A stretch of DNA of 64,000 nucleotides, from assembly GCF_900101395.1 (NCBI RefSeq), contig NZ_FMZO01000001.1:124001-188000 (forward strand). The letters are read 5' to 3'. The notes beneath the pieces are model-generated. The model saw only the letters and a program-made list of their open reading frames with translations. It was not told the origin of the DNA and searched no databases. Below are positions 1-64,000 of the stretch, in pieces. Source of the stretch: Niabella drilacis (lineage in GTDB: Bacteria; Bacteroidota; Bacteroidia; Chitinophagales; Chitinophagaceae). How positions within the stretch are numbered: position 1 is the stretch's first letter; every line of letters begins with the position of its first letter. Both the position numbers and the translations under genes were made by a program.

Positions 1-624
1 GCTGCCGTAAAGCAGAGTGAGCTGGTGATCCTGGCGGTTAAACCCTTCCAGGTGGCTGCGGTGATCGAAGGATTTAAAAAGCAGCTGACCGTAAAACATA
101 CACTGGTTTCGGTGATCACCGGTGTTTCGCTGGCCGATCTGCAGGAAATGATCAAAAAGCAGCTTCCTGTTTTCAGGGCCATGCCCAATACGGCTATAGC
201 CATCCAGGAAAGTATTACCTGCATCAGCTATGCCAATGCGACCGAAAAAGAGGCCGCCTATGTAGTGGATATGTTTAATACCCTGGGTAAGGTAGCGCTG
301 ATCGACGAAAAGCTGATGGATGCCGCCACGGTGCTGGGAGCCTGCGGAACCGCTTTTGCATTGCGTTATATCCGTGCCAATATCCAGGCCGGAATTGAAA
401 TAGGGTTTGATGCCAGAACGGCCAACCTGATCGCCGCACAAACAGCAAAGGGCGCTGCGGAACTGCTGCTGAAAAATGGCAGCCACCCCGAGCAGGAAAT
501 TGATAAGGTAACCACCCCCAAAGGCTGCACCATAGTCGGACTCAATGAAATGGAGCACCGGGGATTCAGCTCTTCACTCATCCGCGGCGTAATTGCCAGT
601 TATAAAAAAATAGCTAAGGATTAA
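1..624 (+). CDS. proC: Pyrroline-5-carboxylate reductase, C-terminal part (5' end outside window)
   Basis: Catalyses the last step of proline synthesis, NAD(P)H-dependent reduction of 1-pyrroline-5-carboxylate, in the cytoplasm. The reading frame is open from base 1, so the N-terminal Rossmann glycine motif lies upstream; about 207 codons remain. Visible are the AVKP segment that closes the nucleotide-binding domain, the RAMPNT motif, and the C-terminal helical dimerisation domain with the GACGTAFA segment and the VTTPKGCTI...GL motif typical of ProC. The gene is convergent with the TPR gene and their 3' ends overlap by 11 bp. Family assignment is secure; only the start is missing. Confidence 0.93.
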   Translation, partial: AAVKQSELVILAVKPFQVAAVIEGFKKQLTVKHTLVSVITGVSLADLQEMIKKQLPVFRAMPNTAIAIQESITCISYANATEKEAAYVVDMFNTLGKVALIDEKLMDAATVLGACGTAFALRYIRANIQAGIEIGFDARTANLIAAQTAKGAAELLLKNGSHPEQEIDKVTTPKGCTIVGLNEMEHRGFSSSLIRGVIASYKKIAKD

Positions 625-2146
625 TTTTCGCTTTTAGGGCTTCCGCTTTTTTTAAGTCGGCATCGGCTTGCTCGTGCCTGCCGAGCTCCTTGTAAACAGA
701 CCCCCGTATAAAATAAGCCTCATTGTTTTGAGGGGCCAGCTCAATCCATTTGTCCAGGTCTTTGAGTGTATGCGTATAGTCTTTTTGGGTGTAATAAACC
801 CTTGCCCGTTCCTTGTAGGCATCGGCATAGGTGGTATCCAGGGCAATCAGGTTCGTAAAATCATCGATGGCGTGCCGGTAATCCTTTTTTAAAAAGTAAA
901 TAGTACCCCGGTTATAATAAGCATTTGCGTTTTTGGGGTCCAGTGTAAGGATGGTATTAAAATCTTTAAATGATTGCTCATATTCCTGTTTGGTAAAATA
1001 CAGCCATCCGCGCAGGCGGTAAGCTTCGGTATTTTTAGGATCGAGGGCAATGAGTTTTGTAAAATCTTCAGCTGCTTTTTGTGTGTTGTTCATTTCCTGG
1101 TATAAGGATCCGCGCACAAGATAGGCATCTTTATTCTGAGGGTCCAGTGCAGTCCATTTGTCCAGGTCCTTTAGCGTGCCGGCATAGTCCTTTTGGTTAT
1201 AGTATAGTCTTGCCCGCTGCCTGTAAGCCTCCGCATAGGCGGTATCCAGTGCGATGCAGCCTGTAAAATCGTCAATCGCCCGCTGGTAATCTTTTTTAAA
1301 GATATAGATGTTGCCCCGGTTATAATATGCACTCTTGTTTTTAGGATCCAGCTCTATGAGCTTTGTAAAATCATCAGATGCACGGTTGTAGTCATTATTT
1401 TGCAGGTAACACCAGCCGCGCAAACCATAGGCTTCTGCATCTTTTGCATTTTGGGCAAGGTGTTTTGTAAAATCATCAATAGCTTCCCCGATTTTATTTA
1501 AATTCAGATAACTCGATCCGCGTACTTTATAGGAATCGCTCTCTTTGGCGCCCAGGACAATGGCCCGGGTGAGATCATGGATGGAAGCCTTGTAATCTTG
1601 TTTCAGGTAATAGGCATTGCCGCGTGAGCGGTAGGCCTCAGCGTACCCGGTGTCAATGGTAATGGCTTTTGTCAGATCTTCAAGAGCTTTATCGTAGTTT
1701 TGGGTGGCGATATAGATGTTGCCCCGGTTGCGATAGCCCTCTGCATACCGGTCGTTCAGCTCAATGGCTTTTCCCAGGTCGATAGCTGCTATTTCCAGAA
1801 CGTTAATATTGCTCATGGCCCGGAGGTTATAGGCTTCGTAGTTTCGGGGATCCAGCTCAATAACCCGTGAAAAATCATCATTGGCCCGTTTCATTTCCTT
1901 TTTTCCCAGGTAGGCTCTGCCTCGGTTAAGATAAGCCTTGCTTAAAAATGCAAAAGGGCTATCCGGAGGCGTCCGTTTTATAGCCTCCGTAAAGTTCGTA
2001 ATAGCAGCATCATAATTTTTTTGATCCAGCGCTGTTTTCCCCGCCTGGTAAGAACGATCGGGTTGTAAACGGTTTTGCCCATGTACAAACAAAGCGGATA
2101 GAAATAGCCCGGCAAGAGCAATTGTTCTGATGAGTAACAGGTTCAT
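614..2146 (-). CDS. Exported TPR-repeat protein
   Basis: A 510-residue protein with an N-terminal signal peptide (about residues 1-24, ending VHGQ) followed by roughly thirteen 34-residue tetratricopeptide repeats that fill the rest of the chain; recurring signatures are AYxxRGxxY and DFTKxIxLDP. TPR arrays form superhelical scaffolds for protein partners, so a periplasmic scaffold or assembly role is likely, but no partner is evident. Residues 239-374 and 375-510 are two copies of the same four-repeat block. The start is an ATG directly before the signal peptide. No enzymatic domain is visible. The 3' end overlaps that of proC. Confidence 0.9.
   Translation of the reverse strand: MNLLLIRTIALAGLFLSALFVHGQNRLQPDRSYQAGKTALDQKNYDAAITNFTEAIKRTPPDSPFAFLSKAYLNRGRAYLGKKEMKRANDDFSRVIELDPRNYEAYNLRAMSNINVLEIAAIDLGKAIELNDRYAEGYRNRGNIYIATQNYDKALEDLTKAITIDTGYAEAYRSRGNAYYLKQDYKASIHDLTRAIVLGAKESDSYKVRGSSYLNLNKIGEAIDDFTKHLAQNAKDAEAYGLRGWCYLQNNDYNRASDDFTKLIELDPKNKSAYYNRGNIYIFKKDYQRAIDDFTGCIALDTAYAEAYRQRARLYYNQKDYAGTLKDLDKWTALDPQNKDAYLVRGSLYQEMNNTQKAAEDFTKLIALDPKNTEAYRLRGWLYFTKQEYEQSFKDFNTILTLDPKNANAYYNRGTIYFLKKDYRHAIDDFTNLIALDTTYADAYKERARVYYTQKDYTHTLKDLDKWIELAPQNNEAYFIRGSVYKELGRHEQADADLKKAEALKAKINP
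617..1432 (-). repeat. Tandem 408-bp duplication inside the TPR gene
   Basis: Positions 1025-1432 and 617-1024 encode two 136-residue blocks of four TPR units with the same order of variant repeats (RGW, YNRG, RARxYY, RGSxY) and strongly similar DNA. Matching landmarks, such as the ATAGTC at 776 and at 1184, lie exactly 408 bp apart. The second block ends precisely at the protein C-terminus. This is an in-frame block duplication, not simple repeat-by-repeat divergence. Confidence 0.85.
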
Positions 2147-2299
2147 TTTTTGAGTGTAAATAATCAGGTGCTTAAAAATAGTGAAAATCCCGGGATGGGG
2201 CCGTGGATTTTAAATCCCGGACCGGAAGGCTGAGGGGTACATTGCTTCATCCTGCCGACCTCCCGGTGGCGCGGGCTTTTCCCGGTTCCTTCCAGCCCT

Positions 2300-3142
2300 T
2301 TATACTACCCGGTTTTCCCGGAACAGGGAAATGCTGCTGCCCGTATGCTGTTTAAAAAAGCGGCTGAAATGTGCAGGGCTTATAAAGCCGAGGATATAAG
2401 CGATCTCCTTTGCGGATTTGGTGGTATAATAAAGATGCCGCTTGGCTTCCAGGATGATGCGCTCCTGTATGAGCTTTGAAGGAGGGGGGTAGTTCAGCAA
2501 TGCAAAAAGATTGACCAGTGTTTTGGGCGATTTGTTTAGGGCATTGGCGTAAAACTGTACTTCGTGCTCTGTTTTAAAATGACCTTCCAGCAACAGGTTG
2601 AACATCCGCACCGTGTCTAATTTATCATCGGTTAATTTTTGTGCATTTTCTGTTTGTCTGCGCGCGATGCGGGTGAGGTTGATGATGAGCCGCTTTAAAA
2701 GCGTGCGCAGCATTTCGCCCTGCATCCGGTCCTGTACCACCATGTCTTCCAAACACAGCTTTTCGATAAGATTGATGGCCTTTATATCGGCCGCAGAAAG
2801 CCCTAAGAACAACGGATGTTTGATGCCGTAAAATAAGAATCCCACACAGCCTACTTCGGCATCGTGATCAGCAATGCAATAAAAATCCCTGTTGAATTGC
2901 CAGGCCACAACATCCTGCGGACGCTCAAAAACAAAATGCTGGTTGGCCACCAGGGGCAGTACGGTGTTTGGTGGAAGTGCATAGGGGACTTCGTCAATAG
3001 TGACTACCTGGTTTCTTTGCTTATTAAAAATGATGGTATTGATGGTGCTGGCTTTGAGCAATCCATTGCCCTTAAGGTCGTCATTTTCCCTGCTGATGGT
3101 GAAAACGCCATTGGTCTTTTTATCACTGAAACGGAAGATCAT
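2300..3142 (-). CDS. AraC-family transcriptional regulator
   Basis: A 280-residue cytoplasmic protein. The last ~100 residues are an AraC/XylS DNA-binding domain with two helix-turn-helices; the signature AKEIAYILGFISPAHFSRFFKQHTG is split over the second HTH. The N-terminal ~170 residues have a beta-rich sensor-like character with no clear ligand motif. The ATG at 3142 gives MIFRFSDKK and is preferred over an upstream TTG at 3160. It lies alone between the TPR gene and the spondin lipoprotein gene, both also on the minus strand, with gaps of ~150 bp on either side. Its target is unknown. Confidence 0.88.
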   Translation of the reverse strand: MIFRFSDKKTNGVFTISRENDDLKGNGLLKASTINTIIFNKQRNQVVTIDEVPYALPPNTVLPLVANQHFVFERPQDVVAWQFNRDFYCIADHDAEVGCVGFLFYGIKHPLFLGLSAADIKAINLIEKLCLEDMVVQDRMQGEMLRTLLKRLIINLTRIARRQTENAQKLTDDKLDTVRMFNLLLEGHFKTEHEVQFYANALNKSPKTLVNLFALLNYPPPSKLIQERIILEAKRHLYYTTKSAKEIAYILGFISPAHFSRFFKQHTGSSISLFRENRVV

Positions 3143-3287
3143 GGACAAACGTCTTATCAAAAGTACAAAGAAGTTGTATCAAAAGCCTGCAATGTCCTGC
3201 TGAACTCCCGGCAGATCGCCGGGCGGTATTTCAGAACGGCACCTGTCATAGAACGGCTTTGATACAACCTCTTTTTTTGCGCTGGAT

Positions 3288-4601
3288 TTAATCCAACGTT
3301 ATTTTTATTATTTTGGTCACGTCCGGCAACCTGGTAAAAGGGGTGACAGAAGGTACCGCATGGATGGGACTGCTTTCAGCAACGGGTGTGCCGCCAAAGG
3401 CAGCCTGGTTGACGCCGGCTCCCGGAAACTGGTCTATCGCGGTGCCATCATCATACAGGCCCGTGGATGCGGAAATATCCCCGTTTCTCAGCACATCGGT
3501 ACTGAGATCGTCCTTTGTTGCAAAAAACCAGTCGTTCGAGAATCCGTACATGGTAGCGATGGCGATCCGGTCGCCGTTGCCCAGGAGCAATTGCTGTGTT
3601 ACCTTGCCACCTGCTGCAGTTGCCGTTCTGGGAAGCAGCACGCCTGCCGCAGGTTCTTTAAGGATATATACGGCTTTAACGCCGGGTTTCTTTTGCAGTG
3701 CTGCGGCCAGTATGGCGGCGTCTCCTTTTTGAGCCAGGTCTTTTAATCCTTCCCCGCGATCCTTTTCTCCTGTTCTGTAAATAGGATTTTTTGATCCCGT
3801 GTATACAACCAGCAGCACGGGCGATAGCGGCGTAAAAATCCCGGTCATTTCCGCAAGGTAGCTGCTCATGGGCTGGATATCGCCGGCTTCCGCAATATTG
3901 GTCAACCCGTTGGCCGTGGGTTTGTCTTTTGCGTAAATGGGCGCCGGGCTCAGCGGGTTGCCGTTCGCAATATAGGAGATGGCCCAAACGCCCGGGCTCA
4001 AGGGTGTTTCGTTCATGGTACCGCCCGAAGTGTTTTTGAGTGTGAGGGTAAACATCGAATTACCCTGGTAGCTAAGCCGGGCGCTGACAAGCTGTGAAGC
4101 GGGCAGGTAGGTATTGCCCTGGGCATCCGTTCCGTTGATCGCCATCAGGTTTTGGGGAATTGCTTCCGCAATACCGGGATGCGTTACGGCAGCGCCCGGC
4201 TTTTGATTGATACGGGTGCCGTTATCCCAGAGTTTGATCTGAGAGGAAACATCGCCCTCTGCAGGTGTGCCGTCATCGTTGTATAGCCGGATACCGGGAT
4301 TTTCCGGCGCAAAAAACAGGTCATTGGACCACCCATACATGGTTGCAAACGAAAAGGCCTGCCCTTTAGTGGCTGAAAATGTAATGCTTACTGATTGACC
4401 GGGAAACAGAACAGGAGGGTCCCCGGCTCCTTTAAAGGTTCCCGACTGCACGAGGGGCTTGCTTTCAAGCACGTTCTCGATAGTGATATTGTGGATCTCC
4501 TGCATACCGCTATTACCCCTGCTGCAGGAACCGGCGCCGGCAGCAAACGCCATTAACAGGATCAGGAGCCCTGCCATGTTCAATTTTTTTTCTGGTTTCA
4601 T
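3288..4601 (-). CDS. Lipoprotein with two spondin-N-type domains
   Basis: A 437-residue protein with a lipoprotein signal peptide (lipobox GAGSC, Cys about residue 26), so probably attached to a membrane facing the periplasm or cell surface. Two spondin-N-like units are recognisable from the repeated core ATMYGWSNDLFFA and ATMYGFSNDWFFA, each followed by a YDDGT/YNDDGT segment and an acidic DNGT or DDGT motif. In eukaryotes spondin-N domains are beta-sandwiches in extracellular-matrix adhesion proteins; the bacterial role is not established. No catalytic motif is visible. It has no obvious operon partner. Confidence 0.8.
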   Translation of the reverse strand: MKPEKKLNMAGLLILLMAFAAGAGSCSRGNSGMQEIHNITIENVLESKPLVQSGTFKGAGDPPVLFPGQSVSITFSATKGQAFSFATMYGWSNDLFFAPENPGIRLYNDDGTPAEGDVSSQIKLWDNGTRINQKPGAAVTHPGIAEAIPQNLMAINGTDAQGNTYLPASQLVSARLSYQGNSMFTLTLKNTSGGTMNETPLSPGVWAISYIANGNPLSPAPIYAKDKPTANGLTNIAEAGDIQPMSSYLAEMTGIFTPLSPVLLVVYTGSKNPIYRTGEKDRGEGLKDLAQKGDAAILAAALQKKPGVKAVYILKEPAAGVLLPRTATAAGGKVTQQLLLGNGDRIAIATMYGFSNDWFFATKDDLSTDVLRNGDISASTGLYDDGTAIDQFPGAGVNQAAFGGTPVAESSPIHAVPSVTPFTRLPDVTKIIKITLD

Positions 4602-6745
<2,144 letters not shown>

Positions 6746-6777
6746 GGGTACTATATATTATAAATTGCTAAATAATT

Positions 6778-6805
6778 GTCGCCCGTTCCCGGGCGGCTTT
6801 TTTTT
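6778..6805 (+). terminator. Rho-independent terminator after pyrG
   Basis: A six-base-pair GC stem, CGCCCG with CGGGCG around a TTCC loop (6780-6795), extendable by a G-C and a G-T pair, is followed by a run of T residues. Confidence 0.85.
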
Positions 6806-6924
6806 ATAAACAAGGCTGGAGGGTGCCTGCATATCCGGAACCGTCATTGTCGGGGCCGGAGACCATCAAAAACAATAAAAAATAAACAGATGAAATCCAA
6901 AAAGGCAAATCCCCCGCTTTGTCT

Positions 6925-6932
6925 TATCTTTG
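6925..6932 (+). promoter_or_regulatory. Putative -7 box of the yidC promoter
   Basis: TATCTTTG, a match to TAnnTTTG, lies 25 bp before the yidC ATG, leaving a leader of less than 20 nt. It sits downstream of the pyrG terminator, which supports independent transcription of yidC. Confidence 0.5.
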
Positions 6933-6956
6933 CCGGCTCAAAAATATACGTAAGTA

Positions 6957-8801
6957 ATGAATTTTGACCGGAATACGATCATCGGGTTCGGACTTTTAGC
7001 CGTACTTTTTTTCTTTTATTTCTACTACAATAACCTGCAGCAGGGAGAGCACCAGAAACAGTTGGCACGGCAGGATTCTATAGCCAATGCATTAAAGCCA
7101 AAACTGGACAGCGCAACATTGCGCAGGGACTCGCTCCGGGCCGACTCTCAGCGGCATGCAACCAGCGCCGGTATGTTTTTAAGCGCGGCACAGGGCGCCG
7201 AGCAGCTGGTGACGGTTGAAAACGAGGTGTTCAAAATCGTTTTTACCAATAAAGGAGGGCAGCCGAAATATGTAGAGCTTAAAAAGTTTAAAAATGCGTT
7301 GGATAGCCAGCACGTACGGCTGGCTGCTACGGATTTTAACAAGATCAGCTATGCCATCAATACGGCAGCCAATCAAAGTGCGCAGACCGGGGACCTTTAT
7401 TTTGGTAATGGCCGGGTAGAATCGGGGCCTGACGGCGCACAGCTGGTTACTTTCGAATTAAAGGGGGGCGATAGCGCTGCCTCGGTAAACTATATCACCC
7501 ATCAGTTCATTATTCATCCGAACGACTATAAGATCGATTTTAACATCAACCTGTCGCAGCCCGGCAGTTTGTTGTCGCAGGGTACCATGAATATGGTTTG
7601 GCAATATGATGCTGCCCAGCAGGAATCCGATATCGAATTTGAAAAACAGAATACGCAGATCGGCTTCATGGAAAACGGTAATTTCGACTATCATACTATT
7701 GGCCGGAAGGATCATATCAACTTTGAAAAAAGTGTGAATTGGATCGGTATCCGCCAGCGGTTCTTCAATACCTTCCTGGTTGCAAAGGATAATTTTACCG
7801 GGGGCAAGATCTCCTGGACCGTTCCCCCCGATGCCAGCAAAGAAGTGGTAAAGAGCACGGCCAATATGCAGCTGAAAGTGCCTGCCGGCAACACGGCCAC
7901 CATACCAATGAGCATTTTTTATGGGCCGGCCGATTATAATATTTTGAAGAAATACGACAACGGCTTCAGCAAGCTGGTGAACCTGGGCCAGGGCATGTAT
8001 GCATTTGTGCGCCCGCTGAACCAGTATGTGATTGTGCCGGTATTTGATTTTTTCAAAAGCATTGTAAGCAATTTTGGGTTGGTGATTGCCCTGCTGACCC
8101 TGGTGATCCGTTTGCTGATCTCTCCGCTTACTTACAAAAGTTATTTAAGCGGTGCAAAGATGAAAGCACTGCGGCCCGAGATCGCAACACTAAAGGAAAA
8201 ATTTGGTGCCGATCAGCAGGCCATGAGCATGGAGCAGATGAAGCTGTTCCGGGAGGCCGGTGTAAACCCGTTGGGAGGCTGTATACCCGCCCTGTTCCAG
8301 ATCCCGATCTTCTTTGCCTTGTATAGTTTCTTTAATGCGAGTGTGGATCTCCGCGGGGCCGACTTCCTTTGGGCAAGCGATCTTTCTGCTTTTGATGATC
8401 CGATCAAGTTCGGGATCCATATCCCATTGCTGGGAAGTCACCTGAGCCTGTTTACCATCACGGCCACAATTACCAGTTTGCTGATCTCTATTTACAGTAT
8501 GAGCATGTCGCCGGACCAGAGCAACCCGATGATGAAGTACATGCCCTATATCTTCCCGGTATTCCTGTTGTTTATTTTCAACAGGCTGCCATCGGCCCTT
8601 ACCTGGTATTATACGGTGTCTAACCTGATCACATTAGCATTGCAATTTGTGATCCAGACCTATATTATTGACCATGACAAGATCCTGGCGAGGATCCAGG
8701 AAAACCGCAAAAAGCCCAAGACCAAATCCAAATGGCAGGAACGGCTGGAGCAGATGCAGGAGCAGCAAAAGCAGATGCAGGATCAGCGGAAGAAGAAATA
8801 G
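6957..8801 (+). CDS. yidC: Membrane protein insertase YidC
   Basis: Inserts and folds inner-membrane proteins, alone or with SecYEG. The 614-residue protein has an N-terminal transmembrane anchor (about residues 5-22), a large periplasmic beta-domain of ~330 residues, then the conserved five-helix insertase core starting around residue 360 (SNFGLVIALLTLVIRLL), including the MKLFREAGVNPLGGC loop and the NPMMKYMPYIFP helix. The C-terminus is a Lys/Gln-rich tail with a repeated EQMQ pattern, common in YidC proteins of this group and possibly ribosome-contacting. Separated from pyrG by a terminator. Confidence 0.97.
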   Translation: MNFDRNTIIGFGLLAVLFFFYFYYNNLQQGEHQKQLARQDSIANALKPKLDSATLRRDSLRADSQRHATSAGMFLSAAQGAEQLVTVENEVFKIVFTNKGGQPKYVELKKFKNALDSQHVRLAATDFNKISYAINTAANQSAQTGDLYFGNGRVESGPDGAQLVTFELKGGDSAASVNYITHQFIIHPNDYKIDFNINLSQPGSLLSQGTMNMVWQYDAAQQESDIEFEKQNTQIGFMENGNFDYHTIGRKDHINFEKSVNWIGIRQRFFNTFLVAKDNFTGGKISWTVPPDASKEVVKSTANMQLKVPAGNTATIPMSIFYGPADYNILKKYDNGFSKLVNLGQGMYAFVRPLNQYVIVPVFDFFKSIVSNFGLVIALLTLVIRLLISPLTYKSYLSGAKMKALRPEIATLKEKFGADQQAMSMEQMKLFREAGVNPLGGCIPALFQIPIFFALYSFFNASVDLRGADFLWASDLSAFDDPIKFGIHIPLLGSHLSLFTITATITSLLISIYSMSMSPDQSNPMMKYMPYIFPVFLLFIFNRLPSALTWYYTVSNLITLALQFVIQTYIIDHDKILARIQENRKKPKTKSKWQERLEQMQEQQKQMQDQRKKK

Positions 8802-8816
8802 TCAGTGATGGACAGC

Positions 8817-8921
8817 CAATAGTTAATAGTCAATGGTCAATGAGTTGACTAAGCGAGGCTGGTTTCATGCTTCACATTAGATCCGTTTGATATTCTATTG
8901 ATCATTGACAATATTCTATTC
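8817..8921. repeat. Imperfect inverted repeat of the TCAATGGTCAAT type
   Basis: The left arm (about 8817-8849, containing AATAGTCAATGGTCAATGAG) and the right arm (about 8889-8921) are imperfect reverse complements separated by ~40 bp. They fill most of the gap between the convergent yidC and M60-peptidase genes. Similar degenerate words occur at 52590 and 55536-55580, so this looks like a dispersed low-complexity repeat that could also act as a bidirectional terminator. Confidence 0.5.
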
Positions 8922-9001
8922 CTTTGATTCGGGGGGCTGTTCGTTACCCGCTTTTGCCTGTAGCTGGCTGACAGTTGAGAGCGCGTTCCTGTTTTCAGAT
9001 G

Positions 9002-11311
9002 TCAGGGCTCCGCAGGGTCTACAAAATAATGGGGAAGCCATGCGGGATATAGAGCGGCTTCTTTTTTTACCTCTTCTGAAACCGGGATCCTGAATAGTGC
9101 AAAATAGCGGGTGAGATCTTTATGTGTAGCTGTACATAATGCCTTGTAAAAGGAATTGCGGCGTGTGTTGTTGTCTGCCTCCAGTTTACTGCGGTCAGGC
9201 GTTGCATTTAGTATAGCCCGGAAATTTTTATGCAGGTTCAATATGGGCTGCCAGCCCATTTCATCTATAATGGGGATAAATACGCTCAGGTAGAGGAAAG
9301 GATCCCGGCTCATTTCCTCATAGGTTTTGCCGGATTGTAAATACCAGCGGATCATTTCGCGCACGGCGGCCCTGCTTGAAATGTTTTTATGGTTATACAA
9401 CCCTTTGCCTAATACTTTATCAAATACATACATGGTGTAGAGGTTTACGGTTACCTCACTTAGTTCGCTATGATCGATCCCCCAGAACTGGTGCCGGTGC
9501 CCCAGCTCGTGAAAATGTCCCCAGGATCCTTTTTTGCGCAGCAGGTCTGCATCCAGCATCAGTTTGCAGCTTTCGTCGTCGGGAACCGTGATCCTTTCCA
9601 GGGTCGTATACATATAGGCATACGCCACGTTGCGGTCCACAACGATTCGTTCAGGGTGCTTTCTTTTCCTGGGGATTGCAGCAAGGTCTGCATCTGCATC
9701 CATGATGCTATCCCAGAGTAGCATCAGTTTCCGGGGATCTTCGAGGTTCCTGATCCGGGATGAAGGAACCGTTAGAATAAGCTTATCGCTGGCGATCTCG
9801 GCCCAGGGAGCTGGATAATTCCGGATCGTTTGTTGCCAGCTGGCCCGTGTTGTTTTTCCCAGCTGAAAATAAGGCGCATTTACCGCGCCAGAGATTGTTA
9901 TGCAAAGGGGGGCGCCTCCATCCGTGTCGGGAATTTTTATATAGATCAACCCGCCAAACGAAGAGTGTACAGTAGTAGTGTCTTTTTCCAGGTCGGTGCT
10001 GGCCGTCAGATCATAGGGACAGCGGCTAACCATATCTAGCTCAAACAACTGATCGCTATGCGCTCCAATTTGTACCGCCAGCCGACGCGGAATATCCTTG
10101 CGGGCGATCTTTATGGTTACCCTGGCACCGGCAGGCGCATAAAGGCCGGTACTGTACCAGCGCTTAAAAGAAGGAGCCGGTTCTGCAAGACTACTATTAT
10201 TGCTGTAGGGTGTAATGATTATTTCTTTTGTGACCTTTTGGGCCAGGGGCGCTACGGGGCCTGGAAAATTCTTTGCTTCGGGATTGATATAACCCGGATC
10301 CTTTTCGGCGAGCGTTGCCCGGTAGGCAGATTGCATCTGGTAGCCCAGGTATTTTTTCCAGTCGCTTTTAAAAAGAGGGGTCATGGCACCGGGAAGGATC
10401 AGGTTGGCGGTGTCCTGCAGGTTAAACAGGTGCATGATTGTGTCATAGACGGCAGAGGAAGAAACGGAATCCCTGGTATTAACAGCAAGACTAAGAATCG
10501 TAGCTGCGACGATATCGCTTCTTTCTATTATATAGTTTGCATAGTTGTTGTTGCGGATGTCTTCAATAATGTGCCGGATGTTTAGATACCGGGGTACTGT
10601 ATCCAGTGTCAGTTGATTGTTATTGGCGGCCGGATCAGGAAAATTGGTTACGTGAAAAAGGTCTGCGGCATATAACAGGGTTTGCAGGTGGAGTGTATGC
10701 TTTGAGCCGCCATCTGCCTGGGACCGGCCAAATAAGGGAGAGGCCAGCACAAAACATCCCCCCGCTTCAACAAAGGCCCGGATTTTTTGCAGCTGTTCTT
10801 TGTGCGTTATGTCTGTATTGCAAAAAAGGAGCGAAGTTCCGGAGGGAATAGCCCCGTTTGCGAGTAACGAGGAAGAGTAATTTTTTGAAGTTAACCAGTT
10901 TTGAAACGCCTGCAGAGAGCCTATTAGTCCCACGTTTGTATTCCTGTTTTGCCCAGCCCAGGATAAAACGTTCAGCAGGAACTGTTGAACACCAGTGCTA
11001 TTCAGCAGTGAACTGTTTAAGTAAGCTCCGGACCCAATGATCAGCAGTTTACCCTTCCCGATACGGCTGCTGATGATCGCTGGAACAAAAATCCGCGCAA
11101 CGTCGTTACCAAGGTTCGCCGTAGCAATGACTTCGGGGGTGAAGCTGAGCGGATAAGTAGCAGCGGCAAATACAGAATCAGGTAGCGGCAGCTTTTGCAC
11201 CTGGGTCAGCAACCGTACCCGGTCTGTTCCTTCCTGGGCATAAGCTTTCCAACAAAAAAGTACCAGTAAAACAGCAGCAAACCGGGCAAAAGCCGGCAAT
11301 CGATCTTTCAT
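9002..11311 (-). CDS. Exported M60-type (enhancin-like) zinc metallopeptidase
   Basis: A 769-residue secreted or periplasmic protein. The ATG at 11311 immediately precedes a signal peptide ending KAYAQ and is preferred over a TTG at 11362. The C-terminal third carries the gluzincin motif HELGH (His601, Glu602, His605) with a downstream glutamate in the SEVT segment near residue 619 as third zinc ligand, matching the M60/M60-like family whose members cleave mucin-type or other glycoproteins. The N-terminal half resembles the flavodoxin/glutaminase-like and beta-sandwich regions found in TCAF-like M60 proteins. Substrate unknown. It is convergent with yidC and stands alone. Confidence 0.82.
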   Translation of the reverse strand: MKDRLPAFARFAAVLLVLFCWKAYAQEGTDRVRLLTQVQKLPLPDSVFAAATYPLSFTPEVIATANLGNDVARIFVPAIISSRIGKGKLLIIGSGAYLNSSLLNSTGVQQFLLNVLSWAGQNRNTNVGLIGSLQAFQNWLTSKNYSSSLLANGAIPSGTSLLFCNTDITHKEQLQKIRAFVEAGGCFVLASPLFGRSQADGGSKHTLHLQTLLYAADLFHVTNFPDPAANNNQLTLDTVPRYLNIRHIIEDIRNNNYANYIIERSDIVAATILSLAVNTRDSVSSSAVYDTIMHLFNLQDTANLILPGAMTPLFKSDWKKYLGYQMQSAYRATLAEKDPGYINPEAKNFPGPVAPLAQKVTKEIIITPYSNNSSLAEPAPSFKRWYSTGLYAPAGARVTIKIARKDIPRRLAVQIGAHSDQLFELDMVSRCPYDLTASTDLEKDTTTVHSSFGGLIYIKIPDTDGGAPLCITISGAVNAPYFQLGKTTRASWQQTIRNYPAPWAEIASDKLILTVPSSRIRNLEDPRKLMLLWDSIMDADADLAAIPRKRKHPERIVVDRNVAYAYMYTTLERITVPDDESCKLMLDADLLRKKGSWGHFHELGHRHQFWGIDHSELSEVTVNLYTMYVFDKVLGKGLYNHKNISSRAAVREMIRWYLQSGKTYEEMSRDPFLYLSVFIPIIDEMGWQPILNLHKNFRAILNATPDRSKLEADNNTRRNSFYKALCTATHKDLTRYFALFRIPVSEEVKKEAALYPAWLPHYFVDPAEP

Positions 11312-11607
11312 AAAGCGTCCGTTTTTTATTACGCAATAAGCCTGGTTACGAATAGAGAACAAGCTTGTCGCTCAAAGAAAAAATAAAGTGAGGGACGGTT
11401 TCCAGGTTTGCTGAACGGACTTTGAAACCAGGCTACCCGGTTTTCAGGTCTCAATTCCTGCCTGAAAGAACATCCGGTTTCTCACTCCAGCTTTTGACAG
11501 ATATCGGGCGCTCTTTTTCCACGTTAAACAAAGCTGCAAGTTATCTGCTTTCAGCAGAGGCAAGTATGAAAACCCGACCGAACCTTGAGCTTTTCATTAA
11601 CCTGTAC
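11312..11607. other. Gap between dnaX and the M60 gene
   Basis: About 295 bp separate the dnaX stop from the M60 start; both genes run leftward. I see no gene, strong hairpin or clear TAnnTTTG box here. An open frame on the + strand beginning at 11422 runs into dnaX antisense and is a shadow. Confidence 0.5.
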
Positions 11608-13374
11608 TTACCGGTCCAGTTCCATTTTCAGTTTTTCCTTCAGCTCCTTTACCAGCGGATATTTTTCGATCATTTTCTGATACTGCTGTACCGCGGTCAT
11701 CGGCTTGGGCTCTGTATTTTCCTGTACTTCCCTGTTCTCTCTTTTAATAATGTAGAACTGCAGCTGGGAGTTCGACAGCTTTTTTTGCAGGAACTCCGAG
11801 GTCTGCGTTTTACAGGTTTCTATAAACCGGTATTCGATGGCGTTGGCAGTATACACATAAAAGGAGTTAGTGTCCAGTACTTTTAGCTGGGCAAGGTCAA
11901 AGCTTTGTGCTGCTGAATTTTTGTTCTCTTTCAGCAATACGATAAATTCCTTCCAGGCCTCTTCCAGGGCCTCCTGTGTAAGGGGGTGATCGACCGGCTC
12001 AACGTGCGTGTCCTTAAATTGTTGTCTTAATTTCTCAAGGCTGCTGATCTTTTTAGCCGTCACCGATTCTTTAGCTGGCGGTGGAGGTACAGGCCTTGGA
12101 GCCGGTTCCTCAATGATCAGCCGGCTGCCTGTAGTGGCCGGCCGGGCAACGGGTTCCCCCACTTTTGCCGCGGGTGCCAGTTTCAGTAAAACAGGTTGCA
12201 GGCTCCTGAAGGGGACTGATACAGCTTTTTCAGCTATTTTTTTTTTATTCAGCCCGGTATCGCCGGCTGTTAATTCGATGGCTTGCTGCAGGTAACAAAG
12301 TTTGATCAGCGTTAGCTCCACATGCAGCCGTTTGTTGCGGGCGGCGCGGTAGTTGATCTCCGATTCGTTCAGGATATTCAGCGCGCTGATGAGGAATGAC
12401 GATGACGTGTTTTGGGCTGTTTCGAGATAGCGCTGTTTAAAACTTTCTACGGTGTCCAGCAGGGCCACTACTTTTTCGTCCTTGCTCACCAGCAGGTTCC
12501 GGATAAAGGCGGCAAACCCGTTTAGTACCAGGTCGCCTTCAAATCCTTTCCGGTTGATATCGTCATACAGCAGCATCGCCCCGGAAAGGTCCTGCTGCAA
12601 CATATTGTCAAGCAATTTGAAATAGTAATCTTCATCCAGGATGTTCAGGTGCTCCAGGGTGTTGGCATAGTTCAGCTCGCCGTTGGTAAAGCTGACGATC
12701 TTATCCATGATACTTAGTGCATCCCGCATACAGCCTTCGCTTTTTTGTGCAATGGTCTGTAAAGCCGCCGGCTCCGCTTTTACCCCTTCTTTTTCACAGA
12801 TGGCTTCCAGGTGTTCCACCGTGTCATTGGTGGTGATCCGCTTAAAGTCAAAGATCTGGCAGCGGCTGAGGATGGTAGGAAGGATCTTATGTTTTTCGGT
12901 GGTGGCCAGGATAAAAATGGCATAGGGGGGCGGCTCCTCCAGTGTTTTCAGGAAGGCATTGAAAGCCGAAGAGCTCAGCATATGCACCTCATCGATAATA
13001 TACACTTTATAGCGGCCTGCTTGCGGGGCAAAACGCACCTGGTCTACCAGGGTGCGGATATCATCCACCGAGTTATTGCTCGCCGCATCCAGCTCATGGA
13101 TATTCAGCGAAGTGCCCTGGTTAAAAGAAACACAGGAGTTGCAGGTATTACAGGCCTCCCCATCTGCTGTCGATTGCTCACAGTTGATGGTTTTTGCCAG
13201 GATCCTGGCACAGGTGGTCTTTCCCACGCCACGGGGGCCACAAAACAAAAAAGCATGTGCCAGCTGATTCTGTTTGATGGCATTTTTTAACGTGGTGGTG
13301 ATATGCGCCTGGCCTACAACGGTGTCGAAAGTCTGTGGCCTGTATTTCCGTGCTGAAACAATAAATTTATCCAT
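11608..13374 (-). CDS. dnaX: DNA polymerase III subunit gamma/tau
   Basis: Clamp-loader ATPase of the replicative polymerase. The chosen ATG at 13374 gives a 588-residue protein beginning MDKFIVSARKYRPQTFDTVVGQ; it has an AGGAG ribosome-binding site six bases upstream, unusually strong for this genome, and a promoter box just before it. The frame continues to 13485 but that extension is not DnaX-like. Walker A GPRGVGKTT lies near residue 46, followed by the four-cysteine zinc module (CEQS...CNTCNSC), the DEVHML Walker B and the sensor region LSRCQIFDFKRI. The C-terminal third is low-complexity and tau-like. No slippery frameshift site was evident. Confidence 0.96.
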   Translation of the reverse strand: MDKFIVSARKYRPQTFDTVVGQAHITTTLKNAIKQNQLAHAFLFCGPRGVGKTTCARILAKTINCEQSTADGEACNTCNSCVSFNQGTSLNIHELDAASNNSVDDIRTLVDQVRFAPQAGRYKVYIIDEVHMLSSSAFNAFLKTLEEPPPYAIFILATTEKHKILPTILSRCQIFDFKRITTNDTVEHLEAICEKEGVKAEPAALQTIAQKSEGCMRDALSIMDKIVSFTNGELNYANTLEHLNILDEDYYFKLLDNMLQQDLSGAMLLYDDINRKGFEGDLVLNGFAAFIRNLLVSKDEKVVALLDTVESFKQRYLETAQNTSSSFLISALNILNESEINYRAARNKRLHVELTLIKLCYLQQAIELTAGDTGLNKKKIAEKAVSVPFRSLQPVLLKLAPAAKVGEPVARPATTGSRLIIEEPAPRPVPPPPAKESVTAKKISSLEKLRQQFKDTHVEPVDHPLTQEALEEAWKEFIVLLKENKNSAAQSFDLAQLKVLDTNSFYVYTANAIEYRFIETCKTQTSEFLQKKLSNSQLQFYIIKRENREVQENTEPKPMTAVQQYQKMIEKYPLVKELKEKLKMELDR

Positions 13375-13397
13375 TAAAAACTCCTGATATTGTCTGA

Positions 13398-13405
13398 CAA
13401 ATGTA
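13398..13405 (-). promoter_or_regulatory. Putative -7 box of the dnaX promoter
   Basis: On the minus strand the bases read TACATTTG, matching TAnnTTTG, about 24 bp before the chosen dnaX ATG. It would place the transcript start downstream of the longer in-frame start at 13485, so it supports the shorter protein. Confidence 0.5.
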
Positions 13406-13518
13406 ACATAATTGGGGGTGGTTTTGTTGCGGCGTCGGCAAATGTGGAAAACTGGGAATGCTACAGGAGAAGATGGCCCGGGCATTCAAAAAATAAAGCT
13501 TTTTGTTGGGGCTGTAGC

Positions 13519-14370
13519 TTATTTGTATACCTGCTGGTAAGAAAGCGGGCTCATGCCGGTAATCTGTTTAAAACATTTGTGAAAAGAAGCCGTATTCTGA
13601 AACCCGCTTTCATAACACAGGCGTTTGATGGGGTGATCGGTTGTCACCAGTTGCCGGCATACATAGCCCACCCGCAGTTCGGCAATAAATTGCGAATAGG
13701 TTTTCCGGGCGCGTTGCCTGAAATAGCGGCTGAATGCGTGGGGGCTTACATGGGCCACCCGGGCAATTTCCGGGAGCGGGATCTTCCTCCTGAAGTGTTT
13801 CACCGTATATTCATAAACTTCATGGATCCTTTTTCCCTCAAAATTTCCTGCACTGAGGCAGCTGTTTTCTGAAGAAAGACTGGTAACGGGGCCCCAGTCC
13901 GCGATCTTGGAAAGCAATGTTGCCAGGGAGATGATCCGGTAGGGCCCTTCCGCATGGACCAGGTAATGAAAGGAAGGAACCATGGGCTGAATGTTTCCGT
14001 GGATCAGGAGCCCCCTGCGGGCTTTTTGGAGCAGCAACCGGATGCCCTCGTTTTCGGGGAGATCCAGGAAGGCTTTTCCCCAGAAGGTCTCGTGGAAATG
14101 AATGGCAATAACATCGATAGGGGCGTTTTTTTCAAAATAGCACTCGTCAAATTTCCAGTAATGGGGTAGACGGGATCCTATCAGACACAGGGTCCCTGCC
14201 GAAAAATAACGGGTATGGTCGCCGATCAACAGGGTTCCCGTTCCCCGGGCAATATAGATCAACTCAGCTTCCTTATGACAATGCCAGCGGCTATTAACGG
14301 GAGCCTGGTCTCTTCTGACCGCAAAAGAAGCGCCCGGCGTTGCCATCATTTTTAATACATGTGGTTTCAT
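13519..14370 (-). CDS. Cupin/AraC-family regulator at the edge of the PUL
   Basis: A 283-residue cytoplasmic regulator. The N-terminal ~100 residues form an AraC-type cupin sensor (RWHCHKEAELIYI and GTGTLLIGDH segments). The C-terminal ~100 residues hold the two-helix DNA-binding domain, with IARVAHVSPHAFSRYFRQ and IKRLCYESGFQNTASFHKCF. It is transcribed divergently from susC1 across a ~190-bp shared upstream region, the usual position of a local activator or repressor. It is therefore the best candidate for sugar-dependent control of module 1; this is inferred from position only. Starts at ATG 14370. Confidence 0.88.
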   Translation of the reverse strand: MKPHVLKMMATPGASFAVRRDQAPVNSRWHCHKEAELIYIARGTGTLLIGDHTRYFSAGTLCLIGSRLPHYWKFDECYFEKNAPIDVIAIHFHETFWGKAFLDLPENEGIRLLLQKARRGLLIHGNIQPMVPSFHYLVHAEGPYRIISLATLLSKIADWGPVTSLSSENSCLSAGNFEGKRIHEVYEYTVKHFRRKIPLPEIARVAHVSPHAFSRYFRQRARKTYSQFIAELRVGYVCRQLVTTDHPIKRLCYESGFQNTASFHKCFKQITGMSPLSYQQVYK

Positions 14371-14561
14371 ACAAATGTCGGTTGACCCCGAGAAGGTAAA
14401 TGAAATATACGCCGGAATCAGGTTTGGGTATTTGCTGATGCCAAAATAGCTTACTAGTTGGATAATGTTGATACTTCTTTTGCCCCCAAAACATACGTAC
14501 TTGCAGTCTGTGCAAACGATTGAACAAACCTCTTAAATTAAACTGTATGACGTATTGCTTT

Positions 14562-17500
14562 ATGAAAAAAAAGCGCAGGCTTATGCAACTGCTGGTCCTG
14601 ATCCCGCTCTTGTTTTCTCTTCCGGTTTTTTTGCAGGCGCAAAAGAACGTTCCGGTAAAGGGAACAGTGGTGGATGAAAAGGGCAACCCTGTTTCACAGG
14701 TATCGGTTTCGCTGAAAGGCTCGGATCGCGGAACAATGACAGATTCTTCCGGGCGGTTTTCTATCCAGGTCCCTGATGGAAAGGGATCCCTCATTTTTAC
14801 CGCTGTTGGTTTCACCGGTTTTGAACAGGTGTTAAACCAGGAGGGACCTGTAAATGTGGTCTTAAAACAGGAGTTGAGCGACCTGGATGAGATCGTGGTG
14901 GTCGGTTACGGAACCCAGCGTAAGCGGGATGTGACCGGTGCAATTTCCTCGATCAGCTCGAAACAAATTGAAGAGCGGCAGCCCGTCAATTTGTTTGATG
15001 CACTGCAGGGACAGGCTGCGGGGGTGCTGGTGGTGAACGATGGCGGCGGCGCTCCGGGGGCTGAAGGTTCCATCCAGATCCGGGGAGCTTCCACGCTTAA
15101 CGGGGGCAATGGCCCGCTATACCTGGTTGACGGTGTGATCAACCCGGATGGAGCCCGTATCAATCCAATGGATATTGAGCGGATCGAAGTACTGAAGGAT
15201 GCTGCTTCAGCTGCTATTTATGGTGCAAGGGCGGCCAATGGTGTGATCATCATTACCACCAAAAAAGGAAAAGAAGGCCGGCCGAGGATCGACCTGAATT
15301 ATTCCCGCATTTTTGGAAGGCTGGCGCACAAGCTGCCGCAAAATAATTCCGCCGAAGTACGCGAGTTCAGAAGGATCCAGGAACGGAACCCCGGCAATAC
15401 GGATTCATTGAACCCCGGCTTTAACTCGGATAATGACCTGCAGCAGATCCTGCTGGGTAATCTTGGAGACCGGCAGCAGGTAAACCTGGGGATCAGCGGC
15501 GGACAAAAAGGATTGAGTTATTATACCGGTGTGAACTATCTTAACGACAAGTCGATCATTTTAAACAGTTATTTAAAACGGGTACAGGTAAGAACCAATG
15601 TTGAATACCAGGCTTCACCCAAATTCAAGTATGTGAGCAATATTTCTATGTTGTGGCAAACCGGTAATGAAGTGCCGATTGCGCGAACGGTTGCGGTGGC
15701 ATTTGACCGGCCTGCCTATTCGCTGATCTATTATCCGGATGGCTCGCTCACCAGCTATGTCGGGTCCAAACGCAACCCGGTGGCCAACGCTATATACGAA
15801 ACCAATAAAACCGATGTGTTCTCCATCCAGTTTGCCAATTCGCTGCAATACCGGATCACGAAAGACCTGCTGTTTACCACCACGTTTAACGCCATGCTGG
15901 ATAACCGCCAGAATTTGCAGTTCTCGCCCAGGTATGTTTCGGCCAATAAGGATCAGAACAATGGCGCTAATGACATGCAAAAAGTATTTTCCTGGGAATA
16001 CCAGTCGTTCTTTAACTATAACAAAACGTTTAACGGCAATCATAACCTGCAGGCCACATTGGGTGTGAGTGCAGATAAGCGGCGGTACGACAGGGAGCAT
16101 TCCGAATATGCCAATGTAGTGAGTGAGGAAATATTTATTACGCAGCCGGCTTACCTGACAGCTTCCAAAACCTATTCGGATGCCGACGTTACCGCGGGGG
16201 CCAATTTATTTGCCAGGGCCAACTACAGCTATAAGGGCCGGTACACGCTGGCCGGTATATTCCGTCGTGATGGTTCTTCCCGTTTTGGCAGCGAATCCCG
16301 GTATGGTAACTTTTATTCTGCATCTGCAGGATGGCGGTTCTCTGATGAAAAGTTCATGTACTGGGCAAAAGATGTGTTAACGGACGGCCGGTTCCGGATC
16401 GGCTTTGGCCAGGTAGGTAACGACCGTATCGGTTCCAACGATTATCTGAACAAGATCACGTTCAACGGGAGCTATGCAGGAGTGGGCGGCGCTTATACTA
16501 CCGCTACGTTCGGAAATGAACGCGTGCATTGGGAAACCACCCAGCAGCAGAATGCCGGCCTGGATCTGACCTTCTTCCGCGGGCGGCTGACCTTTACGGC
16601 GGACTACTATATCAAAACAACAAAAGACCTCCTGTATGAGAAAGCACTTCCGGGCGAAACCGGTTTTGATAACGTGAAGGTGAATATAGGAACATTGGAG
16701 AATCGCGGGCTGGAGTTCTCAGCCAAAGGTACCCCTGTTCTTGCAAAGGACAGCAGGGGCCTGACCTGGGAGATCGGTGGAAATATTTCATTTGAAAGGA
16801 ACATCATTAAAAAACTGGGTGACGGGATGCCGTTTATCGTAGCTGACAAATGGTATATTGAAGAAGGCGGAAGGATCGGTAATTTCTTTGGCTGGAAAAA
16901 CCTTGGGGTATACGCGTGGAATGAATCCAACGCATATAACGATAACTGGGACCGGCTTACAGTAGTGCTGGGGGCGGATGGAAAACCGTTGTATGAGAAT
17001 GGGAAGCCCGTATACACGTTTAACGGGCAGCCTTATACCGGGGCCGTGCACCAGATGTATGATCCCGGTGGTAAACTGCGTGGGGGAGATGTGATCTGGG
17101 AGAATAAAAACAAAGACAGCCTGATCGATGACCGCGACCGGCAGATCCTGGCCAACGCACAACCCAAGTTTTACCTGGGGATCCTTAATAACCTCAATTA
17201 CCGGCAATTCTCACTGTCTTTCCTGGTCAACGCATCTTTTGGCGCACATGTGTACAATGCATTGCTGGCCGCGCAAAGTTATCCATCCAATACAGGAGCC
17301 GGGAGCCCGGAAATGGTTTACAATGTATGGAGACAGCAGGGTGATATAGCTAAATATCCTTATTACCCCGATTTTAAAAACAGGGGGAATGAGAAAAAGG
17401 ATGCAAACAGTATCTTCATTGAGGACGCTTCTTTTATCAGGCTCTCCAGTTTGCGCCTTTCATATACGTTCCTGCCCGGCATAACCCGGAAGATCCTCCT

Positions 17501-17666
17501 GAAAGGAGCAACGGTTTATGTGTATGGTACCAACCTGCTTACCTGGACTAACTACAGGGGGTATGATCCTGAATTCAGTACCTCCAATATACTGCAGCCG
17601 GGTTATGATAACGGGAAGTACCCCAAAAGACGGGAGTATGGGTTTGGCATCAATGTTAACTTTTAA
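14562..17666 (+). CDS. SusC/RagA-family TonB-linked outer-membrane transporter (module 1)
   Basis: Energised beta-barrel that imports oligosaccharides through the outer membrane together with its SusD lid. The 1034-residue product starts MKKKRRLMQ with a signal peptide ending LQAQ; alternative starts at 14547 (ATG) and 14520 (TTG) only lengthen the n-region. Next come a carboxypeptidase-D-like domain (VKGTVVDEKGNPVSQVSVSL), the TonB-box/plug start DEIVVVGYGTQRKRDVTGA and the SusC plug motif IYGARAANGVIIITTKKG, then the 22-strand barrel ending in an aromatic residue (VNF). It has no N-terminal STN domain, unlike the second SusC of this locus, so it is not a FecR-type signal transducer. SusD1 begins 9 bp later. 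Confidence 0.96.
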   Translation: MKKKRRLMQLLVLIPLLFSLPVFLQAQKNVPVKGTVVDEKGNPVSQVSVSLKGSDRGTMTDSSGRFSIQVPDGKGSLIFTAVGFTGFEQVLNQEGPVNVVLKQELSDLDEIVVVGYGTQRKRDVTGAISSISSKQIEERQPVNLFDALQGQAAGVLVVNDGGGAPGAEGSIQIRGASTLNGGNGPLYLVDGVINPDGARINPMDIERIEVLKDAASAAIYGARAANGVIIITTKKGKEGRPRIDLNYSRIFGRLAHKLPQNNSAEVREFRRIQERNPGNTDSLNPGFNSDNDLQQILLGNLGDRQQVNLGISGGQKGLSYYTGVNYLNDKSIILNSYLKRVQVRTNVEYQASPKFKYVSNISMLWQTGNEVPIARTVAVAFDRPAYSLIYYPDGSLTSYVGSKRNPVANAIYETNKTDVFSIQFANSLQYRITKDLLFTTTFNAMLDNRQNLQFSPRYVSANKDQNNGANDMQKVFSWEYQSFFNYNKTFNGNHNLQATLGVSADKRRYDREHSEYANVVSEEIFITQPAYLTASKTYSDADVTAGANLFARANYSYKGRYTLAGIFRRDGSSRFGSESRYGNFYSASAGWRFSDEKFMYWAKDVLTDGRFRIGFGQVGNDRIGSNDYLNKITFNGSYAGVGGAYTTATFGNERVHWETTQQQNAGLDLTFFRGRLTFTADYYIKTTKDLLYEKALPGETGFDNVKVNIGTLENRGLEFSAKGTPVLAKDSRGLTWEIGGNISFERNIIKKLGDGMPFIVADKWYIEEGGRIGNFFGWKNLGVYAWNESNAYNDNWDRLTVVLGADGKPLYENGKPVYTFNGQPYTGAVHQMYDPGGKLRGGDVIWENKNKDSLIDDRDRQILANAQPKFYLGILNNLNYRQFSLSFLVNASFGAHVYNALLAAQSYPSNTGAGSPEMVYNVWRQQGDIAKYPYYPDFKNRGNEKKDANSIFIEDASFIRLSSLRLSYTFLPGITRKILLKGATVYVYGTNLLTWTNYRGYDPEFSTSNILQPGYDNGKYPKRREYGFGINVNF

Positions 17667-17675
17667 AATGACAAA

Positions 17676-19250
17676 ATGAAAAAGCTGAGTTATATCATTA
17701 TCGTTTGCGCTATTACTATATGCGGAGGCTGCAAAAAGTTCCTTGATCTTTCGCCACAGGCACAGGTGGCCCAGAATAAATTTTACAAAACATTATACGA
17801 TGTTAATGCGGCTGTTGCGGGTATGTATTCCGGGTTCCAGCAGCAAATGGTTGGCAGCGACGGGAATTACAAGGAAAAAGCACTGTTCTGGGGCGATTAC
17901 CGCTCTGATAATTTTGACCGCTTCCTGAGCTATACCACGGTTACTACCACCGAGGTAACAATGAATGCATTGACAACGGATAATGCTTTTTCCGACTGGT
18001 CTGGCTTATACACCGTGATCGGAAGAGCGAATGCCAATATCAAATACATCCCGGGTGCCGCCGTAACGGATAGCCGGGTTACCGAAGCCGTGATGAATAA
18101 GGCGCTGGCCGAAAGCTATGCCATGCGTGCCATCTGTTACTTTTACATTGTAAGGGTGTGGGGCGATGCGCCTGTTTGGACCACCCCTATGGAGAGCCTG
18201 TCGGATTCGCTTGAAAAACCACGCACGGCGGCTGCGAAGGTGATCGATGAACGCATCATACCGGACCTCACCGATGCTTATGCTCTGGTTACAAAAAACC
18301 AGACGGCTTCGGTATGGACGATCGGTGAAGGCGCTATCTGCGCCATCCTGGCAGATGTATATATGTGGAAGCATGACTATGCCAATGCGATTATATGGAT
18401 GAAGAACCTGTTTAAGGCAAAAGGTCCTACGGGGGCATTGTACGCCGGTGCAAGCGGGGCCAATCTTCAGCCGCAGGCAACCTGGAAAAATCTGTTCACG
18501 GTGCCCAATACGAGCATCGAGTCGATCTGGAGCATTCACTGGGATTTCCTGAAAAATGATTGTGCCTGCATGACCACATCCTGGACGGCCAATAACAAAC
18601 CCATTTCCATGGATATTGACCTGTATAACAACTGGGTGATGCCACAAACAGTTGCGGCCCCGGTTCCTGTGGATATTCGCTCCAAACAAACGATTGATCC
18701 TTATTCTGCAGGTAACGACCCAACCAAATCAAACCGCGACCGGTTTATCAAGTGGTATGCTTCCCCTGTTAATCCAACCAAGGCTTCCACGGCAGCAGAG
18801 CTGGCAACCTATTATTTTAAGGAAGCGCCGGTATACCTGTCGATGTACCGGTTAGCCGATATTTACCTGTTATATGCAGAGGCATTAAATGCAACGGGTG
18901 AGCTGTCAGAAGCGCTGAAATACCTCAATTTTGTACGGGTGCGGGCAGGATTGCCGGCATATATAGCAGACACGCCGCCGGTTGCCGACCAGCCTTCAAT
19001 GGCCGATGCCATCCTGAAGGAACGCCAGATGGAACTGGTAGGGGAAGGTAAAAGATGGTTTGATCTTGTTCGTACCGGTAATGTGATAAAGATCATGGAC
19101 CCCATATTGAGAAGAAGGCAGATCTCCGCCGGAACTCCTGCAGGGGAAGCCATTGGGTTTAGCGATCCGCGGAGGATTTTGTGGCCGATAAACCGGAGTG
19201 TGCTGAATGCGAACAAGAAACTGGTGCAAAATCCCGGCTACGGCGGATAA
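17676..19250 (+). CDS. SusD/RagB-family glycan-binding lipoprotein (module 1)
   Basis: A 524-residue surface lipoprotein that caps the SusC barrel and binds the glycan. Signal peptide with lipobox ending GGC (Cys19), followed by the characteristic KKFLDLSPQ. The helical SusD scaffold with TPR-like segments is recognisable, including ALAESYAMRAICYFYIVRVWGDAPV near residue 150, the YRLADIYLLYAEALN segment, and the C-terminal KERQMELVGEGKRWFDLVRTG and ILWPIN motifs. It lies 9 bp after susC1 and clearly forms an operon with it. Confidence 0.95.
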   Translation: MKKLSYIIIVCAITICGGCKKFLDLSPQAQVAQNKFYKTLYDVNAAVAGMYSGFQQQMVGSDGNYKEKALFWGDYRSDNFDRFLSYTTVTTTEVTMNALTTDNAFSDWSGLYTVIGRANANIKYIPGAAVTDSRVTEAVMNKALAESYAMRAICYFYIVRVWGDAPVWTTPMESLSDSLEKPRTAAAKVIDERIIPDLTDAYALVTKNQTASVWTIGEGAICAILADVYMWKHDYANAIIWMKNLFKAKGPTGALYAGASGANLQPQATWKNLFTVPNTSIESIWSIHWDFLKNDCACMTTSWTANNKPISMDIDLYNNWVMPQTVAAPVPVDIRSKQTIDPYSAGNDPTKSNRDRFIKWYASPVNPTKASTAAELATYYFKEAPVYLSMYRLADIYLLYAEALNATGELSEALKYLNFVRVRAGLPAYIADTPPVADQPSMADAILKERQMELVGEGKRWFDLVRTGNVIKIMDPILRRRQISAGTPAGEAIGFSDPRRILWPINRSVLNANKKLVQNPGYGG

Positions 19251-19315
19251 AAAAACAGACAGGGCCCGGCAATGTGTATCCTGCCGGGGCATTGAAAATA
19301 TTAAAATATCAACAG

Positions 19316-20113
19316 ATGAAAATATTCAGAGGCATTATGAACAGCATCCTGGTGCTTGCCGTAGTTGCAACTTTTTTGCCGGGATGTAAAAAACTGCTGG
19401 GGCTAAGCCGGCAGGAGAACTATGATTATAAAAAGGAAACGCTGGACCCCAATATTCACATGACAGCCAGGGAGTTTTTGCTGAAGAGGGCCGATGGTAC
19501 ACCCGAGGCGCCCAATGATACCGTATTCAGGTGGATGAAGAAGGGACTGGATTATTGCGGGTTGGATCTTTCCGAGTATGAAAAGGCGGGAAGAACATTT
19601 ATATTCCTGCACAATGATGCCGTGCGGGGCTTTAACGCTTCGGGCGTAATGGACAAAGGATTGTTCTTTACCTTTCCCATTGTGAACCTGGATCAGAACG
19701 GCAACCCCATCATGAACCCTCTCACCGGTCTGCCACAAACACATCCTGCTACCAAATGGGAAGATTACTCAAAGGAAACGGTAAAGAATTTTTTCCTGTA
19801 TCTTATTGGGGAGGGCATACACAATTATTATGATCTGAATGCAGAGAACCGATCCGTACAATCGCTGCTGCCTCCTAATAGCACAGCTACAAAGGAATCC
19901 CTGCTGGGCTACTGGGATCCCTCCCTGCCCGGGTTCAACGGGGCAGGCGGAAAAGGATTTGACCCCCAGGGGAAATTTACGTTGCGTATACAGAATAATG
20001 CCGATATTGCCCCTATTGTATTTAATGACCGCACCAGCAGCCGGTCCATCGGGTTTGTAGCTACCAATGGTGTTGTGCATGTGTATGGTGCAGCGCTGTA
20101 CCCTTCGAAATAA
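19316..20113 (+). CDS. Accessory lipoprotein of the SusCD unit, fasciclin-like
   Basis: A 265-residue lipoprotein (MKIFRG..., lipobox LPGC with Cys24) in the third position of the SusCD operon, where surface glycan-binding proteins usually lie. Residues ~45-110 (TAREFLLKR...FIFLHNDAVRGFN) have the helix-strand pattern of a fasciclin-like domain, and the C-terminus is beta-rich, ending in a VHVYGAALYPSK segment. I do not recognise it as a defined SusE/SusF family. The ATG at 19316 is preferred over an in-frame ATG at 19181 that overlaps susD1 and lacks a signal peptide. Probable role: glycan capture or adhesion at the cell surface. Confidence 0.7.
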   Translation: MKIFRGIMNSILVLAVVATFLPGCKKLLGLSRQENYDYKKETLDPNIHMTAREFLLKRADGTPEAPNDTVFRWMKKGLDYCGLDLSEYEKAGRTFIFLHNDAVRGFNASGVMDKGLFFTFPIVNLDQNGNPIMNPLTGLPQTHPATKWEDYSKETVKNFFLYLIGEGIHNYYDLNAENRSVQSLLPPNSTATKESLLGYWDPSLPGFNGAGGKGFDPQGKFTLRIQNNADIAPIVFNDRTSSRSIGFVATNGVVHVYGAALYPSK

Positions 20114-20122
20114 ATTTTTGAC

Positions 20123-22651
20123 ATGATGTTTTTTGGATCACCCGGGAAAGATATTTTCACACGTATTTCAAAACAAAAACGGTTGCTGTACAAGCCGGCG
20201 CTTCTTTCGGCCGGTATTTTAGCAGCACTGCTGCTGAGTATGGGCGCTGCTGCGCAACAGGCCACCCGCCTGACCCATAACTGGCAATTCCTGAAACAGG
20301 ATCTGGGCGGCATATGGGAAGCCGTACGGCCGGTGAAGGCAGGTAACCCGGAAAGCGTTCCGTTGTGGACCAATGTTACATTGCCGCATTGCGTGAACGC
20401 ACGCGATGCCGTAGACCCCGATGAAAATTATTATCAGGGACCGGCCTGGTACCGTACGCAGCTGGCTGTTAAAAATCCCTATGCAAACGGGCGAACCCTC
20501 CTGCATTTTGAAGGGGCCGGGCAAAAAACAGAAGTATACGTATATACCACGAAAGTGGCCTCGCATGTGGGAGGGTATGATGAATGGACGGCCGACATTA
20601 CAGATGCTGTAAACGCATTCCTGAAACAGGACAGCCTGGTAAAACAATTCAAAGGCAGGGTACCGGTGTCCATTCGCTGCGATAACTCACGCGACCTGGA
20701 AATGATCCCTTCGGATCTTTCGGATTTTAACCTTTATGGTGGTCTGTACCGGTATCTTAACCTGGTATATGTACCCGCTGTTTCCCTGGACAAGGTGTTT
20801 GCAGATGCCGTAACGGGTAAAGATGGCAAATCAGGTACGGTGAATGTACGCACCCGGTTGTATAATCCCGCGGCGGTTACCGGTGAGGCGGAGATGACCC
20901 TGCAGCTGCTGGATCCCAACGGAAAAGTGTTGCAGACGACCCGTAAAAAAAGCAGTGTAGCCGGTGAGTACCGCTTTGATGAGCTGAAAGTGAACCGGCC
21001 GCAGCTGTGGTCGCCCGGAACACCGGCCCTTTATACCCTGGTGACCACGGTCCGTACAGCAGATGGGATATCTGAAGCGCGGACAAAAATAGGCTTCCGG
21101 AATTTTGAGTTTGTAAAACACGGCCCCTTCCTGCTCAATGGCCAACGGCTTTTATTGAGAGGCACACACCGGCACGAAGATCATGCCGGTGTAGCCGCCG
21201 CCATGACGGAAGATATGATGCGGGCTGAAATGATCTCCATGAAGGAGATGGGCGTTAACTTTATCCGGCTGGGGCATTACCAGCAATCGCGCATCATTTT
21301 AAATTTATGCGACAGCCTGGGCATCCTGGTATGGGAAGAAATACCCTGGTGCCGGGGCGGTTTGGGCGGTGATGTATATAAGGAGCAGGCCCGGCGCATG
21401 CTCACCCATATGATCGAACAGCACTATAATCACCCTTCGGTGATCATCTGGGGCCTGGGAAATGAGAACGACTGGCCCGGTGATTTCCCCACATTTGACA
21501 AAGAAAAGATCCGGCAGTTCATGAAGGAATTGAATGACCTTTCGCACCGCCTGGATCCTTCCCGCAAAACCGCTATCCGCCGTTGCGACTTTTGCAGTGA
21601 TATTGTGGATGTGTATTCACCCTCCATCTGGGCTGGCTGGTATCGTGGTATTTATACGGAGTATAAGGAGGTTACCAAAGCGGAGTTTGATAAGGTGGAT
21701 CATTTTTTACATGTGGAATGGGGCGGCGACAGCCATGCGGGGCGGCATTCTGAAAACCCGGATAGATCCTTACAGAATATCAAGGCCTCCGGTGCCGCTG
21801 ATGAGCGCGCCGGGGATGCCTCTTTATATGGCGGGGCCGCCCGGGCTTCAAAGGATGGTGACTGGAGCGAGACCTATATCTGCAACCTGGTAGACTGGCA
21901 TTTAAAAGAACAGGAAACCATGCCCTGGCTCACGGGTACAGCGCAGTGGCCCTTTAAAGATTTTTCTACACCGGTACGTCCGGATAATCCCATTCCGTAT
22001 ATGAATCAGAAAGGAGTGGTAGAACGGGATCTTACCAGGAAAGAAGCCTATTATGTGTTCCAGTCCTACTGGACCAGCAAACCCATGGCGCATATTTACG
22101 GGCATACCTGGCCGGTGCGCTGGGGCAATGAAGATGAGGAAAAAATGATCAAAGTGTATTCCAATTGTGACGTTGCGGAATTGTTTGTAAATGGCAAATC
22201 CTTTGGAACTAAAAAAAGGAACAGCCAGGATTTTCCTGCTGCCGGCCTGCGTTGGAATGTGCCGCTGAAAAAAGGCGAGTATGTGGTTACCGTAGTGGCG
22301 AAAAAGGGAAAAGAAACCGTTACCGATGAGATCCGGTTTGAATACCAGACCGAAAAATGGACAAAACCCGCGCGGTTGGAGTTGAAAAAAATAAAAGAGG
22401 AAGATGGTGTCGTTACCCTTCAGGCACAGCTATTGGATGATAAAGGCGTGCCCTGCCTGGATGCAACGGACTGGATCCGTTTTGGATTAACGGGAGATGG
22501 CCGCTTACTGGATGACCTGGGAACTTCTTCCGGATCCAGGTATCTGCAATGCTATAACGGCCGGGCGCTCATCCGCGTGCAGAAAGGAAAAGACCGGGTG
22601 GTGGCAAGTGCCCGATCCGGTAAATTGCCCATAGCTTTTGTGGACCTGTAA
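20123..22651 (+). CDS. Glycoside hydrolase family 2 (beta-galactosidase/beta-glucuronidase type)
   Basis: An 842-residue exported retaining beta-glycosidase. A long basic n-region precedes the hydrophobic segment ending MGAAAQ. Domain order is the GH2 jelly-roll (from ~50, with QGPAWYRT), the immunoglobulin-like domain (~220-330), the TIM barrel with RLLLRGTHRHEDH and acid/base Glu448 in GLGNEND, then HVEWGG with Glu532 as likely nucleophile, and a C-terminal DUF4982-like plus beta-sandwich region. The sugar specificity (galactoside, glucuronide or other) cannot be read from sequence. Begins 9 bp after the accessory lipoprotein gene, so it belongs to the same transcript. Confidence 0.9.
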   Translation: MMFFGSPGKDIFTRISKQKRLLYKPALLSAGILAALLLSMGAAAQQATRLTHNWQFLKQDLGGIWEAVRPVKAGNPESVPLWTNVTLPHCVNARDAVDPDENYYQGPAWYRTQLAVKNPYANGRTLLHFEGAGQKTEVYVYTTKVASHVGGYDEWTADITDAVNAFLKQDSLVKQFKGRVPVSIRCDNSRDLEMIPSDLSDFNLYGGLYRYLNLVYVPAVSLDKVFADAVTGKDGKSGTVNVRTRLYNPAAVTGEAEMTLQLLDPNGKVLQTTRKKSSVAGEYRFDELKVNRPQLWSPGTPALYTLVTTVRTADGISEARTKIGFRNFEFVKHGPFLLNGQRLLLRGTHRHEDHAGVAAAMTEDMMRAEMISMKEMGVNFIRLGHYQQSRIILNLCDSLGILVWEEIPWCRGGLGGDVYKEQARRMLTHMIEQHYNHPSVIIWGLGNENDWPGDFPTFDKEKIRQFMKELNDLSHRLDPSRKTAIRRCDFCSDIVDVYSPSIWAGWYRGIYTEYKEVTKAEFDKVDHFLHVEWGGDSHAGRHSENPDRSLQNIKASGAADERAGDASLYGGAARASKDGDWSETYICNLVDWHLKEQETMPWLTGTAQWPFKDFSTPVRPDNPIPYMNQKGVVERDLTRKEAYYVFQSYWTSKPMAHIYGHTWPVRWGNEDEEKMIKVYSNCDVAELFVNGKSFGTKKRNSQDFPAAGLRWNVPLKKGEYVVTVVAKKGKETVTDEIRFEYQTEKWTKPARLELKKIKEEDGVVTLQAQLLDDKGVPCLDATDWIRFGLTGDGRLLDDLGTSSGSRYLQCYNGRALIRVQKGKDRVVASARSGKLPIAFVDL

Positions 22652-22799
22652 AAGGACCGGGAAGGTATCAGCCGTTAAGGGGGCAGTTCCTTAATGGTTC
22701 ATGAAGTAGGGTTACGCGCTGATGGCCTCCCTGTAGGAACAACTCATAGGCGGAACAGGTGTTTAACATAAAACAAAGCCCCATAGGGCGGTATAGATA

Positions 22800-25364
22800 A
22801 TGAAAAGATTTTTGATCATTTTGACAATGGCGATGCCGGTGTGGACCCTGAACGCACAAACCGGGAATGTGGGTAATGCACTCAGACTCTGGTATGCGCA
22901 GCCTGCTGCCATCTGGGAAGAAGCCCTGCCGCTGGGAAATGCGAAGACCGGGGCCATGGTGTTTGGCGGTGTTGTAAAGGAGCGCTACCAGTTAAATGAC
23001 AACACGCTCTGGTCGGGTGCTCCCAATCCGGGTAATCAGCCGGAGGGCCCCGCGATACTGGAAAAAGTAAGGGCGCTGATCTTTGCCGGTAACTACGACA
23101 GTGCAGCCGTGGTCTGGAAGAAAATGCATGGTCCTTATTCGGCCCGTTACCTGCCGCTGGCAGATCTCTGGCTGGATTTTTCATTAAAGGATACGCAGGT
23201 AACGGATTATTACCGGGATCTGGACCTGGCCAATGCCACGGCCACCGTGCGTTATAAAGCCGGGGGCGTACAGTATACAAGAGAAACTTTTATCAGTCAT
23301 CCGGATAAGATCATGATCATCCGCATTACGGCCGATAAAAAGAATGCCATCCGTTTTGTTGCCGGGCTGACGAGTAAGCTGAAATACCGTACGGAAAATA
23401 AAGACCGGGACCTGCTGGTGCTGAAAGGAAAGGCGCCGAAATTTGTGGCCAACCGCGAGTATGAGCCGCAACAGGTGGTGTATGACGATTGGAATGGTGA
23501 GGGACTGAATTTTGAAGTGCATGCAAAGATCGTTGCTGAAGGCGGATCGGTAAGCCGCAGGGATACAACCCTGGTAGTATCGGGGGCCAATGCGGTAACT
23601 ATTTATCTTTCTGAGGCCACCAGTTTTAATGGCTTTGATAAATCGCCGGGTAAAGAGGGAAAGGATCCTGCTGTTGAAGCCCGGGCTGTATTGGATAAAG
23701 CATTGCAAAAAAAATACGGACAGATCCGGTCTGCGCATATAACCGATTACCAGTCCCTTTTCAACCGCGTAACGATCGACCTGGGTGCAGATGCTACCCG
23801 CCTGAAGCTGCCTACAGATGAACGGCTGAAGCGTTTTGCAAAGGCACCGGATGATTTCGCTTTACAAAGCCTGTACTACCAGTTTGGGCGTTATCTCATG
23901 ATCGCTGCCTCCCGGCCCGGTGCGCGCCCTACCAACCTGCAGGGTATCTGGAACGATCATGTGCAGCCGCCCTGGGGTAGTAACTATACCACCAATATCA
24001 ATACCGAAATGAACTACTGGCTGGCGGAGAATACCAACCTCTCCGAATGTCACCAGCCCTTATTTGATTTTATGAAAGAGCTGGCAGTGAATGGCGCGGT
24101 TACTGCAGCAACGAATTATGGCATCAAAGAAGGCTGGGTAACACATCATAATTCCGATCTCTGGGCTAAAACCTCGCCGCCCGGCGGACAGGGATGGGAT
24201 GACCCGCGGGGAATGCCGCGCTGGAGCTGCTGGCCCATGGCAGGCGGCTGGTTTTCCACGCATCTGTGGGAGCACTATCTTTTTACGGGGGATAAAGATT
24301 TCCTGCAAAAAGAAGCTTATCCGCTGATGAAGGGCGCAGCACAATTTATGCTGCACTGGCTGGTAAAAGACCCGGCTTCGGGCTATTGGGTCACCAATCC
24401 ATCTACATCACCGGAAAACACTATAAAAATAAAAGGAAAAGAATACCAGTTAACGATGGCCAGTACCATGGATATGTCCATTATACGTGAATTGTTTACG
24501 GCCGTTATTAAATCGGCAAAGATCCTGGGAACGGATGCGGCGTTTGCAAAAAAGCTGGAAACGGTAAGGGAACAACTTTACCCCTATCATATTGGTCAGT
24601 ATGGCCAGCTGCAGGAGTGGTTTAAAGACTGGGATGATCCGAAGGATAAGCACCGGCATCTATCGCATCTGTTCGGGCTATATCCCGGCAGCCAGATCAA
24701 TATAAATGAAACACCGGAGCTGGCCGCTGCGGCAAAACAATCATTGCTCTTCCGCGGAGATGTAAGCACGGGATGGAGCATGGCCTGGAAGATCAACTGG
24801 TGGGCACGGCTGCAGGATGGCGATCATGCCTATAAGATACTGAGCGATGCGTTTACCTATATCGATCCCAAACAGACAAGGGAAACCATGGGTGGGGGCG
24901 GTACCTATCCCAACCTGTTTGATGCACATCCACCCTTCCAGATCGATGGTAATTTTGGAGCTACGGCGGGCATCACGGAAATGCTGTTACAAAGTCATGA
25001 TGGGCATATCGTATTATTGCCCGCATTGCCGTCTGCATGGAGCAAGGGATCGGTAAAAGGCATCCGGGCCCGCGGCAATTTTCAATGGAATATAGAATGG
25101 GATAACGGCCGCCTGACCAACGCTACGGTGCTATCGGGTTCCGGCGGTAATTGCCGGGTACATACTTCTATACCGGTAAGGATAGCGGAGGTGAGCGCAG
25201 CAGCGGCCACGGGTGTGAACCTGAATCCGTTACTTACAGCTTATGGAAGACCACCCTATGAGAAAAATAAGGAGGCAAAACTGGTGGACCTGTTTGTTAA
25301 AAAAGGGTATACCATTGATTTTAAAACAGTAAAAGGAAAACGATATACGATTGTTCCATTATAA
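22800..25364 (+). CDS. Glycoside hydrolase family 95 (alpha-L-fucosidase or alpha-L-galactosidase)
   Basis: An 854-residue exported inverting hydrolase of the AfcA type. Signal peptide ends TLNAQ. The N-terminal beta-sandwich contains [19 protein letters not shown], a GH95 hallmark; the helical barrel contains the paired asparagines Asn399 and Asn401 ([12 protein letters not shown]), general acid Glu539 in the SPE motif and Asp716 in IDGNFG, matching the catalytic set of Bifidobacterium AfcA. GH95 enzymes remove terminal alpha-1,2-fucose or alpha-L-galactose. It lies 148 bp after the GH2 gene and is co-oriented with the rest of the PUL. Confidence 0.93.
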
Positions 25365-25450
25365 AGGTGAATAGGCAATAGCCTCGGAGTATTCATTATT
25401 GACGATTCATCCGAAGGCATAAGTATTATAGTATTGATTGAAATTTAACA

Positions 25451-27598
25451 ATGGTCTATAAAAATATTCTGACGTTTTTTCTACTCCTTGTGCTAAGCAA
25501 GGCAGGCGCCCAGCAAGTCATATGGCAGCCGGTAGCCCCGGGTGTGTGGAAAGGCGTTGTAGGCAGGCCGGAGGCCTATGATCTTTTAAAGGCCGCCGGC
25601 GCCACACCGGCCCCGGGGCTGAAGAAAATGAGCGAGCAGGATTTCCCTTTTTCAAAGGCTGATATTTCCGGAACGGTTTCTGATGGGAAGACCTACCTGC
25701 GGTTCCCTCTTGAAAAGGAAGAGCAATTGTTTGGCTTCGGCCTGAATTTTCAGACGGTGCATCAGCGCGGTAAAATATTGCAGCTGCATGTGGATCACTA
25801 CGGCGGAAAGGATAACGGGCGTACGCATGCACCGGTACCTTTTTATGTTTCATCGAGAGGTTATGGTGTGTTTGTAAATGCGGCGCGGTATATCAGCGTA
25901 TATGCCGGATCGGGCGTGCGCAAAGACAGTAAGCATCCGCCGGTGGAGAAGGACCGGAATACCGACAAAAGCTGGAGCTCCAGGCCGTATTCGGATGCGG
26001 TAGAATTGCTGGTACCGGCGCCGGGTACGGAAGTTTATGTTTTTGCAGGCCCAACGGCGCTCGATGCAGTACGTCGCTACAACCTGTTTAACGGAGGCGG
26101 CACGCTGCCGCCGCGATGGGGACTGGGTTTTACACAACGGGTGCGATCGCTGTTCACGGCAGATGAAGTCAAACAGGAAGCGGACTCTTTTTCTGTAAAA
26201 GGCTATCCGCTCGATTTTATCGGGCTGGAACCCGGCTGGCAAAGCCGTTCTTATCCCGGCACCTTCGAATGGGATAAAACACGGTACCCGGATCCCCCGG
26301 CTTTTGTAAAAGAAATGCTGGAGAGGCGGATCCGTCTGAACCTTTGGATCAATCCCTATGTATCCAAATCGGCTTCTTTTTATAAAGACATCACGCCCTA
26401 TACCGGATCGCATACCGTTTGGGTGGGCGAAGTGCCGGATTTTACCATTCCCAAAGCACGCGATATTTTCTTTGGACAATTAAAAAAAGACCAGGTGGAT
26501 ATCGGCGTAAGCGGGTATAAGATCGATGAAGTAGACGGATATGATTATTACCTGTGGCCGGACGTAGCCAGGTTCCCGTCCGGACTTTCGGGAGAGCAGA
26601 TGCGTCAGACCTATGGCGTACTGGCCATGAAAAACAGTATCGATCTGTTTAAAAATAAAAACCAGCGTACCTACGGTCTGGTGCGGGCGTCCAATGCCGG
26701 CGCCAATAGTTACCCGTATGTGTTGTACAATGATTATTACAACCACGAAGACTTCATCACGGCCCTGATCAACAGCGGGTATATCGGCGTTTTATGGACC
26801 CCTGAAGTACGTGCTTCAAAAACGGCGGAAGAATGGCTGCGCCGTTTCCAGACGGTGATCTTTTCGCCCATGGCCATGATCAACGCCTGGTCCAGCGGCA
26901 CCAAACCCTGGTCCTATCCCGAGGTAGCTGCGCAGATCAAAGAGCTGGCTTTGCTGCGTATGCGGATGATGCCTTACTGGTATTCGGAATTTGCCAAATA
27001 TCATTTCGAAGGTACACCGGTGTTCAGGGGAATGAGCCTCGAACCGGGCTACCAGGTGAACCAGGTGAACGCCGGCAGCTCTGTAAAGAACAACCTGGAA
27101 GATAATCCTTACCTGGAAGCCGTAAGCAAAGAGGTAAAGGACCAGTATATGGCTGGTGAATACCTGCTGGTGGCACCGCTGTTTACCGGGCAAACCTCAA
27201 GAAAGATCATATTGCCCCAAGGGCGCTGGTACGATTTTTATACCGGGGCCTATGCCGGCGATGGGGAAGTGATTACCGTTACACCCGGGCTGGATAAGAT
27301 CCCGGTATATGTAAAGGATGGCGGTATCATCCCTATGATGCCACCACTGCTGCATGCCCCAAAAGCAGGTGAAAAAACAGACCTGGAGATCCGGGTATAT
27401 GGCGAAAAGCCCGGCAGCTACCGGTTGTATGATGATGACGGGGAAACCTTCGGTTATGAAAAAGGGAACTACGACTGGAGAACCATCCGCATCGAAAAAG
27501 ATACCAAAGGAAAATTAAAAGGAAGTATTGAACCCCCGCATAAAAAAGAGGTCCAATCATACGGTAAGATCACGTGGAGGTTTATGACGGAAAAGTAG
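25451..27598 (+). CDS. Glycoside hydrolase family 31 enzyme (alpha-xylosidase-like, atypical)
   Basis: A 715-residue exported protein with signal peptide ending AGAQ. It has the GH31 N-terminal beta-sandwich, TIM barrel (PLDFIGLEPGW; RIRLNLWINPY) and C-terminal beta domains (PEVRASKTAEEWLRRFQ; RWYDFYTGAYAGDGEV). The nucleophile is Asp359 in GYKIDE. The usual acid/base context WSGD is replaced by LYND, making Asp428 the likely acid/base. This suggests an unusual subfamily, so alpha-xylosidase, alpha-glucosidase or alpha-galactosidase-type activity are all open. It is flanked by the GH95 and lyase-like genes in the same direction. Confidence 0.88.
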   Translation: MVYKNILTFFLLLVLSKAGAQQVIWQPVAPGVWKGVVGRPEAYDLLKAAGATPAPGLKKMSEQDFPFSKADISGTVSDGKTYLRFPLEKEEQLFGFGLNFQTVHQRGKILQLHVDHYGGKDNGRTHAPVPFYVSSRGYGVFVNAARYISVYAGSGVRKDSKHPPVEKDRNTDKSWSSRPYSDAVELLVPAPGTEVYVFAGPTALDAVRRYNLFNGGGTLPPRWGLGFTQRVRSLFTADEVKQEADSFSVKGYPLDFIGLEPGWQSRSYPGTFEWDKTRYPDPPAFVKEMLERRIRLNLWINPYVSKSASFYKDITPYTGSHTVWVGEVPDFTIPKARDIFFGQLKKDQVDIGVSGYKIDEVDGYDYYLWPDVARFPSGLSGEQMRQTYGVLAMKNSIDLFKNKNQRTYGLVRASNAGANSYPYVLYNDYYNHEDFITALINSGYIGVLWTPEVRASKTAEEWLRRFQTVIFSPMAMINAWSSGTKPWSYPEVAAQIKELALLRMRMMPYWYSEFAKYHFEGTPVFRGMSLEPGYQVNQVNAGSSVKNNLEDNPYLEAVSKEVKDQYMAGEYLLVAPLFTGQTSRKIILPQGRWYDFYTGAYAGDGEVITVTPGLDKIPVYVKDGGIIPMMPPLLHAPKAGEKTDLEIRVYGEKPGSYRLYDDDGETFGYEKGNYDWRTIRIEKDTKGKLKGSIEPPHKKEVQSYGKITWRFMTEK

Positions 27599-27695
27599 CA
27601 GTTATGGACCGCAAAGGCAGGAAGGTGTAAAGGTACGTCTGTAAAAGGGGAGAAGCATTGGGGTATCCCACGTTTCCCGGGATAAATTTTTGGAA

Positions 27696-28865
27696 ATGAA
27701 AACCATATTCTTATATTTTACCATATCGTTTGCAGCAGCAACTGTGCAGCAGCTTTATGCCCAGGATCTGGCACAGGTAAAAGCCGTTTTAAAAAAGCAG
27801 GTGCTGGAAAAAGCGGCCTGGGCCATGCAGCAACGTCCGGAGACGGTAACGGCACACCGGGCATCCCGCAGTGCCGGCGGAATACATGATTTTTACAGTG
27901 AGGGCGATTACTGGTGGCCCAATCCGGCTAATGTAGATAGTCCGTATATTCAAAAAGACGGGCAAACAAATCCGGATAATTTTGTGGCGCACCGGCATGC
28001 GATGATCCGCTTCAGCCGGATCGCAGGCGCCCTGGCCTCGGCTTACCGCATCAGTCCGCAGCAAAAGTATGTAAAGCAGCTGCTGGTACATTGCAAGGCC
28101 TGGTTTGCAGATACTGCCACGTTGATGAACCCGAACCTGCTGTATGCCCAGGCCATAAAAGGCCGGGCCACGGGCCGTGGTATCGGCATCATCGATGCCA
28201 TTCAGTTAATGGAAGTCGTACAGGGGCTGTCGGTAATGGAAAGAGATGCTGCAATAGACCCGGAAGTATTGACCGCAACAAAAAAATGGTTTGCTGCTTT
28301 CTTGCAATGGTTGACCACCCATCCTTATGGCAGGGATGAAATGAACGCGGCCAATAATCATGGTACCTGCTGGGTAATGCAGGTGGCGGTTTTTGCAAAG
28401 TTTACGGGGAACAGGGAACTGATGCAATTTTGCAGTAACCGGTATAAAACTGTGCTGCTGCCCAACCAGATGGCGCCGGACGGAAGTTTCCCCAAAGAGC
28501 TGGCCCGTACCAAACCCTATGGCTACTCCTTATTTAACCTGGATGCCATGACCACGATCTGCCAGGTACTGTCAACAAAATCGGATGATCTCTGGAACTA
28601 TCAGACTCCGGACGGTCGCTCTATAAAGAAGGGGATTGCCTTTCTTTACCCCTTTATCGCCGATAAAAATAAGTGGCCGTATAAACAGGATGTAATGTAC
28701 TGGAACAATTGGCCCGTTGCCCAGCCGGCCCTGGTGTTTGGCGCTGCCTTTTTTAAAAAGAAGGATTGGTTTGATACCTGGAAAAAGCTGGATCATGCGC
28801 CGGAAACGGAAGAAGTGATCCGGAACCTGCCGGTAAGAAACCCGCTGATCTGGATGGGCCGGTAA
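27696..28865 (+). CDS. Alginate-lyase-fold protein (PL5/PL38-like)
   Basis: A 389-residue exported protein with signal peptide ending LYAQ. It has the alpha/alpha-toroid of the alginate_lyase domain family: HDFYSEGDYWWPNP near residue 70, the RHAMIRFSRIAGAL helix, and the conserved NNHGTCW motif near residue 225 whose histidine is part of the active site in relatives. Family members cleave alginate or glucuronan by beta-elimination, leaving unsaturated uronides, which fits the GH88 and GH105 genes nearby. The ATG at 27696 is used; a TTG two codons earlier is less likely. Exact CAZy family not determinable here. Confidence 0.82.
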   Translation: MKTIFLYFTISFAAATVQQLYAQDLAQVKAVLKKQVLEKAAWAMQQRPETVTAHRASRSAGGIHDFYSEGDYWWPNPANVDSPYIQKDGQTNPDNFVAHRHAMIRFSRIAGALASAYRISPQQKYVKQLLVHCKAWFADTATLMNPNLLYAQAIKGRATGRGIGIIDAIQLMEVVQGLSVMERDAAIDPEVLTATKKWFAAFLQWLTTHPYGRDEMNAANNHGTCWVMQVAVFAKFTGNRELMQFCSNRYKTVLLPNQMAPDGSFPKELARTKPYGYSLFNLDAMTTICQVLSTKSDDLWNYQTPDGRSIKKGIAFLYPFIADKNKWPYKQDVMYWNNWPVAQPALVFGAAFFKKKDWFDTWKKLDHAPETEEVIRNLPVRNPLIWMGR

Positions 28866-28938
28866 ACATATTTGTTGTGAACGGTATATATTGAATAAAG
28901 AAAATAAAGCAACCCCGATGGGGCAAGATCCTTATAGT

Positions 28939-30813
28939 ATGAAACGTTTGTTTTTAGGTTTATTGCTGGGTGCCGGTGTTGTTACGGCCACCGCACAGGT
29001 AGCGGGAGATGAAGACAGGGATATGTACAATAAAGGGCAGGAGCGGGATCAGCAGGCCGTTCAAGAAGCGGTGACTGGCTGGTGGAAGCAGTCCATGAAA
29101 ACGCATGAAGAGCGCATTGCGTGGTGGCGGCAGGCGAAATTCGGGATGTTCATCCACTGGGGTGTTTATTCCCTGCCCGGCGGCGAGTGGAAAGGACAAA
29201 AAGTAGGGGGCTATGCAGAGCACCTGATGCGTGTGAAAAAGATCCCCCGCAGCGAGTACCTGGAGCTGGCGCACGGGTTTAACCCGGTTCTGTTTAATGC
29301 CGATGAATGGGCCCGGGCGGCCCGCGATGCCGGTATGCGCTATATGATCATTACCGCCAAGCATCATGATGGCTTTGCCATGTATCCTTCTTCGGTATCG
29401 GATTTTAACATCCATGATCAAACCCCGTTTAAGCGGGACCCCCTGGCGGAATTGTCGGCCGCCTGCAAAAAATATGGTATCAAATTCGGGTTTTATTATT
29501 CGCATGCATTTGACTGGGAACATCCGGATGCTCCGGGTAATGACTGGGAATACAAGAACCCTGGTGGCGATAAGAACCTGTTTGGGGGTCGCGACTGGTT
29601 TGATCATCATCCGGAACTCCTGCCAAAAGCAGTGCAATACGTAAATGAAAAAGCCATACCACAGATAAAAGAACTGCTGACCAGATACCATCCGGATATT
29701 CTCTGGTTCGATACCCCGCATAAACTGCCCTTCTCCGAGAACCTGCGCATTTTAAAGACGATACGGGAAACCGATCCTGATGTAGTGGTGAACGGCAGGC
29801 TGGCACGGAACACAGAACGTAATTACGGTGACTATTTGAATACAGCTGACCGCCCTGCTGAGTTTCCACCGGCCACGGGCGACTGGGAGGCGATCCCTAC
29901 AACAAACGAAAGCTATGGCTATTCCCGGTATGATAACAGTCATAAATCCGTTCCCTTTTTTATACAATTGCTGGCAAAGGCGGCAGCGCGCGGCGGCAAC
30001 CTGCTGATGAATATTGGCCCGAAGGGCGATGGGACGATCGATACAAAAGATCTTGCTATTTTGAAAGGCATCGGCAACTGGGTAAAACAAAATAGTGAAA
30101 GTATTTACAATGTTGCAGAAAGCCCGCTGCCTTTGCAGAACTGGGGGGTAAGCACCCTGCGGGGCAATAAAATATACCTGCATATATTTGATTTTCCCGC
30201 CGACCGGAAACTATATGTAGGCGGGTTACAATCTGCCATCAGCAAAGCTTATACATTATCCGGCAAAAAGATAGTAAAAACAAAGCGCATCGGGCGGGAT
30301 GACCTGCAGATCGACTTATCGGGTGTTACGGCAGATGTGGCCAACACGGTAATAGTACTGGAATTAAAGGACCAACCCGGCACGGATCGCGTATTCTTTG
30401 TGGCGCCCAATATTCCGGTAACACGCCTGCTGGCTTTTGATGCGCAGTTAGAGGGAAAAGGATTTGGCTTTGGAGATGGAAAGGCCGGCCGTTATTATGT
30501 AGAAGGCTGGAAGTCGGCAGCACAGCAACTGGTATGGAATATACGTACGATGGAAGCCCGGCAATATGATGTGGTGATTAAATATGTAACCGGGAAGGAA
30601 TGTGACGGTAATTATAAATTATTGCTGAATAATACCGCTTCAATTGAAGGAAAAGTGCAGCAGGCAAAGGGCGGAGTTGTTACCGAAAAAATTGGTAAGC
30701 TGGAGCTGAAGCGGGGCGTGAATACGCTTGTGTTAAGCCCGGAAGCGATTTCCGGTACGGAACTGATGAAGTTGCTCGAAGTGCAGTTGGTCTTGCCGGG
30801 GCAACATAGATAG
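28939..30813 (+). CDS. Glycoside hydrolase family 29 alpha-L-fucosidase (first copy)
   Basis: A 624-residue exported retaining fucosidase. The ATG at 28939 precedes a signal peptide ending TATAQ; ATG 28918 and TTG 28891 are alternative upstream starts. The TIM barrel shows KFGMFIHWGVYS, TAKHHDGFAM and the nucleophile Asp258 in LWFDTP. The GDWEAIPTTNESYGY and GGNLLMNIGPKGDG motifs are also typical. Compared with the second copy it has an extra C-terminal beta-sandwich of ~110 residues (around 500-620) that could bind carbohydrate. One of three divergent GH29 genes in the locus. Confidence 0.93.
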   Translation: MKRLFLGLLLGAGVVTATAQVAGDEDRDMYNKGQERDQQAVQEAVTGWWKQSMKTHEERIAWWRQAKFGMFIHWGVYSLPGGEWKGQKVGGYAEHLMRVKKIPRSEYLELAHGFNPVLFNADEWARAARDAGMRYMIITAKHHDGFAMYPSSVSDFNIHDQTPFKRDPLAELSAACKKYGIKFGFYYSHAFDWEHPDAPGNDWEYKNPGGDKNLFGGRDWFDHHPELLPKAVQYVNEKAIPQIKELLTRYHPDILWFDTPHKLPFSENLRILKTIRETDPDVVVNGRLARNTERNYGDYLNTADRPAEFPPATGDWEAIPTTNESYGYSRYDNSHKSVPFFIQLLAKAAARGGNLLMNIGPKGDGTIDTKDLAILKGIGNWVKQNSESIYNVAESPLPLQNWGVSTLRGNKIYLHIFDFPADRKLYVGGLQSAISKAYTLSGKKIVKTKRIGRDDLQIDLSGVTADVANTVIVLELKDQPGTDRVFFVAPNIPVTRLLAFDAQLEGKGFGFGDGKAGRYYVEGWKSAAQQLVWNIRTMEARQYDVVIKYVTGKECDGNYKLLLNNTASIEGKVQQAKGGVVTEKIGKLELKRGVNTLVLSPEAISGTELMKLLEVQLVLPGQHR

Positions 30814-30862
30814 CATTACAAAAACATTAAAAAAGCTCTTTATGAGCCATTCATTTGTAAAC

Positions 30863-32056
30863 ATGAAGAAGACAGTAATCCTCATTGCCTTTATTGCCGG
30901 CGCATTAAAAGGCTTTGCGCAAAATACAAATATAGCCGGTGTGGTAAAAGATGCGGAGCAGCAAACAGCTGTGATGCTGCGGGAGATTGCCACAGCAAAG
31001 CAAACGGACAAGAAGGGCGTGTCGCCAAGAACGCTGGAAGACGGGAAACTGAAACTGGTGGCTTCCCGCGACTGGACCAGTGGTTTCTTTCCCGGCGAGC
31101 TCTGGTACCTGTATGAGCTATCGGGAAATAAGAAATGGGAAACAACAGCGCGCAGTTTTACAGCGGATATAGAACAGGAGAAAACCAATGGCACCACGCA
31201 CGATATGGGGTTTAAAGTATATTGCAGTTTTGGAAACGGGTACCGCCTTACAAAAGACCCGCATTATAAAGAGGTGATCATCCAGGCAGCAAAAACCCTG
31301 AGTAAACGGTTCAACCCGGTTGCCGGTGTGCTGCGTTCATGGGATCATAGCAAGAATAAATGGGATTTTCCGGTGATCATCGACAATATGATGAACCTGG
31401 AATTGTTATTTGAAGCGTACAAGCTTTCCGGCGACCGGTCGCTGTACCAGGTTGCAGTAAGTCATGCAGACCAAACGATGAAAAATCATTTTCGCCCGGA
31501 CTACAGCTCTTACCACGTGGTGGATTATGATACCCTTACCGGTAAGATCAATAAAAAAACAACACACCAGGGCTATGCCAATGAATCAGCGTGGTCGCGC
31601 GGGCAATCCTGGGGATTGTATGGCTATACGCTGTGTTACAGGGAAACAAAGGATATAAAATACCTTCAGATGGCGGAGCATATTGCCGGCTTTATTCTCA
31701 ATCATCCCAACCTGCCCAAAGACGGTGTTCCTTATTGGGATTTTAATGCACCCGGCATTCCCGATGAACCCAGGGATGCTTCGGCTGCTGCGGTGATTGC
31801 ATCGGCCCTGTATGAGCTGAGCACGTATAGTAAAAATGCCAAAAAGTACCGGACAGCGGCAGACAGGATTGTGGGCAGTCTTACAAAAAGTTACCGGGCT
31901 CCCCTTGGCACTGCAAGCGGTTTTTTACTGTTGCACAGTACGGGCACAAAACTCACCAATACCGAAGTAGATGAACCGCTGAGTTATGCCGACTATTATT
32001 ACCTGGAGGCGTTGCAACGGGCAAAAAAGCTTCGCATGGGAAAGGGGTTGTTCTGA
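30863..32056 (+). CDS. GH88 unsaturated glucuronyl hydrolase
   Basis: A 397-residue exported enzyme (signal peptide ending KGFAQ; an ATG seven codons earlier is possible) that hydrates the 4,5-double bond left at the non-reducing end by polysaccharide lyases. It has the six-hairpin fold with the family's two catalytic aspartates, Asp114 in HDMGF and Asp174 in VIIDNMMN, and the substrate-binding signature HQGYANESAWSRGQSWGLYG. Placed between a GH29 and a PL6 gene, it would finish lyase products in the periplasm. Specificity for glucuronyl rather than galacturonyl ends is typical of the family but not provable here. Confidence 0.93.
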   Translation: MKKTVILIAFIAGALKGFAQNTNIAGVVKDAEQQTAVMLREIATAKQTDKKGVSPRTLEDGKLKLVASRDWTSGFFPGELWYLYELSGNKKWETTARSFTADIEQEKTNGTTHDMGFKVYCSFGNGYRLTKDPHYKEVIIQAAKTLSKRFNPVAGVLRSWDHSKNKWDFPVIIDNMMNLELLFEAYKLSGDRSLYQVAVSHADQTMKNHFRPDYSSYHVVDYDTLTGKINKKTTHQGYANESAWSRGQSWGLYGYTLCYRETKDIKYLQMAEHIAGFILNHPNLPKDGVPYWDFNAPGIPDEPRDASAAAVIASALYELSTYSKNAKKYRTAADRIVGSLTKSYRAPLGTASGFLLLHSTGTKLTNTEVDEPLSYADYYYLEALQRAKKLRMGKGLF

Positions 32057-32254
32057 TAGCCCCCCGGTATCCTCCGCAGCCATAAGATTGTGCGATCTGG
32101 TATCCGGAAAAGGATCATCTGAAGAACAGGTTAAAATCGTTGAGCAGAAAGCAAATTTATCGCACTCTTTTTGTGCAATAAAATAGGTTATTTGTTATGA
32201 AATATATAGCCGGAACGGCTTCCGGCGATCTGGTCAACTTTAATGTATGGGCAT

Positions 32255-32329
32255 ATGAAAAATTTAAAGAAAACGGGCAACATCATTATGGGGCTGCTGT
32301 TGTTTGTTTTTGCATGTAGTATGGAATGA
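32255..32329 (+). pseudogene. Orphan lipoprotein signal peptide (gene remnant or micro-lipoprotein)
   Basis: A 24-codon frame reading MKNLKKTGNIIMGLLLFVFACSME then stop: a complete lipoprotein leader with a basic n-region, hydrophobic core and FAC lipobox, but only three residues after the cysteine. It sits in a ~300-bp gap between the GH88 and PL6 genes with no other convincing gene. Most simply it is the 5' scar of a deleted lipoprotein gene; a functional tiny lipoprotein is the alternative. Confidence 0.45.
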
Positions 32330-32353
32330 ACAAATCGGTTTAAAAAGATACAG

Positions 32354-33727
32354 ATGAAAAAATATATACTTGCGGTTTTATTCCTGCAGTTCTTGATGAA
32401 GGCGATGGCCGGAACGATCACTGTTGCCTCCGTTGATGAGCTGCAGAAAGCGATTGATAATGCAGTTCCCGGCGATGTGATCGTTCTGAAAAACGGCGTT
32501 TATAAAGCGGCCCAGGATATTAAGATTGTACAACAGGGAACAAAGCAAAAGCCGATAACCATCCGCGCAGAAAGTACCGGTGGTGCGGAAATAAGCGGCG
32601 CTGGCGGTATCAGCATCCAACGACCTGCCACCTGGATCGTCATTGAAGGGTTTAAATTTACCCATGCGGCGTCAAAAGCGCGCTCCGGAGCCGGTACCCG
32701 CTTTTGCCGCTGGACACACAATGTTTTTGAAACGCCGGGCAAAGGAGAATACCTGACCATTGCAGGAAGTGATCATGAAATAGACTACAATACGTTCCAG
32801 AATAAAACCGAAATGGGACGGATCCTGGCCATACGCGGAGAAGGCAAACAGATTGCAGAACGCCTGCACATCCATCACAATTATTTTTACAATTTTCCGG
32901 ACCAGGGTGGTGCCAACGGTGCCGAAACCTTCCAGTTTGGTTTAAGCGGATTTAGTTTGTCTACCAGCAACAGCATCGTGGAGTATAACCTGTTTGAAAA
33001 ATGTCATGGCGAAAATGAACTGATCTCCGTAAAGGCATCGGGTGTAACACTGCGCTACAATACCATCCGCGATTGCCCGGCGCAGTTCACCTTACGGCAT
33101 GGAAATAAGTGCACGGTGTATGGTAATTATTTTTTCAATACACCGGGGATCCGCATTTTTGGAGATGATCACCAGATCTTCAGTAATTATTTTGAAAACT
33201 GTAACCCGGCCATTACTGTAGGGAACGGCGGAGGAGAGGTAGCGGATGGGGCCGCCCTTACCGAGCATGACCGGCCCGACCGGGTGCTGATCGCGTTTAA
33301 TACAATGGTGAACAATAAGAAGAATATTGAACAACCGGGAAGGAAGAACGGATTGGGCGCCACGGCCATTGCCATTGTCTGTAATATCATCCGGGGTGGG
33401 GATGTAGCTGCATCCATTGCCGGACCTTATACGTCACCACAGTGGAAGGGAAATATTATTTTTGATACGAAAGGGGCGGGGGATATGCCGGAATCAGGCT
33501 GCCGCGTATTAGATCCCAAACTGGTAAAAGGAACAAATGGTATCTGGAGATTGGATAAAGGCAGCCCGGCGATCGGAGCAGGCGGGGAAGGGTATCCCGT
33601 TCAGGCAGTAGACATGGACGGCCAGCCCCGTAACGGGAAATGGGATACCGGTGCCGATCAGTACAGCACGGCAACCGCAACGGCACACGCATTAAAGGCG
33701 GATGAGGTAGGGGCGCTGGCAAAATAA
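32354..33727 (+). CDS. Polysaccharide lyase family 6 (chondroitinase-B/alginate lyase type)
   Basis: A 457-residue exported right-handed beta-helix lyase; signal peptide ends KAMAG. The catalytic apparatus of the chondroitinase B family is intact: Brønsted base Lys227 (LISVKAS) and acid Arg248 (FTLRHG) with the family's 21-residue spacing, and calcium ligands Glu220 and Glu222 (HGENEL). PL6 enzymes cleave uronic-acid linkages in dermatan sulfate, alginate or poly-MG blocks; here no sulfatase is nearby, so a non-sulfated uronan is more likely. Preceded at 32255 by an orphan lipoprotein leader. Confidence 0.92.
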   Translation: MKKYILAVLFLQFLMKAMAGTITVASVDELQKAIDNAVPGDVIVLKNGVYKAAQDIKIVQQGTKQKPITIRAESTGGAEISGAGGISIQRPATWIVIEGFKFTHAASKARSGAGTRFCRWTHNVFETPGKGEYLTIAGSDHEIDYNTFQNKTEMGRILAIRGEGKQIAERLHIHHNYFYNFPDQGGANGAETFQFGLSGFSLSTSNSIVEYNLFEKCHGENELISVKASGVTLRYNTIRDCPAQFTLRHGNKCTVYGNYFFNTPGIRIFGDDHQIFSNYFENCNPAITVGNGGGEVADGAALTEHDRPDRVLIAFNTMVNNKKNIEQPGRKNGLGATAIAIVCNIIRGGDVAASIAGPYTSPQWKGNIIFDTKGAGDMPESGCRVLDPKLVKGTNGIWRLDKGSPAIGAGGEGYPVQAVDMDGQPRNGKWDTGADQYSTATATAHALKADEVGALAK

Positions 33728-33892
33728 ACAACGCGCTGCGGAACGCCGTGTATAACGATACTGTAACAAACAGCGCTCCGTCGGAAGCGGTAGCTGAATA
33801 GCATTACCGGAGGATGAAGGGAGTGACACAACCGGTGCTGATGGTAGCCCTGAAGCCGGTAACATAAAAAAAGAACCATATATAAAACAGAT

Positions 33893-35317
33893 ATGAAAAG
33901 AATCGGAATTGTACTATTTATATGCCTGCTTACAGGCATGGCAAATGGCCAGCAGGCAGACAAGGATACCCGCATGAAATGGTGGCGGGAAGCCCGTTTT
34001 GGAATGTTCATTCACTGGGGCGTGTATGCGCAATGGGGCGGTGTATATCACGGCCATCAGCAGGCAAGAGGTGGTGCGGAGTGGATCATGAATCGCAGTA
34101 AGATACCGGTAGCCGAGTACCAGGAACGTGCCAAATCTTTTAACCCGGTAAAGTATGATCCGGATGCCTGGGTAAAAATGGCGAAGGATGCAGGGATGAA
34201 ATATATCATCATTACATCCAAGCATCACGATGGGTTTGCGTTGTTTAAATCCAATGCCAGTAAATGGAATGTGGCGGATGCCACGGTTTATGGTAAGGAC
34301 CTTTTAAAACCACTGGCAGAGGCCTGTCGCAAATACGGGATAAAGCTGGGCTTTTATTATTCCCAGGCACAGGACTGGAATAACCCGGGCGGATCGGCTG
34401 CGCGTAAGGAAATGCGGGAGGGCTGGGCCAACCCGGACTCTGCAAAGATCGATGCCTATACCCTGGCACATAAAGGCCATTGGGATCCGGCGCAGGAAAC
34501 AAAAACCTTTGACCAGTATATTAAGGATGTATCGGTGCCGCAGGTAAAAGAGATTTTATCCAACTATGGCGATATCGCTGTATTGTGGTGGGATACACCC
34601 ACCAATATGACCGATGAGGCGGCACAGCAACTGCAGGATGCATTGAAATTGCAGCCCAATATCATTACCAACGACCGGTTAAAGCGTCCGAACTTTCCGG
34701 GGGATACTAAAACACCGGAACAAAAGATCCCCACACAGGCGGAGCTGGACGGGCAGGACTGGGAAACCTGTATGACCATGAACGGCAGCTGGGGGTATAA
34801 GAGCTGGGACCATAACTGGAAACCAACGGAGACCCTGATCCGCAACCTGGTAGACATTGCTTCCAAGGGCGGCAACTACCTGCTGAACATCGGCCCAAAG
34901 GATGATGGATCGGTACCCGAGGAAAGCATTGAGCGCCTGGCCCAGATCGGCAAATGGATGAAAGTGAACAGCAGCGCCGTGTACGCTACACATGCCAGCC
35001 CGTTGCAGGATTTGTCCTGGGGGAGATGCACCATGAAGCCGGCCGGCGGCAATACCGTACTGAACCTGTTTGTATTTGACTGGCCGAAGGATGGAAAGCT
35101 GGTGGTGCCGGGCCTTTCCAATAAAGTGATCAGCGCGGTACAGCTGGCCGGTAACAAAATGGTAAAAGCCCGTAATCAAAAAGGAACGGTGGTGATCGAC
35201 CTGCCGGCAGCGGCCCCGGATGCTATTGCTTCGGTGATCCGGCTGCAGGTAAAAGGCCGGGTTGTCAATGTAAATACGAAGGGCGGTAAGAAGATGAAGA
35301 CGGGCGAGCTGGATTAA
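33893..35317 (+). CDS. Glycoside hydrolase family 29 alpha-L-fucosidase (second copy)
   Basis: A 474-residue exported fucosidase with signal peptide ending MANGQ. Core motifs: ARFGMFIHWGVYAQWGG, SKHHDGFALF, nucleophile Asp234 in VLWWDTP, and GGNYLLNIGPKDDG. It is the shortest of the three GH29 copies, with only a small C-terminal beta domain. It lies between PL6 and the beta-helix gene. Divergence from the other copies suggests a different linkage or acceptor, but this is inference. Confidence 0.93.
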   Translation: MKRIGIVLFICLLTGMANGQQADKDTRMKWWREARFGMFIHWGVYAQWGGVYHGHQQARGGAEWIMNRSKIPVAEYQERAKSFNPVKYDPDAWVKMAKDAGMKYIIITSKHHDGFALFKSNASKWNVADATVYGKDLLKPLAEACRKYGIKLGFYYSQAQDWNNPGGSAARKEMREGWANPDSAKIDAYTLAHKGHWDPAQETKTFDQYIKDVSVPQVKEILSNYGDIAVLWWDTPTNMTDEAAQQLQDALKLQPNIITNDRLKRPNFPGDTKTPEQKIPTQAELDGQDWETCMTMNGSWGYKSWDHNWKPTETLIRNLVDIASKGGNYLLNIGPKDDGSVPEESIERLAQIGKWMKVNSSAVYATHASPLQDLSWGRCTMKPAGGNTVLNLFVFDWPKDGKLVVPGLSNKVISAVQLAGNKMVKARNQKGTVVIDLPAAAPDAIASVIRLQVKGRVVNVNTKGGKKMKTGELD

Positions 35318-35535
35318 TTTCAGGCGGAGAAGGGGTTGCGTTTTACGTGACGGTGGGGTGGAGCAGTGAAGTATCGTGATCATGAACAATGGCTTTGTAA
35401 GTCTTTGTGTGTTCTTTGCGGTTAATTTCACACCGCGATGCGGAGTGGTCCTGCGGTTTTATTGCAGCTGCCAGGAAGGGATCATACGCCAACCGATAAA
35501 ATAAACGCCCGGTATAAAAACAGTGAACTATTGCA

Positions 35536-37128
35536 ATGCAAAATGATATTCGTCAAAAGGGCGCCGGCACATTGCTGGCGCTGATGCTGTTGACAGGTAC
35601 TGCAGCAGCACAAAAAACGGGGCCGGCCGGCCGCAACAACAATGAAAGCCGTTGGGTACATGTAAATGCCGGGGGGCAACTGGAGTATGCAACCACTTCA
35701 AGGGGCGACCGGATCATGGATTTTTCTTATGCAGGTTATAAAGGCGGAGGGATAAAACTGCCGGAGGTAAAAGAGGTAGTGAGGGTGAAACCGGTTGCCG
35801 GAGACAATACCCCCAACATTCAGAACGCAATTGATTCGGTGGCGAAACTGCCGCAGACAGATGGTTTCAGGGGAGCCGTAGTGCTGGCTCCAGGGGAATT
35901 CTCGTGTGCGCAGCCCATTACCATTCACAGCAGCGGCATTGTATTACGGGGCAGCGGAACTGCAACCAAAATACAGATGACGGGGGCGCCACATGTGGCT
36001 ATCCGCCTGGAAGCCCCGGTTCAAACGAAGACAGCCGGTGGCAAAGTGCGGATCACGGATGCCTATATCCCATCGGGTACGGACCGGTTCACCGTGGCTG
36101 ATGCCACCGCATTTACAGCGGGTGACCTGGTGCTGATCACAAAACCGATCACCCCGGAATGGGTACGGTTTATGGGAATGGATACCCTGGTACGCGACGG
36201 GAAAAAACAAACCTGGATCACCGGCGAACTATCGGTTGAACGGACCATCAAAACCATAAAGGGAAACCGCATCATTGTTGATGTGCCCCTTACGGACAAT
36301 TACGATGCGGCGCTTATAAAACCCGGCGCTACGATACAAAAGATCGTAAAAACAGGTGGGGTTCAAAACGCGGGTATAGAGTACCTGGAGATCGATGCGC
36401 CGGAACAACCGGTGACCATCAGCCAGGCGCATCATTCGGCCATTCGGACGCGCGGTTTAACCAATGGCTGGATCCGCTGCGTACAGATCCGGAATACGGT
36501 GAACAGTGTAGGCGTTGGCGGGAAGCAGATCACGGTTACAGACCTTGATATCCGGCATACGGTACCTACCAAAGGATCGGCCAAACCGGCGGACCTGTCT
36601 GCCGACGGGGCCCAGCTGTTATTCAACCGCTGTACCATCCGGGGCGATAATGTCTTCTTCCTGGCAACAGGGGCCAAAGTGAGCGGCCCCATCGTGCTGT
36701 TGCATTGCCGGTTTACCGGCAATGGCTGGGTTCAGCCACACCAGCGTTGGGCTACCGGCCTGCTGGTGGATGCCTGTGAAGTGCCGGATGGCGGCATTGA
36801 TTTTATGAACCGCGGTGAAATGGGATCCGGGCATGGCTGGGCCATCGGCTGGGCCGTAGCATGGAACTGCCGGGCAAAATCTTATCTGAACCAGCAGCCG
36901 CCGGGCGCATATAACTGGGTGATCGGATCAACAGGAGAAAGGCAACAGCGGGCGATGCCCTTTAATAAAGAACCACTGCTCCGCGAAGGTGTGTTTGATG
37001 CACAGGGCATTGCAGTTGCCCCCGGGAGTTTATACCTGGGGCAGCTGCAGGAACGGATGGGGCAAAAGGCGCTCAAAAATATAGGATATGAAGACGGGCA
37101 ATTTGCTCTTGTCCAGGTAAAATATTAA
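35536..37128 (+). CDS. Exported right-handed beta-helix protein, unassigned (copy A)
   Basis: A 530-residue exported protein (signal peptide ending AAAQ) with the pectate-lyase-like pattern: an N-terminal cap with IQNAID and FRGAVVLAPGEF, the HSSGIVLRGSG turn near 131-141, and stacked beta-helix rungs to about 460. It is clearly homologous to the protein at 51000-52511; both share PH(Q/H)RWA near 401-406, a conserved (D/N)RG and GSGHGWA near 430-436, and PxSLYLxQL at the C-terminus. The fold and setting suggest a polysaccharide lyase or hydrolase, but I do not recognise a characterised family and no catalytic pair can be assigned. Last gene of module 1. Confidence 0.75.
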   Translation: MQNDIRQKGAGTLLALMLLTGTAAAQKTGPAGRNNNESRWVHVNAGGQLEYATTSRGDRIMDFSYAGYKGGGIKLPEVKEVVRVKPVAGDNTPNIQNAIDSVAKLPQTDGFRGAVVLAPGEFSCAQPITIHSSGIVLRGSGTATKIQMTGAPHVAIRLEAPVQTKTAGGKVRITDAYIPSGTDRFTVADATAFTAGDLVLITKPITPEWVRFMGMDTLVRDGKKQTWITGELSVERTIKTIKGNRIIVDVPLTDNYDAALIKPGATIQKIVKTGGVQNAGIEYLEIDAPEQPVTISQAHHSAIRTRGLTNGWIRCVQIRNTVNSVGVGGKQITVTDLDIRHTVPTKGSAKPADLSADGAQLLFNRCTIRGDNVFFLATGAKVSGPIVLLHCRFTGNGWVQPHQRWATGLLVDACEVPDGGIDFMNRGEMGSGHGWAIGWAVAWNCRAKSYLNQQPPGAYNWVIGSTGERQQRAMPFNKEPLLREGVFDAQGIAVAPGSLYLGQLQERMGQKALKNIGYEDGQFALVQVKY

Positions 37129-37145
37129 ATAGACCTTTGTTGTAA

Positions 37146-37730
37146 ATGTCAGCCGGGATGCATGAGAAGATAAAAGGATGGCTTGCGGAAGTTGCGGAAC
37201 AGGATCATTACGGATCTTTTGAACAATTATATCTTCATTTTTTACCCGGGATGCGTGCCTATGCCGCAGCCCTGGTGGGGGATAAGGATGTGGCGCTGGA
37301 CCTGGTACAGGACCTTTTTGCAAGCATCTGGGCGAACCGGAAAAACCTCGCCGGAATCGGACATCCGGCTAATTATCTTTACCGTGCTTTGAAAAACAAT
37401 GCTGTTCATTATTTGAAATCCCGGAAGCGTATAGCGCCGCTTTCGTCCGAAGAGGGGGAATATATAACATTGGCCCATGAAGGGCCTGAAACCGGCATTA
37501 TAGCCAAAGAAGCCCGGCAGCTGCTGGAAACGGCGATCAACGGACTCCCTTATAAATGTCGCCTGGTTTTCCGGCTGATCAAAGAAGAGGGTCTCCGGTA
37601 TAAAGACGTAGCAAGCCTGCTGGAGATTTCGGTAAAGACGGTGGAAGCCCATATGCGGCTGGCTTACGGCCGGATCGTGGAATGCCTGGAACTGATGGAT
37701 AAACCTTTGGGATTCTCGAAGACCTCATAG
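37146..37730 (+). CDS. ECF RNA polymerase sigma factor (FecI-type)
   Basis: A 194-residue sigma factor of the extracytoplasmic-function class. Region 2 includes SFEQLYLHFLPGMRAYA and DLVQDLFASIWANR; region 4 includes YKDVASLLEISVKTVEAHM near the C-terminus. It starts 18 bp after the stop of the beta-helix gene and is followed by a fecR-type anti-sigma gene and an STN-containing susC, the standard outer-membrane-to-cytoplasm signalling trio of Bacteroidota glycan loci. It is expected to drive transcription of susC2 and the genes after it. Confidence 0.94.
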   Translation: MSAGMHEKIKGWLAEVAEQDHYGSFEQLYLHFLPGMRAYAAALVGDKDVALDLVQDLFASIWANRKNLAGIGHPANYLYRALKNNAVHYLKSRKRIAPLSSEEGEYITLAHEGPETGIIAKEARQLLETAINGLPYKCRLVFRLIKEEGLRYKDVASLLEISVKTVEAHMRLAYGRIVECLELMDKPLGFSKTS

Positions 37731-37820
37731 AATATACCCCCGATAAAATTTTCTGATTTTTTTTTAAGACGACTAAGGGTTTTTCCCCTCCGGGTACTCT
37801 TTACCCATAAGTGCAGTTTT

Positions 37821-38849
37821 ATGGAACGGACCCGGTTTGTTGAACTAATACGGAAAAAGGAAAGCGGCGAAATAACGCTGTTGGAGCAAAAGGAGCTCAA
37901 TGAGGCCCTGGCGGAGAACGGATCGTATGCCGGTATCCTGCAGTCGCTAAAACTGTTTTCCGGTGCGGATCCGCTGTTTAACAGGGAGATGGGCGGGGAA
38001 GCGGCGGGTTTGGACCGTTTAAAGAAAAAGATCCGTCAGTCGGAAAAGCGCAGCCGGATGATACCAGGGCGGTGGATGGCGGCTGCAGCTGTGTTTTTTA
38101 TACTCATAACGGGTGCATTGTTCTATGTTTTAATGAACCCTCCGCGGCAATCGCGGAAAGCGGCAAATGTGATTGCCACCAGCAAAGGGTCCCGTACCAA
38201 CCTTATATTGCCCGACGGCAGTAAGGTTTGGGTCAATGCCGATACCCGGCTGACCTATGATCATGAATTTGGCGCCAAAACCAGGTCGGTTTACTTATCG
38301 GGGGAAGCGTATTTTGAAGTAGCAAAAGACAAAGTGCACCCGTTTATTGTACATACGCAGCTAATGGATATAAAGGCGGTGGGTACCGCTTTCAATGTAC
38401 GCTCTTATAAGGACGAAACGAACGCGCAGGCAACATTGATGGAGGGGGCGGTTGAGGTGGCTTTCAAACGGAAAGGAACGGGGAAGATCCTGCTGAAACC
38501 CATGGAGAAAGTCGTTGTCCGCAGCACGATGCCTGCCTCTGCGGGAGAAAAAGACCTCCCGGAAATTGCCGTGATCAAAGTGAACTACGATTCGCTGGAG
38601 GCAGCGGCCCCCGAAACCCGGTGGCTGAAGAACCGGTTGGTTTTTAACCAGGAGCGGCTGGAAACAATTGTAAAATCACTGGACCGGTACTACGGGTGTA
38701 CCATACGGGTAAAGGATACGGTGCTTCTGAACCGCCGGCTTAGTGGTACTTTCCAGGATGAAAGTCTTTCTGAAGTACTGGAATCCTTCCGGCTTGCGGC
38801 AGGTATACAGTATGAAATTGATAAGAATAATGTATTGCTTTATAAATAA
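37821..38849 (+). CDS. FecR-type anti-sigma factor
   Basis: A 342-residue inner-membrane regulator: a cytoplasmic N-terminal ~85 residues that binds the sigma factor, one transmembrane helix (about 88-107, AAAAVFFILITGALFYVL), then a periplasmic FecR domain with TNLILPDGSKVWVNADTRLTY, SGEAYFEVAKD and AVGTAFNVRSY, and a C-terminal STN-like domain (ETIVKSLDRYYGCTIRV...LSGTFQDESLSEVLESF). It relays the signal received from the STN domain of the following SusC. It lies 90 bp after the sigma factor gene. Confidence 0.94.
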   Translation: MERTRFVELIRKKESGEITLLEQKELNEALAENGSYAGILQSLKLFSGADPLFNREMGGEAAGLDRLKKKIRQSEKRSRMIPGRWMAAAAVFFILITGALFYVLMNPPRQSRKAANVIATSKGSRTNLILPDGSKVWVNADTRLTYDHEFGAKTRSVYLSGEAYFEVAKDKVHPFIVHTQLMDIKAVGTAFNVRSYKDETNAQATLMEGAVEVAFKRKGTGKILLKPMEKVVVRSTMPASAGEKDLPEIAVIKVNYDSLEAAAPETRWLKNRLVFNQERLETIVKSLDRYYGCTIRVKDTVLLNRRLSGTFQDESLSEVLESFRLAAGIQYEIDKNNVLLYK

Positions 38850-38900
38850 CCTTTCAAAACGATCCCATATGAGAAAAGAAACCTGATATCAAAAAAAGAA

Positions 38901-38963
38901 GGCGGAAAATGCTTGCAACATTTCCCGCCGGATAAGGACAGTAATCATTGCCTGGACAGCAAT
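38901..38963 (+). promoter_or_regulatory. Structured leader between fecR and susC2
   Basis: Two hairpins occur in the 142-bp gap. The first (38901-38929) pairs GGCGGAAAATG with CATTTCCCGCC with one mismatch. The second (38947-38963) pairs ATTGC with GCAAT. Neither is followed by a T-run, so they are not ordinary terminators; they could stabilise or regulate the susC2 mRNA. Confidence 0.4.
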
Positions 38964-38991
38964 ATTCCATCACTTTAATCATTACAAAAAT

Positions 38992-41900
38992 ATGAAAATT
39001 AAAGATTGCCCTGTCATGTGCGATCGGGTGCAATTAATTATCAAATACCTGTTGATAATGAAGCTTGTCGTCTTTATCGTCCTGCTGACTTCCAGCCAGG
39101 CGATTGCTATCAATACTTTTTCCCAGGGGAGGATCAATTTAAAGCAGACCAATATTGCTATTACTGCTGTCTTAAAGGGGATCGAACAGAAATACGATTA
39201 CCGCTTTGTTTACAGCGATAGTGTGGCACTCAGCAGTCAGCGGGTTGATGTTTGGGCCCGGAATGCCACTATTGACGACCTGATGCAGCAACTGTTGCGG
39301 CATACTTCCTTTGCCTATAAACGGATGAACCAGGGACTCATCGTGATCATCGGTAACGAATCCGGACCGGCAGATCTGCAGGTAAGAGGAACGATAACTG
39401 ATGAAAACGGTGCTCCGTTGATGGGCGTGAATATTGTGGAAAAAGGAACCACCAATGGTACGGTTACCCGTGGGGATGGCAGCTTCTCCATTAAGGTAAA
39501 AGATGCCCAGTCTGTTTTGGTGCTCTCCATTGTGGGGTATACCACCAGGGAGCTGCCGGTAAGTAACCTGCCGGAGACCATTGCACTGGAAAAAAACGAA
39601 TCAAAGCTTACCGAAGTGGTAGTAGTAGGGTATGGCACGCAGAAAAAGATCAATTTAAGCGGGGCTGTGGCCCAGGTAGGCGGTAAAGACCTGATCAACC
39701 GCCCGGCGCCCAACGTTACCGGCGCCTTACAGGGAGTGGTTCCGGGCTTAACGGTTTTACGTTCAAGCGGTAAACCGGGCGCCGAAGGACTGGGCATCCG
39801 CATCCGGGGCTTTTCCTCTGCCAACAGTGCTGATGCGTTGGTGCTGGTAGATGGGGTAGAACAGGATATTAACCTTGTAGACCCCAACGAAGTGGAGACC
39901 ATATCGGTATTAAAAGACGCTTCCGCTTCTGCAATTTATGGTGCCCGGGCGGCAGCCGGGGTAGTGCTGATCACCACAAAAAGGGCCGCTGCCGGAAAAA
40001 CGAAAGTATCATTAAACAGCTATTATGGCTTAAATATAAGTGCCCGGATGCCGCAGCGTTTGAATTCCTGGGACGAGCAAACGCTGATCGACGAATCGCG
40101 GCTCAATGCCACCGGTTCTGCGGAATTTAACGACGAACAAAGGGAGTGGCTGCGTAATCCTAACTTTTGGTACCGGCCCAACCCGACTACCGACCGGTGG
40201 GAGTATTTTGGAAATACCGATTGGATCAGGGAAGGCATGGATAAAGTAAACCATATGCAAAACCATGCCCTTTCTGTAAGCGGCGGAACGGATAAATTGA
40301 GCTACATCCTTATGGGAAGCTTTTATACAAGAGATGGCGTGCTCCGCTATGGCCCGGATAATAACTACCGGTATAACCTGAAAGCCAATATTAACGCGGA
40401 GCTTAACAAATACGTAAGCCTGAAGGTGAACCTGGGATATGTAAGCAATATTGTAGACGAGAACTCCAATGGCACGGATAATATCATTGACCGTATTTAC
40501 AGGAGCCGGACCCGGCAGGGATTGTACACCCCTCAGGAAGATACAACCGGCCAGCCCTATAACGGCGACCTGCAGGTGAACCCGGTCGACATCGAAAAAA
40601 ACGCGGGGATCCAGAGAAGCAACCTGGAAAACTTAACAGGCAGGCTCAATGTTCAGATAAAGAATGTAGTAAAAGGGCTTACCCTGGATGTAATTGGCTG
40701 GAGGAACCAGAGCTCCTATACCAGGGAGGCGCATAACAGGAGCCTGTACTGGTACGGCAGATCCCGGAATACGGTGCGCTTTAGTTTAAATGTGCCCAAC
40801 TCCATAGAGGTGAACAAAGCAAGGGGCTTTCAAAACAACCTGCAAAGTTATCTTACCTATGCCTTCAACCTGAACGGTGATCACCAGTTCAAGATCATGC
40901 AGGGCGCTTCTTATGAAGAGTTCCGGAACGATCGCCTGAATGCCTCCGCCCAGAATATGATCAATAACGATGCCTTCAGCATCAATTATGGAGATCCGCT
41001 GAGCGTAAAGTCGAGCCAGGTAATAGAGACCTGGGCGATGGCTTCTGCATTTGGAAGACTGAACTACGGGTTCAGGGATAAATACTTATTGGAAGCATCC
41101 TACAGGTACGATGGCAGCTCGCGCCTGGCCCCGGGCAACCGGTGGCAATTGTTCCCCTCCTTTTCCGCAGCCTGGAGAATCAGCCAGGAGGACTTTGTCA
41201 GAAATGCCCTGCCCGGTTTGAATGAACTGAAGCTGCGGGCTTCCTGGGGGCAACTGGGTAATGGTTCGCCATTGGGCCTCTATCCTTATATCCCTTTACT
41301 CACAAGCGGTTTAAGTACGAATAATAACCTGGTGTTTAACAATACCCGTACCCAATACTTTTACCAGTCGGTACTGGCATCCCCGCAGGTTACCTGGGAA
41401 ACCGTACAGCAATCCAATATCGGGGTAGATATCGGTTTGTTGCGGAACAGACTTTCTGTTTCGGGTGATTACTATGTAAAAAAGAATAAAAATATGCTAG
41501 CCTCGTTAAACCTGCCCAGCATCATCGGCATCGATCTTCCTTCTTTTAACGTGGGCGAGCTTAAAAGCTGGGGGTATGAGCTGGAGTTGAAATGGAGGGA
41601 CCGCGTGGGCAACCTGGGTTATACAGTGGGTGCCAATTTTTCGGACAACCAGAACAAGCTCCTGAAATATGACGGAAGAAACGTGATCAATACCAATGCT
41701 TCGTCACAGGGAGGCATCACTCCCTTGCTGGAGGGGTATCCGCTCAATACGGTTTGGGGCTACCGGACAGACGGGTACTTCCAGTCGCAGGAGGAAGCAG
41801 ATGCTTACCGCGCCAAGATCCAGCACCCCGGCGGGTTTCCTGTTAAATCGGGCCCCGGGGATGTAAAATACCTGGATCTGAATGGCGATAACCAGATAAA

Positions 41901-42426
41901 TGTAGGAGATGCTACCCCCGAAAATCATGGAGATCTTGTATACCTGGGAACAGCCAATGCCCGCTATAGTTACGGGTTTAACCTGGGACTGAACTGGAAA
42001 AGGATCGATTTTTCGGTGTTCTTCCAGGGGGTGCTTCAGCGCAAATTCTTAATAGATGTCAACACGATGGCGCCGTTCGTGGCTACGTCCAATATGCCCT
42101 GGACCATCCATATGGATCACTGGACGCCCGATAACCGGGATGCTTATTTCCCCCGGATGTACCAGTCTGCATCCTTCAATTACCTGCCATCCGATAAATG
42201 GGCACAGAACGGGAATTACCTGCGGCTGAAGAATTTGCAGATCGGGTATAATATCCCGGTAAAGAAGCGCGTCTTCCAGGACCTCAGGGTTTATGTATCC
42301 GGACAGGACCTTTGGGAAACAACCAAAGTGCTGAGCGTATTTGATCCGGAAGTGGGCAATGGGGTTGGTGCGGTTACGTATCCTTTTTACCGGACCGTTG
42401 CCTTTGGGGTGAATCTATCTTTATAA
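38992..42426 (+). CDS. SusC-family TonB-dependent transporter with STN signalling domain (module 2)
   Basis: A 1144-residue outer-membrane transporter and signal transducer. After the signal peptide (ending around NTFSQ) comes an STN domain (about 44-120; NIAITAVLKGIEQKYDYRF...DDLMQQLLRHTSF), which contacts FecR in the periplasm. A carboxypeptidase-D-like domain (VRGTITDENGAPLMGVNIVE), the TonB box/plug (LTEVVVVGYGTQKKINLSGA), the plug motif IYGARAAAGVVLITTKR and the barrel follow. The presence of the STN domain together with the upstream sigma/anti-sigma genes shows substrate-induced autoregulation of this module. Confidence 0.96.
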   Translation: MKIKDCPVMCDRVQLIIKYLLIMKLVVFIVLLTSSQAIAINTFSQGRINLKQTNIAITAVLKGIEQKYDYRFVYSDSVALSSQRVDVWARNATIDDLMQQLLRHTSFAYKRMNQGLIVIIGNESGPADLQVRGTITDENGAPLMGVNIVEKGTTNGTVTRGDGSFSIKVKDAQSVLVLSIVGYTTRELPVSNLPETIALEKNESKLTEVVVVGYGTQKKINLSGAVAQVGGKDLINRPAPNVTGALQGVVPGLTVLRSSGKPGAEGLGIRIRGFSSANSADALVLVDGVEQDINLVDPNEVETISVLKDASASAIYGARAAAGVVLITTKRAAAGKTKVSLNSYYGLNISARMPQRLNSWDEQTLIDESRLNATGSAEFNDEQREWLRNPNFWYRPNPTTDRWEYFGNTDWIREGMDKVNHMQNHALSVSGGTDKLSYILMGSFYTRDGVLRYGPDNNYRYNLKANINAELNKYVSLKVNLGYVSNIVDENSNGTDNIIDRIYRSRTRQGLYTPQEDTTGQPYNGDLQVNPVDIEKNAGIQRSNLENLTGRLNVQIKNVVKGLTLDVIGWRNQSSYTREAHNRSLYWYGRSRNTVRFSLNVPNSIEVNKARGFQNNLQSYLTYAFNLNGDHQFKIMQGASYEEFRNDRLNASAQNMINNDAFSINYGDPLSVKSSQVIETWAMASAFGRLNYGFRDKYLLEASYRYDGSSRLAPGNRWQLFPSFSAAWRISQEDFVRNALPGLNELKLRASWGQLGNGSPLGLYPYIPLLTSGLSTNNNLVFNNTRTQYFYQSVLASPQVTWETVQQSNIGVDIGLLRNRLSVSGDYYVKKNKNMLASLNLPSIIGIDLPSFNVGELKSWGYELELKWRDRVGNLGYTVGANFSDNQNKLLKYDGRNVINTNASSQGGITPLLEGYPLNTVWGYRTDGYFQSQEEADAYRAKIQHPGGFPVKSGPGDVKYLDLNGDNQINVGDATPENHGDLVYLGTANARYSYGFNLGLNWKRIDFSVFFQGVLQRKFLIDVNTMAPFVATSNMPWTIHMDHWTPDNRDAYFPRMYQSASFNYLPSDKWAQNGNYLRLKNLQIGYNIPVKKRVFQDLRVYVSGQDLWETTKVLSVFDPEVGNGVGAVTYPFYRTVAFGVNLSL

Positions 42427-42539
42427 AAATTTTGACTGAGAAATAATATGAAATGAAGCATGAAAAATATTCGTTTTCCTACCCGGAAGGATGACGGTTT
42501 TTTTATGCGAAACTCCATGAGAATCCCGGCCCACAGGAC

Positions 42540-42595
42540 CCCCGAAACATTCGGGGCGGCGCGGGGGACAATAAAATCGTCTCGCCCGGCGGGAC
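42540..42595 (+). promoter_or_regulatory. GC-rich hairpins in the susC2-susD2 gap
   Basis: The 186-bp gap holds a perfect seven-base-pair stem, CCCCGAA with TTCGGGG around an ACA loop (42540-42556), and a second GC hairpin near 42580-42595 (TCTCGCC with GGCGGGA, one wobble). No T-run follows either. In contrast susC1 and susD1 are only 9 bp apart. A role in mRNA processing or in setting susD2 levels is possible. Confidence 0.45.
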
Positions 42596-42612
42596 AAATA
42601 AAAAATATACAG

Positions 42613-44262
42613 ATGAAAAAGAATATAAACAGGATGCTCCTCTGGTTCCTGGCAGCGCTTACACTGGCAGGGTGCTCCATAGACAGAAAGCCGGAGGCCA
42701 TCTTTTCCGATGGGGATTTTTGGAATACACAAAGCGACCTGATGTATGCGGCAAACAGGCTTTACCAGCAACTGGCGCCGAACTGGAATGATACCCGCTC
42801 GGACGAGAGCGTGGCAATCGCCATTAATACGATCAGCAACGGAACGCGGGAAGTACCGGCAACGAGCGGGGACTGGAGCGACCGGTATAAAGAAATATTT
42901 ACGGCCAACAACATTCTTGAAAAAGGACAGCGGGCAAATGTATCGGAAACGATCCGTAACCGCTATTTTGGAGAAGCCCGGTTTTTCAGGGCCTATGCAT
43001 ACCTGAATCTTTTACAGAAATATGGAGATGTGCCTTTGTTGCTGAAAACTCTTGACTATAATTCTCCTGAATTATTGATGCCGCGTACACCGCGCACGGA
43101 AGTGATAAAACAAATATACGACGACCTGGATTTTGCTGCCGCCTGGTTACCGGCTGTAGCGGCCCTTCCGGCGGCAGAGTATGGACGGGTAACCAAGAGC
43201 GCGGCGTGGGCGTTAAAGGCAAGGGCCGCATTGTATGAGGGAACCCGGCTGAAGTTTCACGGCCAGGGGGGCTGGCAGGAGCATCTGCAGGCAGCTACAG
43301 AGGCGGCAGCTAACGTAATGGGGCAGGGCCACGGGCTGTATGCCAGCTACGAGAACCTGTTTAAAGAGGTTTCGGACGGACCTGCGAATAAGGAGAATAT
43401 TTTTGTAAAAGTTTATGGCGAAAGTGCCGCCAATCCCATTTTGACACACAGCAATTCAAGGGCACTGGCCAACGGCGCCAATGCCATTACGCGGAATATG
43501 ATCCGCATGTACCTGTATACAGATGGGCTTCCGGCCTTCAATACGGATAACACACCTGCGGCCAGCCGGTCTGCTTATTTTGTGCCCGAGGCCAATGAAA
43601 CATCTTACAATACAGTTTTGCAGAACAGGGATCCCCGCCTGGCGGCGACGGTATTTGCAATGGGCGAAAATTCCTATGGCCGGCCCTGGATCCCCTCCAT
43701 CAGCATCGGGGGCAGAACCTCGTATGGTTCCAAGAAAGGGTACACCAATGCCGACGATCTTTCGCAAAGGGCCACGGTAGACCGCCTGCTTATCCGCTAC
43801 GCAGAAGTGCTGCTGATCTATGCCGAAGCAAAATATGAACTGGCGGAGGCTATCAGTGATGAGGATCTTAACAACACGATCAATCTTTTAAGAGCAAGGG
43901 TTGGTATGCCGGTAAAGCTTACGAATGCCTTTGTTACGGCCAACCACCTGGACATGCGGGAAGAGATCCGCAGGGAGCGGGCAGTGGAGCTGGCCCTCGA
44001 AGGATTCCGGTACGATGACCTCATCCGCTGGAAAACTGCAGAAACCGTGCTCCCCAAAGAACTGCTGGGCGGTAAATTCTTTGCGGCGGAATGGATCGGC
44101 ACCAATCCCAATACGCTTAATCTGAATGCGGATAAGATCCTGGTAGTGGAGCCGGCTTCATCAAGAGCCTTCCGGCCGGATCGTGATTACCTGTATCCCG
44201 TACCGCTGAACGAAATTGCGCTGAGCAAGAATAATGTAAAACAAAATCCTAATTGGAAATAA
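42613..44262 (+). CDS. SusD/RagB-family glycan-binding lipoprotein (module 2)
   Basis: A 549-residue surface lipoprotein with lipobox LAGC (Cys21). The frame is open back to 42460, but the ATG at 42613 gives a proper lipoprotein signal and is preferred. SusD landmarks include RYFGEARFFRAYAYLNLLQKYGDVPLL, LIRYAEVLLIYAEAKYELAE, EIRRERAVELALEGFRYDDLIRW and the C-terminal YLYPVPLNEI. It pairs with the STN-containing susC2 and is followed 3 bp later by a small lipoprotein gene. Confidence 0.95.
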   Translation: MKKNINRMLLWFLAALTLAGCSIDRKPEAIFSDGDFWNTQSDLMYAANRLYQQLAPNWNDTRSDESVAIAINTISNGTREVPATSGDWSDRYKEIFTANNILEKGQRANVSETIRNRYFGEARFFRAYAYLNLLQKYGDVPLLLKTLDYNSPELLMPRTPRTEVIKQIYDDLDFAAAWLPAVAALPAAEYGRVTKSAAWALKARAALYEGTRLKFHGQGGWQEHLQAATEAAANVMGQGHGLYASYENLFKEVSDGPANKENIFVKVYGESAANPILTHSNSRALANGANAITRNMIRMYLYTDGLPAFNTDNTPAASRSAYFVPEANETSYNTVLQNRDPRLAATVFAMGENSYGRPWIPSISIGGRTSYGSKKGYTNADDLSQRATVDRLLIRYAEVLLIYAEAKYELAEAISDEDLNNTINLLRARVGMPVKLTNAFVTANHLDMREEIRRERAVELALEGFRYDDLIRWKTAETVLPKELLGGKFFAAEWIGTNPNTLNLNADKILVVEPASSRAFRPDRDYLYPVPLNEIALSKNNVKQNPNWK

Positions 44263-44265
44263 GCC

Positions 44266-44775
44266 ATGAAATCAGTAAAATATATATACCTGGCATTCCT
44301 GCTGTTGTTTGCAGGTGCCTCCTGTGAAAAAAAGGATTATCCCAAAGGGCTGGCGGAATTAGAACACCATTACTATGTGGTCTATTATCCCAATACGAAT
44401 GATACGGTAAGGGTAAACCGGTCGCAGACCGCATTACTTAAACTGCCCATACAGTTTTATTCCGGCTTTACCCGGAGCTATGATGCAAAAACGTACTATC
44501 GCGTGGAAACCTCCGGGATCGCCAATCCTGCGGTGCTGGGGCAGGATTTTAATGTGGTGGACCGGCAGGGAAACGTGCTGCAGCCTGTAGACGGTAGATT
44601 CTCGATCCTGTTCCCCCAGGCAAAACAGACCAAGGATACGATCTATATCCGGCTGCTGAATAACAGCACGCCGGGTACGCGACGCGCGGTGATCAATCTG
44701 ATAGGCGACAGTACCAGCCAGTATGTGGTAGATACCTTTTCTACTGCGCATAAAAGACCCCTGGTGATACAATAA
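44266..44775 (+). CDS. Small SusCD-associated lipoprotein
   Basis: A 169-residue lipoprotein (lipobox AGASC, Cys20) starting 3 bp after susD2, so certainly co-transcribed. It is beta-rich, with YYVVYYPNTNDTVRVNRSQTALLKLPIQF near the N-terminus and DTIYIRLLNNS...RRAVINLIGDS in the C-terminal half, a pattern like the DUF4843/DUF1735-type immunoglobulin-like modules often found as SusE-position proteins. Probable surface glycan binding; the exact family is uncertain. Confidence 0.7.
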   Translation: MKSVKYIYLAFLLLFAGASCEKKDYPKGLAELEHHYYVVYYPNTNDTVRVNRSQTALLKLPIQFYSGFTRSYDAKTYYRVETSGIANPAVLGQDFNVVDRQGNVLQPVDGRFSILFPQAKQTKDTIYIRLLNNSTPGTRRAVINLIGDSTSQYVVDTFSTAHKRPLVIQ

Positions 44776-44888
44776 ACGGCGTTCCGGGAACGGATCGGGA
44801 ATATATAGCTGAATAGTTAGCTAAATCTGAGGATAGCCGGTGCGGTGGAATTTGTATTTTAGCAGGAAGTTTGTTAAAATACAAAAAC

Positions 44889-46154
44889 ATGAGAGCAACG
44901 ATCAGGAGATGCGTGGTTTCAGGGGTGCTGTTTTTAGCACTGAGTACAGGGCTGTTCGCGGCCGCCCGGGGTATCACGGAACCTAAGCAAAGTTATGTTC
45001 AAAGAAATACGCTGAACGCGTTGCAGCCGTTGCCGGCAGAATCGTTTATCCATGCTTATGGAACGCTGGATAATCTATGGTTCCGGGTCAGTAATAAAAA
45101 AGAAGTAACCGTTGCTTTCCTGGGGGGATCCATCACCAATATGACGGGCTGGCGCAATAAGGTAGAGCGCTATCTGGCGGAGCAGTATCCCCAGGTGCAT
45201 TTCCGCTTTCTGAATGCCGGTATTCCGTCGCTGGGCAGCCTGCCTCATGCCTTCCGGTTTCAGAAAGATGTGTTGGACCAGGGGCCGGTGGATCTGCTGT
45301 TTATCGAGTCGGCGGTGAATGACTATGTGAACGGGACTCCTGCAATACAACAGCGCCGCGCCTTAGAGGGGATTATTCGTCATGCGCTGACGGGTAACCC
45401 GGGTATGAATATCGTGCTGATGGGTTTTGCCGATGAGTTTAAGCTTGCTGATTATGCAGCAGGGAAGGTTCCTGCTGAAATTAAATTGCACGATACACTG
45501 GCCCGCTATTACGGTTTGCCGTTCATTAACCTGGCAGAGGAAGTATATCAGCGGATAGCGCACAAAGAATTTACCTGGGCAGGCGATTTTAAGGACCTGC
45601 ATCCTTCACTTTTTGGGCAGGAACTGTATTTTAATACCATAAAGACCCTGTTGCAAATGCAGCTGAAAGGCAGGGCGCCGCGGGCGCTGAGGACAAAAAA
45701 AATACCCCGGCCTTTAGACCCGCTTAACTATGCCGGTGGGCGATACATCCCGGTGAAAAATGCTGCTATTGAAAAAGGGTTTGTATGGTCTGCTTCCTGG
45801 ACGCCGGCCGACAATGCAGGCACAAGACCGGGCTTTGTGAAGGTCCCGGTGCTTGAGGGGGTAACTCCCGGGGCGGCTGTAACGCTTTCGTTCCGGGGCA
45901 CGGCCGTGGGTATTGCGGTCGTTTCCGGTCCGGATGCCGGTGTGATCCGCTATTCCGTTGATAACGGGCCGGAGCAGTCGCTCGATCTGTATACGCAATG
46001 GAGCAGTGGGCTACATTTACCCTGGTACCTGTTGCTTGGCGACGGGCTGAAAGAAGGAAAGCACCAACTGAAGATCTCGATTGCGGATCAGCATAATCAG
46101 CGGTCGCGGGGCAATGCGGCCAGGATCGTATATTTTTTGGTAAATGAGCAATAA
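44889..46154 (+). CDS. SGNH/GDSL-type hydrolase, probable carbohydrate esterase
   Basis: A 421-residue exported protein; the ATG at 44889 opens a signal peptide ending LFAAA. SGNH blocks are visible: block I VAFLGGSIT with the nucleophile serine, block II glycine in NAGIPSLGS, block III SAVND, and block V DLHPS with the catalytic Asp-His pair. The C-terminal ~150 residues form a beta-sandwich accessory domain. In a PUL such enzymes usually remove acetyl groups from the glycan. Follows the small lipoprotein after ~110 bp. Confidence 0.85.
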   Translation: MRATIRRCVVSGVLFLALSTGLFAAARGITEPKQSYVQRNTLNALQPLPAESFIHAYGTLDNLWFRVSNKKEVTVAFLGGSITNMTGWRNKVERYLAEQYPQVHFRFLNAGIPSLGSLPHAFRFQKDVLDQGPVDLLFIESAVNDYVNGTPAIQQRRALEGIIRHALTGNPGMNIVLMGFADEFKLADYAAGKVPAEIKLHDTLARYYGLPFINLAEEVYQRIAHKEFTWAGDFKDLHPSLFGQELYFNTIKTLLQMQLKGRAPRALRTKKIPRPLDPLNYAGGRYIPVKNAAIEKGFVWSASWTPADNAGTRPGFVKVPVLEGVTPGAAVTLSFRGTAVGIAVVSGPDAGVIRYSVDNGPEQSLDLYTQWSSGLHLPWYLLLGDGLKEGKHQLKISIADQHNQRSRGNAARIVYFLVNEQ

Positions 46155-46217
46155 GTCTGCACTCTTGCCGGGGCCTATCGGAATACGGAGACCGGCGCTA
46201 CGGGGATAAAACAGCAA

Positions 46218-48023
46218 ATGGATTTAATAAAAAGAGAGATGAAGTTTATTTTAGTTGCATTGGTTTGGTGTATGTCCCTTTGCTGTGTGGCGCAGCAGGG
46301 CATGGAAGAGATGTGGGATCAGTCGTCATCCGCGAAGCAACATTCCAATATCCGGTGGTTCAGAGAGGCAAAGTTCGGGCTGTTTATTCATTGGGGATTG
46401 TATTCCCGGCTGGCCGGCACCTGGGACGGGAAAAACTACTATGGCAGCGGGGAATGGATTATGAACCAGGCAAAGATACCGGTGAGCCGCTATCGCAAAG
46501 TGGCCGAAAGCTTCAACCCGGTAAATTTTAATGCCGATGAATGGGCGCAACTGGCAAAGGATGCGGGTATCAAATACATGGTGATCACAGCCAAGCATCA
46601 TGAAGGCTTTTCTATGTTTGACTCGAAAGTAACGGACTTCGATATTGTGGATGCAACGCCCTACAAAAAGGATCCCATGAAAGCCCTGGCCGCAGCAACA
46701 AGAAAAAGAGGGATACAATTCGGATTCTACTATTCCCAGTTCCAGGATTGGTATGAGCCCAACGGCGGAAGGAATACCTGGGATTTTGATGAGTCGAAAA
46801 AAGACTACCAGCAATACTATCGTCAAAAAGCCATACCGCAACTGAAGGAACTGCTGACCAATTATGGCCCGCTCGGGATCGTTTGGTTCGATACGCCCGG
46901 AGGTATGACCAGGGAACAAACGCAGGCCTTTATTGATGAACTGCGGGTATTGCAGCCGCAAAGCCTGTTTAGCAGCCGGGTAGGGCAGGGGCTGGGGGAC
47001 TACAAGGATTTTGGTGATTCGGAAGTGCCGCCGGTACCCATTGAAGGTGCCTGGGAATCGATCTACACACATAATGATTCCTGGGGGTATATCGCGCATG
47101 ATATGAATTTTAAATCATCGCATGAGATCATCCGGCTCCTGTCTAACGTGGCTTCCAAAGGCGGCAACCTGATGCTGAATGTGGGCCCGGACGGCAAAGG
47201 GAATATTCCCTATTATTCTATAAAGTACCTGAAGGAGACCGGTGCATGGCTTCAGAAAAACGGGGAAAGTATTTATGCCTCCACTGCCGGCTGGATACCG
47301 GCGCAACCCTGGGGGGTAACCACTGCAAAACCAGGCAGACTTTTTCTCCATATTTGGGAACAGCCGGGGAACGGGCAGTTACTGGTGCCGGGCTTTGCCA
47401 ACAGGGTAACCCGGGTATACGCCTTAACGGATAAAAAAGTGCTTTCTTATAACCAGAACGGCAGCGACCTGGTTGTGAATACCACAGCCCTGCGGAGTGA
47501 GCATACACCCGACAAGGTTGTGGTAGTGGAATACAGCGGTACAACTCCGGCTTATAATGCAACGGCTCCCGTTACAGTTTCTGCCCAATACGCCGTTAAC
47601 CCGGTGAATGCAGTTTTTGCAGCCGTAAAAGGACAGGCCCGTGTGGAGTCGCTGACCTATAGTCATTACTTTGGCGACTGGAAGCACACGACCTGTATTA
47701 CCGGTATGAGGGCCCCTGAGGATGCCGTTTCATTTACAGTGCGGGTTACAGAGCCGGGAGATTATAAGCTGGTCCTGGAGTATGCCTGTCCGCAGGAAAG
47801 CGCCAAACAGGAAGGACGCCTGGAGGTGGATGGCAAAACCTATATGTTCCGTACATTGAGGACTTCTGAATTTGATAAATCGGCCCCGCTGTTGTTTATC
47901 AAACACCCGGTCACAATTTTCACAGTACAGAAGGCCGGCGTATATACCATCACCATCAGCCCCTGCCGGCAGGGAAAGGAGTTGTTTAAACTAAAGGGCA
48001 TTATTGCAGAGCCGCTGAAATAG
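46218..48023 (+). CDS. Glycoside hydrolase family 29 alpha-L-fucosidase (third copy)
   Basis: A 601-residue exported fucosidase (an internal ATG at 46239 would also give a good signal peptide ending CCVAQ). Core motifs: AKFGLFIHWGLYSRLAG, TAKHHEGFSMF, nucleophile Asp225 in IVWFDTP, and GGNLMLNVGPDGKG. The common HHDG of the other two copies is HHEG here. A C-terminal ~120-residue beta-sandwich resembles a carbohydrate-binding accessory domain. Begins module 2's catabolic run after the SGNH esterase. Confidence 0.93.
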   Translation: MDLIKREMKFILVALVWCMSLCCVAQQGMEEMWDQSSSAKQHSNIRWFREAKFGLFIHWGLYSRLAGTWDGKNYYGSGEWIMNQAKIPVSRYRKVAESFNPVNFNADEWAQLAKDAGIKYMVITAKHHEGFSMFDSKVTDFDIVDATPYKKDPMKALAAATRKRGIQFGFYYSQFQDWYEPNGGRNTWDFDESKKDYQQYYRQKAIPQLKELLTNYGPLGIVWFDTPGGMTREQTQAFIDELRVLQPQSLFSSRVGQGLGDYKDFGDSEVPPVPIEGAWESIYTHNDSWGYIAHDMNFKSSHEIIRLLSNVASKGGNLMLNVGPDGKGNIPYYSIKYLKETGAWLQKNGESIYASTAGWIPAQPWGVTTAKPGRLFLHIWEQPGNGQLLVPGFANRVTRVYALTDKKVLSYNQNGSDLVVNTTALRSEHTPDKVVVVEYSGTTPAYNATAPVTVSAQYAVNPVNAVFAAVKGQARVESLTYSHYFGDWKHTTCITGMRAPEDAVSFTVRVTEPGDYKLVLEYACPQESAKQEGRLEVDGKTYMFRTLRTSEFDKSAPLLFIKHPVTIFTVQKAGVYTITISPCRQGKELFKLKGIIAEPLK

Positions 48024-48237
48024 CATGAGCTTCCTTAATGATTGTACACAGGAGCGTTTGTAGCGGAGGAATGCTGTTGAAAAGTACCGCAGGAAGAAAA
48101 TATTGAAAGCGCAATAATAATGCGGGATAAGATATATGAACGCTTATCATAAGCGCTGCAGGAACGCAATATCTGATAGCACCCGGTATTAACAGGAACC
48201 GGGACCCATAGGGCCGAACCATTAAATGAGATAATAA

Positions 48238-49770
48238 ATGAAATGGAAATGTATTTGTTGCCTGTCATTCTTACTTGTCAGCGGTAGCATAAATGCTGCA
48301 GTAAAATTGCCTGCGGTGATTGCCGATCACATGGTACTACAGCAAAGGACGACGGTAGCATTATGGGGCTGGGCAACCCCGGGGGAGCGTATTAGGATCC
48401 AATGCAGCTGGAACCGGCAACCGGTAACCGTAATGGCCGGTATGGACGGGCGCTGGATAGCGCATGTAAAGACCATCGCGGCCGGTGGCCCGTACACGAT
48501 CCGTTTTAACGGAACAAACGTCATTGAAATTAATGATGTATTACTGGGCGAAGTGTGGCTTTGCTCCGGGCAGTCGAATATGGAATTCCCGCTGGCCAAG
48601 CAAAAGGCCTGGCGCACCGGGGTAACCGGCTACGAAGAAGAAGTGGCAAAAGCTTCAGATCCCCGCCTGCGGCTCTTTACCGTACAACAGGAAGTGGCCG
48701 GAACACCGCGGCCGGATCTGCAGGGCAGCTGGGCGCCCACCACACCGGAAACTGCAGCCACGTTTTCTGCGGTTGCTTATTATTTTGGCAAAGAGATCAG
48801 GGAAGCAACCGGGGTGCCCGTGGGATTGATCCACTCGTCCTGGGGCGGAACACCCGCAGAGTCCTGGACACGAAAAGAAGTACTGGATACCGGCAGGGAG
48901 TTTCGCCGGATACTTGATCGTTACGAAACAGCCGTAAAAACATACCCGGAAGAACTGGCGAAGTACGGGCAGGAACGGGATCAATGGCTGAAAGATTCGG
49001 CAACACACCCGGAAAGGCTCCGTAAAAAGCCCGCGCGTCCGCTGGAGCCCGAGCAAAATTCCAAATCGCCTACGAAATTGTACAACGCTATGATCCATCC
49101 CCTCATCCCGTTTACCCTGAAAGGGGTGATCTGGTACCAGGGCGAATCCAATGCCGGCAGGGCCTACCAGTACCGCCAGTTGTTCCCGGCCATGATCCGT
49201 AGCTGGAGAAAGGAATGGAAAGCGGACTTCCCCTTTTATTTTGTGCAGATCGCACCACATTACCAGCAAAACCCCGAGATCCGGGAAGCCCAGTTACTAA
49301 CCTATAAAACAGTAGCGGGTACGGGTATGGCCGTGATCACTGATGCCGGTGATTCGTTAAATATCCATCCGCGGAATAAAGCAGTAGTGGGGCACCGGCT
49401 TGCCTTGTGGGCCCTGGCAAAAAACTATGGGAAAAAGAACCTGGTTTATTCCGGTCCGCTTTATGAATCGGCCCGGCAGGAGGGAAATAAAATGCGGGTC
49501 CGGTTTTCGTTTGCTGATGGCGGACTGGTTGCAAAAGATGGCTTACTGACCGGGTTTACCATTGCGGGCACTGACCGGCAGTTTGTTCCCGCAACAGCCG
49601 TAATAGAAGGAAACACCGTTGTGGTAAAAAGCGATGCTGTCGCCAAACCCGTTGCCGTCCGGTTTGGCTGGAGCAGGGTTCCCCATGCCGTGTTGTATAA
49701 TAAAGCAGGATTGCCCGCATCGCCCTTTCGTACGGACGACTGGCCCGGAGCAACCTTTAATAAGAACTGA
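48238..49770 (+). CDS. Sialate O-acetylesterase-type carbohydrate esterase
   Basis: A 510-residue exported esterase (signal peptide ending SINAA) of the SASA/CE20-like group. The nucleophile is Ser113 in LCSGQSNMEFPL; the WYQGESNA motif near residue 300 and the DSLNIHPRNKAVVGHRLA segment with the catalytic His complete the active site. Such enzymes remove O-acetyl groups from glycans, not necessarily sialic acid. No sialidase or sialate catabolic gene is present, so deacetylation of the PUL substrate is more likely. Confidence 0.88.
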   Translation: MKWKCICCLSFLLVSGSINAAVKLPAVIADHMVLQQRTTVALWGWATPGERIRIQCSWNRQPVTVMAGMDGRWIAHVKTIAAGGPYTIRFNGTNVIEINDVLLGEVWLCSGQSNMEFPLAKQKAWRTGVTGYEEEVAKASDPRLRLFTVQQEVAGTPRPDLQGSWAPTTPETAATFSAVAYYFGKEIREATGVPVGLIHSSWGGTPAESWTRKEVLDTGREFRRILDRYETAVKTYPEELAKYGQERDQWLKDSATHPERLRKKPARPLEPEQNSKSPTKLYNAMIHPLIPFTLKGVIWYQGESNAGRAYQYRQLFPAMIRSWRKEWKADFPFYFVQIAPHYQQNPEIREAQLLTYKTVAGTGMAVITDAGDSLNIHPRNKAVVGHRLALWALAKNYGKKNLVYSGPLYESARQEGNKMRVRFSFADGGLVAKDGLLTGFTIAGTDRQFVPATAVIEGNTVVVKSDAVAKPVAVRFGWSRVPHAVLYNKAGLPASPFRTDDWPGATFNKN

Positions 49771-49826
49771 TCCTGTTTTAGCGGACACATCTCGAATTTA
49801 AAGTCTCACCCCAAAAAACGATATTC

Positions 49827-50963
49827 ATGAAACGGAACCTTGCATTATTTACTGCCCTGGTGTTGGTGATAAGCGGCACTACGAACGCTCAATCTGCAAA
49901 AACTGTGTCCGCCTTTAAAAACTGGCCCGCCGGCAGCGCTCCAAAACAGATCGGGAACAGGATCGCCAGCCGGTTTATTGCCACACCGCATACCAATTTT
50001 AACCGGCCGGGACCGCCCAGGGTAATCACTTATCCCGAAACCTGCACCTGGTATGGAGCGCTCACTTTTGCAAAGGCAACGGGCAACAAAAAGTTTACAC
50101 AACAACTGGTTGCCCGTTTTGAGCCGCTGCTGGGCAGTCGCGATACCCTGGTCCCCATACCGGACCATGTGGATTACACCGTGTTCGGATCCGTACCGTT
50201 TGAATTGTATATGCAAACAAAAGATGCTCGTTACCTGAAACTGGGAAAGCATTTTGCCGACAAGCAATGGGGCCCGCCGGAGGGAAAAAGGGTCACTGCG
50301 GAATCGCACCGTTTTTATAACAAAGGTCTTACCTGGCAAACGCGGTTGTGGATCGATGATATGTTTATGATCACGGCGGTACAGTCGCAGGCCTATCGTG
50401 CTACCGGTGACCGCACATATATTGACAAGGCTGCTGATGAAATGGTCTTTTACCTGGATTCGCTGCAACAGTCCAACGGGCTGTTTTATCATGCGCCGGA
50501 TGTACCTTATTTCTGGGGAAGAGGAGACGGGTGGATGGCCGTTGGAATGAGTGAACTGCTGCGTTCCCTTCCGAAGGACAACCCCAACAGGCCCCGGATC
50601 ATGCAGGGATATAAAAAAATGATGGCCACCCTGCTGAAGTACCAGGCGGAAGATGGTATGTGGCGGCAGTTGATCGATGATCCTGCATCCTGGAAAGAAA
50701 CCTCCTGTACCGGTATGTTTACCTGTGCATTTATCACGGGCGTAAAAGAAGGGTGGCTGGATGAGAAGGTGTACGGACCAGCGGCCCGCAAAGCCTGGTT
50801 GTCGCTGATCCGGTACATCAATGCCGACGGAGATATTTCCGGCGTATGCGAAGGAACCAACAAGAAAAATGATCACCAGTATTACCTGGATCGCAAACGG
50901 ATCACCGGCGATCTGCACGGCCAGGCACCGCTGCTCTGGTGCGCAACAGCTTTATTGCGGTAA
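49827..50963 (+). CDS. GH105-type unsaturated rhamnogalacturonyl/uronyl hydrolase
   Basis: A 378-residue exported enzyme (signal peptide ending TTNAQ) with the six-hairpin fold of the GH88/GH105 clan. Motifs: LWIDDMFMITAVQSQAYRATGD with candidate catalytic aspartates 177/178, the GH105-like YFWGRGDGW near 228-236, and TCTGMFTCAF. It removes unsaturated uronic acids produced by lyases. It differs clearly from the GH88 protein at 30863, suggesting two different unsaturated products. Last + strand gene of the PUL. Confidence 0.9.
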   Translation: MKRNLALFTALVLVISGTTNAQSAKTVSAFKNWPAGSAPKQIGNRIASRFIATPHTNFNRPGPPRVITYPETCTWYGALTFAKATGNKKFTQQLVARFEPLLGSRDTLVPIPDHVDYTVFGSVPFELYMQTKDARYLKLGKHFADKQWGPPEGKRVTAESHRFYNKGLTWQTRLWIDDMFMITAVQSQAYRATGDRTYIDKAADEMVFYLDSLQQSNGLFYHAPDVPYFWGRGDGWMAVGMSELLRSLPKDNPNRPRIMQGYKKMMATLLKYQAEDGMWRQLIDDPASWKETSCTGMFTCAFITGVKEGWLDEKVYGPAARKAWLSLIRYINADGDISGVCEGTNKKNDHQYYLDRKRITGDLHGQAPLLWCATALLR

Positions 50964-50971
50964 AGCGGCGC

Positions 50972-50999
50972 ACCTGTTAGGTCTTAAGACCTGGCAGGT
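50972..50999. terminator. Palindromic element between convergent genes
   Basis: ACCTG-tt-AGGTCTTAAGACCT-gg-CAGGT: a perfect 14-bp palindrome inside outer complementary arms, exactly filling the gap between the convergent GH105 and beta-helix genes. There is no long T-run. It may be a bidirectional terminator or one copy of a dispersed palindromic repeat. Confidence 0.55.
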
Positions 51000-52511
51000 T
51001 CACTGCCCGCGGGCTTTGAGCTGCGCTAAATAAAGGGAGGCCGGTTCAAGACCCGGTTTATTCTGGCCCTCCCATTCACCATCGGGCCGCGCTGCCAACC
51101 GGCCTTTTGCTTTTTGTCCCCGTAGCCCGATGCAATAATTTTTGCCGGATACCCAGGGGCTTTGCACGGTGGCTTTTTGGGCAGTACAGTTCCAGAGGAC
51201 CTGGTTTACACCGGCCCAGCCATGACCGCTTCCCCAGTTGCCCCGGTCCTGTATATTGATTTCCCCATCGGTGATGATATTGTCGTACAGGGTGCCCATG
51301 GCCCACCGGTGGTGCGGCCCTATATCGGCATGTGTACGGGATGCGGTGCAATTGTAAAAAACATTGGGACCACATACCCGGGCGCCGGTTACATAATCAT
51401 GGCGGCCGTCCCGGGCAGTACAATTCATAAACAGGTTCATTTGCCCGTTGTTATTAAAAGAATAGCGGCGTCCGCCGGTAATGATGGATTTATGATCGGA
51501 ACATACACAATTGAGCACAGAGATATTCCTGGACAATGCCCCCAGGTTTACACAGGAATAAGCAAAATACCGGGCACTTACATTGCTGACCCACCCATTT
51601 TCGATCCGGTTCAGTGCCACTGCATCCCAGGAATGGTTTTCTGCTGTATCTGAGGTATATGCCGAAGCACAGGCAAGATTTTCTATTCCAACATTGGCGA
51701 TCCTGCCCGGGAACTCGTATGTGTAAACTTCTGCAGTATTATACCTGCCTTCTATCGCCATCACTACCGGGTTGTCGATAAAGAGGGTATTGCCTTCAAT
51801 ACGGGTGACAGTACGCTGAAATTTGAAGTCATACTCCTTAGCCTGCCACTGTTTGGTGCCCGGGCGCTCTTCGATCTGGTTCATTTTCAGATCTTCGATC
51901 CATTGGTCCTTAGCCGTCCAGTGGATGATAACAGGATCTCCCGGTTTAAAAGCACGGGCCGATTTTACGGGGATGGCCATGCTGCCTGTGGGCACATAAT
52001 CAGCTGCAACAGACGTACGGGTTCCTTTTACTTCTTTGGGATCACCGGTTCCGGATACGTTGATCAGCGCACGTTTTCCGGAGCCCTCCGCAACCAGCAG
52101 GGTTTGGTTGCCTTCGCCCCTCAATACAATTCCGCTCGCATTGATCCTGATACTGTTTGCTATGGAATAAGTGCCTTTCCTTAACAGGATGGCTCCGCGA
52201 AATCCATTTTTATCCATAGCCTTTTTTGAAAGGGCATCAATAGCCTGTTGAATGGCGCTCTCCGCACCGGATCCGGGGCCTACGATGGCTGCGACCGGTA
52301 CATCAGGAATGGGCACATTCCCGGTCCGGTAGCCTACTTTGCTGAAATCCGGCAGGGTATTCCCTTTTTCATCCGCCTTATAGGTAAGCGTACCGTTGCT
52401 GTTCAGCACCGCAAGGGAAGACGGCCAGTTCTGGACCGTCTTAAAAGAAAAGGCGGAGATACAAAGGACCAGTAAACAGAAAGAAGCGACGCGCACCTGC
52501 ATATGAAACAT
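51000..52511 (-). CDS. Exported right-handed beta-helix protein, unassigned (copy B)
   Basis: A 503-residue exported protein (MFHMQVRVAS..., signal peptide to about residue 23; a second ATG at 52502 is possible), homologous along its length to the protein at 35536-37128. Shared features: IQQAID, FRGAILLRKGTY, ASGIVLRGEG, PHHRWAMG (399-406), (D)RG, GSGHGWAG (427-434), WNCTAQ and PASLYLAQL. The central rungs are rich in N/C ladder residues (VLNCVCSDH, LFMNCTARD, VFYNCTAS), as in beta-helix lyases. Its opposite orientation to the PUL implies its own promoter. Function probably glycan cleavage; family not recognised. Confidence 0.75.
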   Translation of the reverse strand: MFHMQVRVASFCLLVLCISAFSFKTVQNWPSSLAVLNSNGTLTYKADEKGNTLPDFSKVGYRTGNVPIPDVPVAAIVGPGSGAESAIQQAIDALSKKAMDKNGFRGAILLRKGTYSIANSIRINASGIVLRGEGNQTLLVAEGSGKRALINVSGTGDPKEVKGTRTSVAADYVPTGSMAIPVKSARAFKPGDPVIIHWTAKDQWIEDLKMNQIEERPGTKQWQAKEYDFKFQRTVTRIEGNTLFIDNPVVMAIEGRYNTAEVYTYEFPGRIANVGIENLACASAYTSDTAENHSWDAVALNRIENGWVSNVSARYFAYSCVNLGALSRNISVLNCVCSDHKSIITGGRRYSFNNNGQMNLFMNCTARDGRHDYVTGARVCGPNVFYNCTASRTHADIGPHHRWAMGTLYDNIITDGEINIQDRGNWGSGHGWAGVNQVLWNCTAQKATVQSPWVSGKNYCIGLRGQKAKGRLAARPDGEWEGQNKPGLEPASLYLAQLKARGQ

Positions 52512-52676
52512 GTTTTAGTGAAGGATAAAATTCATAAAAAAAAGAACATCATAAGGGTACCGGTTAAAATAGCTGAGTACTTGGGTAAAAGTTGGTCAAT
52601 GGTCAACAGGTGTCCGGATCAATAACATGAAAGCCGGAACTTTAAACCGACTTTGTTGCTGCTTTTGCTGGCTGGC

Positions 52677-53357
52677 TTACAGGTTATAAGAATGGCCGAT
52701 CTCCGGTATCAGTAATGTTTTCCCCACCTCTTTAAAAAGATCAGCTGCTGCCGCATGGTCGATCTTTATATATCCGAAGGTATCAAAGTGCACACCGATA
52801 ATATTGTTACACTGGATGAAATCGCTTGCTTTTACTGCATCGCGCGGGTTCATAGTGAAGTTACCGCCGATCGGTAAGATAGCGGTATCGATCCTTGCAT
52901 AGTGTGGCACCAGTTGCATATCCAGCATCAGGCTGGTATCGCCGCTGTAATAAAAGTTGTGATGTGGCGATGCAAGGATAAAGCCACCGGCGGCTCCGGC
53001 ATAGCTACCGTCAGGAAAACTGCTGGAGTGCAGTGCCTGCATATAGGTAAGAGTTCCGAACTCAAAAGTATAGCTTCCGAAATTCATAGGGTGCACATTC
53101 GTGATCCCCTGTTGCTGCAGCCAGGTGATGATCTCAAAATTGCTGATCACCAACGCTCCTGTCCGTTGGGCAATAGGGATGAGGTCTGCCGTATGATCAC
53201 CATGTCCATGGCTAACGAGGATATAATCGGCTTCGATGGAATTGATGTCAATATTTTTAGCCAGTTCGTTGCCGGTGATAAAGGGGTCAAACAGGAATTT
53301 TTTATGATTGATCTCGATCAGGAAACAGGATTGGCCATAAAAAGTAAAGTTCATCAT
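52677..53357 (-). CDS. UPF0173-type metal-dependent hydrolase (metallo-beta-lactamase fold)
   Basis: A 226-residue cytoplasmic protein starting MMNFTFYGQSCFLIE (ATG at 53357, or the adjacent one at 53354). It has the metal-binding motif SHGHGDHTAD near residue 63, further ligand region YYSGDTSLMLDM, and a C-terminal HFDTFGY segment, matching the UPF0173/UlaG-like family. The substrate is not established for this family. Not part of the PUL by orientation or content. Confidence 0.85.
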   Translation of the reverse strand: MMNFTFYGQSCFLIEINHKKFLFDPFITGNELAKNIDINSIEADYILVSHGHGDHTADLIPIAQRTGALVISNFEIITWLQQQGITNVHPMNFGSYTFEFGTLTYMQALHSSSFPDGSYAGAAGGFILASPHHNFYYSGDTSLMLDMQLVPHYARIDTAILPIGGNFTMNPRDAVKASDFIQCNNIIGVHFDTFGYIKIDHAAAADLFKEVGKTLLIPEIGHSYNL

Positions 53358-53574
53358 AATGCTTTTTTGCAAAGCTAACCATATCTGCCCGCGAAGCAAA
53401 ACAGGGTGAAACTCAACGCAATGGACTGCACTGCAGAACCGGGGCAGCTCACAGACCTGTGGGGCATGAAATTGAAAATGTTAAAACAGCAGTGCCCGCC
53501 GGGAATTTGGCATTGTGCTTGCCCTGTATACAACAGGTAGTAATAATTTTTAATCTAAACAAAAACCAGATTCT

Positions 53575-53952
53575 ATGAAATCAATGTTCAAATTTTTGAG
53601 CCTGCTGCTGATTGCCACAACAGTTGTTTTTGCATCTTGTAGTAAAGATGACGATCCTGCAGACAATAACCTCTTTGTGGGAACCTATAGGGGAAGCGTA
53701 ACGTACACCGGGGATAAAACAGTTTCCAATCCTAATGGTTCGGTAACGGTCGTTAAAACCGGGGACCGGTACGATTTTAAGTTCTCTGACGGGATCCCCA
53801 GCATTACAAATGTGAATATCCCCAAAGGAACCAATAGCCAGGTTTCAATAACACCAGACGGGTACACCGGTTCTATAAGTATCGATGCAAAGAACCTGAA
53901 AATTGGGCTTATAAAAGAAGGTAACAATTGGGGTGCCGATTGTAAACGTTAA
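53575..53952 (+). CDS. Small lipoprotein of unknown function
   Basis: A 125-residue lipoprotein: signal peptide with lipobox FASC (Cys21) followed by a SKDDDPAD linker, typical of surface-exposed lipoproteins in this phylum. The remaining ~100 residues are predicted beta-rich (GTYRGSVTYTGDKTV...). No recognised domain. It is followed by a strong palindromic terminator and faces the GNAT-like gene. Confidence 0.7.
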   Translation: MKSMFKFLSLLLIATTVVFASCSKDDDPADNNLFVGTYRGSVTYTGDKTVSNPNGSVTVVKTGDRYDFKFSDGIPSITNVNIPKGTNSQVSITPDGYTGSISIDAKNLKIGLIKEGNNWGADCKR

Positions 53953-53974
53953 ACCCGGACAGCGCACCGGTAAA

Positions 53975-54004
53975 CAGAGGCTACCTTTGCAAAGGTAGCC
54001 TCTG
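53975..54004. terminator. Perfect 30-bp palindrome, bidirectional terminator
   Basis: The sequence CAGAGGCTACCTTTG followed by its exact reverse complement forms a 15-bp arm palindrome with a T-rich tail (TACTTTTAT) on the + side. It lies between convergent genes, 22 bp after the lipoprotein stop and 5 bp before the GNAT-like stop. Confidence 0.85.
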
Positions 54005-54009
54005 TACTT

Positions 54010-55203
54010 TTATAACACCGGGTGCATCTTAAATTCTTTTTCCCGGTCAAAATTGTAGCGGTAGGTGGTTAGCCTCCGGCTTTTATAGGTGCCCAGCGAT
54101 TCGGCCACGTTGATCATTTTGGGATTAAATTCCCCGATCCATTGCATTTCATACCGGTCGTAAATGGGGGTGCCAATGATGTATTCCCCGTTTTTAATAG
54201 TGAGGTTCTGGATCAGCTTACAACCTTCAATGATCATATAGGCATCCGCGCCCTTGCCCTGGAACTCGGGTACGATACCAAATACCAGCCCTACAAATTT
54301 ATTACAGGGTTTGGTGCGTTTGTACCACAGGAATTTTAATTTATCCAGCAGTCCGAACCTGCCATCCAGATGCTTGAACCATTGGTTCAGATCGGGGAGG
54401 TTGAGCCATATACCGATCGGTTCTTTTTTATAATAGATCAGCCAGCAAATGCGTTCATCCAGCACAGCCTTCATACTTTGAAACATTTTGCGGGCTACTT
54501 TTTCTTCCATTTGTTTAAGCCCGCCGTGCCCGGCCCAGGCTTTATTGTAAACAATGGTAAAATCGCGGGCATATTTATCCAGGTCGTTCTTTTTGATATT
54601 TTCGGAAGTATAATTGGGATCTCGGGACAATGCTGCATGACGTTCATAAAACTTTTCCTGGATCCGTTCTCCTACATTTAACGCAAAGCAGGCCTGGTAA
54701 AAAAAGGGTTTAAAGCCATAGGTCTCAAACAGCGTTTTGTAATAGGACGGGTTGTAATTCATGCAATAGAGTGGTGGCTCAAAGCCTTCTGTCAGCAACC
54801 CCCACCACTTATCCCGTTCTCCAAAATTGATAGGGCCATCCATGGCGGTCATGCCTCTCTGCTCCAGCCATTTCCTAGCGGTATCCAGCAGCAGGTTGGC
54901 CGCCTCCTGGTCGTTGATGCAGTCAAAAAAACCTACACCGCCCACAGGGCCGTCATCACCCTTGGTCTTATATTTTTTATTAACAAAGGCGGCAATACGG
55001 CCGATAAGGGCACCCTGGTCATCCTTCAATATCCAGCGGATGGTTTCCCCAAAACGGAATGCTTTATTTTTAGCAGGATCAAAAACGTCTTCAACATCTT
55101 TATCCAGTGGTCGTATGTAATTCGGATCACCCTGGTGAATGCGCACGTTTACCGCCAGGAATGCTTTTATCTGTGCTGTTGTAATAACCTCTTCCAGTTT
55201 CAT
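54010..55203 (-). CDS. Conserved GNAT-like protein of unknown function
   Basis: A 397-residue cytoplasmic protein with no signal peptide. The N-terminal part (residues ~10-120: RIHQGDPNYIRPLDKDVEDVF... and IGRIAAFVNKKY) and the C-terminal part (CWLIYYKKEPIGIWLNLPD, GLVFGIVPEFQGKGADAYMI) both look like acyl-CoA N-acetyltransferase halves; the FQGKGAD segment resembles the acetyl-CoA loop. Similar proteins are widespread in Bacteroidota without assigned function. The start is an ATG at 55203 with a plausible N-terminus MKLEEVITTAQIKAF. Confidence 0.7.
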   Translation of the reverse strand: MKLEEVITTAQIKAFLAVNVRIHQGDPNYIRPLDKDVEDVFDPAKNKAFRFGETIRWILKDDQGALIGRIAAFVNKKYKTKGDDGPVGGVGFFDCINDQEAANLLLDTARKWLEQRGMTAMDGPINFGERDKWWGLLTEGFEPPLYCMNYNPSYYKTLFETYGFKPFFYQACFALNVGERIQEKFYERHAALSRDPNYTSENIKKNDLDKYARDFTIVYNKAWAGHGGLKQMEEKVARKMFQSMKAVLDERICWLIYYKKEPIGIWLNLPDLNQWFKHLDGRFGLLDKLKFLWYKRTKPCNKFVGLVFGIVPEFQGKGADAYMIIEGCKLIQNLTIKNGEYIIGTPIYDRYEMQWIGEFNPKMINVAESLGTYKSRRLTTYRYNFDREKEFKMHPVL

Positions 55204-55258
55204 CCGGCAAAATTATCGTTTCAGGTTCAAAGTTACCGGTGTCCGGTAAAAAAGCAGT

Positions 55259-55456
55259 TTAATCAAAAATATCCATCAAAGCCTGTGTAGACGAGGGTAG
55301 CAGGTTTAAAATAATTTCCAGGCCCCCTGTGCTGGAGCCAACAAGCGGTATTGAAATACCTTTCTTTGATCTTCGATCTTGCTGAGCAATGCTGCAATCA
55401 GATGCGTTTGCGGGGTGTAAAAGCTGGGGAAAACCGGCCGCCCGATAAAGAGGCAC
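55259..55456 (-). pseudogene. Possible CheB-like methylesterase fragment
   Basis: The last ~30 codons of this minus-strand frame read IPLVGSSTGGLEIILNLLPS followed by a short tail and stop. That matches the first beta-strand and serine-containing GxS(T/A)GG loop of CheB methylesterase domains. Everything downstream of the motif is missing. A chance resemblance cannot be excluded. Confidence 0.3.
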
Positions 55457-55535
55457 TTTTTATTGATACACCTTATTTTCCCCGGACACCAATGACTTAA
55501 AGTTCGGGATTGAGATGCTACGTTTAGCCAAACCC

Positions 55536-55580
55536 ACTTCTCACCATTGACTTCTTCATTCTTGACTTCTCACCATTCAC
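55536..55580. repeat. Short direct repeats ACTTCTCACCATTSAC
   Basis: Two 16-bp copies at 55536-55551 and 55565-55580 differ at one base and are separated by 13 bp of related low-complexity sequence. They sit immediately after the stop side of the L,D-transpeptidase gene. Confidence 0.6.
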
Positions 55581-55581
55581 G

Positions 55582-57351
55582 TCACTTTTCCCCAACCCTC
55601 TTCAAACTATCCAGTTTCCGTTGCGCCTTCCGCTCCAGCTCTTTTTGCCGTACAGAGTCTTTGATGTGCTGTAAACTGTCACGGATGGCCTTCTGGCGGC
55701 TCCAGGTAGTGCCTACGCTGTTCAGGAACATTTTTTTGGCGATAATGGCATCGTGTCCGTAAATATCTTCCCTAAAGTTCAGCCGCTCATCGTCATCTAC
55801 CCAGGAGGTAAAGTAGGTGATGAGTACCGGTATGGGCCGTTTTACCCGTACAAATTTTTCCTTGCCGCTGTTCATGGCCGAATCAATTTTCTGCGCGTTC
55901 CATTTGGCGGTATCAGCCAGTACATACCGGGCAAATTTTGCGGGCTCTTTCAGTCGGATGCATCCGTGGCTAAAGCTGCGCTTGTCCCGGTTAAATAAGC
56001 TTTTGGCAGGGGAGTCGTGAAAATAAATATCATAGCTGTTGGGAAACAGGAATTTTACCAGGCCCAGGGAGTTCCAGGGGCCTGGCTTCTGGCGTACCTG
56101 CCCGTTTACGATCTCCATATGGTTGCGCTCAAGATAGGCAGCGCTGGGGCGGCCGCCCATTTCTTTTTTTACAATGCTGGTAGGCACGTTCCAGTAGGGG
56201 CTGAACACGACGGTCTTCAGCATACCGGTAAATACGGTGGTATTGTTGCTTTCTTTGCCTACCACTACGTTCATATCCCAGGCCGGGCGCCCGTTTTCGT
56301 ACACGTGCATCTTATATTCCGGGATATTTACCATAATAGCCCGCCCGGAGTCCCTTGTTTCAATCGGGATCCAGCGCATCCGCTCCATATTGATCAGGAT
56401 CTGCTGAATGCGCTCATCAATCGATACGTTCAGGTCTTTCAGGAATGTTTTGCCCGCCTTGCCGTCTGGTTTGTACCCATATACTTCCTTTACCGCATTT
56501 ACCGCTCCGGCAAGGGCCGTGTCGTATATATTTGTAAAACTGCTGTCTTCCCCTTCAAGGAAACCCTCTGCTTTAAGCCGCTTCTTCAACACCAGCACAG
56601 CAGCATCTTTATAGCCTGTTTTCATTTCTTCCACCTTACTGTTAACGCGGGGCCATCCGCCGGCATCTTTGATGGTCTTGTATTGCTGCAGCTTGCTACG
56701 CAGCGCCGTATACTGGGGGTTACGGGGGGCATAGGCCTCGGAAAACTGCCCTTTGGCGGCGATCACCGAATCGAGCATCGCTTCCAGCGTCAGCTTCTTC
56801 TTGGGAATATACCACTCCAGGGTTTTCATATCAAAGCCCGCATCGTAGGCATATGCATGATCGGCATACAGGTAAAAGAATTTTGTGAGCGATAGTTCCA
56901 GGTTCTGGAATGCGGAATCGTTTTTTATTTTTACGGACTCGCGGGAAGTGATCAGGGCCTCCATCCGGGAGCTTAGCGGTTTGCTGTACACGGATGAGTC
57001 TTTTGAGTAGTTCAGGTAATTTTTCAGCAGGTTCCAGAAAGAAATGGTATGTTCCGGGATACCCTCGGGAGAGAACCAGGCATACTGGTAGTTACGGCTG
57101 TTGTAAAAGCTTTTGATCCGGTTTACCAGGGTGTCGCTCAGGCTGTCGGCAGCCAGGAAGCCGTTTACGAGGCTGCTGTCGATAAACAGCTGGTTAAAGG
57201 CGTTGCTGGTGTCGATCGTTATATCCACTTTGGTTACCGGCTTTTCCACGCGGATCACCTTTTGCCGTTCCTTTTTTTCGGCATTTTTACAGGAAATAAT
57301 GCCGGCAACGATCAGCAGTGCCAGCGGAAGCATAAGTTTTTGAATACGCAT
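55582..57351 (-). CDS. L,D-transpeptidase (YcbB/LdtD-like), lipoprotein
   Basis: A 589-residue periplasmic cell-wall enzyme forming 3-3 peptidoglycan crosslinks or attaching proteins to peptidoglycan. N-terminal lipobox GIISC (Cys21). The scaffold region (~60-200) precedes a peptidoglycan-binding-like segment (~245-310) and the YkuD catalytic domain (~335-500) with YKMHVYENG, the substrate-loop SPYWNVPTSI, and catalytic His462-Gly-Cys464-Ile-Arg (SHGCIR). The overall order matches the large LdtD type. It is divergent from atpD. The lipid anchor is inferred from the lipobox. Confidence 0.92.
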   Translation of the reverse strand: MRIQKLMLPLALLIVAGIISCKNAEKKERQKVIRVEKPVTKVDITIDTSNAFNQLFIDSSLVNGFLAADSLSDTLVNRIKSFYNSRNYQYAWFSPEGIPEHTISFWNLLKNYLNYSKDSSVYSKPLSSRMEALITSRESVKIKNDSAFQNLELSLTKFFYLYADHAYAYDAGFDMKTLEWYIPKKKLTLEAMLDSVIAAKGQFSEAYAPRNPQYTALRSKLQQYKTIKDAGGWPRVNSKVEEMKTGYKDAAVLVLKKRLKAEGFLEGEDSSFTNIYDTALAGAVNAVKEVYGYKPDGKAGKTFLKDLNVSIDERIQQILINMERMRWIPIETRDSGRAIMVNIPEYKMHVYENGRPAWDMNVVVGKESNNTTVFTGMLKTVVFSPYWNVPTSIVKKEMGGRPSAAYLERNHMEIVNGQVRQKPGPWNSLGLVKFLFPNSYDIYFHDSPAKSLFNRDKRSFSHGCIRLKEPAKFARYVLADTAKWNAQKIDSAMNSGKEKFVRVKRPIPVLITYFTSWVDDDERLNFREDIYGHDAIIAKKMFLNSVGTTWSRQKAIRDSLQHIKDSVRQKELERKAQRKLDSLKRVGEK

Positions 57352-57597
57352 CGGATATATTCAATTAAAATTGGATAGGAAATTACGGAACTTATTGAAT
57401 ACTTGCCTGGTAGAACCAGCGAAATTATGAGCACTATAGCCTTTGGCCGGCTCCTTTCTCTGGGTGATGTTTTTCGTCATTCTCAATAAGTTTTAAGCAT
57501 TTATACGGGCAAAAATACAGGCAAAGTCCCGATAAATGCATTTTTTCCACAGGTTATTAATAATTCTTCAGCCCTGCGTTATTTATTATAGCGATAA

Positions 57598-59139
<1,542 letters not shown>

Positions 59140-59141
59140 CC

Positions 59142-59530
59142 GTATTTAGATGATTGGTATTTAGTATTCGGTAAAAGATTTTGGGAATATATTAAGAACT
59201 ATATTAATATTGTATTTCAAAATCAGAACGCCGGTTTATTAAACACTAATATCTAAGAACTATGGGAATGCGCAATTTTCAATGGGATCGGTAAATGAAG
59301 CGCAAACACAGCTGGAATTAGCGGTTCGATTGAAATACCTCAGAAGTATTGAATGTGCAGCATTGATAGAAGAAGGCTTATTGATTTATAAAATGATCCT
59401 GGTATTTTACAACGGTTTGAAGGATGATTGAGTTACAACCGGTTGAGGCTTTGAAATGGAAGCAGTGAAATAGATGAGCTGGTTATCCAAGTCCAAATAA
59501 ATACTAAGGATCTAAATACCGAATACAGTA
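59142..59530. repeat. Imperfect terminal inverted repeats flanking an S23-type remnant
   Basis: The left arm (59142-59174) contains GTATTTAGAT and GTATTTAGTATTCGGTA; the right arm (59495-59530), read on the other strand, contains GTATTCGGTATTTAGATCC and TTAGTATTTATTT. The same words recur in rearranged order, giving an imperfect inverted repeat around the S23-like fragment. Together they look like an inserted and decayed cassette between atpD and atpC. Confidence 0.5.
59282..59431 (+). pseudogene. Remnant of an S23/four-helix-bundle protein gene
   Basis: A 49-codon frame beginning MGSVNEAQTQLELAVRLKYL and containing LIEEGLLIYKMILVFYNGLK matches the last two helices of the four-helix-bundle (23S rRNA intervening-sequence-type, TIGR02436-like) family, in which GS.NE..TQLE.A..L.YL is the usual third-helix signature. 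Upstream codons as far as a stop at 59240 (KNYGNAQFS) could be a compressed part of helix two, but the first ~60 residues are missing. It lies between atpD and atpC. Confidence 0.6.
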
Positions 59531-59536
59531 GAATTT

Positions 59537-59794
59537 ATGCAATTAGAAATATTAACTCCGGAAAAAAAGATCTACAGTGGCGATGTATATGGTGTACAGA
59601 TGCCCGGTATCTCGGGTTCTTTTGAGGTACTGGAAAAACACGCACCGATGATCGCCGCACTGCAGGAAGGCAAGCTGAAGGTTCTGAAGGACCGGTTAAA
59701 CGGTGAAGCCAGCTTTTTTCAGATCCAGAGTGGGTTTGTGGAGGTGCTGAATGAGAAAGTAACCGTGCTGATCGAAGGGGCGCTTCCACTGTAA
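59537..59794 (+). CDS. atpC: ATP synthase F1 subunit epsilon (short form)
   Basis: An 85-residue central-stalk subunit consisting only of the N-terminal beta-sandwich (MQLEILTPEKKIYSGDVYGVQMPG, GSFEVLEKHAPMIAALQEG, FFQIQSGFVEVLNEKVTVL). The C-terminal two-helix domain that inhibits ATP hydrolysis in E. coli is absent, as is common in this phylum. Followed by a strong terminator. Probably transcribed with atpD unless the intervening remnant interferes. Confidence 0.93.
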   Translation: MQLEILTPEKKIYSGDVYGVQMPGISGSFEVLEKHAPMIAALQEGKLKVLKDRLNGEASFFQIQSGFVEVLNEKVTVLIEGALPL

Positions 59795-59817
59795 GCGTAT
59801 TGATTTTTTTATTATGG

Positions 59818-59839
59818 CCCCGCTTTGGCGGGGTTTTTT
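59818..59839 (+). terminator. Rho-independent terminator after atpC
   Basis: CCCCGC-TTTG-GCGGGG followed directly by TTTTTT: a six-base-pair GC stem with a tetraloop and a U-run, 24 bp after the atpC stop. Confidence 0.92.
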
Positions 59840-60053
59840 ATGCGCCTGACAACCAGGATCTTTGCGTGAGGATCTGCTACCCGTGCCTGCTTTTTGGTAT
59901 GCGGGAGGCCAGAGATACCCTAATTGGGGTATAATTGGCCGTTCTTCAGGAATCAGTAGGAAAAAGTTCTCTTTTTTTCGAAAAGAGGGTTAATTTGCTC
60001 GGATTCTGGCAGACATTTTGTGAATTATAAGTTTTTTAAACCTAAATTTTTCA

Positions 60054-61283
60054 ATGAAGAACCTTCTTCTTTTTATGATCGCATTTTTTTTGTGTGGTCA
60101 TTTGTATTCTCAAAAAAGTATCAGTTTAAGAAAAGTTGTAAGTAAAAAATCTGAAATTGGCGCCACCCTGCCGATGTCTGTGGTGGAAATACCGGCAGGC
60201 ACTTTTTTCATGGGTAATCATGGCGACTCTACTTCGCCCACCAGCCAGGACCAGCAACGCCCGGTACTGATCAGTGGTTTTTATATGTCGGCTACCGAGG
60301 TCACCAATGCCCAATACCACGAGTTTGTGAACTGGGTGCGGGACTCCATCGTGGCAAAACGGCTCGGAGGGCAATATATTACGGTGGCAGGCAATGATAC
60401 CATGATCAACTGGAAGGCTACCTCAAAGATCAATTATTCGGATCCGGCCATTCTTGCACAGCTGGGCGACCTCGTGCTGGATCCGTCGAAGACCATCAGC
60501 CAGAAACGGATGATCGATCCCGATAAACTGATCTATGCACTGGAAGGGTTCAATTACCAGGAAGCCGCAAAAAAGGAAAATAAGGGGCGGGATGCAAAGG
60601 ATTTTGTATACCGGTATACTGTTCAGGTGTATCCGGATACACTGTCCTGGATGCGCGACTTCGGGTATTCCAATAACGAACAGATGGCGGTTAACTATTT
60701 CAGCAGCCAGAAATATCAGAATTACCCCGTTGTGGGGGTAAGCTGGAAACAGGCCAGCGCCTATTGCGATTGGATGACAAAACATAAGATACTGGCGCGG
60801 CAATCGAGAAACAGGGGCAACGGAGGAGGGAAGGCCCGCCTGCCAACAGAAGCCGAATGGGAATATGCAGCCAGCCTGAATGCAAAAGATGCTGCAAAGG
60901 AAGAACACCGTTCAAAACAGGATAGTGATGCCATTGCCAGCAATACAAAGGCTGCCGTTCCGGGAGAGGGAAAGATCTTTCCCGTTTATGTAAGGGGGGC
61001 AAAAAAAGGAGATTTCGGGTTGTATAACCTGGCAGATAACGTGTCTGAATGGACTACCACCTCCTATTACGAAGGTGGTGAGAATTTCCAGAACCGCTTT
61101 AACCCCGATATTCAATGGGGCACACCGGAATCGGAATCCAGGGCGCAAAGAAGGAAGGTGATCAGGGGCGGAAGCTGGAAAGATACGCCTACTTTCATGA
61201 CCCCGGAGAACCGTTCATTTGAAGACCTGGATGCTTCGCATTCCTATCTCGGGTTCCGTATAGTGGTAAACATGCCGGAATGA
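60054..61283 (+). CDS. gldK: Type IX secretion ring protein GldK (FGE/sulfatase-modifying-factor fold)
   Basis: A 409-residue component of the periplasmic GldK/GldN (PorK/PorN) ring of the type IX secretion system. The signal peptide (MKNLLLFMIAFFLCGHLYSQ) is followed by a formylglycine-generating-enzyme-like domain: VEIPAGTFFMGN, FYMSATEVTNAQYHEFV, VGVSWKQASAYCDWM, LPTEAEWEYAAS, and the C-terminal RKVIRGGSWKD and YLGFRIV. GldK is a lipoprotein in well-studied species; here I see no clear lipobox. It heads the gldKLMN operon. Confidence 0.93.
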   Translation: MKNLLLFMIAFFLCGHLYSQKSISLRKVVSKKSEIGATLPMSVVEIPAGTFFMGNHGDSTSPTSQDQQRPVLISGFYMSATEVTNAQYHEFVNWVRDSIVAKRLGGQYITVAGNDTMINWKATSKINYSDPAILAQLGDLVLDPSKTISQKRMIDPDKLIYALEGFNYQEAAKKENKGRDAKDFVYRYTVQVYPDTLSWMRDFGYSNNEQMAVNYFSSQKYQNYPVVGVSWKQASAYCDWMTKHKILARQSRNRGNGGGKARLPTEAEWEYAASLNAKDAAKEEHRSKQDSDAIASNTKAAVPGEGKIFPVYVRGAKKGDFGLYNLADNVSEWTTTSYYEGGENFQNRFNPDIQWGTPESESRAQRRKVIRGGSWKDTPTFMTPENRSFEDLDASHSYLGFRIVVNMPE

Positions 61284-61335
61284 TCCATTCCTGATTCTTA
61301 AATCATCAAATATTTATCTATAAAATTTAGCGTGT

Positions 61336-61971
61336 ATGGCTGTTGAAAAAGTTCGCCCGATAGACCGGTACCTGGAGATCTTCTATTCCCTGGGTGCAGT
61401 TCCTGTGTTACTGGGAGTGTTGTTTAAACTGACAGGAACTTCCCCGTTCGGAGATCCGAATATCTGGCTTCAGATTGGGTTGTATACCGAAGTGCTGGTG
61501 TTTCTGAGTTTTGGATTGATGTACCTGTTCAACCCTCCTCAGAAAGTGGATGAAATGGGCAATCCCGCCGGGGCAGATGATGCTGTGGCAGTAAAAAAGG
61601 TAATGGCTAAAGACAGTGCACTGGTCTCTGTTGACGAGATGCTGAAAGCCGCCGATATCACTCCGGAAAACCTGGGACGGCTGAGCACCGGCTTTAAAAG
61701 CCTGGAGGCCAATATCACCCGGATCAGCCATGCTTCAGAAAGCATCGTGGATACAGAGGAATACGCCCGGCAGATCAAACAGGCCAGTGCTTCTATCAGC
61801 CAGATGAATACGTACTACAGAAAGTTGGCTGAAACTTCTGATGCTCTGGTAAACAGTGCAGAAGATGCAAAGAATACGCAAAAAGAAATTGCTGATCTCT
61901 CAAAGAACCTGGCAAAATTGAACCAGATGTATAGCGGAATGATTGCCGCCATGCAGATGAAGAACGGATGA
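61336..61971 (+). CDS. gldL: Gliding/type IX secretion motor protein GldL
   Basis: A 211-residue inner-membrane protein forming, with GldM, the proton-driven rotary motor of the type IX secretion system. Two N-terminal transmembrane helices (about residues 11-32, YLEIFYSLGAVPVLLGVLF, and 45-65, WLQIGLYTEVLVFLSFGLMYLF) carry buried glutamates; Glu13 and Glu53 are the candidates for proton coupling. The rest is a long, probably coiled-coil cytoplasmic segment. It lies 52 bp after gldK. Confidence 0.94.
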   Translation: MAVEKVRPIDRYLEIFYSLGAVPVLLGVLFKLTGTSPFGDPNIWLQIGLYTEVLVFLSFGLMYLFNPPQKVDEMGNPAGADDAVAVKKVMAKDSALVSVDEMLKAADITPENLGRLSTGFKSLEANITRISHASESIVDTEEYARQIKQASASISQMNTYYRKLAETSDALVNSAEDAKNTQKEIADLSKNLAKLNQMYSGMIAAMQMKNG

Positions 61972-62081
61972 TGCGGTCCATTGCCGGCAATGCCGGAATG
62001 ATCGTTTTTTACAATACCTGTTCATAACGGGAGGGCAGCCCTGGCAGAAAAAATTATCAATTTAAGAAAAGGAATTGAATT

Positions 62082-63596
62082 ATGGCTTTACCAAGAGAGC
62101 CGAGACAGAAAATGATCAACCTGATGTACCTGGTGCTTACGGCATTGCTGGCACTTAATGTATCATCAGAGGTCCTGAATGCGTTTAAAACGATCGACAA
62201 GAGCCTGACCAACGCAAACGAGACCATCGATAAAAAAAACAAGACCATTTTTGTTTCGCTCGAAGAAAAGGCAAATGATCCCAAAACCCAGGAGCTGGCG
62301 CAGGTATGGGTGCCCAGGGCTGAAAAAGCCCGGCAGCTTTCGGACGAGCTGGTCAGCTATATCGAATCGCTAAAGACCCAGATCAAAACCGCATCGGGGC
62401 TCAACGCAAAAACAGGCGCTTACAAGGAGAGCAACCTGGATGTGCCCACGCGGATCATGGTCGATAAGAAACAGGGGGAGGACCTGCTGAAAAAATTGTC
62501 TGGTTACAAAACAGCAGTGCTGGCAATTGATCCGGAGATCAACAATGAATTTCAGCACACGCTGCCGTTAGACCTGTCTATGCCCGAAGTAAAGAATAGC
62601 AACAATAAAACCTGGGCGGCCGCCTATTTCAGGAGCACCCCTTCTGTGGCTGCCATCACCATCCTCTCCAAATTTCAGAATGATGTTAAGAATGCCGAAT
62701 CACAGCTGATCGAATTTTGTCATAACAAGATCGGGGCTGTAAAAGTGGTGTATGACGAGTTCCAGGCGCTGGCAACGGCCAATGCGCAATATCTCCTTCC
62801 CGGTCAGGAATTCAACATTACGGCAGGTGTGGGGGCCTTTAGTAAAAATGCCCGTCCAACGGTAACCATCGATGGCGCGGCTGTGCCGCTGAACGCAAAC
62901 GGACTTGCAGAATATAAAACGGTGGCCGGTGGCCCCGGTACTTATACGAAAAAGGTCAATATTTCGTTTGTAAAACCGGATGGCACCACTTCGGTGATCA
63001 CCAGGGATATTACCTATACAGTCGCATCGCCTACCGGGCTGACGGTTAGTGCCGATGCGGTGAAAGTATTGTATGTGGGGCTGGAGAACCCGATCTCTGT
63101 GGGTGGGGGTAGTGGCAGCAGCGCAGATCAGCTGCGGGTTTCCATCAGCCAGGGTAATATTTCCGGTTCGCGTGGGAAATATACTGCCCGGGTAACCACA
63201 CCCGGCAGCGCTACGGTTACCGTAAATGATGGCAAGCATACCAGCAATTTTGAGTTCCGCGTTAAATCCGTTCCATCGCCCACCGCCATGGTTGGAGCCA
63301 GCAAAGGCGGCCGGATGCGGGTGAATGATTTTAAAGCACAGGCAGGGGTAAGGGCCGAGCTGGAGAATTTTGTGTTCGAGGGGGTTAAATTTACGGTATC
63401 CGGCTATACCATCACGTTTGCAGGTGCCGGTTATCCCGAGTTTATGCATAAGGCCGTTAGTGGCAACTCTTTTAATGCCGCCCGCTCGCTGATCGAAAGA
63501 GCGCAGCCCGGCAGCACCATCACCATTGACGAAATCAGGGCCACGGGCCCGGGCGGATCACGGACCCTGGCGCCCATAGCCTTTAACTTATATTAA
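62082..63596 (+). CDS. gldM: Gliding/type IX secretion motor protein GldM
   Basis: A 504-residue inner-membrane protein whose single N-terminal helix (about 11-30, MINLMYLVLTALLALNVSSE) sits in the GldL ring; the long periplasmic part consists of an alpha-helical D1 (to ~230) and several beta domains (QYLLPGQEFNITAGVGAFSK; VLYVGLENPISVGGG; VKFTVSGYTITFAG) that reach the GldK/GldN ring at the outer membrane. Length and domain order are normal. It is followed 42 bp later by gldN. Confidence 0.95.
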   Translation: MALPREPRQKMINLMYLVLTALLALNVSSEVLNAFKTIDKSLTNANETIDKKNKTIFVSLEEKANDPKTQELAQVWVPRAEKARQLSDELVSYIESLKTQIKTASGLNAKTGAYKESNLDVPTRIMVDKKQGEDLLKKLSGYKTAVLAIDPEINNEFQHTLPLDLSMPEVKNSNNKTWAAAYFRSTPSVAAITILSKFQNDVKNAESQLIEFCHNKIGAVKVVYDEFQALATANAQYLLPGQEFNITAGVGAFSKNARPTVTIDGAAVPLNANGLAEYKTVAGGPGTYTKKVNISFVKPDGTTSVITRDITYTVASPTGLTVSADAVKVLYVGLENPISVGGGSGSSADQLRVSISQGNISGSRGKYTARVTTPGSATVTVNDGKHTSNFEFRVKSVPSPTAMVGASKGGRMRVNDFKAQAGVRAELENFVFEGVKFTVSGYTITFAGAGYPEFMHKAVSGNSFNAARSLIERAQPGSTITIDEIRATGPGGSRTLAPIAFNLY

Positions 63597-63638
63597 CGGT
63601 TTTGATCAGGGCATTTGCCCATTGTAAAATATATACTG

Positions 63639-64000
63639 ATGAAATTGAACATTTTTATAGCCGCGTGTCTGACAACAGGACTGCTTTTGGTTTCAGCGCA
63701 AAGCTTTTCGCAGCGAAGCGCATATGATACGCCCGTCTCATCCGGTAAAAAGACCGCTGCACCCAAAACGGATATGCCCGCCAAAGCCAGTCAGCCGGAT
63801 CCGGATAAATCCCCGGTGACAGATAGCCTCCAGCCCAATCTTCCCATAGAGGTGGTGGAGGGCGCGCAGACCGGTGGTCTCTTTGGCGGGTCTGCAAAAT
63901 CGCTCCGCAAGGATAATATACTCGAGGATGATATGTCCGACAGCACTGCTACTCCCTTGCCCTATACGGCACTGTATGCTTCCGATGCGCTGTACCGGGT
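63639..64000 (+). CDS. gldN: Type IX secretion ring protein GldN, N-terminal part (runs off window)
   Basis: The frame opens at ATG 63639 with a signal peptide (MKLNIFIAACLTTGLLLVSAQ) and remains open to the last base, 120 codons in all. A low-complexity Pro/Lys linker follows, and the visible end (PLPYTALYASDALYRV) corresponds to the start of the conserved GldN/PorN domain. Position directly after gldM confirms the assignment. The 3' end is outside the window. Confidence 0.9.
   Translation, partial: MKLNIFIAACLTTGLLLVSAQSFSQRSAYDTPVSSGKKTAAPKTDMPAKASQPDPDKSPVTDSLQPNLPIEVVEGAQTGGLFGGSAKSLRKDNILEDDMSDSTATPLPYTALYASDALYR

Follow-up and report, generated by a model that had tools for sequence, protein, structure and literature searches.

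Gene content and layout of the locus

The window is a 64,000-nt stretch of Niabella drilacis DNA (GCF_900101395.1, contig NZ_FMZO01000001.1, positions 124,001-188,000). At its positions 13519-52511 lies a 39-kb cluster in which Pfam recognizes two SusC/SusD pairs (14520-19250 and 38992-44262), CAZymes, regulators, and esterases. The enzyme set comprises GH2, GH95, GH31, three GH29, a PL38-type lyase, PL6, GH88, GH105, two esterases, and two beta-helix proteins. The region has the make-up of a PUL, since a SusC/SusD pair, CAZymes, and a regulator stand together in a single cluster of like orientation. Its features are listed below.

13519..14370, minus: AraC-type regulator, divergent from the PUL (Pfam HTH_18 2.9e-19, AraC_binding)
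14520..17666, plus: SusC1 TonB-dependent transporter (TIGR04056 764 bits)
17676..19250, plus: SusD1 surface lipoprotein (SusD_RagB 2.1e-35)
19316..20113, plus: LP1 lipoprotein, FAS1 (fasciclin-like) fold (AF2 pLDDT 84.4, PDB matches include FAS1 domains)
20123..22651, plus: GH2, predicted beta-glucuronidase or galacturonidase (6d7j 1215 bits)
22800..25364, plus: GH95 alpha-L-fucosidase or L-galactosidase (PF22124 9.7e-185)
25451..27598, plus: GH31, predicted alpha-galactosidase, PsGal31A type, L-Fuc at +1 (4xpo 1178 bits)
27690..28865, plus: PL38-type lyase, candidate main backbone cutter (PF05426 2.9e-91)
28891..30813, plus: GH29a alpha-L-fucosidase (PF01120 1.2e-84)
30842..32056, plus: GH88 unsaturated glucuronyl hydrolase (PF07470; PDB 3wiw 393 bits, residues 16-397)
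32354..33727, plus: PL6 lyase (Chondroitinas_B 1.9e-43; 7o84 128 bits)
33893..35317, plus: GH29b alpha-L-fucosidase (PF01120 2.1e-87; PDB fucosidases)
35536..37128, plus: BH1 beta-helix, candidate uronate lyase (BH2 paralogue; weak BT_3328 match)
37146..37730, plus: ECF sigma factor (Sigma70_r2/r4)
37821..38849, plus: FecR-type anti-sigma factor (FecR 3.6e-20)
38992..42426, plus: SusC2 (TIGR04056 856 bits, residues 130-1144)
42460..44262, plus: SusD2 (SusD_RagB 1.5e-37)
44266..44775, plus: LP2 small lipoprotein (no Pfam match; homologues 3' of SusD2)
44871..46154, plus: SGNH esterase (Lipase_GDSL_2 3e-14)
46218..48023, plus: GH29c alpha-L-fucosidase (PF01120 5.9e-88)
48238..49770, plus: SASA-type acetylesterase (PF03629 7.5e-20)
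49827..50963, plus: GH105 unsaturated uronyl hydrolase (PF07470 4.7e-60; 3k11, YteR)
51000..52511, minus: BH2 beta-helix, candidate uronate lyase (AF2 pLDDT 89.9; Foldseek 9k4a/7w1c)

All genes from SusC1 to GH105 lie on the same strand, with intergenic gaps of 3-297 bp. This arrangement, together with the recurrence of the order in further genera and in a second family, indicates that the genes are grouped beyond chance. The inventory given by the original prediction (two SusC/SusD pairs, each enzyme class at its place, no sulfatase) was borne out by Pfam, and two of its labels were sharpened: the "alginate-lyase-fold" protein is of the PL38 type, and the "unassigned" beta-helix proteins, although indeed without a Pfam match, have a distant likeness to BT_3328 and Klebsiella K1 lyases.

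Predicted enzyme activities

The PL38-type protein, which carries the PF05426 "Alginate_lyase" domain, matches 3nfv (230 bits) more closely than BoPL38 (9fi1/8bdq, ~151 bits). Its H224 and Y279, invariant across 17 homologous sequences, were equated by hand count with H243 and Y298 of BoPL38, and the family-level match plus this catalytic His/Tyr pair place it in PL38. Named PL38 lyases include CUL-I, TpPL38A, BoPL38, and RiPL38; the match and the residue pair given here refer to BoPL38. We regard the protein as a candidate for the main backbone-cleaving enzyme. The family is polyspecific (alginate, hyaluronan/chondroitin), and an Akkermansia member was assayed on several GAGs. The PDB relatives of PL6 include alginate lyases and chondroitinase B. 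GH88 and GH105 share PF07470, and the solved relatives of GH105 include YteR and a GH105 entry (3k11). No NCBIfam model matched PL38, GH88, GH95, GH29a, or GH29b, and PL6 gave only a sub-cut-off NosD hit; inspection of the N-termini of the window's lyases by eye found no lipobox.

Since both PL6 and PL38 have alginate-lyase members, an alginate or brown-algal fucoglucuronan locus was considered. The PL17 fold is of the heparinase II/III type, and no model of this type matched any of the 23 PUL proteins scanned with Pfam. Alginate utilization loci (PL6_1 + PL17_2) have PL6 and SusCD in common with the window but differ from it in the PL17 partner, and the fucosidases and glucuronidase of the window are extra; in gut PULs, PL17 alginate lyases are accompanied by PL6_1. 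Four fucosidases and a beta-glucuronidase would be superfluous for alginate, no sulfatase is present, and the relatives' genera are mostly soil- or plant-associated. An alginate utilization locus was rejected, and we give the broader algal explanation hardly any credence.

GH31 aligns with PsGal31A (Pedsa_3617, 4xpo), a GH31 alpha-galactosidase of Pedobacter saltans, with 371 of the 514 aligned residues checked identical (72%), and retains all five PsGal31A residues checked (Y274, E366, R418, Y432, and W486). A later paper reports fucose captured at the +1 subsite of PsGal31A. For the window's GH31 we predict alpha-galactosidase activity, with L-fucose accepted at the +1 site. Assignment as an alpha-xylosidase or alpha-glucosidase was rejected, as the full-length match is the alpha-galactosidase and alpha-xylosidases score far lower; acidic xyloglucan is therefore rejected as a target. 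In NCBIfam, the sole hits of GH31 were sub-cut-off alpha-xylosidase and alpha-glucosidase models. Across the phylum, 7 of 395 genomes, including that of the window, have a PsGal31A-type GH31; when the surroundings were fetched for five genomes, two of which (G143 and G333) end early at contig ends, GH95 and GH29 neighbours, judged by similarity to the window enzymes, were found only in G366. A 2015 study reportedly characterized this GH31 type from Pedobacter, its abstract mentioning a new kind of sugar degradation system next to genes for fucosidases. The earlier view that the locus is not a described PUL agrees with a limited literature search, although its GH31 type was thus already known.

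GH2 aligns along residues 44-842 with 6d7j, a "Beta-Glucuronidase", and its "NQKG" segment is identical; we take the NxK motif to mark beta-glucuronidases. A generic beta-galactosidase was rejected on this match, and GH2 is predicted to be a beta-glucuronidase (or galacturonidase). Both 6d7j and 6d1p, presumably of gut origin, are nearly full-length matches (>1100 bits each), but unlike them the window GH2 has a lyase, fucosidases, and GH31 as its neighbours.

Neither BH1 nor BH2 has a Pfam match at E≤0.001, and the two are paralogous (30.5% identity, 508 aa). NCBIfam aligned the model of BT_3328, a hyaluronan lyase of family PL29, with BH1 (1.8e-5, 23 bits) and BH2 (7.4e-10, 38 bits), far below its cut-off of 1100. 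The AF2 model of BH2 retrieves right-handed beta-helix proteins in Foldseek, with the Klebsiella K1 capsule lyase (9k4a/7w1c) first, and a BH-family profile places K1 capsule depolymerases (9k4a, 6.9e-5) second in the PDB, behind one short match. All these matches are weak and very distant; they make BH1 and BH2 candidate uronate lyases. PHROGs gave no match for BH1, BH2, LP1, or LP2.

The K1 matches bear on the main rival to a Mucoromycota polyuronide, namely a polymer of bacterial (or cyanobacterial) origin, exopolysaccharide or capsule, of a GlcA-fucose-galactose type resembling colanic acid or the K1 capsule, on which the enzymes would act alike. The GH28 found in relatives would be in keeping with a GalA-Fuc-Gal polymer. 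However, the top two Foldseek matches have TM ~0.4 and 13-14% identity, which could be generic beta-helix likeness, and the profile alignment to the K1 lyase matches no catalytic residue. The K1 polymer consists of Glc-GlcA-Fuc with acetyl and pyruvate; its fucose forms part of the backbone, but the four proteins of fucosidase families point to fucose in side groups. A bacterial polymer is a possible target, on the unlikely side.

Conservation in relatives and probable unity of the locus

The order GH2-GH95-GH31-PL38-GH29a-GH88-(PL6)-GH29b recurs from Niabella to Pedobacter (Chitinophagaceae and Pedobacter), with losses and a few moves. Within ~10 kb of PL38 at ≥40% identity, the partners found among 80 PL38 loci were GH88 (48), GH2 (38), GH95 (33), GH31 (29), GH29a (28), and GH29b (26), and 23 loci are of the full type. 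The 80 PL38 loci and the set of relatives' genomes overlap (for example, L082-L086 = G005, G010, G001, G016, and G013) and do not count as independent samples. The gene lists of G013 and G003 are rough owing to split reading frames, probably assembly errors.

Additional enzymes vary among loci. A GH28-sized ORF lies 3' of GH29b in 5 of 11 Niabella loci (two Pfam-confirmed, the rest recognized by size, place, or N-terminus only). When 28 of the 30 unmatched ORFs of full-type loci were scanned, at least three were GH28 and a melibiase-type alpha-galactosidase was added in at least one locus, among the 25 of 27 families listed. The GH28 genes suggest that the target of some locus versions may hold galacturonate. 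They would also suit plant mucilage, a fucosylated arabinogalactan, or acidic xyloglucan, as would GH105 in the window, and side chains of fucose and uronate could be removed by GH95/GH29 acting with a GH2 uronidase. Yet the 23 PUL proteins scanned with Pfam include no galactanase, arabinofuranosidase, rhamnosidase, RG lyase, or endoglucanase, and GH31 is of the alpha-galactosidase type. A plant glycan is thus quite improbable, and the root or seed mucilage and arabinogalactan proposed earlier are not upheld.

Between GH88 and GH29b, four Pedobacter loci and one Chitinophagaceae locus hold a PF14099 lyase, a family which we take to comprise both heparinase I and glucuronan lyase. PF14099 has no match in the window's own genome, and NCBIfam matched none of three PF14099 proteins (~260 residues). 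At simple PL38 loci, a scan of 60 of the 94 neighbour ORFs found at least three sulfatases, two heparinase II/III, one PL8, and one UxuA, among the 25 of 87 families listed. The sulfatase, heparinase II/III, and PL8 neighbours suggest that, in some species, the target of the PL38 core may be a GAG-like polymer.

The genome has 31 PF00884 sulfatase matches, all of them outside the window, and BLASTP found no sulfatase-like ORF in reach of the 23 full-type loci, consistent with the non-sulfated target predicted earlier; a sulfated-fucan or GAG locus was rejected for want of a linked sulfatase in either set. One locus with GH95 and PL38 (L149) has a sulfatase ~8 kb away. The predicted acetylation is supported as acylation, by SGNH and SASA here and at least four GDSL and at least six S9-like hydrolases among the relatives' 28 unmatched ORFs.

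The AraC-type regulator and the ECF sigma/FecR pair (37146-38849) belong to the locus, a divergent AraC being found immediately 5' of SusC1 in 8 of 11 Niabella loci. SusC2 appears to be extended at its N-terminus in the manner of sigma-coupled transporters. LP1 and LP2 have no Pfam match. A LP1 homologue (≥40% identity) is present in 14 of 80 PL38 loci, and its modelled fold makes LP1 a probable surface glycan-binding protein; LP2 has four homologues among the locus ORFs searched, each 3' of SusD2.

Two independent neighbouring PULs, module 1 with SusCD1 and module 2 with sigma/FecR/SusCD2, could be argued from the SusCD and regulator in each half. Furthermore, G066, G083, and L088 carry SusCD2-LP2 relatives without most of module 1, and the G001 gene list has SusCD2-LP2 and GH105 without SGNH, GH29c, and SASA. 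However, in 4 of 11 Niabella loci (G005a, G010a, G016, and G008) SusCD2 is not seen while SGNH-GH29c-SASA is still attached to module 1, and the SusCD2 type in G066 and G083 adjoins module-1 GH2-PL38-GH88 and may serve the same glycan class. The retention of second-module enzymes where SusCD2 is not seen favors one PUL. Both modules probably act together and separate PULs seem unlikely.

The likely substrate

The target of fucose and uronic acid predicted originally is supported by the enzyme set. We think it somewhat probable that a single PUL acts on an unsulfated, O-acylated polyuronide with beta-GlcA in the chain and alpha-L-fucose side groups, some capped by alpha-D-galactose, the best natural fit being Mucoromycota polyuronide. 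We infer the order of action, linkages, and substrate as follows. The SGNH and SASA esterases would deacylate first, GH31 would take alpha-Gal off fucose, and GH95 and the three GH29 would remove fucose. Beta-elimination by PL38, aided by PL6 and perhaps BH1/BH2, would then break the uronate chain so exposed; the unsaturated uronyl end would be taken off by GH88 and GH105, and intact terminal beta-GlcA by GH2. Oligosaccharides would enter via SusCD1 or SusCD2, with sensing by AraC and the sigma/FecR pair. Fucose would pass to a FucI-type isomerase and unsaturated uronate to a KduI-type isomerase; both types were matched elsewhere in the same genome.

Of the natural polymers described in print, the polyuronide found in the walls and slime of Mucoromycota, of beta-1,4-glucuronan type and bearing fucose and galactose, fits best. 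A Mucorales glycuronan has fucose:Man:Gal:GlcA = 5:1:1:6, and the slime is essentially beta-1,4-GlcA with 9-25% fucose. Against this target, GlcA was not found in Mucorales walls by solid-state NMR, and no mannosidase is among the window proteins, while mucoran contains mannose. PL38 polyspecificity, the alginate and chondroitin activities of PL6 relatives, GH28 in relatives, the lack of a PF14099 match in the own genome, the lack of a lipobox in the lyases, the GAG-type neighbours of simple PL38 loci, and the sulfatase near L149 also count on this side.

A bolder proposal, that this is the first recognized locus for Mucoromycota polyuronide (mucoran/mucoric-acid type), widespread in soil Bacteroidota, with BH1/BH2 as an undescribed beta-helix lyase family and SusCD exchanged as a unit from species to species around an unchanging enzyme set, is doubtful as a whole. 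If a Mucoromycota polyuronide is the target, the locus would make BH1 and BH2 candidates for a new lyase family and present a clear case of transporter replacement within a conserved PUL. It would also provide enzymes that can be tested on a fungal polymer of only partly known structure, give the GH31 alpha-galactosidases found in 2015 a natural role, and tie soil Chitinophagaceae and Pedobacter to the turnover of Mucoromycota biomass.

Layout of the locus and its two modules

The enzyme classes named in the original prediction were all borne out by Pfam. From SusC1 (14520) to GH105 (50963), every gene lies on the plus strand with intergenic gaps of 3 to 297 bp, and 17 bp separate the end of the beta-helix protein BH1 from the start of the second-module sigma factor. 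The ends of the polysaccharide utilization locus (PUL) and its first SusCD pair are:

13519-14370, minus strand, AraC, one end of the PUL
14520-20113, plus strand, SusC1-SusD1-LP1
51000-52511, minus strand, beta-helix protein BH2, the other end of the PUL

LP1 (19316-20113) is a FAS1 (fasciclin-like) lipoprotein after SusD1, with relatives in many of these PUL loci. Upstream of the PUL, an enhancin-like M60 peptidase is encoded at 9002-11362, and the single intervening gene reads like dnaX.

The 6.10-Mb genome (G000; window at C29:124001-188000) is very fucose-oriented, with 24 GH29 (PF01120), 11 GH95 (PF22124) and 31 sulfatase matches, fragments included. At genome density, 39 kb would be expected to hold ~0.15 GH29 and ~0.07 GH95; three and one were observed. 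The original prediction did not recognise the combination as a described PUL, and no description was found in the open-licence full-text literature, as judged by titles and the openings of abstracts. A 2015 abstract on PsGal31A, the GH31 alpha-galactosidase of Pedobacter saltans, reportedly put forward, before this analysis, a new system of sugar degradation in the neighbourhood of fucosidases.

The two modules are probably one PUL. The gene lists of four Niabella loci (G005a, G010a, G016 and G008) retain SGNH-GH29c-SASA, the second module's esterases and fucosidase, and have no second SusCD, and G066 and G083 carry SusCD2 relatives (66-68%) alongside GH2-PL38-GH88. Two separate PULs would agree better with G001, which lists SusCD2-LP2 and GH105 without SGNH, GH29c and SASA; the gene lists of six other Niabella loci stop near SusC2 and are uninformative on this point.

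The SusCD slot was compared among the window (14520-20113), G005a, G010a, G006, G015, G016 and G008. Between G005a and G010a, AraC is 96% and GH2 91% identical, yet SusC is 43% and SusD 32% identical; in the DNA, likeness of ~87% ends in early SusC and restarts at GH2. The corresponding values for G016 and G008 are 94%, 90%, 49% and 40%. These alignments indicate that the SusCD pair is swapped as a cassette among close species.

Individual enzymes

The top solved relative of the window GH31 is 4xpo (1178 bits). Of 514 residues compared in the alignment with PsGal31A (window residues 17 to about 530), 371 are identical, and all five PsGal31A residues checked (Y274, E366, R418, Y432 and W486) are retained, the chain index being the residue number + 1. 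GH2 aligns with the beta-glucuronidase 6d7j over residues 44-842 (1215 bits) with an identical NQKG segment, NxK being a mark of glucuronidases. PL38 matches 3nfv (230 bits), then 9fi1 and 8bdq (~151 bits), which we take to be BoPL38 and whose chain positions 243 and 298 are H and Y. BoPL38 is reported to use H243 and Y298 in catalysis (PMC13169297). By a hand count along the alignment these correspond to H224 and Y279 in the window, both invariant among 17 sequences. PL6 aligns with 7o84 (128 bits), including K and RHG segments that are presumably catalytic; GH88 matches 3wiw (393 bits), which we take to be the heparin-specific enzyme of Pedobacter heparinus. The solved relatives of GH105 include 3k11 and YteR, and the matches of GH29b are alpha-L-fucosidases.

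BH1 and BH2 share 30.5% identity over 508 residues. Their matches to the NCBIfam model of the BT_3328 hyaluronan lyase, presumably PL29, are weak and far under the cut-off (1.8e-5 and 7.4e-10). A 28-sequence BH profile matched 7chu (1.6e-9, over 64 positions) and the K1 capsule depolymerase 9k4a (6.9e-5). With the AF2 model of BH2 (pLDDT 89.9), the leading Foldseek hits were 9k4a (1.4e-13) and 7w1c (2.3e-12), but at a TM of only ~0.4; 112 structures passed E 0.001, and no catalytic residue was matched in the sequence alignment. A role of BH1 and BH2 as uronate lyases is thus a lead only.

Candidate substrates

GH31 (alpha-galactose next to fucose), four fucosidase-family enzymes, the glucuronidase, PL38, GH88 and the esterases fit a fucose- and galactose-bearing Mucorales polyuronide. 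Reported compositions are a fucose:mannose:galactose:GlcA ratio of 5:1:1:6 for Mucorales glycuronan and essentially beta-1,4-GlcA with 9-25% fucose for Mucorales slimes (PMC6433966); fucose makes up to 25% of Umbelopsis wall sugars (PMC10481521; PMC7928374). Counting against this target, solid-state NMR of Mucorales walls is described as not finding GlcA signals (PMC11437000), and the window holds no mannosidases, though the glycuronan has mannose. The main rival is a bacterial polymer, for which the Klebsiella K1 capsule, described as Glc-GlcA-Fuc (PMC8822698), offers a precedent. PL38 members are also described as cleaving alginate, hyaluronan and chondroitin (PMC13027841), and an Akkermansia PL38 as assayed on GAGs (PMC11790493). 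The genome has matches to FucI and KduI, so downstream use is possible.

Related loci carry additional enzymes. Five of them, four from Pedobacter and the fifth (G044) from Chitinophagaceae, have a PF14099 protein of ~260 residues between GH88 and GH29b:

L108:14360-15142, PF14099 lyase
L121:14363-15148, PF14099 lyase
L127:14418-15254, PF14099 lyase
L157:12423-13208, PF14099 lyase
L058:4028-4807, PF14099 lyase

The Pedobacter proteins start with a lipoprotein-like signal; in G044 a 781-residue PF14099 relative comes next, its T9SS-type tail marginally above the model cut-off. PF14099 includes glucuronan lyase and heparinase I, which NCBIfam did not distinguish for these proteins, and the window's own genome gave no PF14099 match. 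One full-type locus (a PL38 locus with at least four of six core families) additionally has a melibiase-type alpha-galactosidase. A GH28-sized ORF follows GH29b in 5 of 11 Niabella loci, and Pfam confirmed two of these as GH28 enzymes, which the window lacks at that place:

L034:9651-11180, GH28 after GH29b
L043:10398-11945, GH28 after GH29b

For one of the two, the nearest model is rhamnogalacturonidase, under its cut-off. GH28 in Niabella relatives is evidence against a pure glucuronan.

At the place of the window's FecR-SusC2-SusD2, G005a encodes a GH95/GH65-like protein of ~845 residues (L030:8251-10788; the G005a copy alone was scanned), and G010a and G008 have ORFs of similar size.

The conserved core and its possible extension

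PL38 (E<=1e-60) was found in 27 of 149 genomes searched, the window's own counted, and of 16 other genomes of the genus among those listed, 11 are positive. PUL gene order is kept across families. GH2, GH95, GH31, PL38, GH88, PL6 and GH29b occur in identical order in 11 Niabella loci, 10 of which have GH29a. In the named collection at least 575 relatives were confirmed, and the best 80 of these were analysed. Within ~10 kb and at 40% identity or more, these 80 have GH88 in 48, GH2 in 38, GH95 in 33, GH31 in 29, GH29a in 28, GH29b in 26, PL6 in 8, BH2 in 7 and GH105 in 5, counts that are lower bounds because of the limited flanks. In G013 and G003 (L039-L040, L079-L080), many PUL genes are broken into two or three frames, probably by assembly errors.

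The target had been predicted to be non-sulfated, and this was supported: among the best 80 of at least 575 loci, none of the 23 full-type loci has a sulfatase-like ORF (BLASTP with eight of the genome's sulfatases, E<=1e-20, against ORFs of at least 200 aa). None of the loci where such ORFs do occur (L102, L103, L149 and L073) is of full type; one of them, L149, carries a GH95 relative. L102 and L103 each have, at ~13.8-20.2 kb, three sulfatase-like genes that adjoin a simple Mucilaginibacter GH2-PL38 locus and are encoded on the other strand.

In Mucilaginibacter, Hymenobacter, Spirosoma and other genera, simpler loci combine PL38 with GH2 and/or GH88, and no fucosidases lie within their ~10-kb flanks among the best 80 of at least 575. 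This pattern would suit a polyuronide core to which a package for fucose and galactose was added. Among 60 ORFs scanned around simple PL38 loci were three sulfatases, two heparinase II/III, one PL8 and one UxuA; given these mixed neighbours, the PL38 core may serve several beta-GlcA polymers.
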